From contig NC_087382.1 of the NCBI RefSeq assembly GCF_963675165.1, forward strand, positions 6,000,315-6,064,314: a stretch of DNA of 64,000 nt, written 5' to 3'. The notes below the pieces were generated by a model that made no database searches, had not been told where the DNA came from, and saw only the letters and a program-made list of their open reading frames with translations. Made by a program: the position numbers and the translations under genes. Below are positions 1-64,000 of this stretch, piece by piece; the first letter of the stretch is position 1, and each line of letters starts with the position of its first letter. The DNA comes from Halichondria panicea. Its lineage: Eukaryota > Porifera > Demospongiae > Suberitida > Halichondriidae.

Positions 1-1166
1 TTCATAATTATAGTCACTACTGAATACCCTATACTTAAAGGTACAATGAGCATTTTGTTCAGAACCAGTGCGTCCAATACATTCTCTGGATTTGAAGCCA
101 CTGTCATCTGCTTTAGACGTGAAGATGCTGATCAACCAGGTAAAAACCTACTATCGTTAAATCTATATATAGCCTTTAATTGAACAGGGTCACAGCTAGT
201 GAGTTAATGCACCCCAAAGTTGATAGCATGTGTTTCAAATCAAGCTATCTCTTTACTTTGCACGGTCTGTCCAAGGTCGACCGCTATAATTCCTTATAGG
301 TCACTGCATGGCTGTTTCAATTTGCCTTTCTCACAGGTTGCACTCGACCGAGGCAACATGACAGTGAAATGACCACTCTCAGCTCGAGGCGCGAAAAGAG
401 GAACCTTGATGAATTTGTGAGTTATATATAATTGAATGCATAACTATACTATCAACAAGTATCGAGTTTATTACAATACTAATTTCCACAGGGAATCATG
501 CCTAATCCGGAAGAGATGGTTGTTATTGGCAACCTTACAAAAGCAAAGTACGCTCTGGTAACTGAAGACAGCAGTACTCGACTGGGTGAAGAGGAACTGA
601 ACCCTGCATGTTCTGATCTACTGGCGGACATCAACGTGCAATCCATCCCTGGGGTAACCCCAATTCCAAACTGTGTGCAGAGGCAAAAGAGACAGGAAAA
701 AATCGTGCTAATCAGTGACAGTACGTTATTTTTGAGGCTATAGTTTTACCGCACTATCTATGTCAGATGCATGACCACTAATCCTCTGCATGTTACTATA
801 ACAAATTGATGTCTTAGTCTGGTACTGTTTTGACTCTTCTTGCTTCCTTGCAGTGGTTGAGGACAGCGCTATACTGAGTGCTATCGAGAATGAGAATGCT
901 TGCAATCCTGTTCTTAGGAGTTTAGCAGAAGCTACTATTGCCTTAGTAGATAGGTAAGAATAGTTATGTCCTATTATGCAATAATTATGTGAGCTAACAT
1001 TTATTTTGCAGAGAGAATCCTCAACGTCTTACTGAACTGAGGAAAAGGATTGCTGCCAACTGTACGTATAAGAATACCAATGTAGATATGAGAACGTCTT
1101 TTATGCATGAAATGCTCCATGTATTATTTTAATACTATAGATCTTTAACTTTCAGCTTCCCCATGA
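1..1166 (+). CDS. CUB-domain protein, 3' end of gene (partial)
   Basis: Six exons are supported: <1-139, 337-416, 492-720, 854-953, 1012-1061 and 1156-1166, all with GT-AG borders and a continuous frame ending in TGA at 1164. The first exon encodes the end of a CUB domain: a hydrophobic strand, then LKGTMSILFRTSAS, then GFEATVICF, matching the CUB pattern of a Phe/Ser-rich strand followed by G-F-x-A. CUB domains are extracellular binding modules, so the product is probably secreted or at the cell surface; the N-terminus lies outside the window. Downstream come a basic, dibasic-rich linker (SRREKRNLDEF) and about 130 residues with no recognised domain, containing a QRQKRQ stretch that could be a proprotein cleavage site. 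There is no membrane segment in the visible part. A damaged copy lies at 7281-9898. The CUB call is fairly sure; the function of the tail is unknown. Confidence 0.72.
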
Positions 1167-1420
1167 AGTGGCCCAGCCAAAATTTCATGATACTCAAACA
1201 GAAGAAACTTATCAGTGTGTGCATAATTATTGGTAAAAACTTTAATCTTGTGTACTTCTCATCATTGATTTGTGCAAATTCCAATTTTGAGTGTATGAAA
1301 AGTGCTAACACAAACAGATATACAGTCTGATTATGGGAGCTTACAATGTAAAAATGATGATATAATTATTACAGTAGAAGAATACGAAAGAATTGAGATT
1401 TAAAAAAAAAGTGTGCCAAG

Positions 1421-1563
1421 TTATTTACATGGCTATTATGAGTGCCACAAGCTGTTTATTGGCCTGGTAGTAGAATCTGGTCAAGGCCTTTAGGCCCGAG
1501 ATCATTATCTACTACAAGGGCCAATAAACTGCTTGTGGAACGAATTGCCATGTATTAAATAAC
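1421..1563. repeat. Short inverted-repeat element (MITE-like)
   Basis: Two arms of roughly 45 bp face each other. The left arm includes gccacaagctgtttattggc and the right arm includes gccaataaactgcttgtgg, and both continue outward into similar AT-rich ends (gttattta / taaataac). About 50 bp separate the arms. There is no coding capacity. The structure fits a non-autonomous terminal-inverted-repeat transposon. Confidence 0.6.
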
Positions 1564-1566
1564 TAA

Positions 1567-4500
1567 TTTGTTGCCTTGAAAACCAACTTCTGCATATAGA
1601 AACCAGCATAGAAACTACTTGCGGCATAGATACGAGAAATAAAAATAATTTGGTAGTTTTGTTCGATCTGTTTTTGGTGGCTGGATTTACAATTGTCAGT
1701 GCATTGGAGAGTGGGCTCTGGTCTCAAAAAGGTCAATTTTCCCCAGAGCAACATGCCATATAATTATTAGCCCTACATTATGCCATAATTATACTGGCAC
1801 TGCTATTCCGAGGTCAAAAGGCAACAATTATAATTATGTGCCAGTATCCAGATATTGGCATAGTGGTTGATACTAGTTAGTGAGGTTGATTTTACCTAAA
1901 GCCCACCCACCAACCCGAAACCTGAAAACATAGTAACAATTGGCTATAGTATAGATCTAGTGCCGTTTCATATAATAATACTCACATGCGCATGTGGCAC
2001 TATATTCTATTGTACATGTCATTTATCGAGTATGTGTGCAACTCTATAGTACGTGAACAGACTCATTACTCATTTGGTACTGTACACACTTGACTTTATA
2101 CTTTAAATTACTTTTCCTTTGTTCTATATAGGAACTCATTTCATTTTTGATTAGCATAACATGTTTTTAGCTGCAGCCTTTTGAACCTGATTTGTGCTTA
2201 TGATCTTCGAATTGACTGTGAAAATTGACATTCTCTTTCCTATCCAATCTCCGGTCCCTCACATTAAATTTTTACATTAAATTTTTTTGGTGTCAGCGGT
2301 AGGATTCACATTCGTCGGTTGAGCCAATCAAGGGAACGATGCATGATTTCTTTGAACTGTGAATGGCCTCCCAAGGAGGAATACTTTGAACGCCTGCATG
2401 TACTGCTAGTCGAATATAGCCAGATACTCTTCTTCCACAGTGGAATAGCGCTCCTAGAAGTTTGCGGCTGTCGTAGGCAACAGGATGCTCTGATCAGTCA
2501 TCATTCAGACAGCTGGCTGAGAAAACGGCACGATCAGATGCATAAGTTTGCACAATAAATGGACAGTAAAAGTCATGGTTCTGAAGTATAGGAGACGAGC
2601 ATGCACAGCAACCTTTAGAGACTCTGAAATACGCCTAAGCATTCAGGTGTCTAATTAATTATTGTTAGGGGCGTTCTTTCGAGTGAGGAGATCGATCAGG
2701 GGTGCTGCGATAGTGGCGAAAATTGGTCCTTGTAGCCTGAGAAAAGCTGTAACTTGTTTTTTCATCTTTGGTTCCTCTGTAGTTTAGACTATTCTGCATG
2801 GTGATACTCTTCCTCCTCGGACAACATGACCCAGGTATAATTATATATATATACACTGCATGCACAGTTGGTCACTCCAACTGGCACTTCTTCAGTTTGA
2901 TAGTCAGACCAGCTGAGCGGAGTTTTTCCCCCAAATATGCTTGATGTGTTCCTCTTAAGTTGTGCTATGGATGGTGAGATCATCAGAATAAGCTGCGGCA
3001 AATGCTGGTACATCCCACAATATAGGTGATCTATGGAGGCTACTTTTTATTCTACTTAATCTATGACCTGATAGTGCATGCATGTAGATCTACAGCTTTG
3101 CAGTTGTATTCGAGGCATAATTATTTACAAGAAAGGCTATCTCGAATCCCTTCGAATTAGGGGAACAAGTGTTATCAATTTAATTATATAGGTGTACCAT
3201 ATAGCAGGTAATTTTTTAATGATATATATGGGTGCATATCCATCCTCCTCTTAGGTGTGGTATATCCTATATACGTATATTTTTATAAAGCAATTAAATG
3301 TATACAATTAAGTGTATACAATATGATTTAAGGATAGTTATAATTATAGGGAAAAAATGGCCACACGAACTGTCTATAGAGGCTATCCTACCATGCAGGA
3401 GAGAAAATTAAGTCACAAATGCCAGATTAGTGTATAACTACTTTGAGAGATTGTTAAATTATTATTAAGTTATTTTGATTTGTGAAAATGTTCAAACAAA
3501 GAGACAATAAATTAATGGGAACTACGATTCAACGAAGTACCGGTATTATAATAATAAGACAAGCAACACACAGACTGACATGCAGTGGTATGAAATATTG
3601 ACATTTGTGAGTTCTTTTAATGTTGCATGACATAATGACAGTATAGATCTGTAGCACTGTAAACTGTAACACTTGAGGAGGGGGTGGGCTTGTCTGTGGT
3701 CCTCTGTGGTGAGGGGGGCCAGGACATCCAGGGCAGGCTCTCTCAACTGGTCAGACCTTGCCTTGTGGCTGGTCTGATGATGGGAGGAGTGATGTAACGA
3801 TCAGAGCTAGCCAGCTTCTTCCCTCACACCATCGGTATAATTATTATGAATCATCATTATGTGTGTTTTCCACCTGATTTTGTTGTGCAATTGGTATTTC
3901 TACAAATTTATACGTCTCTCAGTAAATACATTTTGCTGCCTGCAAAACAGGAGCTTTCTTCAACACATACTTATAACAGTGTTTTGAAAACAATCCATCC
4001 AGCAGTTATAGACCCAGCTGGTAGTATAGGGGGAGGATTGTCATATATATAGCGGATACTAAATTATGAGCGATCAAAGAAAATAGGAGCACGCTCCCAC
4101 CCAGAATACCGAGTGAATGGAGCATGGTACATATCTATAGCCAATGTATAGAATTAATCATTCATGAGCTTCCACACCATGTATACATACTCAATTTTGT
4201 CAACATTGCATTTGAAGGCTTCTTTTGCTGATTATATTATTATGCTTGCAAAAGGGACCAACCATGAGCTTGTTTTTTATACCAATATACTGCACAATAT
4301 TCTTACTATTTGACACACTGACTGTTTTCATTTCATGAACCTCGACTTGGAAGTTGAGACATGAATATGGACACTCTTACGGCAAGTTCTTATTACAGTT
4401 TGTGATGTTTACTCTATAATAGCCATTATTATGCTGTTGAGTAACCTGTTTTCAGCTATTTGCACGCATAATTGTATAGGAACCCAACTCTCTAGATCTA

Positions 4501-4629
4501 CATGTGCATGCTGATACTTCAATCCTATTCTAAAATCGTCATCCATAGCTATACAGTTCAATATAGTTCCAACTGTTATAAGGAGCTTGAATATATGCAT
4601 ATATATAAGATAAGTTGACCTATATAAGA
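1567..4629. other. Intergenic stretch, no supportable gene
   Basis: Only short ORFs without coherent splice context or recognisable protein motifs occur here. The region is AT-rich with many ataattat-type runs. Part of it (about 3810-4010) resembles 10018-10200, so it may carry an old duplicated fragment. I see no promoter or RNA gene that I can defend. Confidence 0.5.
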
Positions 4630-6095
4630 CATTTAGAGATAAACTCTGTACTCCAAAAGATTCGCCAAGAGGAGCAACAACAGCCAAAATGTCAACATCA
4701 CCACTATTTCTTACATGCTTGCTCATATTATTTGGAGCAGAGCTCTGTTTTTCAAAGGAGCTCACAAGCAATCGTTTGGAGGATCGATTCACAAGGCAAA
4801 CAGATCGAAATCAGTGTTCCGCTTTTCGATCGATATTGTGCTCTACTGCTGGACTAACACAAATGATTGTCGATGCAAATAGCCAATGTGGACAGTACAG
4901 AGAAGCTTACAGAGCATATGTTGGCTGTACTAAACAAGAAAATGGAGAATTTTGTGCTCGAGATTAGCTTAGCACAGCTATTTCATCAGCACTGAGAGTA
5001 TGTCAGAGTAGTTTACCATTGAGCTCGAGCTGCTCAGAAATATGCCAAGGAGCAATTAAAATCTTACAGGATTTGGTTGCTGTGTAAATTCAATCTACAA
5101 TATCAGCACAGGAATTTTTAATGTCAATCCCGAAGAGTTTGCAACAGAATTACGATATACACAGCTATTTCAGAACAATCTCTGGGCTCGATGCGGTGTG
5201 GATGACCTGGGAATTTGTAGAAATGATGTTGAGATTCAAATATACGTGAAAGCGATCAACCATGTCCTGGAGATAGAACCGAAATTGGAATTCAAATGTA
5301 TATTGCAATCGGAACAACCTGCTACCAGCAGTAAATGCACTCCGTAATGAAAGCGAGGAAAATTCATGTTACAATTTTGTACTCGACGAGTTTCGGCGGT
5401 CATGTGAGCAAAAAACTAATGGTGCATTCTGTATTTCAGAGTCACTGCAGAGTAATTCACAAGCTGAGATAAGAAGACAATGTGATAGTCTAAGAAATAA
5501 TGACCTTAGCACAAATTGCTTTTGTACATCAAGTTGTCGTGATGCTATCCAGAGCTTTAGAAATGAGTTTGAATGCTGTGTGGATGCTGTGAATCGATCA
5601 ATGATAAACCCTTTTCTCACTGACAGTCAGCTTTGGGAGTGTTGTGGTGTTGAAACTGTGGACACGAGATGTATGGACACACTCACCTCAGGGTCTCCAG
5701 CTGAAGGTGTACAGCCGGCTATTGTATATAGTTGTTTTGTTTATAGCTTATATTCTTTGCACTAATGTAAATCAATGGTTTTGAGTATTTGTATATATTA
5801 TGCTTTGGTTGAACTTCTGATTTAACTTCTGATTTAGCTGCACACTAACAATTAAGCTAGTTACGTAATAACGATGAGGGATAAGATGTCAGTCCTTAAG
5901 TATACGTATAATTACATTGGCATCAACTAGCAACACACTTGTATTTGGTTAGCTATACACTAAAGTCTACTTGTGTTGAGAATCATACCCTTTGCGTCAT
6001 AGCTCACTCAATTTAATACCATTGAATCCCTTATCAAAAAGCGCATCTACCTACTATAATATACCTGTCCTCGTAAAGATTAACCACATACTATA
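4630..6095 (+). repeat. Segmental duplication, partner of 29540-31272
   Basis: Homology to the second copy begins about 50 bp upstream of the pseudogene ATG (cgccaagag..gcaacaac). It continues past the gene through gatgagggataagatg and acattggcatca to about 6090 (tatcaaaaagcgcatct). The partner copy contains a foldback insertion at 30882-31163 that is absent here, so this copy preserves the empty site near 5996-6001. Confidence 0.75.
4689..5765 (+). pseudogene. Broken copy of the cysteine-rich secreted protein gene
   Basis: This region aligns over its length with the intact single-exon gene at 29606-30676. It keeps the start, a signal peptide (MSTSPLFLTCLLILFGAELC) and the same cysteine spacing. 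The frame is lost: a TAG follows CARD near 4964, a 1-bp deletion lies near 5075 before the double-cysteine of module A, and further small indels fall around 5245-5320. The C-terminal half of module B is again open and reads like the intact gene (FECCVDAVNRSM, LWECCGVETVDTRC). The GPI-type tail is also altered. Flanking DNA on both sides is shared with the intact copy, so this is a DNA-level duplication rather than a retrocopy. Translation of the first 92 residues would give a truncated secreted peptide, but nothing shows that this happens. Confidence 0.8.
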
Positions 6096-6500
6096 CATTC
6101 CAATGACATCACATAATGATGACCTGCAAGAAAGATCATGTATAGAAATTAATGATGCTCATAACTTTATTCATGACATCTATATAGCACCCGTAATAAC
6201 TACAACCATGCAGTTGCATTGCATGTTGGTTTATCCCCACATGGTGTTTTCTAGCTACGTACCATGTCGTACTAGAATGTGTAATGTGCATGGTAATCAT
6301 GCTAGGAAATCTCCACTCTGTCACAGTCCTCGCCATTGACATGTCTGCACGAAAAGAAAAATGCTATAATGCTACAGTGGAACCTCAGAATAACAGACAA
6401 GTTAGTGCAGGAGGTTTTGTTCGCTATTCAGAGGTGTCCTTTAGGGAGGTTATATACCATAATTATAAAGTCATATTATCCTAAATGTGTTTAGTAAGGG

Positions 6501-6678
6501 TACCGTATATACAGCGGGATATTTTCGTATGGTGGTTCGTATATTTAAGAGCATCATACGAAAATGAAATTATTCTACCATAATATTCAACGTCACTATC
6601 CGAGCTGTACGAAAATTAAATGGGCGGTTCGTACGAAAATTTGCACCAATGAAAATTACCCGCTATAATTATGGTATC
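6501..6678. mobile_element. MITE of the taccgtat..agcggg family
   Basis: It starts with taccgtat and agcgggatattttcg, and ends with cgaaaat..attacccgct and ggta in inverted orientation. The interior repeats ttcgtac/gtacgaaa motifs. It is non-coding. Related copies are at 20977-21367, 22251-22426, 40451-40668 and 43391-43587. Confidence 0.6.
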
Positions 6679-6744
6679 AGGAGTTCATGAAGAGGAGTAT
6701 TCAACTCCCAAGCACATTCCATTCTACATCTAGGACTGAACACT

Positions 6745-7175
6745 TGTACTACTACAAGTTTGCAGAACAGTTGTCATACTCAGAGTAGCAGTAAGGGCGT
6801 GGTGACTCTCGAGTGTGTTGTGGTTTTGTGGTCTGTTCACCCTAGATCTTATTTACTCACAATTCATGACAGCAACTTTAAAAAGAGTATCCTTCTATGA
6901 ACTGCATGCTTGAGCTATAATTATATACTACCTTTAAATTAATCTTCTGAATATGGTGTATAGCTACCCATAAGAAAAGTACTGAAGAGAAGTTAAATGA
7001 TTTCTGAATCAACGCTGCGTGTGCAGTCAATTTGAATTTGAACTGCTCTCTTCAGTGCTGCTCCTGCTAACATGACCACAACACTGAACACTTGAACATG
7101 AGAGTCACCACCTACTGCTATATACTCTGAGTAGTATGACAACTGTTTTGCAAACCACTGTACACTCCTACTGTC
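6745..7175. repeat. Inverted repeat, arms about 6745-6840 and 7060-7175
   Basis: The left arm reads gaacagttgtcatactcag then gtggtgactctc. The right arm reads gagagtcaccacc then actctgagtagtatgacaac, which is its reverse complement with small changes. The spacer is about 220 bp. The apparent ORF across the right arm is probably fortuitous. Confidence 0.55.
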
Positions 7176-7280
7176 CCTCTTCCATAACTTCACAAAATTC
7201 TTGCGGTCGACCTTGGGCAGAATTTCCTTGTAGGTCATTGCATGGATTAACATAAATTCTTCAATTTGCGTTTCTCACAG

Positions 7281-9898
7281 GTTGCACTCGACCGAGGACT
7301 CTCAGCTCGAGGCGTGGAAAGAGGAACCTTGATGAATTTGTGAGTTATAATTTTATAGAATTATGTGCATCATAATACATGTACAAGATATAACATTTGC
7401 TGCTCTATATTAATGGCTATATATATAATTTTATAACTGTTTGTTCGGCTGAAGCATTTAATACAACCATGCATGCATGCACAACATTAATTTTGCATGC
7501 AGGTGTGTGCTCGGCTCCTCAATCTAATACTGATAATTTCCGAGCCTGCATGTCACGTATGTGTTTCGTAAATTGAGAATTCATTTAATGACAGACAAAC
7601 TCTTCGCGATCACAATATATAATTGCTAATGTTGGGAAAGCATCCGTAGTTCGTGTGTATATATTGTTTTTGGGTGCCTCTCGAGAAAGGGCGTGGCAGC
7701 ATTTGCAAAGATGTGGTGTACTACTTATCCTCTCAACAATTTATTGCTACAATTCAGGTTGCTATAGTGGGGGATATATGTAAGGGAATTTCCTCCTAAA
7801 GACCCTACCTAATTAGGTAACTAAAGTACGTATAATTATAGCCTGGATAATAGGTGGTAGGTTAAATACACACGGAACTTGTACACTAGCTGTTAGAGGA
7901 AATCTGAAACACTTACCTACCACGAGGTCATTCGCTTTCTGTTCCTGTTCTTTGATATCATCCTTAGCTGCTTCATTCTCATATCACTGCTCCCAATCAA
8001 CTCTACCTGTACGGTCAGATGGAGAATCAGAGTACTTTCTGACACACACTCAAAACACTACCAGGAACTAATTATACATTGTAACACTGCATGCAATACA
8101 CTTCTCGCTTCTAAGCCCGCTATACTCACCTGTTGAGCTGGTTGGGAGGGTGGCTGCTTCGAGTTTACTTTCAGCTTATTTGGAGGGACGTGCAAGAACC
8201 GACGGTCATGATGGTACATGCTTTTTCTTTTGTATCAGGCCGATTGGTATGATGCTATACATACATGTACGTATTTGACTCATGTCTTGTAGGTGCATGT
8301 AGGGTATAATGCAGATTTGTAACTTCCTTACTCTGGGTTTCCACTCGTACTCGTACTTGGCAGTCGAGGTCAAAGTTTAAGAAAACGCACATGATACGCA
8401 ATAATACGCAATAATACCCCCCCCCCACAATAATAATGATACACATGATCAGACAGAATAAGCTAAAAAGTAGCTCTACTGACTTAGTAGGAAATACATA
8501 CTTGTATAAGTGTAGTGTATAAGCTGTTTGTGTGCTTACGCCCAGTGCAAGAAAGGGAGCACCACTGAAAAAGTGGATACATGTACGTACCCAATGGTGT
8601 CCAATTGACGGGCTAGATGTACATAGAATAATGTTACAGAGGCATTTGCAACTATCTTCGACTGCCCATAACAAAATGTATTCAAAACAGGCTGGCATTC
8701 TTTTAAAATAAAGCACGTACGTTTGCCCAGCTGTCCGGTAAGAGCTGATGCTGGCGATGGGTCCCAGTGGCCATCAAACTGGAGAGAGATGCCAGGCTTG
8801 CTCCCGTGTCTCTGGCCCCGTGCACACTCCTCACTGTCTACAATGAACTCAGTCTGTGAACCAGAAGAAAACACCGATAATTTCTCAGCATTTAGAGAGA
8901 TTTTAGGGAGGTAGATACGTAACTACTGAAGCCTCTCAAAAAAGAGAGGTGACAGAGGTTGTTTAGACATTACATGTCAGCATTGCACAAAGTTTGAGTG
9001 GTCTACATAACGGACACCTTCGGGGAACAACGTTTTGGCTTTGTACGTGCATGTATATATACGCTCAATAGGTACTTTTTTTACCCATTACATGTCCTGT
9101 ATGCCCAATAGTAACTCAATCTCTTATTTACACCCCAATAGGTGCTAAGTCAGGTACGTACACATGTAGTAAAGCTGACCTGAACTTTCCGAAGGAGTCA
9201 ACCACTTTTTTCTGTGTAACGAAAGTACTGAATCGCGAACAGTTCATTATATTAAATGCATATACTATCGGCACGTATCGAGTTTATTACAATATACATT
9301 TCCACAGGGAATCATGCCTAATTCAGAAGAGATGGCTGTTATTGGCAACCTCAGAAGAGATGGTTGTTATTGGCAACCTCACAAAAGCAAAGTACGCTCT
9401 GGTGACTGAAGACAGCAGTACTCAACTGGGTGAAGAGGAGCTGAACCCTGTGTGTTCCAATCTACTGGCGGACTTCAACGTGCAGCCCGTCCCTGGGGTA
9501 ACCCCAATTCCAAACTGTGTGCAGAGGCAAAAGAGACAGACAAAAATCGTACTAATCAGTGACAGTACGTTATTTTGGAGACTAATTTTCCCCGCTATCT
9601 ATAATGACCACTAAATAAATTATCCTCTGCATGCAAATTGATGTCTTAGTCTGGCACTATTTTGACTTTTCTTGCTTCCATGCAGTGCTGAAGGATAGCG
9701 CTATACTAACTGCTATTGAGAATGAGAATGCATGCAATCCTGTTCTTAGGACTTTAGCAGAAGCTACTATCACCATAGTGGATATAGGTATGAATAGTTC
9801 CATCTATTATACAATAATTATGTGAGCAAACATTAATTCCTTTTGCAGAGAGAATCCTCAACATCTTACTCAACTGAGGAAAAGGATTGCTGACAACT
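7281..9898 (+). pseudogene. Decayed partial copy of the CUB-domain gene
   Basis: Exons matching the gene at 1-1166 are at 7281-7339, 9308-9564, 9686-9787 and 9849-9898, with homologous introns around them. The lesions are clear. The first exon lacks 21 bp. The second carries a 28-bp tandem duplication (unit beginning agaagagatgg) that shifts the frame. The next exon has 2 extra bases at its donor. The last exon and its acceptor are lost by a deletion after about 9990. The CUB exon is absent upstream. An insertion of almost 2 kb separates the first two exons, where the original intron is only 75 bp, and that insertion holds unrelated minus-strand exon-like pieces. The dying copy shares the downstream orientation with its parent, so tandem duplication is the likely origin. 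Confidence 0.78.
7917..8853 (-). pseudogene. Exon-like remnants of an unrecognised gene
   Basis: Three minus-strand pieces look coding. 8721-8853 is open, with an AG border, FIVDSEECARGQ and a GTACGT donor. About 8131-8235 is open through FLHVPPNKLKVNSKQPP and ends at a GTGAGT donor. 7917 to about 8040 reads SDSPSDRTGRVDWEQ, a TGA, then ENEAAKDDIKEQEQKANDLV and a GTAAGT donor. The last piece looks like a helical, charged segment interrupted by one stop. The phases between pieces cannot all be reconciled, so I treat it as a decayed fragment sitting inside the insertion that splits the CUB pseudogene. No family is recognised. Confidence 0.25.
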
Positions 9899-9899
9899 G

Positions 9900-10510
9900 T
9901 ACGTACATACATTAAGAATACCAATGTAGATACAGGGAACGTCTTTTATACATGCATGAAATGCTCCATGTAATACCCATTAATCCATGGTCAAACAGAA
10001 GAACTTGATCAGGGTCAGTTTCTTCCCTCATACCATCATTGTACGGATCATCTCTACGTGCGTTTCCCAGGTTTCTTCTTGTTCTTTTGCATAATTTTTC
10101 CGCTTAAGAGCTTGTGGAATTATTTTTCTCAGTCTGAGTGCACTTCGCTGTCTCAGCAGCACAAGAACTTTCTTCAAATGTACTTATAACAGCGATAGCA
10201 AATTATCACCACAAACAAAATAAAAGCCATTGCCATAGAAATATTAGATAGTATGTATTGGTTCCCACTAGTGTTTTCGTCACATTGCAACCATTGAGCA
10301 GTTACAGCGTATACAGCCTCGAGGCATAGTAACAGTGTTGGCACTCCATTTTAACTTTTTCCAACCAACCTGAAATCCTCTGTAGCTAGTTAAAACTTAT
10401 CTGACTGGTATGGTACAGTATTATAATTTAACAAAAGCAGCATGAATAGACTTTAAAGAGTGCCAAATGTCCAGTAGCTATAATTACATAGTCAGTGTCA
10501 GTCAGATAGG
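9900..10510. other. Gene-poor spacer with possible membrane-tail remnants
   Basis: Nothing is firmly coding here. On the minus strand, 10190 to about 10330 reads a hydrophobic stretch (MAMAFILFVVIICYRCYKY) and 10028-10147 is a 39-codon basic/acidic open frame after an acceptor-like ag. The phases do not join, so this is best seen as a fragment of another single-pass membrane gene. Confidence 0.3.
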
Positions 10511-13500
10511 TTAGTCCTGATGCAATGCCTCTTGCACGGTTTTGGGTAGCTTGGTATACTTGCTACCAGCATTTCTATGCAGCTTCTTTGGTAGGTTAGA
10601 CATAACAACTTTCTTAGAGCAAATCCACTCCTTCACCTAATCGTGCATGTGTGCATGCAGGAGACAAGTGTATACAGTCAATAATGGTGTCAATAGTCAC
10701 TATATATACCTACCGCGGTCCGGTAGTGATAGATAAGGTATCCTAGTAGACCACACACAAGTGCTGCAATCAAACCTACTGCTAACTCCATATAGTGTGT
10801 TGTCGAGGGTGGTTTAGCATTGCCAGGATCTTTAATTGGAGGTTTAGCATTGCCAGGATCTTTAATTGGAGGTTTAGCAGTATCAGTTGTACTATATTTA
10901 GCAAGTTGTGCCTTCAGATCAACGATTATGACAGATAGCTCTGAAAATGATGGATGGACGGCCACAGACACAGGTTCAGGGAAATGTATCAAATGCTTCA
11001 GAGTTAAGCACACACTATCATCTCCACAGTCAACGATCAGTTGGTATTCACCCCACTGTATGTTAGTGAACATAACATCACTACTACTCTCAGCCTCAGG
11101 GCTCAGAACACCATCATCCCTGCTGTTATCTGTGTATGGAATGTACACAATAGATGGTGCAATCACACTTTTTCGAAATAAATCTTAGGAGTTACTAAAT
11201 GCATGCGAATGATGGTTAATCTTCCAATTGAATTTTCATCTGTAGGTTCAAACATTCTCACACACACTTCCAATCCCTTCATTAACTCTGTACGAGGTTT
11301 GCTCGAAGCCAATGCGAAAACAGGCCTGATTTAGAAAAAGTCCACATATTAGCACGCTTGAAAATGGACAATTTGGACTTTAGTATATACATGCACACTA
11401 TAATAACAGTCGAGTTTGACCTTCATAATATCATACTTCACTGAAATGTCGTTATACCATTTCATTACCATCGGATTCCTTAAAAAGTGCTTCTATCTTT
11501 AATGAAAGCACCGCGGGTGCTGATGCGTCGGTGGAGGTGCCAAAGCTACATAACATAAAGCTACTACTAACTATTATATAGCAATAGCTTTTATACACAC
11601 ATTATCTTTTTTATTTTACTGCCATGCAATCGAAGCTAGCATGCATGCAAAATCCAATCCAGAATCACAGCGAAACTCAGAGTGGGTAATATAATTATGA
11701 TCGATCAAAAGTCCAAGTCTAAAATTAATGGCTGAAGAGCCTTGTAGCTCTCTTCTCACTCTTGAGGACTACCAATAGCTAGCGTTCCAGTGCAGAGCTA
11801 TAACTACTAAGTAGAGTAGCAACACTCCATGGACAAGCTTTGCTACGCACTTTTCTGAAAAGGCTGCAATGGTATTCCAAGTAAGCAAAACTAATTTCTA
11901 TTTGTGTTGAGTTTGACCTTCATAAAGTTGTCATAACTTTGTCCTACTTTACTGAAATTCAAAGTTTCATATACCATTGGATTCCTTGTTAAAAAGCGCT
12001 TCTATCTATATGCTGTAGAGCTGGTAAGCTCCAACCAGCTAAAAGTTAGCATTTTCCATGTAGAAGTTACAGGCATACTTGTCCACCACATAAAGCATAA
12101 ATGAAGCCATAATTGACCACATAACTTCTGGGGTCGAACTCAACGCAAATAGACTTTAGGTATAACTCAAGAACAAAGCATTGTTTTGCAAATCCATGCA
12201 CAAATTAAAATCCAAGAAAAAAGCTAGAAGCCTATAGAAACTCCTACTTGATCATGGAGCAGCTGTAGCACTCTACACACACACACAAACACACTACGGT
12301 ATACCTCGCTTGCGCATGCGCACCAAGGCATAAGCTTCAACCAGCTAAAAGTTATATTGGAATCTCAGGGCGTAGCCAGAATTTTGAAGAAAGGGGTACT
12401 ATTATAAATGATAGAGGGCACGAAGCGCCTGATTTTTAGCCGCGCAGCGCCGAAATTTGGTTCACCGGAAGCCACACCTGTTATTAATAACGTCACAATT
12501 AACTTATCTGCCAAGTAGGGCGTGGCTGAACCTTTAGTTGTATAGAGAAGCTGGCCACGATCACAAAAGATAACTAGTTTATAGATTTAAGCCAAAATAG
12601 CTCACAGTTTAGAGACTGAATCGTTTTCCTTGCCTATACTAGCTACATGTAGCTAACAGCCTAACTGCAGCAAGATCTGGAAGAGAAGGGGTGCTCAGCT
12701 GAATAATCAGATACATTTCTCTGTGATTTGTATACTTGACTCAGGCTGGTTGGGGGTGCTCGAGCACCCCTAGCATCCCCCCTGGCTACACACCTGTTGG
12801 ATTGCAGTTGCACTTGCAACAGATATTGCCAAACAGCAAAACCACAATTAGATTGTTGAATATCATTATCAGTTTTCTGCACCAAGAGTACTTTAACTTG
12901 GCACTTTATTACAGGTACTAGAAAGTTAGGGCCAAACTGAAATGACAACCACTTTTTCAGCAGACACTCACTGAACCTCTCTAGGCATGCCCTTCCCCCC
13001 CCTCCATCAAACAAAAGAACGTAATTTACATGCGTGTACATGTACAGTCAATCAAGCATTCTTGAAATGTTTATTTCATGTATAATTATACTAGGCTATA
13101 TTCAAAATAGTAAAATATAATTATAGTCAAATAAGACTAGTATCCATTTCTGTATAGGTATCTATTACTAAGACCATGACTGAGCCCCTTCTTGGGCTAA
13201 GGTTTAACATTTCCCCATGCAGCCTAATTCTGGTGGGTTTGCGCATGTATATACGTTCAGGAATAAAGTCATAAAAGTGCAAGGATAAGAAATTATTAAA
13301 ATTCATATCTGGAAATCTAATTGTGGTTTGCCAGTTGCTTGGTAATTTTCTGTTGCAAGTTGCACTGTAGCATTTTCCAAGTAAAAGTCCCTGGCATACT
13401 TGTCAACCATATAGGGTCTAAATGAAGCCATAATTCACCACAGAACTTCCGGGGCCAAACTCTACCAAACAACTACCAAACAACTACTAAATCATTTTTT

Positions 13501-14191
13501 GCAAAATCAGACGTTCATATGACGCACACATGATCACTTACCTAATTTGCCTTGAGGGTCGTGTAGTGATACTGATATAGTGATGTCTTTAGATATAGCG
13601 AGATCCTTGGAGAGGGTGATAGTAACGCTGCCTGTAGGATTATCTTGGGGCACATCACAAACGGCCGTGGCAGTCACATTAAGAGCTATAGGGATGAGGA
13701 GGTAGTAGGGACAACATTTGCTAGTATACACACTCACTCTTTGTTTCCTTGACAATCACCACTTCAATATTGTCTTTGTCTGTACAGAGAATAGGATGAT
13801 TACAGGACAGCAGTGCACTGAGGTCTCCTGTTAGCACTTCATCTGTTCCACCACCAACAGACACTTCAAGCTTCTCATGAGATATATACTGAATGCTAAT
13901 CTCCCCAGTAGTAGTATCAGTTAAAACTGCTTTATTGACTGAAATTTTAATCTCAGAGGATGCAAATACCAAGGCTTTGTTGAGTGGCTTAGCAGTGAAG
14001 GTGAAGTCAATATGGTCTTCCTGGAATCCATTTTGGGGAATCAGAGTAAGCTTGATACTTAATTCAGTCTTCTCATCTTTCTTAGACTCAGTTAATGGGT
14101 TCAAGGTGTACATAACACTGCCAGTAGCCCCTCCAAGCTCATAGATAGTTAGCACCAGTACACAACACACTACAAACCTGTATCTTTCCAT
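10511..14191 (-). CDS. Type I single-pass membrane protein, unrecognised family
   Basis: Four exons are supported: 14191-13738, 13685-13542, 11183-10714 and 10636-10511. They give 397 residues with all junctions in phase. Residues 1-23 form a signal peptide (MERYRFVVCCVLVLTIYE). About 300 extracellular residues follow, rich in beta-type alternation with few cysteines. They include a segment (SVTITLSKDLAISKDITISV) like an immunoglobulin-fold or Calx-beta strand pattern, but no domain can be named. A stalk holds two perfect 10-residue repeats (KPPIKDPGNA) encoded by a 30-bp tandem repeat at 10812-10871. A membrane helix spans about 331-350 (ELAVGLIAALVCGLLGYLIY). The 41-residue cytoplasmic tail is basic and ends in TAA. 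The third intron-side gap of 2.36 kb is filled with transposons, and a further small exon there cannot be excluded. A surface receptor or adhesion role is inference only. Confidence 0.72.
11502..12332 (+). mobile_element. Repeat family aatgaaagcaccgc..caaggcat, copy with nested insert
   Basis: The left end is tgaaagcaccgcgggtgct and the right end is cctcgcttgcgcatgcgcac. The same ends bound 31897-32433 (+) and 37965-38537 (-), and a truncated left end lies at 22889-22990. This copy is about 290 bp longer because another element sits inside it (11894-12156). There is no ORF. It lies within the large intron of the membrane-protein gene. Confidence 0.7.
11894..12156. mobile_element. Nested TIR element with TA target duplication
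   Basis: The termini aatttctatttgtgttgag and ctcaacgcaaatagactt are inverted, and TA lies immediately outside on both sides (11892-11893, 12157-12158). The corresponding site in the copy at 37965-38537 is uninterrupted, showing a clean insertion. A TA duplication suggests a Tc1/mariner-type transposase acting in trans. Related fragments are at 11403-11500 and 13365-13465. Confidence 0.72.
12366..12795. mobile_element. Non-autonomous element with gggcgtagccaga / ctggctacac ends
   Basis: The borders gggcgtagccaga and ctggctacacacc are imperfect inverted ends. A gggggtgctcgagcacccc palindrome lies near the right end. A similar pattern occurs at 31337-31655 (ggggcgaatccagg .. gatccgccactgg). No coding sequence is present. 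Confidence 0.5.
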
Positions 14192-14265
14192 TGCTAGCTA
14201 GCTTAGTTTATTTGAAGTTCTATCTGTCCGGCAACCCGAGATCTTGACAGCACAATAGTGTTCTG

Positions 14266-15325
14266 TACTAGCCTCGATCCCAGGCCGAGTTTTCGCTTTT
14301 ATAACGGTTAGGCGAACAACTAGGCTAGACTGGCGGTGACAGCCGCCCGAGCGCGTAGCGCGAGCGACTGGCAAACTGCCTATCAGTCACTCGTCTCAGC
14401 GGAAGTGTAATAGATCGTATGACACTACTAAACATGAATATCATTATAGATAATGTGGTTAAATTTTGCTATGAGATTCAGCTACTATGGAATGCACTGA
14501 ATCCCCTGAAGTGTAAGTGCGGTTAGAATTACAGGGCTAATATGACGTTGAGCTATCTGATAGGCTGCAATGCTCGTTGCAGCTGAGACAAGTGACTGAT
14601 AGGCAGTTTGCCAGTCTCTCGCGCTACACACGCGAGAGGCTGTCGCCGCCAGTCTACAACTAGGCCTGGTACTAGTTGTCTGCGCATGTGTCAGTCGTTA
14701 GGACGAATGGATATTCTCGTTCACTTTCATATTCATGTACTATCGTGTACTAGAAGTCAGTTTCCGTTTTATCATTATTGGAATGGCTCTTAGCTGAAGC
14801 TTCTCTCATCTCTGAAGCTTAGAAAACATTATTCTAAAGACTGAACAACAAGGGAAAAGGTATAAAGCTTTGTCAAGCTTGTTAAGGTCAGACATTTTTG
14901 TGTGGGCCTAGTCTCATGAATCAGTCCATGAATGGCACCTCCCCAGGCCCTTGTGAAGCAGCTCTCTATGTGCATCTTTTGTGTACTCACTCTGTGCATT
15001 TTCTGTGTACAAATTTCGACTATTAAATATTTTTGCCGACCACAAATACAATGAAAATTTGACGCATGTGCAGACAACTAGTACACGCTCCCACACCCAC
15101 AATGCGGTGACATTTCAATTGAGCTGGCTCTTAGCGAGAGCCACCTCAATTAACAGTTGACAGTATACTTACATGTGTTTCTCACTACTTTACTATTTTT
15201 ATACAACTACATGCTTGCCCTCTTGTAATTTGGGCCAGAGCTGAGACCCACCCGTAAAAAAAATAACAGGCCTAGTTGTTCGCCTAACCGTTATAAAAGC
15301 GAAAACTCGGCCTGGTATCGAGGCT
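14266..15325. mobile_element. Long-TIR foldback element, copy A
   Basis: It is bounded by about 57-bp inverted repeats starting tagcctcgatcccaggccga and containing cttttataacggttaggcg. The interior holds further paired segments (ctgataggcagtttgccag facing gactggcaaactgcctatca). Large interior blocks recur in reverse orientation in copy B at 15697-16785. There is no transposase frame, so it is non-autonomous. Confidence 0.72.
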
Positions 15326-15696
15326 ATGTTCTGTACATGCACAGTAAATGGAGCTACGCCCACTTCCTGTGACACACCCGTCTTTTTTTTCTTTCAGTGG
15401 TCATATGTGACAGGCTCTGGGAAAAAGGACATATTGGAGCAGATATTGGTTTTGAGCAATAGCCAGATTTATAGACTGCAGTGTATAATCTCATAATAAT
15501 TTTTCTTAGCTTATAGTTATCTACAGTCTTTCTACTACCTCTCTGTAAAATCTGATGCTCTGAATCCAACGCGTTCAACCGAAGCGCTTTGCCTAAGCAG
15601 CCGCCATTACCTTACTTTTCCCATTTAGCAATCTTTAAGTGGGCGTTTCTCAATACTGCTATTTCAGAACTTTGAGTTTCTAACGCGCATAACTCA
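15326..15696. other. Spacer between two long-TIR elements
   Basis: The only ORF is a 74-codon minus-strand frame without recognisable features. No gene is supported. Confidence 0.4.
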
Positions 15697-16785
15697 GGCT
15701 AGCCTCGATCCCAGGCCGAGTTTTCGCTTTTATAACGGTTAGGCGAACAACTAGGCCTGGTACTAGTTGTCTGCGAATGCGTCAAATTTTCATTGTATTT
15801 GTGGTCGGCAAAAATATTTAATAAATCAATAATCGAAATTTGTACACAGAAAATGCACAGAGTGAGTACACAAAAGATGCACATAGGGAGCTGCTTCACA
15901 AGGGCCTGGGAGTTGCCAGTTGTGCTGCAGCACGATTACAGTGACCCAGGGCAACTTCAAGATGATTGAATGCCTTTAAATTACGTTTCAAAACGATTTA
16001 GCAGGCTGCTGGACTTCTCTGATTCTAGGCCCCAACTCGTAACTCAGTTAAACTTTGCTTGAGAAAACGTAGATTCTCTTGATGCCTCTGAGCTACCCAG
16101 CAACGCTCGAACGAGCAGGTCATACTCCAGTCCTGTAAGTATAGGACAATATTAAAAGAAACCAAACACGGTTAAACCCTTACCTCAAACTGTCCAGTCT
16201 CGTCTGTTAGTATAGCCAAGAGGAACAATGTTGGGATAGCTGGATAGTAGCCATTGCTCTGTGTACAGAGAAGTAGACATTCAAAATACGTGTAGATCTA
16301 ATTTCTTGTATTAAACAGGTTATAGTGTCATTGTCGACGAGCTGATGATGGCAGCACCAAGTTCTCTAGCTCACACTCTTCACTTGATCCACCATATTAA
16401 TGATGATACTATAGTCTACCTAGATCTTTAATTAATACCAAACATAAACAAGACTTGATAGCATAGGGCCCACACAAAAATATCTGACCTTAACAAGCTT
16501 GACAAAGCTTTATACCTCTTCCCTTGTTGTTCAGTCTTCAGAATAATGTTTTCTAAGCTTCAGAGAAGAGAGAAGCTTCAGCTAAGAGCCATTCCCAATA
16601 ATGATAAAACGGGAACTGACTTCTAGTACACGATAGTACACGAATATAAATGTCACGAAAGTGAACGAGAATATCCATTCGTCAGAATCTGACGAACGAT
16701 TGACGCATGCGCAGACAACTAGTACCAGGCCTAGTTGTTTGCCTAACCGTTATAAAAGCGAAAACTCGGCCTGGGATCGAGGCTA
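15697..16785. mobile_element. Long-TIR foldback element, copy B
   Basis: It has the same terminal inverted repeats as copy A (tagcctcgatcccaggccga at the left, and its complement at 16731-16785). The block about 16464-16740 is the reverse complement of about 14640-14915 in copy A, and about 15770-15910 is the reverse complement of about 14940-15085. The middle (about 15911-16460) differs from copy A and may be captured DNA. The interior ORFs mirror each other and are not genes. Confidence 0.7.
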
Positions 16786-17122
16786 AACTCAGGCATGAAA
16801 AGAGGTATGTGAAAACTAAACATATCAATGCATAGGCAATTCTTTTCATTATAATTAGTAAAACCAGTAGGTTTTACATAGGATTGGCAGTGGGTTTGCC
16901 CGTGTTTAGCAATATTTCACTTATTTTGACTTATGTTCAAACGGTTCTATCTCTGCAGGGAAAGGCCACATCAAGAAACTGAATGGACAGATAGTATTTA
17001 GCCTTTTCTCTCTTTGTATCTCTCATTTCATAATCCATGAACGTTTTAAATGTATGAATATTGTCATTTTAAAAATTGCACTATTTCGACGTTTCACCGC
17101 TCATTGTCTGACTGTATGACCA

Positions 17123-17655
17123 TAGATAGAGTAGAAGAGGGATTGGAAACGGAAGTGATTCACGTGATGTTTTACAATGAAGTCTACGTAGTGGCTCTGG
17201 GACCATCCGTGTATCTCCTCATAACTCCCGCAAAAGCCCGGGAAACTTATTGCATACATCTCAGAGCTACCCCCATTACTGAATCACATGCCCCCTGATA
17301 GTAGGTATCAATTGGAAACAAAGAAAATATAATCTCGATTGTCGTAAAGTAGCTAGAGGTACACAGAGCGCTTTTTCATGCTTGTGTTCCTATAGTACCT
17401 TTGATATAGCTAAGGCTTTGTAACTAAATAGTGTCCTGTGTCCCAAATGGCCTCAAGTATTAGAGAAAGTTGATGCTTAGCAGCAGAACTGCTCGTGGAC
17501 TTCTTACAGAGAGCAAAACAATTCTCATGAATTATTCATGTTTAGCCCTCGTGTTAAAAAGTAAGCCTCAATTAAAACCGCGGAGATACACGGATGGTAC
17601 TTTGAGGGTACTTCCGTTTCCAATCCCTCTTCTACTCTATCTATGGACTGACTAA
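17123..17655. mobile_element. 0.5 kb TIR element, first of a tandem pair
   Basis: The termini are inverted: atagagtagaagagggattg and gaaacggaagt at the left, acttccgtttcc and aatccctcttctactctat at the right. An inner pair is also inverted: ggaccatccgtgtatctcc against ggagatacacggatgg. No transposase frame is seen. Confidence 0.7.
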
Positions 17656-17666
17656 GTGTAAGCATA

Positions 17667-18182
17667 TAGAGTAGAAGAGGGATTGGAAACGGAAGTGATT
17701 CACGTGATGTTTTACGATGAAGTCTACGTAGTGGCTCTGGACCATCCGTGTATCTCCCCGCAAAAGCCCGGGAAATTTATTGTGTCTAAAGCATACATCT
17801 CAGAGCTACCCCCATTACTGAATCACATGCCCCCTGATAGTAGGTATCAATTGGAAACAAAGAAAATATAATCTCGATTGTCGTGAAGTAGCTAGAGGTA
17901 CACAGAGCGCTTTTTCATGCTTGTGTTCCTATAGTATATTTGATATAGCTAAGGCTTTGTAACTAAATAGTGTCCTGTGTCCCAAATGGCCTCAAGTATT
18001 AGAGAAAGTTGATGTTTAGCAGCAGAACTGCTCGTGGACTTCTTACAGAGAGCAAAACAATTCTCATGAATTATTCATGCTTAGCCCTCGTGTTAAAAAG
18101 TAAGCCTCGATTAAAACCGCGGAGATACACGGATGGTACTTCGAGGGTACTTCCGTTTCCAATCCCTCTTCTACTCTATCTA
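17667..18182. mobile_element. 0.5 kb TIR element, second of a tandem pair
   Basis: It is nearly identical to the preceding copy and in the same orientation, separated by only about 20 bp. Differences include a deletion near 17757 and an insertion (tgtctaaag) near 17782. Short ORFs in both copies (reading LVLKSKP..RRYTDGT) are conserved only because the DNA is. Confidence 0.7.
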
Positions 18183-18719
18183 GTAAGTGAGTGAGTTTCT
18201 TGCCCAGCATTTACTCCAAGTACAGCCCTCTCCAGGGCATTCTGCACAGGGTTTCCAAACGACTACAACCTGGATTACAAAGCACTTCTTCAGATTTTCG
18301 ATTGCTTCCACGAGGCAGATGACCTCTCAGTCTCTATTTCTCTTACCTAGATAATTCCGCCATCTTTAATGACTCAGCAATTGTGTTGTGGCCAAATAAT
18401 AGATAGGCGTGGCTAAGAAACCGTGCGCCTAAAATCAGTGCAGCGCTTTTCCAGAGCCTGAGGTGTTGCTTTTCTTCACACTGTTCAGCTCTAGCTCCCT
18501 TTCTCTGACAAGCATGCTATATGCACTGGCTATATATCATGCTCTTAAAATGGCTGTCATTTAATACTGATTCACAAATTCAACATATCAAGCAATAATT
18601 ATTACTCATTATTAGTCCAGAGATATTCGATAAGATATCTGATTAGTCCTGTCTTCTCTTCTTGAACTTCTGTACTGCCTCTTGACGTTCCACTTGTACT
18701 GAAAAAGAAAGGAAATCCG

Positions 18720-20700
18720 ACTAGAAAAACATTTGCAATGTGATAAATTGCTAGGATTGGCCAGGGGAACCACAAAAAAGCGTGGAAACAAGAAATCCGA
18801 CGAGAGCATAACTCCAATCCGTTACAACGTTACGAAACTTCTGGGCGTTGGATTTCATTCTCGCTTGATCGCACTTGACTTCGGATCCTATCTCATCCGA
18901 CTCATCAAGGATCAAGCTGACAAGGGGCCCTGCGATTGTCTCGCAAGTGGAGTAGTGTAGTGTGCTTCTTTCGCTTGGGTTTGAACCTAGACCTCCTAGG
19001 CGGGCTGGTAGTGCCAACAGCTGTCTTTCTTTGTCGTTGGGGGCATTTTGGCTTGTGAGATTTGGGATAAAGATCGTTCTTATTGTTTCTTCGAGTGGTT
19101 TAATTAGTTCTTCGATATTCGGAGTAGTTCTTGCCAAATATGTCCACCTGCTAGATGGGCCATGTGTGAGCGCTGCAAAGGCAGCATGTGGCTGACTAAT
19201 AGCTATTGATGATAATGTTTTCAATTTCCTCCACCCATGTGTCCACCTTTTGTTCTACATAGGTTTCAAGGAATGAGCGTTTTCCAATTGCAGATCCAAG
19301 ATATCTTTTGCCTTCCTCGGTGGTGGTTACATCCGTTCCTTGAAAAGTGGTTTTAGCTTTTTCCAACTGCCCTTCCTTTACAATGAGCCATGTTTTAGAT
19401 GCATTTGGGAAGTAGCCATAGTCTGGGCCAACCTTTGTAAGGTGATCCCACCACCCTCGTAAGTCACTGAGGTTCCCTATACGGCAGACGCATCACCTGC
19501 AAACCACACCTGCTTCATTATGTCACGTTTCAGATTGTTGATGAGTGGGTTGACAGCTATCGCATACATTGCCATTGCCAGAGGGTCACCTTGGGTGGTG
19601 CCTTCTTGTGAGAGAAGGGTTTCTCCATCGATATAGAGATTGATGTCTTCTCTGTAGGTATTGATAAGAGACTTGATAGTGATGGACAGAGATGGTGGAT
19701 ATTCCTCAGGGCATTTTGTCGATTGAGTGAGTTAAATGCATACGTCGCGTCGACCATGATGATAGCTTCGGTTTCGAGATCGTTAAACAGTGTTCTCATG
19801 GCATGAACTACCGCCTCACAACCAGATTGATGCCCAGCACACAGCTGGAGTGATCCTGCTGCTGCTTGAATGTCGTCACTGAGGACTCTCGCAATTGCTC
19901 GACTAATTACTCTTCTGGAGATTCACCGATGCCTATTGGCCTTACGCCAGGGCATTTGTCCAGTGCAATTAGGCGACATGCAACAAACGCACTCAAACCC
20001 TTTGGGTTAACATAGGATGTGCTGATTTTTCTTGCATTGGCTGCCAGGGACTCACATAGATCTATCGACGCACCCTTGAACGATGTGCATAGCCTTTTCC
20101 GGGAAGCAGCATCCAGACCAGACGGCCCAGCTGCACCATCCATTTTGAGTACAATGTTCCTAATCATTGTACCATTAATTTCTTCAAAAACTATGGGATG
20201 TGGATTATCTATAGGGTTGTCAGGCTTAGTGATGGACGTGATCTTGGGTGGTTGCTTTAGGGGGTGTTTCTCAACTAGGACCTCCATGCACTGTTTTTGT
20301 GCTTGTAGGGTCATTGTGGTTGGCTAGGCTGTCTAGAGGGAGTGGGCCTGTGCTGCCTGATTAGGTAATGAGTCTTAGGGCTGCACGCACTTTTCCCTCC
20401 ATCATTAGCTTGGCGAATAGTCTGGCAGTTTGATCTTCGGTTGTGCCGTGACGATTGGTTATGGATTAGTTTTCGTTGGATGGTGTCTCCCTCATGCAGC
20501 AAATTGTCCAGCTTTCCCTCCGTCCAGAGTTTCAGGCATCATTCTAGGTGGGAGGTATGCTCTTTTGCCTTGGATTTGGAGCTGGGTTTCTGTAGGAGAA
20601 GGGCAGGCATTGTCATTGCGGCTTTCATTGCTATGATTTCAAGTATAGGTTCTGACACACCCATCTACTATAATACACTCTTAGCCAACCACGCTAAATG
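18720..20700 (-). pseudogene. Degenerate reverse transcriptase of a retroelement
   Basis: Minus-strand frames at about 20314-19907, 19880-19490 and 19224-18751 together read as one reverse-transcriptase-like protein. In order: a pre-RT region (DGAAGPSGLDA), an RT core with [16 protein letters not shown], a [16 protein letters not shown] block (the RT motif with Q-G-D-P), the catalytic block reading [10 protein letters not shown], and a C-terminal region with SQPHAAFAALTHGPSSRWTY and LALPARLGGLGS. This block order matches a reverse-transcriptase family frequent in marine invertebrate genomes. The catalytic box, usually (Y/F)ADD, is FAGD, and several frameshifts and stops interrupt the frame, so it is dead. 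No LTR or defined ends were found. The N-terminal part (about 20330-20640) is more decayed. Confidence 0.75.
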
Positions 20701-20976
20701 AATGACAAGCCCTTCATGATGGTTATCTCTGAAGAAGGACAGAGGAGGCTGGAACCACTTAGCCAAACTTCTTAGCCAAACTTCTCTTGCAAACTATTTC
20801 AAGCTAGCTATAGTATATATCAAGAGCACTGACAGTGACTTGTAACTATCTATATCTCTGCTTCTGAGGAAACAAAAATTTAACTCCCCTGCAAACTATT
20901 TTAAGCTTGCAGATACTAGTCTGTAAGAGAAGTTTGGAGCTATGGTTTCAGCCTGAAAAGATGGGCAGGGCTCTAA

Positions 20977-21367
20977 TACCGTATAGCGGGTATATTTCGA
21001 GGGTATAAATTTTTGTGGATGGACCTCTAACCTTTTGGCGCATGTGCACATCAACATGCAGCTGTTAGCCTCGAAACCAGGTCTAGCCTGTATAAAATAA
21101 TAGAATCGGTGAGGCACTATGTCCTCCACCTCTAACAGAACGTTTGCTGTGCAGGCCGTGGTCAGGGGATACCACCAGTACAAAACAATCTGCTATATCG
21201 GCGTCCTTGTCTCTTGATTTCTTTTTCTTTCCTCTCGTTGTCGATAGGTGTGATCAATAATACTGAAACACGCCTACTATTCATAAATTTTCGTGGGTAT
21301 AAATTTTTGTGGTACAGGCTCAATCCGCGAAAACCGTGAACATTTATACCCTCGAAATATACCCAAT
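20977..21367. mobile_element. MITE, taccgtatagcggg family
   Basis: It begins taccgtatagcgggtatat with ttcgagggtataaatttt and ends with its inverted counterpart (ataccctcgaaatataccc). The interior has a second gggtataaatttttgtgg block. It is non-coding. Confidence 0.68.
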
Positions 21368-22250
21368 TAACATTCAGATCTGCGCGTGCGCAGTGACGCT
21401 TTTGGAGTTTCCAAAATTAATCGCAATATCTTGATAGTTTCTAGAGCTATTGTTTTGTGTGTGTTATGACATTCAGAAAACGTTCACATGCATAGATACC
21501 GTAATTAATGTACTGACGTTTGTGTAGTGCTGTAGGTGGTTTTGTAACTGCTGGCTGCCATGCGTAGGATACATGTAGCTTTTTTGTTTTGTGATATGTT
21601 GTAGGGGAGACTTTTAGCTCTACTAAAAGTACTTTATATCTTGTGGCTCTGCCCCTTCAGTTATTCGTAGGTTCCTGTGTCTGATATTATGCTTATTTCC
21701 TCTGATTAATCAATTTTGGTGTATATTTCACTCTAGCATTAGTCGCACAGCAGGAGGTTGGATTGTCTCTTGATGTCAATACACTGTCTTCATTTGTGTC
21801 GAGTGGAGGCGTTTCTCTTCAGTGCTTTAGACGTTGTACTATCCACGATTCGAGCTGTTCATTGCAACAATACTATCCAGTGTTGTCCTTTCTCCTCAAT
21901 GGCCACCTGCATGTTGATACGTCCGGTTGAGTGGCTGGTTGGATCTTCCACCATGTTCCAGCACACAATGGCATCGCATCCTTCAGAAGCTGGAGATCCA
22001 TGTCACCAAGTTAGCAGAATGGTCATGTGGTCAGGTATGAAAAAAATATTGTGAACAATAGGGGTGATGACAAAAAAATAAAAAATGGGTTGATTCCTAT
22101 GATGGATTCTATACCTGACCGGGCCACTACATAATTATTCACTGACCATGTGCTCATCCAGAGCTAGGCAGCTACTTCTTTTTCTTGAGGTCCTGGGATA
22201 GAATCTATACATATATAGATCTATGGGTAAGCCACAAAACACGACAATGA
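21368..22250. other. Gene-poor stretch with one unassigned open region
   Basis: About 21738-21920 on the plus strand is open (SLDVNTLSSFVSSGGVSLQC) and is followed in another frame by more open sequence to about 22045. It could be a decayed exon. No motif or clear splice frame supports a gene call. Confidence 0.3.
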
Positions 22251-22426
22251 TACCGTATAGCGAGAAATTTTCGCAGGTGTAAATTTTCGCTATTCAGCTT
22301 CATGCAGAGCCCTCAGCAGAAATTTTCGTGAGTTCTAATATTCTCGTAATATTCGTGTTACTTCTCTGCCCTCGAAAAACGCGAAAATTTGCATCACACG
22401 AAAAATTTCCCTCTATACTGTACCAT
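22251..22426. mobile_element. MITE, taccgtatagcg family
   Basis: taccgtatagcgagaaatttt at the left faces aaaatttccctctatactgta at the right. The interior repeats ttttcgc / gcgaaaa. It is a short non-coding copy. Confidence 0.6.
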
Positions 22427-22475
22427 ATAGCAATACAGTAGAACCTCGCTAATCCGGACCTCTTTAAGATTCTAT

Positions 22476-22543
22476 ACTGTCTGTGCTATACTAACTGTCT
22501 GTGCTCATACTGTCAGTGCTCATACTGTCTGTGCTTAAATTCT
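22476..22543 (+). repeat. Imperfect 16-18 bp tandem repeat
   Basis: Four units of the form (c)atactgtctgtgct follow one another with small changes. It is a minor satellite with no coding meaning. Confidence 0.6.
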
Positions 22544-23576
22544 TTCTTACTCTGCATGTGCCTTCGACAAAGGGTCATAGTTGCTCCCATTATTTGGCTA
22601 CAGGCCATTTAAATAACATGCAGTTGCTTCAGTATAATTATCGTTGGAATAATTATTATTCATCAAACCATCAGATAATTATAGGCTTCTGTTCCCATTC
22701 AGCTTTCTCTCCTAATAACTGTTAATTCTGTCAACAATTGCAATCAACAATAATTATACCTCTTCACCCCTTTACCTCTTCTAATAGTTTTTGAGCGAAA
22801 GCAAAACACCGGCGAGAGGCATTAGCACAGCGCAGCTTGCACCATGCACTCGTTATATAATTAAAAGTTTCACATTGTTTATTATCTAATGAAAGCACCG
22901 CAGGTGCTGATGCCTCGGTGGAGATGCCAAAGCTACATAACATAAAGCTAACCTACTAATAGCTTTTATATACACATGCATCATCACAGACATGATGAAC
23001 ATTTTAATTTGCATTGTACTCTGCCCTACCTGTGACAACAAAATCAAAAATTCTTGACTCACTTAATATCTATATAGCTTGTACTGTGTGACTTGAATAT
23101 TTTAAAGCCTTGTTTTGTTGGTGATCGTTTGCAGCTTGGTGTCGTTTTGCAACCTGGTTGTTGGAATGCAAAAACAATTTTTTGTTTGATGGGCAAACAA
23201 TTCGGTTGGCTTTAATATCATGTTTTTTGTGCTATTGTGGCTTCAATTTAAAAGATCCAATCCTTATACACGAAGTCAGTACTTTTTTTATTTGATTCAA
23301 CAGGTATATATATAACTATGTTTCCACTTGTTGTGGTATTGTAGTTCCGTTGGAGAAATAACGGCCACCTGCGCTTGGGGGACTATCTCAAGTTCAGGAT
23401 TGTTGCTTAAGGATATTGCCTTCATTCCCGAGTCCTTCTCAAACTAAAAGCTTTTTTCCCCACTAAGTACTCAAAGAGCTTTCCACCCAATAGACTGTTA
23501 TTGAATTCCAGTCATATTTCCTAGAATATCTACCACTTTCTGGGAAATCAAAATAGCACTCACTGTGTAATCACTG
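22544..23576. other. Spacer with a truncated repeat copy
   Basis: 22889-22990 matches the left end of the family at 11502-12332 (tgaaagcaccgcaggtgct, then gccaaagctacataacataa) and then breaks off. The rest is AT-rich with no supportable gene. Confidence 0.5.
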
Positions 23577-24227
23577 TCAACAAATGCGTGGACTAACCAT
23601 TGTATGGCCTCTATCATGGGCATGTATGCTCACCTCGCTCCCTGCAACAATGTTTTCCAAATGTTTCGACCGCAGAATGTCGTTCAAACACCTTAAATTT
23701 ATGTCATGGTCCAACTTAAAAATGCATCTTGGTGAATCACCACACAATTTAAATGCCGTTTCAACATTGCCCGAGTCAGGATAACTACACAGGGATGCAC
23801 ATGTCTGAACTTCCTTCAATGGCCACACGGGCATGTAAAGTATTTGAACTTGTGTTTTATTCAAAGCTCTATAGTGTGCGGGATTGATCGACACGAAAGA
23901 CAATGGTGAAGGCTGCCACTTCTTGTTTAAGCGGTGTCTGCGATGTACCGGGATCGTTAAAAAAAGGAATGTGCTCTTATTTCTAAGGAGACCCTTTTGA
24001 TTCCCAGGAGAAAGAGAAGCCTCCACACATTTCAGTGAGGAGAAAAAGCACTGAACGAATCTCCTATTTGTACAACAACGTTTCTCTGTCTGAATTTTGC
24101 TACACACAGTTGGAATAGCAGAAAACAACTTTTCCCTACCCCCAGAGTTCCAGTCACTATTCGTAGTGGATTGGTTCGTAGATTGGTGCAAGTAGAAATT
24201 TATATATAAGTTTGTCAATTTCCACAT
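23577..24227 (-). CDS. Hypothetical protein, 216 codons
   Basis: This single open frame starts at ATG 24227 and ends at TGA 23577. It is longer than chance would usually give in this base composition. The product is basic with scattered cysteines. Its last third (SGNVETAFKLCGDSPRCIF, then LDHDINLRCLNDILR) looks protein-like, ending HAHDRGHTMVSPRIC. There is no signal peptide, membrane span or recognised domain. It lies between repeats, so it may be a transposon-borne or decayed gene, or part of a spliced gene whose other exons I cannot see. The low score reflects the absence of homology evidence. Confidence 0.35.
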   Translation of the reverse strand: MWKLTNLYINFYLHQSTNQSTTNSDWNSGGREKLFSAIPTVCSKIQTEKRCCTNRRFVQCFFSSLKCVEASLSPGNQKGLLRNKSTFLFLTIPVHRRHRLNKKWQPSPLSFVSINPAHYRALNKTQVQILYMPVWPLKEVQTCASLCSYPDSGNVETAFKLCGDSPRCIFKLDHDINLRCLNDILRSKHLENIVAGSEVSIHAHDRGHTMVSPRIC

Positions 24228-24599
24228 ATACCTCTCTAAAAGAGATCATCGGACACATCATCAATGATGGTGCCCTGTGGTGGTACATCTTCCACTATAT
24301 GCAGTCCCTAAACCAAAACGTTTTTTGTAAAACAAAAAAGAATATATATATAAGCTTAACTTTTCTGATTTTCCTGAACCGAATCTCTAGGCTGCACTTA
24401 CACAATTTTTCCAGATTCATTAATAATATTTTCATGGCTTAAACATGCACAAAAGCTTCTTTGGTGCTGAAAAGAAGACGACTTGTAACTTGTATACACA
24501 GTGATCACATCACAAACACCATCGTGTACACAAATTAAAGTAAAGCTTGGTGGATTATTAAACATATAATTTTTTATCTCTAGGCTGCACTTACGCTCT

Positions 24600-25420
24600 T
24601 CATGTCCTACCACAACCTTCTTCGTTCAAGTACTTCTACTCCACTTATTAACACTTTTACAAACCCTATAATGATAAAAGTCACGGGAATAAAAGGTGCT
24701 CCTCTTACCACTATAATGTCAGAGCTCTCCCCCTCTACTTCATTCCCCATGCTGTTCCTCTTGGTGCCCACCACCCAAACTTTTACTCAAACTTTTACAT
24801 GTCTGGATGGTAAAAGTTGCAGTAAAAAGTGGGAAGGAAAATTGGGCTACAACAGAGCTCTCTCTGTCAAATTCATTGGTAACAAGTATGATGTTCATGC
24901 TGAATGTTTCCACTTCATCAGGGGCCCAAAGACCGTCTTTGTCTCTCGCCGAGCCATTTAATAGAGTGCCTGCGAGACTCCTTCTTCCCCTGAGCAATCG
25001 TCTGACTGACCAACTTAATATTGTCGTACCCCATTATACACTGGATTGTTCAGCAATCCTACCTTATCGTTATTACACTATCATATATCCTACCATAATT
25101 ATCCTAACCACAACCTTCTTCATCCTACACTGGATTTTTCAACCATCCTACCTTATCATACATCCTATCATACATCCTACCACGTCCTACACTGGATTGT
25201 TCATCACACTTACCCACCCCTCACCCACAACCGTGGGAATAAAAGGTGTTCCTCCTTATCACTACAATGTCAAATCTCCCCCTCTACTTCATTCCCCATG
25301 CTGTTCCTCTTACTAGCTTGTATATACTTGCATTGCATTGCAACTGTCGAGTGGAAGTCCGGAATATTAGGATCTAATAATTTTGGGGACATTCGATGTT
25401 CAAGTTTGGATGGTAACTAA
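24600..25420 (+). repeat. Tandemly duplicated 0.6 kb block with short satellites
   Basis: gggaataaaaggtg, then ctccccctctacttcattcc and ccatgctgttcctctt, occur at about 24686-24760 and again at about 25233-25310. Between them lies a decayed run of cctac(c)atcata units. Open frames here follow the repeat and are not convincing genes. Confidence 0.55.
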
Positions 25421-25422
25421 TG

Positions 25423-25484
25423 AATTCTACCATCTGTGTAATGAATTTTACCATCTGTGTAATGAATTCTACCATCTGTGTAAG
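25423..25484 (+). repeat. Three-copy 21-bp tandem repeat
   Basis: The unit taatgaattctaccatctgtg is repeated three times with one C/T change in the middle copy, just downstream of the broken nuclease-like gene. Confidence 0.8.
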
Positions 25485-25509
25485 TGTACAACTACTATTA
25501 TTGTTTTTT

Positions 25510-26470
25510 CTAGCACGAGACAGTAGATGTACGCAACATTAAACGTTCCATCTCGATTATAAATGTTGTATGTTCCAGTAACGTATGTTCAGAAAACACC
25601 TTCTGAGCCATGCCACTGATAAGTTGATAACCTTTTATTTCACTTCTTGACTCTTCAATTAGCATATAATGCCATTCCACCAAATCGGTCAAACAAATGA
25701 GCAATTTCTTATCTTGTAACTAGTGTTGTATGCAGTAATATTCTTGAAGAAGAGCTTCAATAACGTCCTTATCTTTCAATTGCAAAATCGAATGTTGAAG
25801 CGAAACTTTGCATTCATACAAGAATCTGGGAATTGTGTTTGAACCAGCAACTAGTACTACACACGAACTCGGACATGGAGATGGTCCCTGTTTAGTGACA
25901 GGATGTCGAATGCTATATTTATATACATTCTTAAATTCACGTCGTAATACTGAAACAAAGTGAAAACACACAGTACTCAGAATGGGATAGCTGGCTGATT
26001 TTTGATGAAGAGCATTACTTGCATAGGAATTTACAGTCGCTTTCAATGTTTTCACATGTTCAGATATATCGTGGGTGTCTGCCAGCTGTTCAGTGTCAAG
26101 TAGAATTTCCGGCAACGCGACAATTAGTTCATTTGGAGTGGCCCAAATGAATGATCCAAAATTATTTTTGAAACCTCCAATACGTCGTCAGAGTGCACTT
26201 TGGTAGGTGCTAGCTCATGCCTCTTAATCTGTGTCCTGAGTGGGACCCTATCAATTACCTGCAAATGTATTTGTATTTGTATATTTTTGGCTCCAGATAT
26301 CATAAGTTTGTACTTGGCTTATACCTTGCCGGCTGATTGAAGGATAGAGTCTATTAAACTCTCACTCACAATAACTGTCAGGAATATGCTTACACGGCCA
26401 CTTCCAAACAGTCAAAAAGTGCTCTCTCAAGACTGTTGAGTAGAGTAAGTCGCCGAACTCTATCAGACAT
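25510..26470 (-). pseudogene. Broken nuclease-like gene (possible PD-(D/E)XK fold)
   Basis: Starting at ATG 26470 (MSDRVRRLTLLNSLERALFD), a minus-strand gene can be followed through a frameshift near 26405, an exon ending AAG|gtataag near 26325 (LTVIVSESLIDSILQSAGK), and a second exon from about 26259 (VIDRVPLRTQIKRHELAPTK). A further frameshift lies near 26150. A long frame then runs to TAG near 25722, and the same frame continues beyond that stop to 25510. The conserved-looking part reads RHPVTKQGP, then RFLYECKVSLQHS and LKDKDVIEALLQEYYC, then a CLTDLVEWHYML block. The E-x-K with flanking strands resembles PD-(D/E)XK nuclease-like domains of large invertebrate and oomycete repeat families. 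That link is inference. Three lesions make it non-functional as read. Confidence 0.5.
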
Positions 26471-27350
26471 CAAAGTGCATCAGGTAAAAGGGCGTGTAAC
26501 GCACGAACAAAATAATACTGATTCAAACTAATTACACACTAACAGATGGCCATGGGACTATTATCCAGCGAAAACTTGGATAGGCCAAGTCGCTTTCAGT
26601 GTCTGAGCAGTGACAACTTGAAAAAAACTACCGAATTTTTAGATTTGCGCCAGAACGTACCGATCCCCGTTTTTACCAAACTACACAGCTAGCTAGAGTA
26701 TTGCTGACTCAGCACTTTACAACCCTCACAAAGAAACAAGTGTAGCTCCGCTTTGCAGGGTTGCCTGATTCTGGGAATTGCTCTACTCTGTACTGCACTC
26801 TATCTAGATTGTACTCAGCGTGTGTAAGTTAGCTCTAGCAAGAACTACACCATACTTTTCTTCTTTTTGGGCGATGTAGGAGACCAACGACATTATAACT
26901 TCAGGAGATACTGAGTTATCACGTGGTAAAGCAAACTTTTCACGTGATGCGGTATATGGCAAGTGCAATGGAACTAACACTGCTTGCACACATTGTTTTT
27001 ACTCTGGGTGTAGATAGAACATGCACCCATTTAATTAAGGTAGGACAGCTCACATGATCAAAAGTGACGTCATGCACGTGTCATAATAATTATGATGTCA
27101 CAGAATCTAGTAGGACGCCATTCTTGAAAGCTGAGCATCTCTACAATTCACGAACAATCCAGTGTATAGGACGTGGTAGGATGTACTATGTAAACTAAAA
27201 GATGTATTATATAATTATATAACTATACGTATGTATGTAAAGTAAATTCTCTCATCAATCTTCTCATCCAACCTCCTCTAGCTCCTCCTCTGCAGACATC
27301 TGGAAGATGGTGAAACGTCACAAACCAGATCCAATATACCTTTAGTAGCA
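26471..27350. other. Spacer, no gene seen
   Basis: The ORFs are short and unconvincing. A segment near 27149-27180 (gaacaatccagtg, ggacgtggtaggatgta) is the reverse complement of 25177-25205, so the broken nuclease gene lies between inverted copies. Confidence 0.45.
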
Positions 27351-27927
27351 AAATTCTTCAGCAAAATAGATTAGGGATATTTGGTAGATAAAAACTATAC
27401 CTTCCTAATTACCAGTAGTGTGAGACACAGTGAACGTCAAATATTTAGGCAAAGATTTCCTGGGAAAACACCTCGTCTCAAGAAAAGCACTCACGGAGCC
27501 ACCCCCCAAGCCAGATGTTGTGCGTACAATGCTAGTAACTAAGTTACAGTGTACTTAACAACTTCTAGGTCTTGTATGTTTGCAAGTATTGACCACTCGA
27601 GAATAGTTGTTATTGTGTTTTTCTTGTGGTGCTTAACCAATTTCCAGAGGACGCTGATCACATATCAAAATTGTTTTATGGAGGAATGTGCATGCATGCA
27701 GAAAAGATGTGTGTAGGAGACGCTGTGTCGCTTAAATTGTTCTTCGATTTACTCAAACTACCCTAAGCATAAGTAAAGTTTTGTTAAAGCGTGTGTGCGA
27801 TGTAGCATACTCTTGTCAACCACATAAAGCCATAAACCAATAACAACTATTCTCGAGTGGTCCTGGTAATTAGGAAGGTATAGTTTTTATCTACCAAATA
27901 TTCTTAATCTATTTTACTGAAGAATTT
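27351..27927. mobile_element. Foldback element with 65-bp arms
   Basis: The arm 27351-27415 (aaattcttcagcaaaataga .. aggaaggtat complement) is inverted at 27863-27927. An inner pair, 27590-27615 (ttgaccactcgagaatagtt) and 27837-27861, is also inverted. This means the left half carries about 175 bp of extra DNA between outer and inner arm. It is non-coding. Confidence 0.65.
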
Positions 27928-28550
27928 CAACCGATACCAGCGGCTTTTTATCGAGATCAACGGGTCAACGCACAGCTGGCCTCAAGACTTGTATCTCTGC
28001 TTCTGAGCGAAAATAAAAGTTGACCCCCCTACAAAATAATGTTTTAAAGCCTATACAGGCACTAAAAATGCAATTAGTGGCCTTAATTAGCTAAGGTCAA
28101 GTGGTTCCAGCCTTCCGGCTCTGAGTATAACCACTGGGAAACCAGAGAACTCCCCCAATAGTTGATCACATATATCTGATTATTTATACACTCTCTTTCT
28201 ATGAGCTTACTTCATTAGCCATAAGCATAATTATACGAAGTGCTATATTACTGTAAAATTATAACTCTCATCTTCATAAAAATATAGATACGTACCATAA
28301 TAGCACGTAATTTTGAGAGTATGCTAAGCAAGCTAGCCTTTTTTCACCTCTATCTGACTCCAAACTTTACATTCAACCTTAAAAAACTCATACACTTGTA
28401 CATCTTTTAACAAAATTAGTGTTGTGCTAATGATTTTGCTACAAATCCGCCAAAATTAGTACCCTAAAAACAAAACACTACCCATCTATAACATATAGTA
28501 CCTTAAATGTACCTGTATGTGTGTGTGCATGATTCCCAACAGGAAGTATC

Positions 28551-28593
<43 letters not shown>

Positions 28594-29605
28594 GTGTGTG
28601 CGTGCGTGCATGCGTGCGTGCGTGCGTGCAAATCAGCAGAAAATTTGACCCTTTGCAATTTAGGTTTTGCGGATTTTATTGTTGCGAATTGATCAACTGT
28701 CGCAAAGTTTGCAAAATGTTTAATGCTTGCAAAACATTCTAGTAATACAGTATAGATATAATTATACTCGGCTCCATGCAGCAAACAGCAAAAACCAAAA
28801 TACGACATGAGGTAGTAAAGAAAGAAATCGACATGCACACAGTTAACTCTACATTTACATAGGTGCCAACTGTCCCATGCAGATTTAGCATCCCTGTCCC
28901 TTGTCCCGAAAGGAAACTGCCGGATTTTCGATGTTCAAGGTTGCTGCTTCTGAGCTAGATTACTAAGCTCCAATAAAGTCAATAAAGCTTATCAAGCCTG
29001 GACAAGCTTGGAACGGGTGGTGGCTGATTTGTATGTCCTGTGAGTCGAAGGGGCTAGTCCTAGCTGAAAATAATGAGTTCTCCAGGCTTGAGACGTCCAG
29101 TCCGCCTGTCGATCTAGGATGAGGTTCAAACTACACGTACTGCTAGAATCTGAACAAAAACAGCTTTACCGTGACAAGAGAAACTTAGTTAATAAGTGGG
29201 CGCGGCTGACTTTCTCGTGCAAGTATAAATAATGACATTATGAGCTATTCAGTATAGCTATAGGCACAAAAGGAACAAAGAACAGCTAGCTATACAGAAA
29301 GAACCTACTAATGAACAGAAACCACAATAACATGCAATACAAAAGGAACAAAGGAACAAAGAACAACTATACAGCTACTAATAACACAATAACAGAACAG
29401 TATACCATACAGAAAGTAAAATTAACCACAGGAAATGAGCTAATTAACACAACTAAAAGTAAACACTATATAATTATACTTATTACTATACAAACATTTA
29501 CTGTTGTAAGGAGGTTGAAAATGCATAGTTGACCTGAGATAAAACTATTCTCTGTATTTCAAAAGAGTCGCCAAAAGAGTCGCCAAGAGAGCAACAACAA
29601 CCATA
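27928..29605. other. Spacer with a (TG)n microsatellite, no gene seen
   Basis: 28551-28630 is (TG)n grading into (cgtg)n/(tgcg)n. The ORFs through it are Cys-Val or His-Thr repeats produced by the microsatellite. Short aaaggaacaaagaac repeats occur at about 29268-29364. From about 29540 the duplicated block of the cysteine-rich gene begins. Confidence 0.55.
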
Positions 29606-30676
29606 ATGTCAACATTACCGCTATTTCTTGCATGTTTGGCAATGCTTATTGGAGCTGATTTCTGTTTTTCGAAGGAGTTCACAAGCGACCGATTCACAAG
29701 GCAAAGTGATTCAACTCAGTGTACAGCTTTGTTTACATCGCAATTATGCTCTACTGGGCTAATACAAATGGTTGCCGATTTATATAGCCAATGTAGGCAG
29801 TACACAGATGCTTACATAGCATACGTTTCCTGTACTAGACGAGAAAATGGTGACTTATGTAGCACAATGGATGCAAGAACAGCTATTTCATCAGCACTGT
29901 CCAGATGTCAGAGTAGTTTACCGTTGAGCTCAAGCTGCTCAGAAAATTGCCGACAAGCAGTTGAAAATCTTGCAGAATTTGGTTGCTGTGTAAATTCAAT
30001 ATACAATATCAGCACAGGAATTGCAAATGTCAATCCTGAAGATTTACAAACAACACGATATACACAGCTATTTCAGAACAATCTCTGGGCTCGATGCGGT
30101 GTGGATGATCTGAGAATTTGTAGAAGTGATGTTGAGATTCAAGTACGGGAAACTGATCAACCATGTCCGGTAGATACAGCCGAAATTGAAATACATATTG
30201 CCTATAATATCTATTGCAACAGGGACAACCTGCTACCAGCAGTGAATGCACTCCGTAGCGAAAGTGATGAAAATTCATGTTACAATTCTAAACTCGACCA
30301 ATTTAGGCGGTCATGTGCACAAACTACTAATGGTACATTCTGTAATTCACTGCAACCCAATTCACAAGCTGAGATAAAGAGACAATGTCGACGTAGTAGT
30401 CTAGGAAATAATGACCTTAGCATTAATTGCTCTTGTACATCAAGTTGTCGTGATGCTATCCAGAGCTTTAGAAATGAGTTTGAATGCTGTGTGGACACTG
30501 TGAATCGATCAATGTATACCACTATTGCCACTGACGGTCAGCTTTGGGACTGTTGTGGTGTTGAAACTGTGGACACGAGATGTATGGACACACTCACCTC
30601 AGGGTCGCCAGCTGAAGGTGTACAGTCGACTACTGTAGTTGCTTTGTTTATAGCTTATAATTTATTCTTGTACTAA
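29606..30676 (+). CDS. Secreted two-module cysteine-rich protein, probably GPI-anchored
   Basis: This is an intact single-exon frame of 356 residues. Residues 1-22 form a signal peptide (MSTLPLFLACLAMLIGADFC). Two homologous cysteine modules follow. Module A is residues 39-172 (Cys 39, 48, 63, 76, 85, 101, 111, 115, 127, 128, 164, 172). Module B is residues 204-326 (Cys 204, 225, 237, 246, 261, 275, 277, 281, 294, 295, 316, 317, 326). Both share a C-x3-C-R-x-A block, a double cysteine (GCCVNSIYN / ECCVDTVNR) and an LWxxCGV..C ending. Several N-glycosylation sites are present. The C-terminus has small residues (SGSPAEG), then a hydrophobic end (VVALFIAYNLFLY) without a charged tail, as in GPI signals. 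No known family is recognised. A broken copy is at 4689-5765. Location outside the cell is well supported; function is unknown. Confidence 0.85.
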   Translation: MSTLPLFLACLAMLIGADFCFSKEFTSDRFTRQSDSTQCTALFTSQLCSTGLIQMVADLYSQCRQYTDAYIAYVSCTRRENGDLCSTMDARTAISSALSRCQSSLPLSSSCSENCRQAVENLAEFGCCVNSIYNISTGIANVNPEDLQTTRYTQLFQNNLWARCGVDDLRICRSDVEIQVRETDQPCPVDTAEIEIHIAYNIYCNRDNLLPAVNALRSESDENSCYNSKLDQFRRSCAQTTNGTFCNSLQPNSQAEIKRQCRRSSLGNNDLSINCSCTSSCRDAIQSFRNEFECCVDTVNRSMYTTIATDGQLWDCCGVETVDTRCMDTLTSGSPAEGVQSTTVVALFIAYNLFLY

Positions 30677-30881
30677 TGTAAATCAGTGGTTTTGAGTATG
30701 ATTAGCTAGTATTGATAATACTTTGGTTGAACTTCTGATCATTAACTTCTATATAAAGTAATGACGATGAGGGATAAGATGACAGTCCTTATTATAAGTA
30801 CGTATAATTACGTATACATTGGCATCATGCAGCACTTATATAGGGTTTAGCCACACCAAAGTCTTGAGAATTTGCGTCATA

Positions 30882-31163
30882 CTTATAGCAAGAGTATATA
30901 ATAGAGAAGAGAGTATCCAACGTAGGCATACTGTACATCATATGTATGCGGAGAGTAACGTGCATGACTTCCTGTATCTGTCACAAGCTTGGAATTTGCA
31001 CACTGACCAATCCAAGTGTGGGTGATGTAATCTACTTTCTGTCACAAGCTTGGAATTTCAAGCTTGTGACAGATACAGGAAGTCACGTTACTCTCCGCAT
31101 ACATCTGATACACAGTATCCCTACGTTCGATACTCTCTCTATATCATATACTCTTGCTTATAG
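30882..31163. mobile_element. Palindromic insertion with tcata target duplication
   Basis: The arms are about 120 bp each. The left end is cttatagcaagagtata and the right end is tatactcttgcttatag. Interior pairs include cttcctgtatctgtcaca and its complement. tcata flanks both sides (30877-30881, 31164-31168). The sister duplication near 5996-6001 lacks the element, so this is a recent insertion after the duplication. Confidence 0.75.
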
Positions 31164-31336
31164 TCATACTTCACTCAATTTATAACCATAGGATCCATTA
31201 TCAAAAAGCGCATCTATAATTATACCTATACTATAGGTACCAGTGTCAATGTAAAGATTACCACATACTGTAGATTTGCACTATCACACATGTATACGTA
31301 ATAGGTACCAAGCTGTATTGTCCCCTTTCTGCATGC

Positions 31337-31655
31337 AGGGGCGAATCCAGGAATTTTGAAAAGGGGGGGGCAGTTGGTCAAAAGTTTTTTTTAAAGCCCA
31401 GCCAGTGTACATGTAGCTTTTCTGATCATGGATTGATTGATGACAGTATTACATATAGTAGCAGGAGATAGCAGAAAAATGGATAGAATAATCTTATTCT
31501 TCAGCTTCAAAAGTCTTACAACTAGAGATCGTCTGCTGTTCTGCATGCTGCTCTAAGCCATACCCACTTCGTAAGCTAGTTTTATTCGAGCTGGTCAGAA
31601 AGGGGGGGGCACGTGCCCCTTGTGCCCTGCACTTGATCCGCCACTGGCATGTATA
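31337..31655. mobile_element. Non-autonomous element with gggcgaatccagg / gatccgccactgg ends
   Basis: ggggcgaatccaggaatttt and the G-rich run at the left face a ggggggg tract, then cctgcacttgatccgccac, at the right. This resembles the arrangement at 12366-12795. It is non-coding. Confidence 0.45.
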
Positions 31656-31896
31656 TTAGATGGCCTGGGAGCCTATATATAGCCTCGTTCCCAGGCCTTC
31701 CTTGAGCCACAAATCTCCTTTAGTATGCATCTATTTCTAATTAAATAAACAGAGCCTGTGTGGAGATGCATGACCACTATTAGTAGGATGCATGCATGCA
31801 ATCGTGACACGATCATGCATGCATGAGCTTATCAATTTGAACTTAGATCTACCGTACTTCTTCTAAAAGAGTAATAATAATATTGGTTAGAAATAA

Positions 31897-32433
31897 TGAA
31901 AGCACCGCAGATGCTGATGCCTCAGTGAAGATGCCAAAGCTACATAACATAAAGCTACTAATAGCTTATACACATGATAATTTTGCTGCATGCAAAAACT
32001 CACAGAGTGGGTAATGATCACCATTATTATTGTTAAAAACGATCGATGCCAAAAGTTCAAGTCTAAAATTACTGGCTGCATTAGCAGAGCCTTGCAGCTT
32101 TCTTCTCACTCTTGCAGCTACCATGGAATAACTAGCGTTTTTTAGTGCAGAGCTAACTACTAAGTAGAGTAGCAACACTCGGTAAACAAGTTTGGCTACG
32201 TGCTCTTCTGAAAAGGCTGCAATGGCATTCCAAGTAGGCATAACTCGAGAACAAAGCATTATTTTGCAAATCCACGAATTAAAATCCAAGTAAACATGAC
32301 TATAGAAGCCTATAGAAACTCTTACTTGCACTTGATTCATTCTTGAGCAGCTGTAGCAGTCTACACACACACACAGACACACAAACACACTACCGTATAT
32401 ACCTCGCTTGCGCATGCATGCGCACCGAGGCAT
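31897..32433 (+). mobile_element. Repeat family aatgaaagcaccgc..ccgaggcat, full copy
   Basis: It has the same ends as 11502-12332 and lacks the nested insert, at about 537 bp. It includes a short (ac)n run (acacacacacagacacac) near the right end. There is no real ORF. Confidence 0.7.
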
Positions 32434-33204
32434 AATTAGTACCAGTATTACCTACATGTACTCCATAGTAGTCTGCTCAGTACAGAAGTCAGATGCAACT
32501 CAGACTGCTCCAGAACTGAAGTCATGAAGTGACACTTGTTTAGTGCATCAAACAGTACTAGCACTGCAGTCGGTTGGGTTCACAGCATTCGCTTAGAACC
32601 TCAGCTTTCATCAGCACACACGGGAGCATTTCGGCTGGCCTGTAAAATGGAAAAACAATTAAACTAACGAAGGTTTGGGGAGGGTGTACTACTAAGACAG
32701 TGGGCTATTTTTTTAATTGCATGCGATAATTATGCATCATCATTGTATGGAGTAATTACAGAGTCCCACGGCACCTACGCAATAATTTCATGCATGCAGT
32801 GATATTAAATTCCAAGTAAACATGACTAGAAGCCTATAGAAACTCTTACTTGCACTTGATGTACCATGTACCAGTGTGATGCCAGTGTTCGTGATGACAG
32901 TGAGACAGTCACTCAGTGATACCATGGCCAGTGATGCCTGCAGCATGCTAGCCTCGATTCAAGGCCTATTAAAATACCTATTTAATCTGCCTGGAATCTA
33001 GGCTAGCAGCACTGTACTAGCATGCAGTGATTTTTCTTCAGGTGGGCGTTTTCTCAAATTAGCTTGCCTACATGGCGATCATTTCCTTATGAATAGATAT
33101 TGATGATAGTGCAATTTTTAGTACATGTATAATGTTAATGGTACATGGTACAGCTAGCCAGCTATAGCTAGCTACCAGCCTAATGTCAGTAACAGAGCTC
33201 TAGA
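32434..33204. other. Upstream region of the GOLD-domain gene
   Basis: It contains a 60-bp palindrome at 32949-33008 (gctagcctcgattcaaggc facing gcctggaatctaggctagc). No coding sequence is evident. The promoter of the following gene presumably lies here, but no defined element can be pointed to. Confidence 0.4.
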
Positions 33205-35979
33205 ATGTCACAAGAAAACTCTACTTTGTCCCCCCGAGAGCAAGACTCTACGTACAACACTCCACAGCACCCAGAGCACCCAGTTGATTGCATTGCCCTA
33301 TCACTAGATGACCACCAAGAAGATACTGAGAGTCCACCAACTAGCTCTCTATTTCTGTGTCACTCTAATCTGAGTGCTCTGTTGGAAACAGCCACTGGTC
33401 TGTCACTAGGGGTAACCTCGGGAGAGCCTCAGGGTCGTGTTTGTGAGGGACCTAGAGAGGGATGTAACGTTGCCGGAACACAGCAGAGCTCTAGAAGGTG
33501 AGTGTGTATTGTATTGATACTACTAAAGGTGTATTAACGTTCACAGTTGTGTACCTGTATTCAGCCTAAAAATGGGGAAAATATGCATTCTGGGCAATGC
33601 AGTCGGTAGGTTTCTTGCTTCTTGTTAATATTAAAGAATGTATGTTTGGGATTGTAAAATGTATATGTAAGCTTGCAGTTAGTTTTATATCAAGGGTGTA
33701 TAAGCTACAGTAGTTGGGGCTTACAGCACTACCCTAGCAGTATTATGATTCCTGGAATCACAAGTACTGTGTTGATTTATTATAATTTCTTTCACTCATA
33801 GCATCCCATTAACAAATGATTTGGTTATTCATTAATGCCATTAGAACATTGGAGCTGTGCCAAATTCACGATTCTCTTTTTTTAGTATGCATTATGTATT
33901 GAAACTATAGTGTACGTAGTAAGAAAGTTTACTTTTGTGGAAGTTAGTTTTTACCTCATTGTTTACATTCAGGATGTCTTGTGTGCTTGCATGTGCTCTC
34001 AGCATGCTTCACTTATTGGTAATAGACTACCTAACTGTAGTGTTACTTTGTACATGCAGTGTTGCCTTTGTACATGCAGTGTTGCCTTTGTACATTAGTG
34101 TTGCCTTTGATCATTTCCACCCCACTTGTCCAACTCAATTAGTTTTGTGAAATTCACTGCTGCAGCATTAGCTCTCGTTTAATGGCTGCTTTGCTCAACA
34201 AGATATTAACCACTAATCACATGTACATGCGCATGTATGCTTTTGTGGGCATGTGCAAGTGGGGTATAAGGTAGTGTGTCCATGTATAGACACTGCTGCT
34301 CAATGATCAATGAAGTGCTAGTAGTAAGAGCTTCTACATGTATATTCCCCACCAATAAACTTTTGTTTTCAAAGGTTTTATGAAATTTATAACTAAGCAA
34401 AATGGAATGTACATCAACCTTTGAAGAAGACATAATATTGCATATCACTATGGTTGCCATGGTGTCTCATAGATAACCTATTACTGTAAACATTGAGTTC
34501 ACCTATCATTTAATATAAAGTGAGTTAACAGTTAATTAATTTGCCCCAAAGAATATTTACAGCGTGTGTTAAATCTGTAGTCGGCCTATTTATTAAATCC
34601 AAAGAGGCCAAAGAGGGACGACTATGGAAGGTTTTCTTTATTTACACTTTGCCTATTTTCTATGAAGAATTTGATTGCTTTAATAAATAACTAATTGAGA
34701 AATTTTTGACGTTAGCATCAATTGAAGATTGTGTTTACTGCGAGGCTTTATTTAGCTAGTCTTGTGATCTCAAATTAGCTCCCTAGAGACATCACAGTGT
34801 GTTCAGTTGCCAAGCTTAAGTCAAGCTTACATTGTATTAGTAAATCATTCGTTACATTGTTATGATTTGTATCTTCACACAAAAAGTAACAGTCATCAGA
34901 TGGAGACATGTACGTACAGTACATGCTACTGTAACAGTACATACTCATAGCACTGACCTATATTTCGATTGATAAATCATTTCAATTTTGTCGCATTATA
35001 TAAATATTGTCAGACTACTTACATTGTACCTGTTGTACATGTGAGTTTCCCATGCATCAAAATGTAAGCTTAAGTCTGGGTCCTTGTTGAACAGTGAGAA
35101 TCTCTAGAGGGAGAGATAAGGTACATTTAATTTACTCCCACCTTTAGGCACTATCTAATGTTGTGGTGTGACCACACTGTACCCTCTCCCACCTTGGTTT
35201 CCTTATCTTATGTTGTATATCAGCTGGAGTCACTGGGTGACCACATTGTACCCTCTCCCACATTTTAGGCCTTTTGAGGTTAATTGGTGTTCTCTGTAAT
35301 AGTATTCATAGCTTCCTTAATTAGATATAGCAAGTGGGCTACATCTAGGCTTGAGGCTATTATGCTCCAAATTTTACCGATTATTCTATTCTCCAATTCC
35401 CAAGCTATAGCCTATTATTCTCAGTGATTTAGCCCATTATTCTCATAAAAAAATTATTATTTTTCATTAAAATCACAATAAAAATCATATTTTGATAAAT
35501 TGCAACACAAGGAAGTCTCTACATAATGATATAATAATGTACATAGTCCTGAAGAGCATTGTCTTGCTGATCACCAAACGAAGTGCCTTGAGTTGATCCA
35601 ACATCTATATGTCTCTACTTGTTGGAACTGGAATTGGCTTCAGTAGGTTCAGTAATCTAATCTCTTGATTTTCTTCAGATTCCATATAAAGTACTAGCAG
35701 TCTACTATACTGTCTATGGTCTGTCTTTACCGGTAAGGCTAGCTAGCTAGCTAGCTGCAGTCTAGTCCAGAGATCAGATCAGAGCTAGAGTACAATCAAT
35801 GGTAATTGTGCTTTATTTAGAATGCTAACCACGTGGCATAATTATTCCCACCCACTCTACCGTTTATTCCCGCATAATTCCTAATGCTCCAAGCTACCCA
35901 TTATTCTCAAAATTATGCTCGCATAATCGCCGCATCCCTAGCTACATCTGTAAAAATACCCATTATCCGTAGCACTCAT

Positions 35980-36054
<75 letters not shown>

Positions 36055-39000
36055 CCGGAACAAGAACTAGTGAATCAGCGAGAAATACAGGTACATTGTA
36101 CAGTGTGCGGATTGTGATATCAGTGATATAATAATTATACGTGTACTTTACTCACTGACTGGCATGGATCATATCTCTCATTTAGTTTTACAGTGCTTTG
36201 TTTTGCAGTTTACTATTATCAGTTCCCAGGTCAACTCACTGTTTCCAGCTGAGTGCCTTGTTGTACTTTACTTATTTAATATTGTTGTATTTATAACATG
36301 TTTACAATATCAACCAGTTCCTGCATGTACACATGTATAATTTCTCACACAGTCTGTTGAGATTCACTTGCCATTGGACAGTTACCATGGCGTCCATGAT
36401 CCGAGGCTCCCCCAGTTGGCCCCGCCCATTCCAGTAAGCACACTCTGTGAGAAGACTACCACTTCTCAGCCGACCACACCCACCCCTCATGGTGATTATC
36501 TATTATGGTCACTCTACATGTATGTTTAAGCTGGTCACTCTCTATTATACATATACAGCCAGGTTAACTAATAGGCTCATAATACATGGCGTACATGCAT
36601 GTACATGTAGCGTGAGTTTCAACCTGTGTACATTATAGCCAGTGATGGTGTGCCTAGTAGAAACTGATTACAATGTAAATTGTACTATTTATTGTTATGT
36701 ACTGTATTTTTGTAGGTGAAGATTGTACGTACAGTAGGGTACAGACATAATTATAACTGATCGATATGTGTTATGTTTTGTATTGTAGTGCATGTAGGGC
36801 TCATGTTGTGTACTGGCACTCAGACTTTGTATAATCAGACACTCACTTAAATTTATACGAACTGTATGGCTGCACAGTTCAGATGCGATTGTCCGCCCAA
36901 CAACAGAAGCCTTACTCTAGTCCCCTGATCAATCTTTAGTTGGTAATTTGATTACCCTTTATTCAATTTCACACACACACGCAGCTCTTCTGTTGGCCCC
37001 ACGTACCCTTCATCACTCCCCTGTACGAACTCGAGGTGAACCCTCACACATCTCACACCATCACAGCTCTCCCATACACCCACGTCCCGAACATGCCTCT
37101 GATCGTTTGCTATGTTCACAAATAAGCATTCCCATGGACCAAATCGACGAAGAGGAGGCATCTCAAGTGAGTGTTGCCTCTCGGTCGTTCCCCTACTCTC
37201 AACGCAGCAGCATGGCTTCATCGATGTCCTCCATGCCCACTAACGAAGGGGAAATCCCTTACAACTTTTACCGGCCGGATTCATTCCAAACCCATTCCCG
37301 GAATGTATCCGAGACGCCATCTTTACCCCCATTCCACTGTTCGAGTACATCTTCAGCATATCATTCAAGAAACTCATCATTCGGTTCTCAATTTAGTAGT
37401 TCGTGTTTCGAATCTGATAGTGTTTTGACTGATATTGATTCTTGTCTAGCGGCGCACTCTGGTAGCCATGGAGATATCAAACATCCAATCAGATTGCAGG
37501 ATCCCCGTATTTTAAGACTGAGTGAATCATCACACATGTCATACACTTCTGAATGGAGCTTACGTCATCACATGAATCGACCTATCGGATTATCCAATCA
37601 ATCCCCGAACCTCGATGAAACACTTCAACATATGGAAAGTTTCGAGGAACGCAAGAAGCTAGCCAAACTCAAGACCTCTGAATGGATCAAGAGACAGTTG
37701 AATGTGTGTAGAGACTCTGTAGTGCAAGTTAAAGTGAGCTCCAAGACCAAACACGTAGTGCACTTCAATGTGAGGGCTGGGGACGTGATTGTGTGGGAGT
37801 TTGCCACCAAGAAGAAGGACATTGCCTTTGGTGAGCTATAATACCTGATTGTAATATTAGTGTTGAGTTTGTGTGTAGATAGTTAAGCCATAGCATATAA
37901 TGGTCAATAAGTCAATGGTCTACATGTCATGTATACCATTGTGAATTTGTTTTTCATTATTATATAATACGGTAGTGTGTTTGTGTGTCTGTGTGTCTGT
38001 GTACAGCTGCTCAAGGATCAATGAAGTGCAAATAAGAGTTTCTATAGGCTTCTAGTCATGTTTTCTTGGATTTTAATTCGTGGATTTGCAAAATAATGCT
38101 TGGTTCTCGAGTTATGCCTAGTTTTGCTTACTTAGAATGACATTGCAGCTTTTTCAGAAGAGTGCGTAGCAAATCTTGTCTGTGGAGTGTTGCTACTCTA
38201 CTTAGTAGTTAGCTCTGCACTAAAACGCTAGCTATTGGTAGCTGCAAGATGAGAAGAGAGCTGCAAGGCTCTGCTGATGCATCCACTATAATTTTAGACT
38301 TGGACTTTTGGCATCGATCGTTTTTTGAAAAATCATGGTGGATCATTACCCACTCTTCGAGTTTGCCTGTGATTCTGGATTCTCTGCCAATGCAGTAACA
38401 TAAATCAGTAATGCAAAAATGTTCATCAAGATGTATAATAAGTTGTGTATAAGCTATTGCTAATAGCTAGTAGCTTTATTATGTTATTTTGCTTTGACAC
38501 CTCCACCGAGGCATCAGCACCCGTGGTGCTTTCATTATGACCGTACAATTTTGTTTTAATGTATATAGTTATTGTAAATGTTGTGTCAAGATATTGGGCC
38601 GACATAAATTTTGTAGCGTACATGTACAAACAGATGCATGTACCTTACAGAGTAAAGAGTGTACATGTACCTCCCAGAGTACCTGTATGTACATGTATAT
38701 ACTGCACTGTCATCCATGTAGCACTGTCATCCATGTATTGCAATTGCTGAGTCAGTGGTATTTAACCATAATTCACTCTCTCTACAGGTGTACTGTTTGA
38801 AGCCACACAAGTGGCCACAGTGGACCCCAATGAAGCCACGGAAGAGCAGTGCCCCGAAGACAAGATAGTATCCATTCTGCCAATGTTCCGGATGAACACT
38901 CACACACGACCTGTGTTTGGCACACACACCACAACTCGCGACGGCGTCTACGAGATTGTCTTTGATAACACGTACTCTAGGTGAGGGTGTTTGTGTGATG

Positions 39001-39429
39001 TAAACATGTGTTGCATTTGTATAGTCGGTGAGAGCATCCATGCACGTACATGTACATGTAAAGACAGTACACTAAGTAGAGGCAGGATGTTTTGGGCATA
39101 TGTAGACTCATGATTCCATTTGTCAAAAAAATTAATGTTGGGGACTGAATGCAGGTGGTGCAATTATTAATTTCTCAGAGTGTACAAGGAGGTTAATATA
39201 ACATACATACATTTCTATAAGAATAATTATATAGGCATGTATGAATTGGTGTTTTTGTACCTTAATTATTATGTACACGGCTTCACCACTCACCCACCCC
39301 ACCCCCACACACCACACACACACTCACATGCACACACTTCTCTCTCGCTTCAGGTTCTTCGCTAAAGAGTTGTTCTACAGAATCACTACCCAACCTCTCG
39401 AACCAAACTCAAATTATTCGCAACAGTGA
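33205..39429 (+). CDS. GOLD-domain protein with long Ser-rich N-terminus
   Basis: Six exons are supported: 33205-33497, 36054-36090, 36353-36491, 36985-37830, 38788-38980 and 39354-39429. They encode 527 residues, all in phase, with TGA at 39427. The ATG at 33205 is preceded in frame by TAA at 33190. The first about 370 residues are low-complexity, rich in Ser, His and Pro (SSMASSMSSMPTNEGE), and probably disordered. A short charged helix follows (ERKKLAKLKTSEWIKRQLN). A GOLD domain occupies about residues 395-520: HVVHFNVRAGDVIVWEF, KKKDIAFGVLFEA, then DGVYEIVFDNTYSRFFAKEL. GOLD domains occur in p24/TMED8-, SEC14-like and FYCO1-type trafficking proteins and bind partner proteins or membranes. 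There is no signal peptide or membrane span, so it is cytosolic. Several acceptors follow CA-repeats. The closest family member is uncertain. Confidence 0.82.
35981..36052 (+). repeat. (CA)36 microsatellite abutting a 3' splice site
   Basis: An uninterrupted CA tract of about 72 bp is followed directly by the G that completes the acceptor of exon 2 (36054) of the GOLD gene. It replaces the usual pyrimidine tract. Confidence 0.9.
37965..38537 (-). mobile_element. Repeat family aatgaaagcaccgc, inverted copy in a GOLD-gene intron
   Basis: This is the reverse complement of the family at 31897-32433: it opens ggtagtgtgtttgtgtgtc and ends agcacccgtggtgctttcat. It lies in the intron between exons 4 and 5. 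The segment at about 38115-38150 provides the empty site for the insertion seen at 11894-12156. Confidence 0.72.
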
Positions 39430-39694
39430 GCAGTTCTTTGAAATTACTTGCTCTTGTTACGTACCATTCTTGTTATTGCTTAATTAAATCTTTTTATATC
39501 AGCGCGCACAACACTAAATCTCTGCAAATGTCTTATATCATGATTAGCATTTTTAGAACTTAGTCAATTGAGGTAGTATAATTATGCGTTGTCACCATTC
39601 TCTCATCAGATTTAAATGATGATGTACGTGCTGCCAATAATAATAACATTATTAATTATCACCAACATCTGAATGAAATTTTAATTTTTTGCTA

Positions 39695-40081
39695 TACCGT
39701 ATATCTTCTGACAGCAAAAAATAATTATTTTGGAAATTGTCTGGGTATAATTGGAACAGATTTTTATAGAGCATGAGAAGTGTCCGTAATTAGAACAAGC
39801 AAGCAGCTGCATGCGAGCTAGCTAAGTTTTAGGTAGGATTGAATAGTTGCACTAACTATCTAAAACTAGCTACTCAAAGCTATCTAACTGCAGCACTCTA
39901 AGTCTTACTTGCCGTCTATGAATGGTAACTCAACTTTTCAAGGTAGATTGTCCAGATATTTAGAACAAATGTAATATATTAAGTACTGGAGTGTCCATTG
40001 TATTAAAACAACGAAAATTGCCCAAAAGAGTGTCCGGGGTAATTAATTAGAAGTGTCCGATAAATTAGAAGATATACGGTA
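39695..40081. mobile_element. TIR element, taccgtatatcttctgac ends
   Basis: taccgtatatcttctgac at the left is inverted as taaattagaagatatacggt at the right. Interior motifs (tgtccg, attagaa) are shared with the ends. It is non-coding and the first of three elements packed end to end. Confidence 0.65.
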
Positions 40082-40098
40082 CCTATAATTATATTATG

Positions 40099-40450
40099 CA
40101 GTAGACTCTCGCTATATTCCGGCTTTCTGAAGTATATAGCCGTATACTGGGCTGCCCCAAACTAGGTTTTCAATGCACGTTTATTACGGCCAGATTTGAT
40201 GTTTTGGGTGTGGTTTTTGGCGGATAAAATTGGATACAGAGCTAGCAGAATGATTCGATCATTATCTTTCATTGTCCTCGAGACAGAACCACAATCATTA
40301 AATTCAAGGTACATGTATATATTATATGAGGTAAGGTCATTTTTTTAGCCATGGCTATTTTCTAAAAGATGTATGGCCAACTTGCTATTCCGGCCAAGTT
40401 GCACTGTCCGTATAATATAGGATGGCCGGATTAATTAACGAGAGTCTGCT
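40099..40450. mobile_element. TIR element, cagtagactctcg ends
   Basis: cagtagactctcgctatat and ttccgg at the left face ccggattaattaacgagagtctgctg at the right (imperfect). No ORF is present. Confidence 0.62.
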
Positions 40451-40668
40451 GTGTAGAGGGTTATTTTCGTATGGTGGAAATTTTCGTATTTAGAGGATCA
40501 TCCAAAAATTAAAACTGCAAAAATTTTCTACAACAGGTCTGTCTACATCACTATTCTAAATTCTGAATTGTACGAATAATTATTTAGAACACGACGGTAA
40601 TTGTGGGTAGTTCATATATAATTATTATACGAAAGTTTGCACTTATGTACGAAAATTACTCGTTGGCT
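40451..40668. mobile_element. MITE related to the taccgtat..agcggg family
   Basis: agagggttattttcgtatgg at the left and cgaaaattactcg at the right, with internal ttttcgta/tacgaaa repeats, resemble 6501-6678. It directly follows the previous element. Confidence 0.5.
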
Positions 40669-40946
40669 GCCTTTTCTTCAGGTGGTTGTTATATAAGAGC
40701 TGCATGAAAGGCTCCGGTATGCAAGAAAAAAAATTATTACTCCTTATTTTATGCAAATTAGAACACTCAATTATATATATTAAAACACAGACAACAAAAC
40801 AGACGAAATAAGTGCACTGAATAGTATAATATAGCTATGGTCGGAAATTGATTCATGAATCGCTGAGCGGTACACATAAAATAATAGTATGCGGAGACAC
40901 ACACGAACACACACGCAGTTAAAAATAAGTCCGAGTGTGCAGAATT

Positions 40947-43900
40947 TCAACTGTGGAAAGTGATACCAGGAACAACGTATATTGAGGTACCTGCAGAGGG
41001 AGAGAGCATGGGGTAAAATAGTAGGAGTAATTATATAGTCATGTGACAAGACATAATTATAACATTCATTTGTGGGGGCTTGACAGAGAGTGAAAATGCA
41101 TGTATGGGTACATGCATAATTATGTACATGTAATTAAACCCTTGCTGCATAACGTTAAGACCCACACAAATATGTTATTATCTGTAGCAAAAAGTTCATA
41201 AATTCTGTACGTAATTACACTGTACATAGCAATGAACGAGGGAGTTGATACTATATAGTCTAAGAACCAACCAGGTAAAAGATTAAATTAGTAAGCACAG
41301 TGAACCTGTTATACAATAGTGGTCACTCTTGCATTATTGGATGGTATATAGAGGGTATATAGAATAACAGAGGCTAAACATATAAACGAGGTAGCCTATG
41401 GTGACCACAATAGATTTCACTGCACATGTATACATGCACACCCTGACTCGACATAGTTTTAGACTTACTGTCGGGAATAGTGTTCACAAACTTGGGAAAC
41501 AATGAAAAATACTCGTGCTCAAGGGCGTCATTTGCGGAGATCCTCCGAGAGGGTATCAACTGGATCATGTGAGTAGCCAGGTCACCTGCTCTCAGGGACG
41601 TCGACAGCCTGGTGTGTGGGGGGGGGGGGGGAGATTGGTATCAAAATATGGAAAAATGACTGAAAATGTTATCATGCATTAAAGCCAAGTATAGGCATGT
41701 GGGCTACACGTACACTTAGAACTGTGTGCTATCATAAGTACATTTATCTCGAGCACTGCAGACTACATAAACATGTACTGTACTAAATTAATGATGCTCA
41801 CATTGGTGACACTGCCTCCAGCTGTCTTGTCGGGCATATCTTGAAGTGATCTGTATGGTGAGAAAATGGTGACAAATCGATCAGGTCAGTTTATAGGAGG
41901 TCTTACATGGTTTGTACTCGGGATAGGACGACACTCCCGGCCACGTCTCCTCTGTGGGGGTGCCTAGGACCTGTGGGGGTACATAATTATGAGTGTATCA
42001 TTATTAATAAGCTGTGAGTATATACATGTACACTGTAGTATCGAAACTATATTCCATTATCCTAATGTTTGCAGAATCAAATCAAGCAGATACATGCACA
42101 CTTGAAACAAGATGAAACCTACTCCATGGAATGATTATAGATACTTTTATAGTGCACTTACACCCCATATCTTATTGAGTTGATCTGGTACTCCCTTGAT
42201 TCCTGGGAACAGTGGCTTCCCCGTCAGCATCTCCACAAATATACAGCCAACACCCCTGTGCATGTGAGTGCTCAGTTTATAACAGCTCATTTCATGATCT
42301 TAATGGCCACTACTGAAGAAAAGCCAGCTGTGCAGGCACCTAAGTGTACAAAGCCTATGCACCTCTGAATACTTGTTCCCTAAAGATGTCTGAGTTAATT
42401 CCACTACTTGAGGATCGATATACAATACCAGCTAACTCAGGATATAGTTTACACGTACATACATGTACAGTGTATGTAAAAGCTGGTAAGGCATCATCTA
42501 AGCACAAGTAGTCTGTCATGGTAAAGCATTATATGGAAATGGTCATCAGCTTAATAATTATCTTACCACATGTCCAGAGGTGTGGAGTAATCAATGGAGC
42601 CCATGAGAACATCAGGCGGTCTGTACCAGAGTGTGACCACCTCATGAGAGTAGGTATGTGTCGGTACTGACTTGGCACGGGCCAACCCTGTGAGTGTGTG
42701 TGTGTGTAGGGGGAAGGGGATCCGGAGGTGATTGTGTGACAGCTACTGTATAATGTATATACAATTATGCAGTGAAACGTTGCGAATACAATTCACAACA
42801 GGTGTTCCTTATTCAGAGGAAACGTTTGGGATAGAAGCACTGCATGTCCTTTGTAGAGGAGTATTCAAGATACATCCTCAATACATACCAACTAACATAC
42901 TAGACATTTCCTGGTAGAAGTTTTCTGTAACTAAAGAAATATACTCAATTAACGAGTGCAGCGTGTGTTTGCCAACAAATGTGCGCAGGAAGCTATACCA
43001 TACTAGAAGTCTGTCTCTACCAGTACAATAGTGTATCCACCATGCATCATGTACTTTAATGCATATACAGCATTCCATTTTTATAGACTCCACAATTCTG
43101 TCTCACTGGCCAGATACCGCACAAATAAAACCAAGTTGCTAAGCACCAACTAACACCTGTTACCTAAATGTACTAGTAGGAATTGATGCTATTGCAGTCC
43201 TGACTGAAACCCGTGCAACAGTTCTGAGACTCAAAGGAAGCTTTATAAGATATGTGAAGGCACTGTAGGTCCCACCTAGTTAGTTACAAAACAACACCTC
43301 GACAAAGACAACCTCCGTATAATGATGATCAAAATTATAATTTCAAATTTTTAAGGGTAAAGTTCCACTGTATATGTACGTATACAGAAGTACCGTATAG
43401 CGGGTAATTATTCGTGGTTGTGAGCAATATTTAGTCATTTTGTGGATAATATTTTCGTGGTTGCTGCTTGCACTGCAGGTAAAGGTAGGCAAGGTCGCTT
43501 CATTCGTGGGTAAAATATTTGTTGTCAGACCTTCAACCACGAAAACCACGAATATCTTGCACCACGAAAATTACCCGCTGTACGGTACTGGTACCTGATT
43601 AATCATTTATACTTTGTCTAGTTAATGATCTTTACCAACACTCACCAAAATCAGCCAGTTTCAGCTCCCCAGTGTTGCTGATGAGGAGGTTCTGTGGTTT
43701 CAGGTCTCTATGCAATATCTTCCTCTTGTGACAGAATGCCAGTCCCCGTAGCAACTGGTACATGAACAGCTGTACATTGTGTGGGTCCAATGGTCCGGGA
43801 TGCTTCTCCATATAGCGACTCAAGTCCGTGTCCTAAGTAAGTAAGGTGTACAGTGTGTATGTACATGTACATGTATATAGAACACGGCTGACACATGTAC

Positions 43901-44326
43901 ATGCATGGCCGACACATGTACATGCATGTGCCATTGTTACTAACTGTAGTAGGTATAGGAGAGTTTTGGCTACTTAAGGATTGAGTATGTGTGGCGGGTC
44001 ATTGGGGCGTGACTTACATTGTATTCCTATTAGGACTACCCCCATCAATACATACCATCAAAAGTATTAGCACAAAATGTACATACAAGTGTATACACAC
44101 AATTAAATTAATAGGAGGAGCACTTGTTGTTAGAAAAACACCTTAATGCATAATTAAGTATAATGGTACAGTAAGTGTACAGTAAATGACATGTACATGT
44201 AGACTGTGCACACTGTCCTAACTCACCACGCATTCGAAGACAAATGTTAGATTGGTGGCAGTGTGTACGATGTCGTGCAGCGTCACAATATTAGCATGCT
44301 TGAGTCCTTTGAGCAGAGAGGCTGTG

Positions 44327-44386
<60 letters not shown>

Positions 44387-46748
44387 CGTGCGTGACAGAC
44401 AATGATCCGAGAATTTATTGGAATCAATTAGCATGTACAGTTTGTAATTCGAAGGCAGCTACAAAATGACTAGTATACATGACTGTATGTATATACTATC
44501 ACAGTCATTGTACATGTATGAGCCAACAATTACATGTAAACTACACATGTACATACTATACTCTAATTACAAGGGAACAAAGAGTACAGCTGGTACATGA
44601 ACATAATGTTTAGGGACTACCAGCCCGTAATGTTCTGTACTATACAGTTAATTTTTTTATTACAACACACCCTCACCTTCTCTAATGGCTGTGAATGGTG
44701 TCCCCTCTTCGGCGTTGAGACGTATCTCTTTCATAGCAACCGACTGTCCGTTGATGTTACTGATACCGCGGTACACAGTCGCGTACGACCCCTCCCCCAG
44801 AGCTTCCAGCTTATGGTATGTCTCTAGGCGACCAAATGGAGATGATGCCTGGAATAGAAAATTGCAATAAACTATTATACCAAAACTGGATGGTTACCTG
44901 CAAAGGATGCCTATACACCTACTGAAGTCAAAATCATTATACAAGCTACGTGTACAACACATCTAACATCTAACGAGAAATGTACATGTAGCATTACAGA
45001 TTTACAGATCTGTCAAGCAAATAAACAATTCAGTCTTATTCTTCAAAACATGTTTTCCCACGTGTACTTCCTCATACAAGTAATCAATGTTGCCCCCCAA
45101 ACCACTGACTAGATCAAAGCAGCTCACTACCAGTACAGCTGACCTCTTCAATGAGCCACACTTCTCATCACACCTGTACATCTTGTATACAAACAGCTTT
45201 AGGCCCACAAAGTGTTTTTGGGATTGGCGTCTACAGTGTACATGTGTTACAGGGCAGACTGCCAACTGTTAACGCACACACCCACATTACCATGCACCCG
45301 TCAACAGACACTAGGATTAAGTGGGCTTCTATTTTCACTGTCCCAGCTGTAAGTTCAGCCAGCTAGTAATAATGGTATTCAACAACACTTGTATTGAAAC
45401 CACTTGACTACATGTACACTATTGTGAAATGCACCAAAACGGATGTCCCTCTATTTAATCATTAAGAGAAATCTTCTGCATAATACCATACATTATACTT
45501 ATAGCCTCCTTTAAATTTAAATTATATTTAGGGGACAAAGTCGAGTAGATAGTTACAGTGTTCAATATAGATAACATACAACTTTAGACCATAAATTATA
45601 CGTGTAATTATACACTGGTTGCAGAGTCTTCTTTGCGTTAATATACAGCCTACAGTGTAGCTTGCTATTCTAAATAATAGTTATACGCTGAGTCTAAGGT
45701 CTCTATGGGATTATGAGACCCTGAGGGCCCGAGGCTGTCGCATCCCGAGCGTAGCAAGACATGTGATTTTTTGCTCCACTGATCTCATAGTTACAGTTTT
45801 ACATACGTGTACATAAAATTAATGAGCTCTCAATAAGTTTACCTCAGAGTATCTCCTCCTCGGTATTGATCCCGTGGACCCGAATGCCTTGGTAGGGGGT
45901 CGGATGGGATGGGAGGGGCCAATGGTGGCGTACGAGGGGGGTTGGCTAGACACAGAGGTTCTTTCCGTGGGGATTATCTCTTCTGTGGGACTAAAGGCCT
46001 GCAGAGAGATAAAAGGAATTAATGAACTATGAACTATTGAGAATGGATCCCACTATATTATACATGTACAGTTACATGTACACAGTTCCAATAACAATGT
46101 TTTCTACATGTACACAGTATGTAGAAAAGACAGTTCACAGATTTTCAACAAGCCCCATGAATATTTCAGTCGCAAAACGCGTAAATGCACTACAGTTCAA
46201 TTATTATAAACAAACAGGATCGAGGCTGCAACTCTGGTAAAATGTTATCCAGGGTTGTATTAGCATTTGGTGCATACAATGTACAATGTGGGTGCGATCT
46301 CAGACAGCCTAAAAACACTAAATTTCTTAGAGGGGAGATTCCCTAGACCTCCCTAAGATGTGCGATAGCACAGGGATATACGTACAGCGCTCTCCCCACT
46401 CCAAATTTGCATTAACAAAAATACAAAACATTATTTTTTGATCCTTAAAAATTATGCCTGCTACACAGTTCTATTAAGGTAGCTACTGTAAACACGCTGT
46501 ATAATGTACTCACCAATGATTTTGGTCGTTGTGTTCGTCGTTTACTGGCAGGTGGTCTCTCGACAGACCCAGCGGTGGTGGGGCTGATCTCACGAGGGGA
46601 GGGGGAGGGGTCTTTGGGGCTGGGACTGACACTAAGTCGCAGGAAACCCTCCGATAGTCGTCTCTTGAGTTTCTTGATACGGCTCTCTTTGAGGATGTTC
46701 GTCTCACTGTGGATACGCTTAGAGGGGGCTGTGTGTGTGTGTGAGGGT

Positions 46749-46822
<74 letters not shown>

Positions 46823-49800
46823 ACGTTGTTTGAGAGTGTGTGAAAGTATTATGCTCATAATAATTATGATGGAATGTTTATAATTCTGAGTTATGTCAGC
46901 TTGTGATTGGTGTGCACTGTCACATAAGGGATGCATATCATATACATAACAGGCAGTAAACGTACACTCGATCATGACCGACACAATCCCATTAAAAGTT
47001 CAAGCTACAGTAGGCCGCCCACGAGGTAAAGTTCATTTAAAGTCATACAAGTAGCACAATTACTGTACAGCATTGCACAGTTACAAGTGTTCAGATAATT
47101 AGGTAATGAGGAGCTATACATTCAGCCGGTAATTCAATTGGTGATATGTGTGGGAAGTAATGCAATAGTACTGAGAAACCACGAATGGTATGTGCATGCA
47201 TGTCAGATTACTCACCTGCCCTACTTCAAAGGTGCATTTGTAATAGCGTAATTACCCGACATGAAGTGTTGCGCTGCAGCTAGTACATGACGATGTACGT
47301 AGTATAATATAGGGTTGTTGAAAAATGGGCGTAGTATTTTGTAAGATTGTAATGTACATTTCATAAAAAAATTTGAGCCAAATGTTAAAGTTATGTACAT
47401 AGGCACTTCACTTCCACTTAGGCAGATCTACGGTTACAATTATCGTCACTACCTACTATGTGAGTTGGTGAACATGATAGTCTGGAATGCGTGGGAAATA
47501 GTCAGAATAAACATACCTAGGTAATCACCCGTGAAACGTTACTGACCACACTTTCAACATCTGTGGATCGATTGTTATGAGTTAGCCTGGGCTTTGTTTT
47601 GGTATATTTATAGCTAGAAAAATAAGTTATACATATTGCTAGAAACAAGCACGGTATACAATAATTATAAGCAATGCGCATATTATAAAAGTTTCCAAAG
47701 TACAATGAAACCTGTCTATTGTGGTTATCCTACATGTACCTGTACGTCACCCACCCTCTATAGTGCAGCCAAGTTAATGACCCCAAAGTCTCCATTATTA
47801 TTACAGCTAGCCACTTTTGGTCTGCCCAAAGGTGATCGCTACATGTACACACGTTTCACTATTACAATGAGAGGCACAAAAGCTAGGGCCCTAGCTATTC
47901 ATAAATGTACTGCACAAAGAGTAAAACGTAACGGACAATAAATAAAATGTAAACAACATCAGGTGTGATTACATGTGTTAGGTGATCTAGCACATGTTCG
48001 CATGTACCCCACACAAAGTACACCTGACTGAGGCTATGTATGACACAGGATATGGACACACACAATCACTTGTCTAGTTGAAACTTGATTACTGAGAGTG
48101 GCATGAGTTGAGAATGGGCAGTGACTGTCGATCCGTGTATTAGGACAGTGGCAAACACATGTATAGTATTTCAGTGGGTGGTCATTATAATACCAGTGAA
48201 GTGAAACCTGTCAATATGATTGTGCATGGCCACCCTTGGGCAGACAACGATGGCTCTAATAAAGAGGTGAGTGCAGAGGTGGCCTGCTACTCCAAACACA
48301 TGCTATTAGACTGACAGGTTCTCTTTTAATTACTAATTATGGGGAAGCCACAGTTATAGGCATGCAATCAAATTAGCCACATAGGTTTGGTAACAAGGAG
48401 ACCCATTCCGTGCCAGGCATTGTAATATAAAATGTAAGATTAGACCCACTGACACAAGCAGATATCACACTGACACACACACAAATGCGGAGAAAGTAAA
48501 TAAACATGAAGACCTTGAGTCATACTCTCTTTCCGTCATGGGTAAGTCAATCAAAACATCCTAGACTACAACCAGCAGCTACATGTATAATTATAGTTCA
48601 ATTCAAGGTTCTATTTTTCATGTTACAAATGTATGTATAAATGATCTCAACTTTCTGTAATTAAGGATATGTTAGAGTTACTGGGTCAATGCCAAAAGGT
48701 GTTCATCATGAAACAAGATAACGCAGAAAGTCCAATACCTTCCAATTGAACTCTACACTCTAACTATAGACAAGAGCTGCACTATACCACTGTAAGACTG
48801 GCTGACTGATGATATGCAATTACAAGAATATGATACATATGCAAAATACAGGGATCAAAGTCAGAATGTGTCATTTCGTACAACTGCCCCTCACATTGGT
48901 GAATGAGAATGGAATGCTATTTCGATTTGGGAATAAGGTGTTTCACTACAACAAATTGATGGGTATTAATTACCATCATGTATTTTTCACTAGGTATAAT
49001 TATAATTAGTACAATTTTTTTACATGTATATCGATCTCTCCACAAAAAGCATAAGAACTGTACAGTAACTGTATTGCATTTGCTATAATTATAGTATACG
49101 GGATTTCAAGACAGGCTTCCACACAACAAAGACCATGTTCAGGTAACAAGTTCATGTCATGTGGCCACACCAATCACACACAGCATAGAGCAGATGTTCC
49201 AACTCCAAACAAAAGCCATTTCCAAAAATCATTACTATTATTACAATGCCACCTTAATTAAGAGGGTACCTATTGTGACACATTAATTGTGGACAGAGGC
49301 TCAGCAATAAATTTATGATCGAGGGCTGAGTACAGATCAAGTGATATAAAACCCACATTTATCAGTATTTGTTTTATATTCTAAACTGTACGTATTAAAA
49401 GGAAAACCCATACTTATCAAAACAGCTAGCTAGTGGTGCAGAGTACATCCTCAAAGGAACCACTACCAAGTATTCAAGTAGGCACTCAAGTATAAACATG
49501 GAAGCTAACGTAACACTTTAACACTCGTTTTGTTCCCATGGCATTTATCGAGGTTAATCACACGTACACGTACATCACTTTATGGCCTCCCAAAGTCAGT
49601 GGCTTCAAGAACCCCATTGTACGTACCAGGAACTCGGTGTGCATTAAAGGATTGATGTACACTGTACCAATTTAACATGTTATTAACTGTGTAGTTCAAC
49701 AGTGCAGCAAAAGAAATGTTCATGCAGATACTAAAATTGTCTGCATTTAGAGGCTCCACCGGTACCAATCAGCAGCTTTGTAAGTAAATCAGTTAAGAGG

Positions 49801-51410
49801 CTGTCAAGTGTTAAAGCTCTTGGCAGGTACTTAAAGACCAACTTGTAAATGTGCAGTATTAACACGGACACTGGAAATTAACACCTGTGTGCAGGATACT
49901 GATACTCCATGGATAATTAATCTCTCTATTCGTCTGACAACCATTGACAGCAAAAATGGGCATTCATTAAACGATTCACATGATACCTGACATGCCTAAC
50001 ATAGCTTGGAGACCAGCTGGGAGTTTGTATAGCGCTACTATCATAGACCATAGAGCATTGACAACATTGTTACAGAGTACCCAAAAAGAATCCAAACATC
50101 TTTCGAAACTTGCACAGAGTAAAAATGTATGGCAATAGAAACTATGTAACGCCGCGTAAGGACTGACAATTCTAGTTAGTTGACTGGTCGGCAGTGCCTA
50201 TTCTAAAATAGTCGACATTAGGGTACCTAGCCTTGAGAACTACAAGTAGGAGTGGTGGGTTGAGATGTTAAAGATGTTTTACAACAGTTGTCCTCTGAAA
50301 CTCTCCCAACATGTTAGCATAATTCATGTACACATGCATAGATCTATCAATGTGCACGTATATAAGGGAGTAATTGATGATACTAAAAGACGTTGAACAA
50401 TTACAGATGTATTCTGATCATTTGAGAGGTGTATAGATTAAAGGACATCTATACAACAGCACACAAACATTACATGCACATTGTATGCACAAGAATACAT
50501 TGCATGTACAGTGTAACACAGTAAGTTACCTGCATGTACATGTACCGAAAATTGAAGCTAGATTGTGATAACATTAAATTGCACTGTACATGTAATACAA
50601 TTGGCTTCAAATAATGAAGCACTTAGAATCTTAATAAAACTTTCCATTATAAATGTCAGTTTTCAATTTTGTGTTTGTTTCGGACAGCTAAAAAAAGCAG
50701 AGCAGCTTTCAAAACAAACAAACTTGGACAGAATGTAAACAAAATTAATGTTTGAGCTAAGAGAAGCAGCTTCTATTGTGAGGAAAAACAGAGAGATGGT
50801 AGTAGTATTGTAACCTAGCAAACATTGTACAGAGGTGTCAGCAACCACGTAAAACTGGAACTATTTTTGTACATGTAAACATCAAAATAAGAGATTTGGT
50901 TTAATGTGACTATTCTGATAGGGTAACCATGACATTCATTGTTAGCATAATATTATCTCTTCAACCCAGATTCCATGATTGTGCACAAAACAAACACGAG
51001 AATAACATACAAACTGTAACCACTTTCAGCTTTCTACTATTTTCAAAATTGCACAACCATTACATCTATCACTAACCTGACAGATAGATTCCATTGGCTG
51101 TCACGTCAGGATTGGACACGGTAAGTGTCTGTCGTCCGGGTGACCCACACGAACTTGACACGGATCTCGAAGCAGATCTTGAGCCATCTTCCCCAGAAAC
51201 AGAATTCACAACTAGTCTCTGTCTGTGGTATCCATTCTGCTCTGTAGTAGAGGTAGTAGCAGTGTCTAAATTAGTTTCCTCTTCGAACACTTCTTCCAGA
51301 GAGCCTAGAGTATCCTCTGACCGTACTTTGAAGGAGAGTTGAGGTGATCTTTGAGGATTATCGAATACGTTGTCCATCCACACAGGTACTCTGCCGTAGT
51401 CAATGGCCAT
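40947..51410 (-). CDS. CDK14: PFTAIRE-type cyclin-dependent kinase (CDK14/15 ortholog)
   Basis: Twelve exons are supported: 51410-51077, 46728-46514, 45998-45843, 44848-44677, 44321-44227, 43832-43646, 42687-42567, 42255-42162, 41970-41907, 41850-41802, 41590-41469 and 40990-40947. They encode 550 residues with every junction in phase. A Ser-rich N-terminal extension (1-235) includes [15 protein letters not shown], as in PCTAIRE/PFTAIRE kinases. The kinase domain starts near 246. Its motifs are the glycine loop [12 protein letters not shown] (252-263), Lys275 in VAMK, PFTAIRE at 286-292 (cyclin-contact helix), HRD at 365-367, DFG at 385-387, then [20 protein letters not shown] and [12 protein letters not shown]. 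All catalytic residues are present. The tail ends [12 protein letters not shown]. Vertebrate CDK14 and CDK15 pair with cyclin Y at the membrane; one ancestral gene is expected here. The first intron is 4.3 kb, and three acceptors are preceded by CA repeats. Confidence 0.93.
43391..43587. mobile_element. MITE, taccgtatagcggg family, in a CDK intron
   Basis: taccgtatagcgggtaatta at the left and attacccgctgtacggta at the right are inverted, and the interior carries tcgtggt/accacga pairs. It sits in the intron between kinase exons 6 and 7. It is the best-preserved member of the family in the window. Confidence 0.75.
44329..44393. repeat. (TG)n microsatellite next to CDK exon 5 acceptor
   Basis: On the minus (gene) strand this is (CA)n ending six bases before the acceptor AG at 44323-44322. 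Confidence 0.88.
46731..46821. repeat. (TG)n microsatellite next to CDK exon 2 acceptor
   Basis: On the minus strand it is a (CA)n tract of about 90 bp with a few interruptions, reaching the acceptor AG at 46730-46729. Confidence 0.88.
46822..51076. other. First CDK intron, no other gene seen
   Basis: This is AT-rich sequence with short, unsupported ORFs on both strands and frequent acatgtaca runs. I found no clear nested gene or full transposon here. Confidence 0.5.
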
Positions 51411-51637
51411 CACCCGCTATATAAAACTGCTTGCAAAGCTACTCTCTTGGTAGCGCTAATAGTTGGGAGCTCAGCTATAAACAGACTATGAATATTGTGC
51501 TAAATAGCTCAGCTAGTTAGACACTACATATACAAATGCACTTCATGTGTGAACTCAGAATGGAAGAGATCGTTACATTACAAATTGAAAAAACCGGCAC
51601 AAAGACAGTAATTAATTAAAGCAAATTTTCTGGCACA

Positions 51638-54600
51638 CTATTGTAAAGTTTGTTCAGGTGCTCCCTTGAAGTAGGAATATATAAACGCTCTAGATATGCA
51701 CACTAAATGTTCCAAGTCTTCAACTTCATTTTCTAATCCAGACATGAATTTTTTCTGAGCAATAACGAGTTTTTGCATCAATTCTCTGTGTTGAAAATCG
51801 AGAGCTTCTTTAACAAACATTTCCATTTTCTCTTTCTTTAAACAAATCTCATCTTGTTCTTTCTTGCGAATATTTTCAGAAAATTCTTGTCCGAGAAAAT
51901 ATGACATGTAAGCAAAGTCTACTTCATCCCAAACTTGAATGATTCTGTAGTGGTCTTCAAGCATGCCTTCATAGTATAGGTCGTGGTTATGCCTGTAGAA
52001 TGTATGTGCCAAGTGGATTGGCATGAGGGACTAGTAATGCCACGAAATATGGTTATGATACTGCAGACATGCCCTCATGCATCATTAAAAGACATGCACT
52101 CAGAGTGGGATAGTTATGTGTAAACAATAATAAATTATTAAGGATAATATCTACATAGTTACTGGTAGTTGAGAGAGTAATAAAGACAACTTAAAACAAG
52201 TTCAATTTTTTTCTCTCCATGCACTGCGAGTAAAAAAAAAGGTCTGTAGCCACATGCAAGCTATACACTATAGAACGTAGAACGTGTAAAATACTTCACT
52301 ATACAAGGGACAAAAGTTCATAACCACACCCCTCACCTCTCGTCCGCTTCCCTTTTCAGTTTCTCCAGATGTTTGCCTCTCTCCTGTTCCAATCTCTTTG
52401 CCTTGAAAGCTCTCTCCTCATCCAGCACTTGCTGTCTCTCAGCCTCAGCTTCTTGGGCATGTCTTTCAGCCTAGGGGGGGAACACGTGCCAACAGACATC
52501 ATAAAGTGCATTCTATAATTATAACTATAGTCATGCACAGTAACAATGGAACCTACAAAAGGGACACTTTTAGGAAGTGTATACGTATAGAAAGACAGTA
52601 ACTGTCTTTCTAAACTTCCTAAAAGTGTGTCATGAGGTGCATAACCGTATCTCGGGGAGTTTAATTGCAGGGGTTACAATTTCTACACACAAAAAAACAC
52701 ACTTAACAAATGCATTCAACACATGAATTTCAAAGTAGGTATTTCAAAGTAGAATCGTATAGACAGCCAAACTGCATGATGACATACCTCAGCCAGCTGC
52801 TGCCTTCTCATTCTAATGGCATCACGGGTATCTAAACTCTGCTCCAACTCATCCCTCAATCCCCTCGCCCTCTCCTCTCTCTCTCTGTCTAGTCTCTCCC
52901 TCTCAATGGAAATCTCCTCTTGCGTCGATGAGTCTGGTGTTTTGTCAGCCTCCTCTTCTGTCAGGATGAAGAGGTGTTTCGACCCATTGCGACTAACCCC
53001 CCTCTGTCTGGTTTGTATTTTGGAGGGCTGTTCAGTAGTTTCTGGGGTAGAGGGACGGGATATACTCATCTCAGGCGGATTCACGGATTTCTATTGAGTG
53101 GAAATGGCATTTGAAAAGGGAAAAAGAACATGATGCTCTATAGAAGAATAGCAAATTTTGGCAGTGACTCGTGAATTTTGATTTAATATTGTCGTAGCAT
53201 GCAAATTAGACTCAACGTACCAGAAAGTCTTCTGTCAGTAATCGAATATCGTTGAGCTCACTCTGACAATCCAACACCACCTGCGGTCGCTGTGGACTGG
53301 ACACACCCGACAACAACTCTCTGCTCCTAGCTACACCACTTGCCATAGAGCTATGTACTCGACTGGCACTATTACCAGAGTACGATAACTGAATTTTGGC
53401 AGCGGCTGATTGAATTGCTCGTGAATGAATTGCAGAATTTTTCGTTCGACGAAGTTTTGAGGAAATGGACACATGCCGTGTTGAAATTGACATATTTGAT
53501 TGGGAAATATCATCACCGGCCTTACTCGTTTCGTCTGTTTCTTCACTACTAGTTGAGAGTTGCTTATCTACCATTCTCTCTGCAGGGAAACTTACATGTA
53601 CTTTGTTTTGGATTTTTCTGCCATCAGTAACCTTGCGAGTTTTGGTGGTGGTGGGAGAGAGTAGAGACTCTCTTTGTTCGGGTTCTGGATTCATAAACAT
53701 ACTTTCTTTCAGATCTTCTTTTACTGATAGAAGGACATTGTTTTCAAGTTTTGACATCCCCTGTTTCATTCGATCAAGTTTCGGCTGATTCAGAGAAGAT
53801 TGGCCATCACCTGTATCAAGAAGTAGGTAACTAAGCAGAAACACTTAATGAGCGATGTAATACCATAATTATATAGTAGGTCACTTTCGTTGGTGCATAT
53901 TTTTTATGGCTATGCCACGTTAAATTTACTTTAAATATTCGTATGTACAGCTCAGAACGGTGACATAGAACCTCCTATTGTGCTTTAATAATTTACAGAT
54001 GTTACTCCATCTGCTCTCCTATACAACATGAAAATACAAAAATCTACATTTAACTAACAATAATGTATTGCATGCATACCTGTTGAATTCCCAGTGCTAC
54101 GGGAGCTATGTACTTTAATAAGTGGAGAATCATTGTAGAAGCCACTCAAATCTTCTGAAGCCAGGAGAGGCTGTTCGCTATCCAGTTCAGTTGAGGCGTT
54201 TGAAGTTCGACTGTTTTCAGAGCCACTCTTGGTTTGTACACGATTCTCTGAAGGTTCTTGCGAAGGTTGTGTGTAGAAGCCAGTCAAATCTTCTGAAGCC
54301 AGGAGAGGCTGTCCACTATCCAGTTCAGTTGAGGCGTTTGAAGCTCGACTGTTTTCAGAGGCACTCTTGGGTTGTAAAAAGAGGCTGTCACGATTCTCTG
54401 AAGGTTCTTGTGAACATTGTGTGTAGAAACCAATTAAATCTTTTAAATCCAAGACAGGCTTTTCGCTATCCAGTTCAGTTAAGGCGTTCGGAGCTCGACT
54501 GTTTTCAGAGTCACTCTTGAAATTGGTGTGTAAAGAAGAAAAGTCAATACCATCACGATTCTCTGGTGGAGGTGTGTCCAGAGCAGATCGTATCTCATTC

Positions 54601-57257
54601 ACTATGAACTGTACCTCAGCTATATCCACTGAGCTCACGTTGTCCCCATTGGCAGCTGTAGAATTAGGAAAAAGAGTAAATTTGCATAATTATGGAAAGT
54701 ATATCCATGGAAGAGTTGCATGCAAAATTGTTAGCTTAAATGTAATAAAATTTCCAACATGTAGAGTTCATGGCACAATTCAATTCTTCATAATAACAAG
54801 AACAATTCCAGTTGCACAATCACGAACAGGCATTTCACTATCTTCAATCAATACACAGTCACACTCTTGAATAGTTCTTGTCCACAGTGACACATCATAT
54901 CTGTCTGCATTAACTGTCCCGACATAGTAGCATCCAGGCTTGAGAACTCGGAGAATATTCGGGAGGCAGTCTACATCACACTGTCCCTTTCCAAACACAC
55001 CAGCACACACTATGCTGTCGAAACTGTCAGCATTGTAGGGTAGCTCAATGTTGAGATCAATCACTAGCAGGTCGGTATATATTCCCTTCATCTTTGCTTC
55101 TTCGAGCATCTTCTCGCTGACATCACCGCCATAAAGTTGGATAGAATCAGGGGAGCAAGCAGAAACCACTGATTCTCCAACGAGGCCTGTTCCACAACCA
55201 GCATCAAGAATCTTATGCTTCGTCGTTTCATTTCGAGTCACAAGATATTTATGGTAGCTTTGCCACTTTATAGTTACACTGGTATGAGCTTTGTAGCCTA
55301 GGGAGTCCAGGATGTCAGCCTCATAGTGTCTAGCCCACTCGTTGTAGCTGGTAGAGCCTCCATGCTTTAAGGTGAGGGCCAAGAAATGCCTTGCTCTCTC
55401 ACGCTCTGTTGTGTCTTTTAGTATGCTTTTAACAGCCATATCTGATCCGTACTGTAGAGACCGCGGTAGCTTTTATATAGAGACTACATGTACTATAATA
55501 GACCATGGGCCGGGGAGGTCCGACAGGCGGTGCAGCTCAAGAAATTAGCCTCTGATCAAAAACATACGACGTGGGCGGATAATTATTGTTCCTGAGCTGC
55601 ACCGCAATAATTGGAACAGGTTGTTTTTTACTAATACAATGCGTAGGTGGAGCCTGTGGGCAATACACCCACGCAATCATGATGCTACCGTATACATGTA
55701 GTGATCAGTCTTATGCTGTGACTTACATCATAGATACTAGTATCTATGCACTTAGATGGAGACACTAAAAAGCACTATAGGGTCTAATACAAATGGGAGG
55801 CATTTCACTACAATATGAATGCTATTAGTGTTCTATTATAGACTTAGTATGATACACTATTTACCTGACTCAGCCATTGTTTGCAGTCGTCTCCGACTCT
55901 CCATCGACATTGCCACATCCAAACGCAGCAGGTGCTTGAGCTGATGTCCAAAGATAACCAGATCAGGATAACGATATCGAGTGGGTGGCTTCGTCCTCAC
56001 AAAATCCTCACTTGGCTTGTTCCTGAAAGACGGTCGCCAAGTTTGAAGGTGATCTTTCACAGTATGAAAAGATGGAAGTGCAGTGAATTGGTCATCAGGC
56101 AAACTGTAGGTGGATAATTTAGGAATTTTGTCGTAATACGGTAGAGTATAGTGTAATGATTGGCTCAGATGATTTTTTGGGTTCAGATATCTAGGCAGTG
56201 ACACTGAAGCATTCAAGTTGACAACAGTGAGTTTAGAACATTTTTCTGGATTTCTTATCGTGCTGCTTAAATTTTCTGACGCTTGCAGTATTTTAATCCA
56301 CTCGCAAGTTAGCTCCAGTAATTGTAAATGCCTAGAGATTTCTGTTTTGCACTTTCTAGTTGAGTAATCTTGCAGAGTCTCACACTCAATCGTAACCTTT
56401 GGTAGTGATATTTGATTGCATGCATTATCGCCTTCTAAAGATAGCGCTGATTTATAGTGTTGTGGATGCAACATTTTCCCTTGCAGTGAATTCACTGGCT
56501 GCAGTTTGTTCTCTGCCGCCTTGCTGTGTGCACTGACGTCTTCACTAGATTTTTCCACAAGGTGAGAAGAAGTGTAGTTATTGTTTGGCTCAAAATCGAA
56601 AGCAACTACTTGGTTAACTAATGGAATGTTAGGGTGTATTTTTCTGAGACCTGATCTACTGCGAGAGTATGTCCAGTCAGTGTTTGGGTCAGTGGCATGA
56701 GTAGTACGGAGGTTATCGCTATGTTTAGTGTGGTCGTGATGACCATGGTGAGAGAATTTGCTTGTACCACCAGCTAGCATTGAAGTGTTGTGGTGGTATG
56801 GGTTGACTTGTCTGAACATAGGTGAATCCGTAAGTACTGTGTGACTGTCCTCAGTTGCTTTATGGTTTTGGGTTAAAAGTTTCCCATGGGTTTTTATAAC
56901 AGCAAGTTTCAAATGTGACTTTACTTTCTCAAATTTCGTTTGTTTCACACTGTACTCTTTCCTCGGTATATCCCACCATTGTTGAGTGTGAGCATCGCTA
57001 CTTCTCTTGTGTTGTGCATTTGTAGATTGAGGTAACTTTGTAACTTGTAGGGGTGGTAGTGACTTTGATAGTTGCCCTTTCAGTGAACGGTTCTTTGATA
57101 TTGGAGTAGCTCCTGTCGGCTCTTCTGTGCATGTCCTCTTGTGTGGTGCTAAGAGTTTTGCTTTGAGCGAGTTGTTAGGATGAAAATTTCCAAACAATGC
57201 GTTTCTGTGATAGCCCTGAGGGTTTGCTGGATTGATGTACGATCCACTTGCAGCCAT
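51638..57257 (-). CDS. Large coiled-coil protein, unrecognised
   Basis: Six exons are supported: 57257-55865, 54655-54080, 53810-53221, 53090-52788, 52470-52337 and 51992-51638. They give 1,116 residues, in phase throughout. Residues 1-464 are basic and polar with little order (MAASGSYINPANPQGYHRNA). Exon 2 encodes three repeats of about 45 residues built on SENSR..NA.TELDS..P.L and DL.GFYTQ..QEPSENR. Exon 3 is Ser/Thr-rich. Exons 4-5 form a long charged helix (RERLDREREERARGLRDELE; RAFKAKRLEQERGKHLEK), i.e. a coiled coil. The final exon continues helical (ENIRKKEQDEICLKKEKMEM). No signal or membrane segment is present, so a cytoskeletal, centrosomal or ciliary scaffold is a guess. Exon 2 has no usable ATG, which supports joining it to exon 1. 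The alternative is that exon 1 is a separate gene ending at TAG 55857. A methyltransferase gene lies in the first intron. Confidence 0.7.
52563..52631. repeat. Perfect-type hairpin in an intron
   Basis: gacacttttaggaagt and tagaaagacagt are followed by actgtctttcta and acttcctaaaagtgtgtc, giving arms of about 30 bp with almost no loop. It lies in the intron between exons 4 and 5 of the coiled-coil gene. It may be a minimal foldback element. Confidence 0.7.
54780..55439 (-). CDS. METTL27: METTL27-like SAM-dependent methyltransferase
   Basis: This is an intact single-exon frame of 219 residues. The N-terminal YNEWARHYEADILDSLGYKA matches the METTL27 (WBSCR27) opening. Motif I for S-adenosylmethionine is ILDAGCGTGLVGE (about residues 76-88). 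An acidic residue follows in LYGGDVSEKMLEEA, and the post-I region reads FDSIVCAGVFGKGQ. A later strand is VLKPGCYYVGTVNADRY. The length fits the family. The fold is a class I Rossmann methyltransferase acting on an unknown substrate, presumably in the cytosol. The gene lies wholly inside the first intron of the coiled-coil gene on the same strand, with no intron of its own. The ATG at 55439 is the first in frame. Assignment to the family is firm; strict orthology is likely but untested. Confidence 0.85.
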   Translation of the reverse strand: MAVKSILKDTTERERARHFLALTLKHGGSTSYNEWARHYEADILDSLGYKAHTSVTIKWQSYHKYLVTRNETTKHKILDAGCGTGLVGESVVSACSPDSIQLYGGDVSEKMLEEAKMKGIYTDLLVIDLNIELPYNADSFDSIVCAGVFGKGQCDVDCLPNILRVLKPGCYYVGTVNADRYDVSLWTRTIQECDCVLIEDSEMPVRDCATGIVLVIMKN

Positions 57258-57717
57258 TGGTACGTGTGCTTTGATGGTATCTATTTATAATTGGTGTGAT
57301 GACTAACTTTATTTAGAACTAGTATACTGCTTCTAAAATGTGGTGTGAAAGAATTGTCATATCTCCATGGTAAAATTAACAGCTCTATAATTATACATCC
57401 GGGTGTTTATAGAGAACGTGCAAATCAGTGATAGTTGTTGTATTGTTTACACCTTTTGATGAGGTACGTGTTATAATTTTTATGTCAGTATGATATAAAA
57501 AGTGCTTAGTCACTCTGTTTGTTATTCTGAATCCATGCATTGTTAAAATTTCAATACAAAAAATCCCTGTACAGTTTCGTGAGCTCGCTAGCCTTGGATC
57601 TCACTTTCTATAAAATAGCAATGATACGCCCTTTCACGTAAAGTTTACTATAACCACGAGGTGTGTGCATTTTTTAGAAGCAAGACTCGAGCTCGAGACA
57701 TTCTACTCAAGCTCACA
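57258..57717. other. Intergenic stretch, no gene seen
   Basis: This lies upstream of the coiled-coil gene and the YJU2 remnant. It is AT-rich, and no ORF or element can be supported. Confidence 0.5.
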
Positions 57718-58110
57718 ATGGGCGAAAGAATAAGTATTACCCTCCAGACTTTGATCGTGTAATATAGGTTTTGAGTAATTATGTAATTGAGACAAGAGCG
57801 TTTTGTACCCTGCAAGCAGAGCATCTGGAAGAAAAGGAGGAGAATGAGGCTCTCGAAAACAGGGCCAAAGAGCTAGTCACGAAGAGAAATGGATGTCATA
57901 GATGCTCTGGAAGATATTCTACATACGAATGCCCACAAAGCTATCGCCGATGAACTTCTAATTGAGCCAGAGAAACAAGAGCTGACCCGACAGGAGAAAG
58001 AAGATCAGGATTTGATCAAGAAGATATTCTTTCGCAGTGGCATAAACAGACCGGACGATGAGGAAGAACCACCGCCTGCAAAGATGGCTAAGATTGCCTC
58101 ACCGTCTTAG
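57718..58110 (+). pseudogene. YJU2: Decayed intronless copy of YJU2/CCDC94
   Basis: It starts ATGGGCGAAAG and then, one base out of frame, reads NKYYPPDFD, the opening of YJU2/CWC16 splicing factors. A large deletion follows, removing the zinc-binding region. The sequence resumes at SNYVIETRA, then AEHLEEKEENEALENRAKEL. One extra base near 57888 shifts the frame, and it continues EMDVIDALEDILHTNA and LTRQEKEDQDLIKKIFF to a TAG at 58108. These segments match the conserved YJU2 middle and C-terminal helical region. YJU2 acts in the spliceosome at the first catalytic step. The lack of introns and an AATAAA at about 58176 suggest a retrocopy. It cannot encode a working protein. Confidence 0.72.
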
Positions 58111-59470
58111 TACAAGCTGCATGGCTGGCTTTGTGGTGAAAAGAAAAAAAAATCAATCAACTCCAATTCTTCTAAATAAATTTATGTTTGTTGCTGTTCA
58201 CAGTCGAACCGCAATGGTTCCAGCGCATGCTCCTATGGGGAGTTTTATTTTCTCATAAATATATTAATGAGCTATTCGGTAGCATTTTTTTATAACTCTC
58301 TTCCCTTTGCAGTTTGTTTCCTGCTTCCTGCACCAATCTATTATACACATGGCAGGAACTAAATATAGCCACAAAGCCGCCATGTGGCTTGCTTAGAAAC
58401 TTCAACACTAGACAAATTTACATGCCACAGCAAACTGAACTGACAAACTGTTGCAAAGGTATGAGACGAATTTGAACATGTTCAGTGCTATCTTATAGGA
58501 TTGATGAACATCAATATGTAATTGTTTTTTGTGTCGATCCATTGAGAGTCGAGAAATGCATCGTTGAAAATGCTGTATAAAAAACCACAAAATAGTATAT
58601 ACTAGTGAGAGATGTGAGCACACAATAAGCCACATTTTGTGTATTACATCCAACAGATGTCCTCCTCAACACATTCTAAGCATCATCCAAATCAGTCGTA
58701 CTTGTATTCTGTGTGGTACGAAAAATATGCTATTATTACAGGTCAAAAATTTTTTTAATCAGGAATTGCCTAAACAGACCACTATATATGCTTACCCCAC
58801 TGTAGAGAAGCTCAGCTAACCTACCCAGCTTATTTAGTATACCTAGCAAGTGGAATAAACCTGTAATGTTACTCATAAATTATTCCTGAACATCCAACAT
58901 TAACGAGCAACAGGTTAATTAATCTCACCGTTATTTGCCACGTAATAGCGAGTTTTTAAGCATTTCTAAATGTTAGCAGCAGTGAGATACAGCCATTATT
59001 ACTGTGGCTGTGGACCAGGATGTACTTCTGGTGCATTTGCAGAGAGATTGCTGAAACGAAAGAGCCGGAAATTGAATTGGACTCAGACAGCGAAGACCAG
59101 TGACAGTGACAAGGAGAATATAGAGACAAAAGTCATCACTGGCCTAGAGTAAAAAACGATTTGATAGATATGCAAACATGACTGAACATTTAACCATAGA
59201 TAATGTTTTAACTATGCTCTTTGTATTATGATATACTGACAATGTAGTGCCATCTACAAAAGTCTACTGACAAATTGTTGCAAAGAGAATAACTCAGTGA
59301 GCAAAGGAATGTATTTACTCCATGGTTGATCTCATTTTTCGATGGAATTGGAATCAACAACTTGTGAAATCGTAAACATCGTCAAAATGAACAAGACATA
59401 ACAAATTGTGGATCTGTACATATGCACTCAGACAGAGACAACGAATCAGTTGTCCAATATTCACCACGCA
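58111..59470. other. Intergenic stretch, only one weak ORF
   Basis: 58970-59152 is a 60-codon plus-strand frame (AERLLKRKSRKLNWTQTAK) without clear family, splice or start support. The rest shows no gene. The promoter of the sushi-domain gene should lie near its 3' end, but no element is distinctive. Confidence 0.4.
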
Positions 59471-60799
59471 ATGGATAAAAACCCAGTGTATGAGTTTGAT
59501 AGTTACAGTGCTAAGTCCCCGCTATCTGACAGCAGAACCAATGTACTACAACCTACAAGGTCCAAGCAAGCCACAAGACCTAAGAATTCTTGTCGGACAT
59601 GTGCATCTGCAACCTTTGCCGTAGTGGCTGTGCTTGCTCTAATGATTCTTGCTGGAGTGATAGTCACAGTTATTTTGAGACTACAGAATGCAAAATCTGA
59701 GTCTAACACAGAGTTTGCTTCACTGAAACAGGAGATGGAAAGTTTGAAAGAGTTTATGATTCAACAAGCGAATGTATCCAATGAACTGACAAAGGTTATC
59801 CAAGTTCAAAAAAGTGAAATTGATTATCTGAAGCAACATTTAAATGAAAGCACTATCGAGTTACAAAGTGAGATTGGATGTTTGAAGCGAAACCTGAATG
59901 AAAGCATTTATAACTTACAGACACACATTCAGACATTGAGTCAGAATTTCACTACTGAAGTTACCATTGTACAACAATTTGTGATGGCAAAGATTAATGA
60001 AACAAAGTACAATGTGACCGAACAAATTAATATCCTCCAGACATCTTCAAGTGAGAGCATACAAGAACTGAAATTGCTACTTTGTACTTTAAATGTGACA
60101 CTAACAGCTGAGATTGATAATGTCCATTTGGATTGTATGAAAAAAGCTAACGAAACACAGTACAGCATTTATAATGTGACACAAGAAATTAAAATCCTCC
60201 AGTCATCTTCAAGTGAGAACATCCAAGAACTGCATTTGTTACTTCGTGCTTCAAATGAGACATTCATTTCTGAGATTGATAGTGTCTGGGAAAGACAAAA
60301 CCAGAATGTTCTCGACTGCATGATAAAGGTAAACGAAACACAGACTGAAATATACGAAGAAACGCAAAAAATTGATGATCGCATTGATCTACTTGTTGAG
60401 AATTTTACGTCAGATGTGGAAGCAATCCAAATTCAAATTAGCACTATCCTGAACACCACTGGCCTACTTGGTAAGTATGTAAAATACACTAGTATAATAT
60501 AATAGTCGGCTAGAAATTTCTATAGATAAACTCTATATCCATTGACCCGTACACAGATGAACAAATTGTTGCGAATATTACGTCAGATGTGGAAGCGATC
60601 CAAAATCAAATTAGAGATATCCTGGCACGGAACACCACTGGCTCACAAGGTTTAACAATCATGCATTACCGTACTATTGCTAATTATATTTATGGTACAA
60701 ATCTCCCCAAAATATAAAACTTTACTTCTATGCATTACACACACAGTGACACACACACGCACACGCACACGCACACGCACACACACACACACAGTGACA

Positions 60800-60830
<31 letters not shown>

Positions 60831-63800
60831 ATGCACACACACACACACGCAGAGGGACCACTAACTTGCGAAGGACTTTCCCTACCCACCAATGGAGGAT
60901 TCAGTATAGAGGCAGGACCTAACTCACTGAGTGGTGGACTGGGCTCAGTAGCTACCTACACATGTGACCCTGGCTATGCTCTAGTGGGACAGAGGACCAG
61001 GACTTGTGAGGACACTAACGGAGGAACAGTCACCATAGGAGCATGGAGTGGAGAGCGTCCATTTTGTCAAGGTTATTTGATGTAATTGATTTAGAGGTAT
61101 ACGTGTGTATCGATCACTGTACCTTTAAAGCAAAACAGTGCCAATGCACTGCCGCAGTATCAATACAGAAGTCTATATAATATACTGTTATTTTCCTTCT
61201 TATCAGAAATACTTTGCTTGGAGCCTCCCACACCAGTAAATGGAGATGCAGTATTGAGTAGCCAAGGGATGAGTGTGGGCACCACTGCTAACTACTCCTG
61301 TGACTCCGGGTATGTTCTTGTCGGCCAGGCAATCAGGACTTGTGAGGATGTTAATGGAGACATAATTGGAAGATGGAGTGGAACTACGCCGATTTGTGAA
61401 GGTACAAACAGTCAACAAAAATTAATACAGAAACAGAATTAAGAATTTGTGTACGCAATATCCATTGTGGCATCATCCATTAACATTTTTTGTAGTATTT
61501 TCTTGTAGACATTATCTTATACAACCACAATGTCAAGTTTCCATATCATATACCATTGCACATATACAGTGATTATTAGATGCCAGCAGTTGACTCATCT
61601 GACTAACGGAGAAGTCAGTGTTTCCATTGGCACACTCGGAGTGAACCTTGGTGTGGGAGCTGTAGCTACCTACTCCTGCAGCAATGGCTATGGACTAGTG
61701 GGACAAGTTACCAGGACGTGTGTTAGTGATGGAGGTAGCTCAGGAATATGGAGTGGGAGTGAACCAACGTGTGAAGGTTTGTCTAGTGTATACCAGGCTA
61801 GGATTGAATACTATAATGAAACCTTGAGCTCCGATAACGGATCTTTTGTCTAAAATTAATGTCAGTCTATATACTGGCTACATAACATTTTAGAATATCC
61901 AAAAACTATAGAGCAAACGCTGTACATGTGCATGTGTATGCTGCTATAATTAGTCTGACCTCTCTTGTTATTCATAAAATTGAGTGAATAGCTATAGAAT
62001 CCCTGAAGGAGTACTGAAGTATGTAAACAACTGCTGTACATTTGTACAAATATTCACAGAGGTGATCACATGTTCACCACTTGCACCTCCTGTCAATGGA
62101 ACCCTCACGTTCACTCCTGGTGTTGATAACAGCAACATTGGACTGGGATCAGTGGCCACCTACTCCTGTAACCTCGGCTATGTGCTAGTGGGACAATCTA
62201 TAAGAGAATGTCTAACTACAAATGGTGGAGCTTGGAGTGGATTGGTCCCTATATGTGAAGGTATCTAATGTACCATCATTACCACGTAACTAGATGTATA
62301 AGGGATTTGCAATGTCATACATAGTGATTATGTAATGCAGTTTGTTAAAAACATGTACTGCTATCTTTGATAAGTATTGTGTAGCGTGAGTGTGCACCAG
62401 TATTTAATTTAGTCTTGCGAGCAGCCGTCGAAGGGGGAAGGACGTCTGGTAAAACCCGCCGCTTTTCCATGAGCCCATTTTGGAATGTGTCGCACCAATC
62501 AGATTGCCAGATTTTAATATTTTGGGTGGGGTTTTACGTAACCTGTAGAAAGGAAATGTGCACTATAAAGAAAAGCAGCTATAGATCTACATGTAGACGC
62601 CAGAGTGTAGAAGCCTAAAAGCTAGACTAGCTGCTGCTATTTGATTTGTGACAGTGTTGCTGCCATAAAGCTAGGTTATAAGGAGCTCAAACCCAAACAA
62701 AAGTTAGCTGTGTGAAGGAAATGTGTGCAGATCTGGAGACGTGTTGCTTATCTGGGAGCAGCTTTTGAGGGAACAGTGCGTCCTGTAGTGGGACTCTGTA
62801 GCAGACTCAGTATTATGACATGTTCTGACAACATTTAAATTATAGTGACATAATAATTAATAATCATACACATATCACATTCCTGAGTATCATGGAAAAG
62901 CGGCGGGTTTTACCAGACGTCCTTCCCCCTTTGACGGCTGCTCGCGAGACTATATTTAATTAAGGACTGTCCGAAGATGATAATCATATAATTATTATGC
63001 AGAGGCTGTCTTCTGTCCAATACTAACGGCCCCAGGCAATGGTAGTGTGACTATCAGTTCTGGTGTCAACCCCCTCAGTGTGGGGTCAGTGGCTACCTAC
63101 TCATGTGACCCAGGTTACGCCCTCCTGGGACCCCCCACCAGGGCTTGTGAGGACCCAAACACTGACTCAGTGGGAACATGGAACGGAACAATGCCAGATT
63201 GTGAAGGTGAAGTTGTGATCAAACTGTCTCTAAGTGAATACCCTGTGGTTATTAGATGCCAATAATTCAATAGGGGATCAAACGTTGGTCTCGCTTAAAC
63301 GCCTCACCCTGGAACCTCAGTTAGGAATTTGAAGAAAAGTGTCCGTGTAGTGTTACTTTACACAATGTGATTTCTAGTAATCTTACTTATTGTACTAATG
63401 CGTAATACTAGAATATTTTGCGAGGTCAACATATGCGAATTTATATGCAAGTGTTGATCACTTCGCAAACGTAAAATTGCAAAATCTAAATTAGTACTGG
63501 TAATTAAACACGATTGCCAGAACGCAATAGTTTAGATTGCAAAGATTCAATTATTCTGCTGATTTGGCTCATTCGTGAAGGTTTTTCACCAGCAAGTAAT
63601 ATATAGCTACGGTACTTTGAACGTTTATTATTTCTCACAATTTATTTTGCTCGATGATTATTGTGTTGATTTCTTTTATAAGGTGTGTAACTCATTTTCA
63701 TAGTGATTCTTTGCCCTGAGATCATGGCCCCTGTTAATGGCACCCTCATCATTTCCACCCCCTCACCAACCCAACCTCTTGGTGTGGGCACCACTGCCAC

Positions 63801-63913
63801 CTACTCGTGTGACCCTGGCTATGTTCTGGTTGGTGATCTCACTAGGACTTGTGAAGACCCTGGAACTGGAACAGTAGTCGGAACTTGGAGTGGCTCAGAA
63901 GTGGATCCTACAT
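59471..63913 (+). CDS. Type II membrane protein: coiled-coil stalk plus sushi (CCP) domains, 3' partial
   Basis: Eight exons are visible: 59471-60470, 60557-60649, 60853-61071, 61207-61401, 61570-61776, 62060-62260, 63003-63206 and 63704-63913. The gene runs past the window. The start at 59471 gives MDKNPVYEFDSYS, with an NPxY motif in a cytoplasmic tail of about 47 residues. A membrane helix (about 48-69) has no signal peptide, so topology is type II. Residues 70 to about 365 form a helical stalk with about a dozen N-glycosylation sites (NVS, NES, NFT, NVT, NET) and internal repeats (ITSDVEAIQ recurs in exon 2). Exons 3-8 each encode one sushi domain, with the pattern C..P..NG, G..ATYSCD.GY.LVG, RTCE and WSG..P.C. 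Each is a multiple of 3 bp with phase 1 at both ends. Sushi arrays bind ligands or complement-type proteins. The scavenger-receptor-like layout suggests pattern recognition or adhesion, by inference. Confidence 0.88.
60738..60852 (+). repeat. (CA)n microsatellite at the acceptor of the first sushi exon
   Basis: A run of (ac)n with acgc, gtgac and atgc interruptions continues to the acceptor cgcag at 60852. Confidence 0.88.
62412..62952. mobile_element. MITE with 60-bp inverted ends in a sushi-gene intron
   Basis: cttgcgagcagccgtc and gaagggggaaggacgtctgg at 62413 are inverted at 62892-62951 (ccagacgtccttccccctt, gacggctgctcgcgag). The element is about 540 bp and lies in the intron between the fourth and fifth sushi exons. 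It has no coding capacity. Confidence 0.78.
63207..63703. other. Sushi-gene intron, nothing else seen
   Basis: This is the intron between the fifth and sixth sushi exons. It is AT-rich with some tcgcaaa / tttgcga repeats. No other feature is supported. Confidence 0.5.
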
Positions 63914-64000
63914 GTGAGTATTTTGTGTACATTTTAAGTTTAGGGTGTACAGTTAATCACTGGAACATTTTTGGATCACTAGCTACATATGTACATAGTT

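Follow-up and report, generated by a model that had tools for sequence, protein, structure and literature searches.

CA-repeat tracts at the 3′ ends of a minority of predicted introns: a possible occupant of the polypyrimidine tract's place

Results

The window (the whole stretch of DNA analysed, 64,000 nucleotides) contains a CDK gene on the minus strand and a GOLD gene and a sushi gene on the plus strand (Table 1). On the plus strand, the repeats in front of the CDK exons read (TG)27 at 44329-44382 for exon 5, and (GT)33 at 46755-46820 and (TG)7 at 46730-46743 for exon 2. The original prediction placed CA tracts at acceptors in all three genes, within 0-6 bases of the AG. The tracts are real and the distances are as predicted, at 0 bases in GOLD exon 2 and CDK exon 2, about 6 bases in CDK exon 5 and about 3 bases in sushi exon 3; the acceptors are supported, to differing degrees, in all these cases except GOLD exon 2.

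Table 1. Predicted exons, intron 3′ ends and CA tracts in the window.
Feature	Position	Strand	Details
Acceptor tract, CDK exon 7	42688-42709	-	(CA)7 CTCACAG-type, pyrimidine-rich stretch just upstream
CDK exon 7	42567-42687	-	Inside CDK16 alignment; end placed by eye
Intron 3′ end before CDK exon 5	44322-44400	-	(CA)27, CGCACG lead-in, TGCACAG end
CDK exon 5	44227-44321	-	CDK14-18-like, PFTAIRE motif; 95 nt (not divisible by 3)
Intron 3′ end before CDK exon 2	46729-46821	-	(CA)33 TCACACACCCT (CA)7 G
CDK exon 2	46514-46728	-	N-terminal region; coding score 32.9
Exception CA tract	28553-28629	-	(TG)18 on plus strand at 28553-28588; good neighbouring exon absent
Proposed acceptor tract, GOLD exon 2	35981-36053	+	(CA)36 at 35981-36052, then G
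Acceptor region, GOLD exon 4	36970-36984	+	GOLD_2 (PF13897); short CA tract, then CGCAG
Acceptor region, GOLD exon 6	39305-39353	+	CA-rich stretch, then ordinary pyrimidine tract TTCTCTCTCGCTTCAG
Intron 3′ end before sushi exon 3	60737-60852	+	Imperfect CA array; array itself 60737-60848
Sushi exon 3	60853-61071	+	From gene model; Sushi domain PF00084, 1.2e-8

The joined CDK translation aligns with CDK16 free of gaps over the junctions TAIRE/ASLLK (exon 5) and ADFG/LARAK (exon 7), and the predicted acceptors of both exons, each behind a CA tract, are fixed by this homology. The acceptor of CDK exon 2 is suggested by the good coding potential of the exon. Our self-trained gene model (see below) starts exon 2 at 46717, with the acceptor 11 bases further in, and misses exon 7. 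Because exon 5 is 95 nt long, its skipping would break the reading frame.

For sushi exon 3, the encoded Sushi domain argues for the predicted acceptor, and the gene model gives the exon the same phase as its neighbours. Three earlier CAG triplets occur in the array, with their AG ending 106, 58 and 46 nt upstream, and all would be out of frame if used. The GOLD exon 2 candidate (36054-36090) is 37 nt long, has a coding score of just 5.5 and lies about 1 kb upstream of the ATG at 37134; it may be no exon and is an unsafe example of a CA acceptor. The shorter CA tracts predicted before GOLD exons 4 and 6 and CDK exon 7 are present, the last of them next to a pyrimidine-rich stretch, and at GOLD exon 6 an ordinary pyrimidine tract separates the CA stretch from the AG. 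The tract at 28553, named beforehand as the exception, does lack a good adjoining exon. Dispersed repeats match its flanks, and they also match two further CA tracts, at 12275 and 32363.

Introns were predicted with a home-made, self-trained gene model in six samples totalling 264 kb (0.2%) of the 131-Mb genome. The model scores nothing upstream of the AG; its training set was small and its output is noisy. Introns were classed as CA-rich on their 3′-terminal 24 nt, using the 5′ position and mid-intron windows as controls. CA-rich 3′ ends were found in 13 of 199 predicted introns, compared with 17 of 2209 mid-intron windows (odds ratio 9.0, p = 2e-7) and with CA-rich 24-nt segments at the 5′ position in 0 of 199 introns; the cases cluster by region (5 of 46 introns in sample S2, 5 of 36 in S4, 0 of 37 in S3 and 0 of 34 in S5, the last two giving 0 of 71), and the p-values therefore overstate independence. 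With the window left out, the counts were 11 of 170 and 8 of 1593 (odds ratio 13.7), and stratification by sample gave an odds ratio of 9.5 (chi-square 39.7). The excess was stable over eight model settings including the base one (odds ratios 7.9-11.3, p from 2e-8 to 1e-4), and it remained when repeat hexamers were scored +1 or -1, as was done among these settings. The enrichment at acceptors put forward in the original prediction is thus seen in the predicted introns of the 264-kb sample. By this estimate, about 1 in 15 sampled introns (about 5-6%), unevenly by region, would have a CA-repeat or A+C-rich tract at the 3′ end. Three of the 13 CA introns apparently lie in one gene, RAD50, and two look doubtful by eye (63 nt in S4 and 2674 nt in S1).

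The excess is one-stranded and grows with run length. An exon score of at least 8 was reached within 30 nt downstream of 14 of 45 tracts on the CA strand and 2 of 45 on the TG strand; for tracts of at least six units, an exon followed in 10 of 30 and 0 of 30 cases, respectively (6 of 22 and 0 of 22 outside the window). Random sample points, coding sequence included, reach an exon score of 8 in 663 of 4000 cases (17%). Against this background, the 31% seen on the CA strand is just about twofold higher, and the 4% on the TG strand is lower. Relative to mid-intron sequence, the CA excess increases from 1.4-fold for runs of at least 4 nt to about 7-fold for runs of at least 10 nt. The distribution of A+C content among 3′ ends shows a minor second peak at 21-22 of 24 nucleotides; at a looser cut (at least 18 of 24), C+T-rich 3′ ends (23 of 199) outnumber A+C-rich ones (14 of 199).

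Outside the window, the CA-tract acceptor of RAD50 is fixed by homology; its tract reads (CA)26 ATTGTAG. A ClpP gene likely has a CA-tract acceptor as well, with about (CA)30 ending in CCTAG; the exon measures 188 nt, and its skipping would therefore shift the frame. The S2 tract at 10962 ends in CCCCTTCAG. In CDK exons 2 and 5, sushi exon 3, RAD50 and probably ClpP, the CA tract is separated from the AG by 0-7 nt. A pyrimidine- or C-rich stretch is kept beside the CA tract at CDK exon 7, GOLD exon 6 and two sampled cases (62 nt in S2, 133 nt in S4); CA thus need not replace the pyrimidine tract. Upstream of the CA tracts, pyrimidine content is not clearly raised (0.56 versus 0.51 mid-intron, in a comparison in which the start could not be located for the longest tracts). 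Branch-point motifs in the window introns are compatible with distant branch points as well as with ones inside the tract.

Could the gene model have created these acceptors? It is noisy, had little DNA to train on, missed CDK exon 7, misplaced the start of CDK exon 2 and read through the ClpP tract. Against an artefact, which we consider very improbable, stand the absence of any scoring upstream of the AG, the agreement of the eight settings and the fixing of CDK and RAD50 acceptors by homology.

A close rival, and in our view a real possibility, dispenses with a reader protein: acceptors here lean towards the consensus (C/T)ACAG, CACAG could therefore seed slippage, and the resulting CA tract would be harmless and drift in length. 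In line with such seeding, predicted acceptors have T or C at -5 in 74%, A at -4 in 42% and C at -3 in 44% of cases, and four recent gene copies with introns 99% alike differ in tract length. The pyrimidine-rich stretch still present at some CA acceptors also fits neutral seeding and tolerance, as does the finding that TC runs of at least 8 nt are likewise commoner at 3′ ends (3 versus 1 mid-intron). However, CACAG does not adjoin several of the tracts (RAD50, S2 10962 and ClpP), and TA runs, which are free of AG as well, show no 3′ excess.

Genome-wide, (CA)11G occurs 1240 + 1244 times and the backwards pattern 255 + 254 times; a shorter form of the same pattern gives 1684 + 1636 and 519 + 533. 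The asymmetry looks like strong evidence for CA acceptors, but we dropped it, as it is confounded by repeats. Among 20 sites inspected on C1 (of 100 listed; the first 20 separate sites from 148 kb onwards, near duplicates skipped), 4 precede a coding exon, all in one gene family, and 13 of the remaining 16 share, by eye, a downstream flank with another inspected site. These shared flanks, and the dispersed repeat in which the window tracts at 12275 and 32363 lie, are what would be expected if the tracts had been carried in by dispersed repeats, or by introner-like elements, that have (CA)nG at their end. For the acceptor tracts we find such an origin hardly credible: no two of the 13 CA introns match, and wide repeat matches occur solely in the long S1 intron. 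Counts of a donor-plus-TG pattern were uninformative, being inflated by many start points within one tract. Before TTTCAG, CA tracts are rarer than TG tracts genome-wide (3 versus 12), which speaks against CA tracts being placed upstream of an ordinary T-rich acceptor.

Zebrafish reportedly have introns in which a 5′ GT repeat and a 3′ AC repeat bridge the intron and replace U2AF2; the class is said to trace back to early vertebrates. As in zebrafish, AC runs here mark 3′ ends and GT runs 5′ ends across the whole intron set, with TG runs at 0.83 per kb at 5′ ends versus 0.15 per kb mid-intron, and both repeats occur in one intron, of 128 nt, in the RAD50 region, for which a duplex of -22.1 kcal/mol is predicted. 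Unlike in zebrafish, both repeats rarely occur in one intron: a 5′ TG run was present in 0 of 11 introns with a 3′ CA run (1 by a looser criterion), against about 0.5 expected by chance, which excludes bridging as a rule and leaves room for an occasional case. In 11 CA introns, the intron's own 5′ end pairs with the CA tract no better than foreign 5′ ends do (mean fraction of foreign ends pairing as strongly, 0.65), and the present genome does not look like that of a vertebrate. We regard pairing of a 5′ GT with a 3′ AC repeat as mostly excluded and scarcely plausible as a general explanation. The zebrafish AC/GT-repeat introns of Lin et al. (2016, Genome Res 26:12) are also mentioned in PMC9198270.

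Discussion

In the predicted introns CA tracts are in excess at one position and on one strand, the excess depends on run length, the introns have no sequence in common, and the tracts precede conserved exons of CDK and RAD50; judged from DNA sequence, a CA-type splice signal is likely, not proved. The reading that we tentatively favour is that CA tracts occupy the place of the polypyrimidine tract in a minority of introns and support acceptor choice there, with hnRNP L as a possible reader. The tracts would have arisen separately through repeat slippage and been retained because such a tract, lacking G and AG and with C at every other position, would still allow an acceptor to be chosen. In this reading the branch point would lie upstream of the tract or within it, and the next AG would be used. 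A CA-binding protein, most likely the hnRNP L of this genome, may coat the tract. The original prediction offered a splice code tolerant of CA or a retention of such tracts; the excess and the hnRNP L gene fit both.

The hnRNP L gene lies at C15:5649453-5651728. Its best PDB match is hnRNP L (8.6e-30), followed by PTB (6e-13), and none of its exon matches is above the whole-protein cut-off of the family; a search of the genome for the RRM_8 family returned 0 matches, as did the controls. CA-repeat and CA-rich intronic elements of mammals are reportedly bound by hnRNP L (Hui et al. 2003, 2005), and the known elements are described as regulating alternative splicing. The tracts described here resemble these elements in being intronic CA of variable length near splice sites in a genome with an hnRNP L gene, and differ from them in lying, as far as sequence can tell, right at the acceptors of seemingly constitutive exons. 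In mammals, hnRNP L that binds near splice sites is reported to silence exons (PMC3165201), so the analogy gives no reason to expect efficient use of the CA acceptors here. The hnRNP L gene itself has a frame-shifting 122-nt exon; the acceptor of this exon is of the CA class, and a (CA)17 tract starts 12 nt past its donor. A stronger proposal, that constitutive splicing in a non-vertebrate animal employs CA tracts as a second kind of acceptor tract in its own right, read positively by hnRNP L in reversal of the silencing reported next to splice sites in mammals, with hnRNP L controlling itself through the 122-nt exon, seems unlikely to us.

In the human cortex, length-variable repeats less than 100 bp upstream of exons affect splicing, AC being associated with hnRNP L and GT with TDP-43 (PMC13174678). 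There the bias towards the acceptor is described for T-rich units, and here it concerns CA. Among the matches listed in the open-licence literature, we found no report of CA-tract acceptors in invertebrates. If CA tracts act as acceptor tracts in several percent of introns, an animal lineage would depart from the polypyrimidine rule on a sizeable scale, by means of fast-changing repeats, and this genome would offer a natural test of how important the U2AF site is and how microsatellite length acts on splicing in essential genes. Exons behind CA acceptors could also be misplaced by gene finders that were trained on pyrimidine tracts. Some of the CA-tract introns precede exons of basic enzymes.

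CA tracts in the window and at conserved exons

The window corresponds to C6:6000315-6064314 in a 131-Mb genome of 39 contigs, and its perfect dinucleotide runs of at least 10 nt were catalogued. The original prediction was that CA repeats take the place of the 3' splice-site tract in three unrelated genes of the window, which encode a CDK16-like kinase, a sushi protein and a GOLD_2 protein. Together with RAD50 and hnRNP L genes elsewhere in the genome, these three are consistent with animal DNA. The run catalogue agrees in that four long CA tracts lie directly 5' of the proposed exons on the CA strand. The joined CDK exons encode a sequence that aligns with CDK16 (PDB 9r2i; 3.3e-99), free of gaps where CA tracts border the junctions of exon 5 and exon 7. 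Domain matches are PF00084 for sushi exon 3 and PF13897 for the GOLD exons.

Among other conserved genes, the RAD50 tract (CA)26 ATTGTAG is followed by an exon that, translated together with the preceding one, aligns with RAD50 without gaps (1.5e-34). About (CA)30 CCTAG stands before the start of the aligned ClpP core; this junction, matched on its downstream side, is likely rather than fixed. CA-rich acceptors are also seen at one HMG-box exon and at two exons of WD40 type. Pyrimidine- or C-rich sequence adjoins the CA tract at CDK exon 7, at GOLD exon 6 and in two introns of the sample. Loss of CDK exon 5 (95 nt) or of the ClpP exon, which is 188 nt long, would shift the reading frame, so both are presumably always included. 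Nothing in the sequence analysis shows an effect of tract length on exon inclusion.

Location of features
Feature	Position	Remarks
Long CA/TG tract	window 28553	
Long CA/TG tract	window 35981	
Long CA/TG tract	window 44329	
Long CA/TG tract	window 46730-46821	
Long CA/TG tract	window 60737-60848	
122-nt RRM exon (2 mod 3) of hnRNP L gene	L050:1198-1319, contig C15	CA-class acceptor; (CA)17 starts 12 nt past donor
Four recent gene copies with death-domain-like exon	L033, L034, L037, L048; C1:0.40-0.99 Mb	named by eye

Position and strand of CA tracts

The test set comprised the window (W) and five contiguous 40-kb stretches (S1-S5, from contigs C1-C5), 264 kb in total. Our gene model used hexamer coding scores trained on long open frames together with donor weights; sequence upstream of the acceptor AG was unscored and dinucleotide repeats were neutral. 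It returned 481 exons, from which we retained 211 introns with both flanking exons scoring at least 8, 199 of them at least 55 nt long. The model has errors: CDK exon 7 is missing from it, its CDK exon 2 begins 11 bases further in, and it reads through the ClpP tract.

For CA runs of at least 8 nt the density is 1.35 per kb over the final 50 nt of introns, 0.28 at mid-intron and 0.21 over the initial 50 nt, and the 3'-end excess grows with run length. By a windowed definition, 13/199 3' ends are CA-rich (W 2/29, S1 1/17, S2 5/46, S3 0/37, S4 5/36, S5 0/34), against 0/199 5' ends and 17/2209 mid windows. The odds ratio, stratified by sample, is 9.5, and ranges from 7.9 to 11.3 over eight model settings including the base setting. 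The p-values are optimistic, because three of the 13 CA introns apparently share a single gene (RAD50) and two are doubtful by eye. A+C-rich 3' ends outnumber C+T-rich ones at a cut of 20 of 24 (11/199 and 5/199), and the order is reversed at 18 of 24 (14/199 and 23/199).

The pattern depends on strand. An exon scoring at least 8 starts within 30 nt past tracts of at least five units in 14/45 cases on the CA strand and 2/45 on the TG strand (binomial p 0.004); for at least six units the counts are 10/30 and 0/30 (p 0.002). With the window excluded, they become 9/34 and 2/34 (p 0.065) for at least five units, and 6/22 and 0/22 (p 0.031) for at least six. Random sample points, coding DNA included, satisfy the same exon definition in 663 of 4000 cases. 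CA tracts at acceptors are a sound statistical pattern in the sampled part of the genome, with one named example, GOLD exon 2, unsafe: its sole basis is a 37-nt open stretch with a coding score of 5.5. The likeliest reading of these sequences is that the CA tract is a variant of the acceptor signal. Nearly as likely, neutral seeding from (C/T)ACAG, combined with tolerance of a CA tract, would account for it.

TG runs at donors

The density of TG runs is 0.83 per kb over the initial 50 nt of introns and 0.15 at mid-intron; the windowed test at 5' ends is weak (4/199 versus 12/2209, p 0.04). This enrichment just past donors mirrors that of CA at acceptors, yet different introns carry each. In zebrafish, introns that carry a dinucleotide repeat at each end are described as folding across the intron and splicing without U2AF2 (PMC9198270). 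There the repeats occupy both ends of one intron, whereas here they are mostly in different introns: none of 11 introns with a 3' CA run has a 5' TG run (chance expectation about 0.5), and a looser test found a single intron with both, of 128 nt, in the RAD50 region. In 11 CA introns, the intron's own 5' end pairs with the CA tract no better than foreign 5' ends do, a mean of 0.65 of the others being as strong. For the sampled introns, the co-occurrence and pairing results rule out an AC/GT bridge as the rule.

hnRNP L as a candidate reader

A search for the hnRNP L/PTB family gave two loci with several exon matches, one on contig C4 and the other on C15. Matches at other places are weaker; none of the matches reaches the whole-protein cut-off, and 1/14 control genomes also matched. 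The C15 gene is closer to hnRNP L (8.6e-30) than to PTB (6e-13), and the C4 gene, judged by eye, resembles PTB. One of the seven acceptors read at the C15 locus is of the CA class. Skipping of the 122-nt exon would shift the frame. Mammalian hnRNP L controls its own gene, and by analogy this exon could possibly act as a self-control switch, although this is a guess. Mammalian hnRNP L is described as silencing exons when near splice sites and enhancing them from further downstream (PMC3165201), and as blocking CA-rich cryptic exons (PMC5974433). Efficient CA-tract acceptors would contradict the mammalian silencing rule, or mean that these acceptors are not occupied by hnRNP L.

Origin of the tracts

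None of 13 CA introns matches another, and the long S1 intron is the only one that widely matches repeats. In the four recent death-domain-like gene copies, the introns are 99% alike and the CA tract before the exon varies in length. The tracts therefore appear to arise separately and to change length quickly. A Pfam search with the death-domain-like exon gave no match. Copy L034 is 95% like the other three in the exon and 99% in the intron, hinting at fast coding change in these copies.

A dispersed repeat at window 12150-12330 and 32250-32440 contains a CTCGCTTGCGCATGCGCACCGAGG-like core along with a short CA tract, and copies of it were found in several samples. The largest contig seen has, near its start, a dense array of (CA)11G sites at C1:16-20 kb (L001-L008). 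At about 8.4 kb in L014 (S2 position 18449), an internal CCCTAA telomere-like array adjoins an AC tract.
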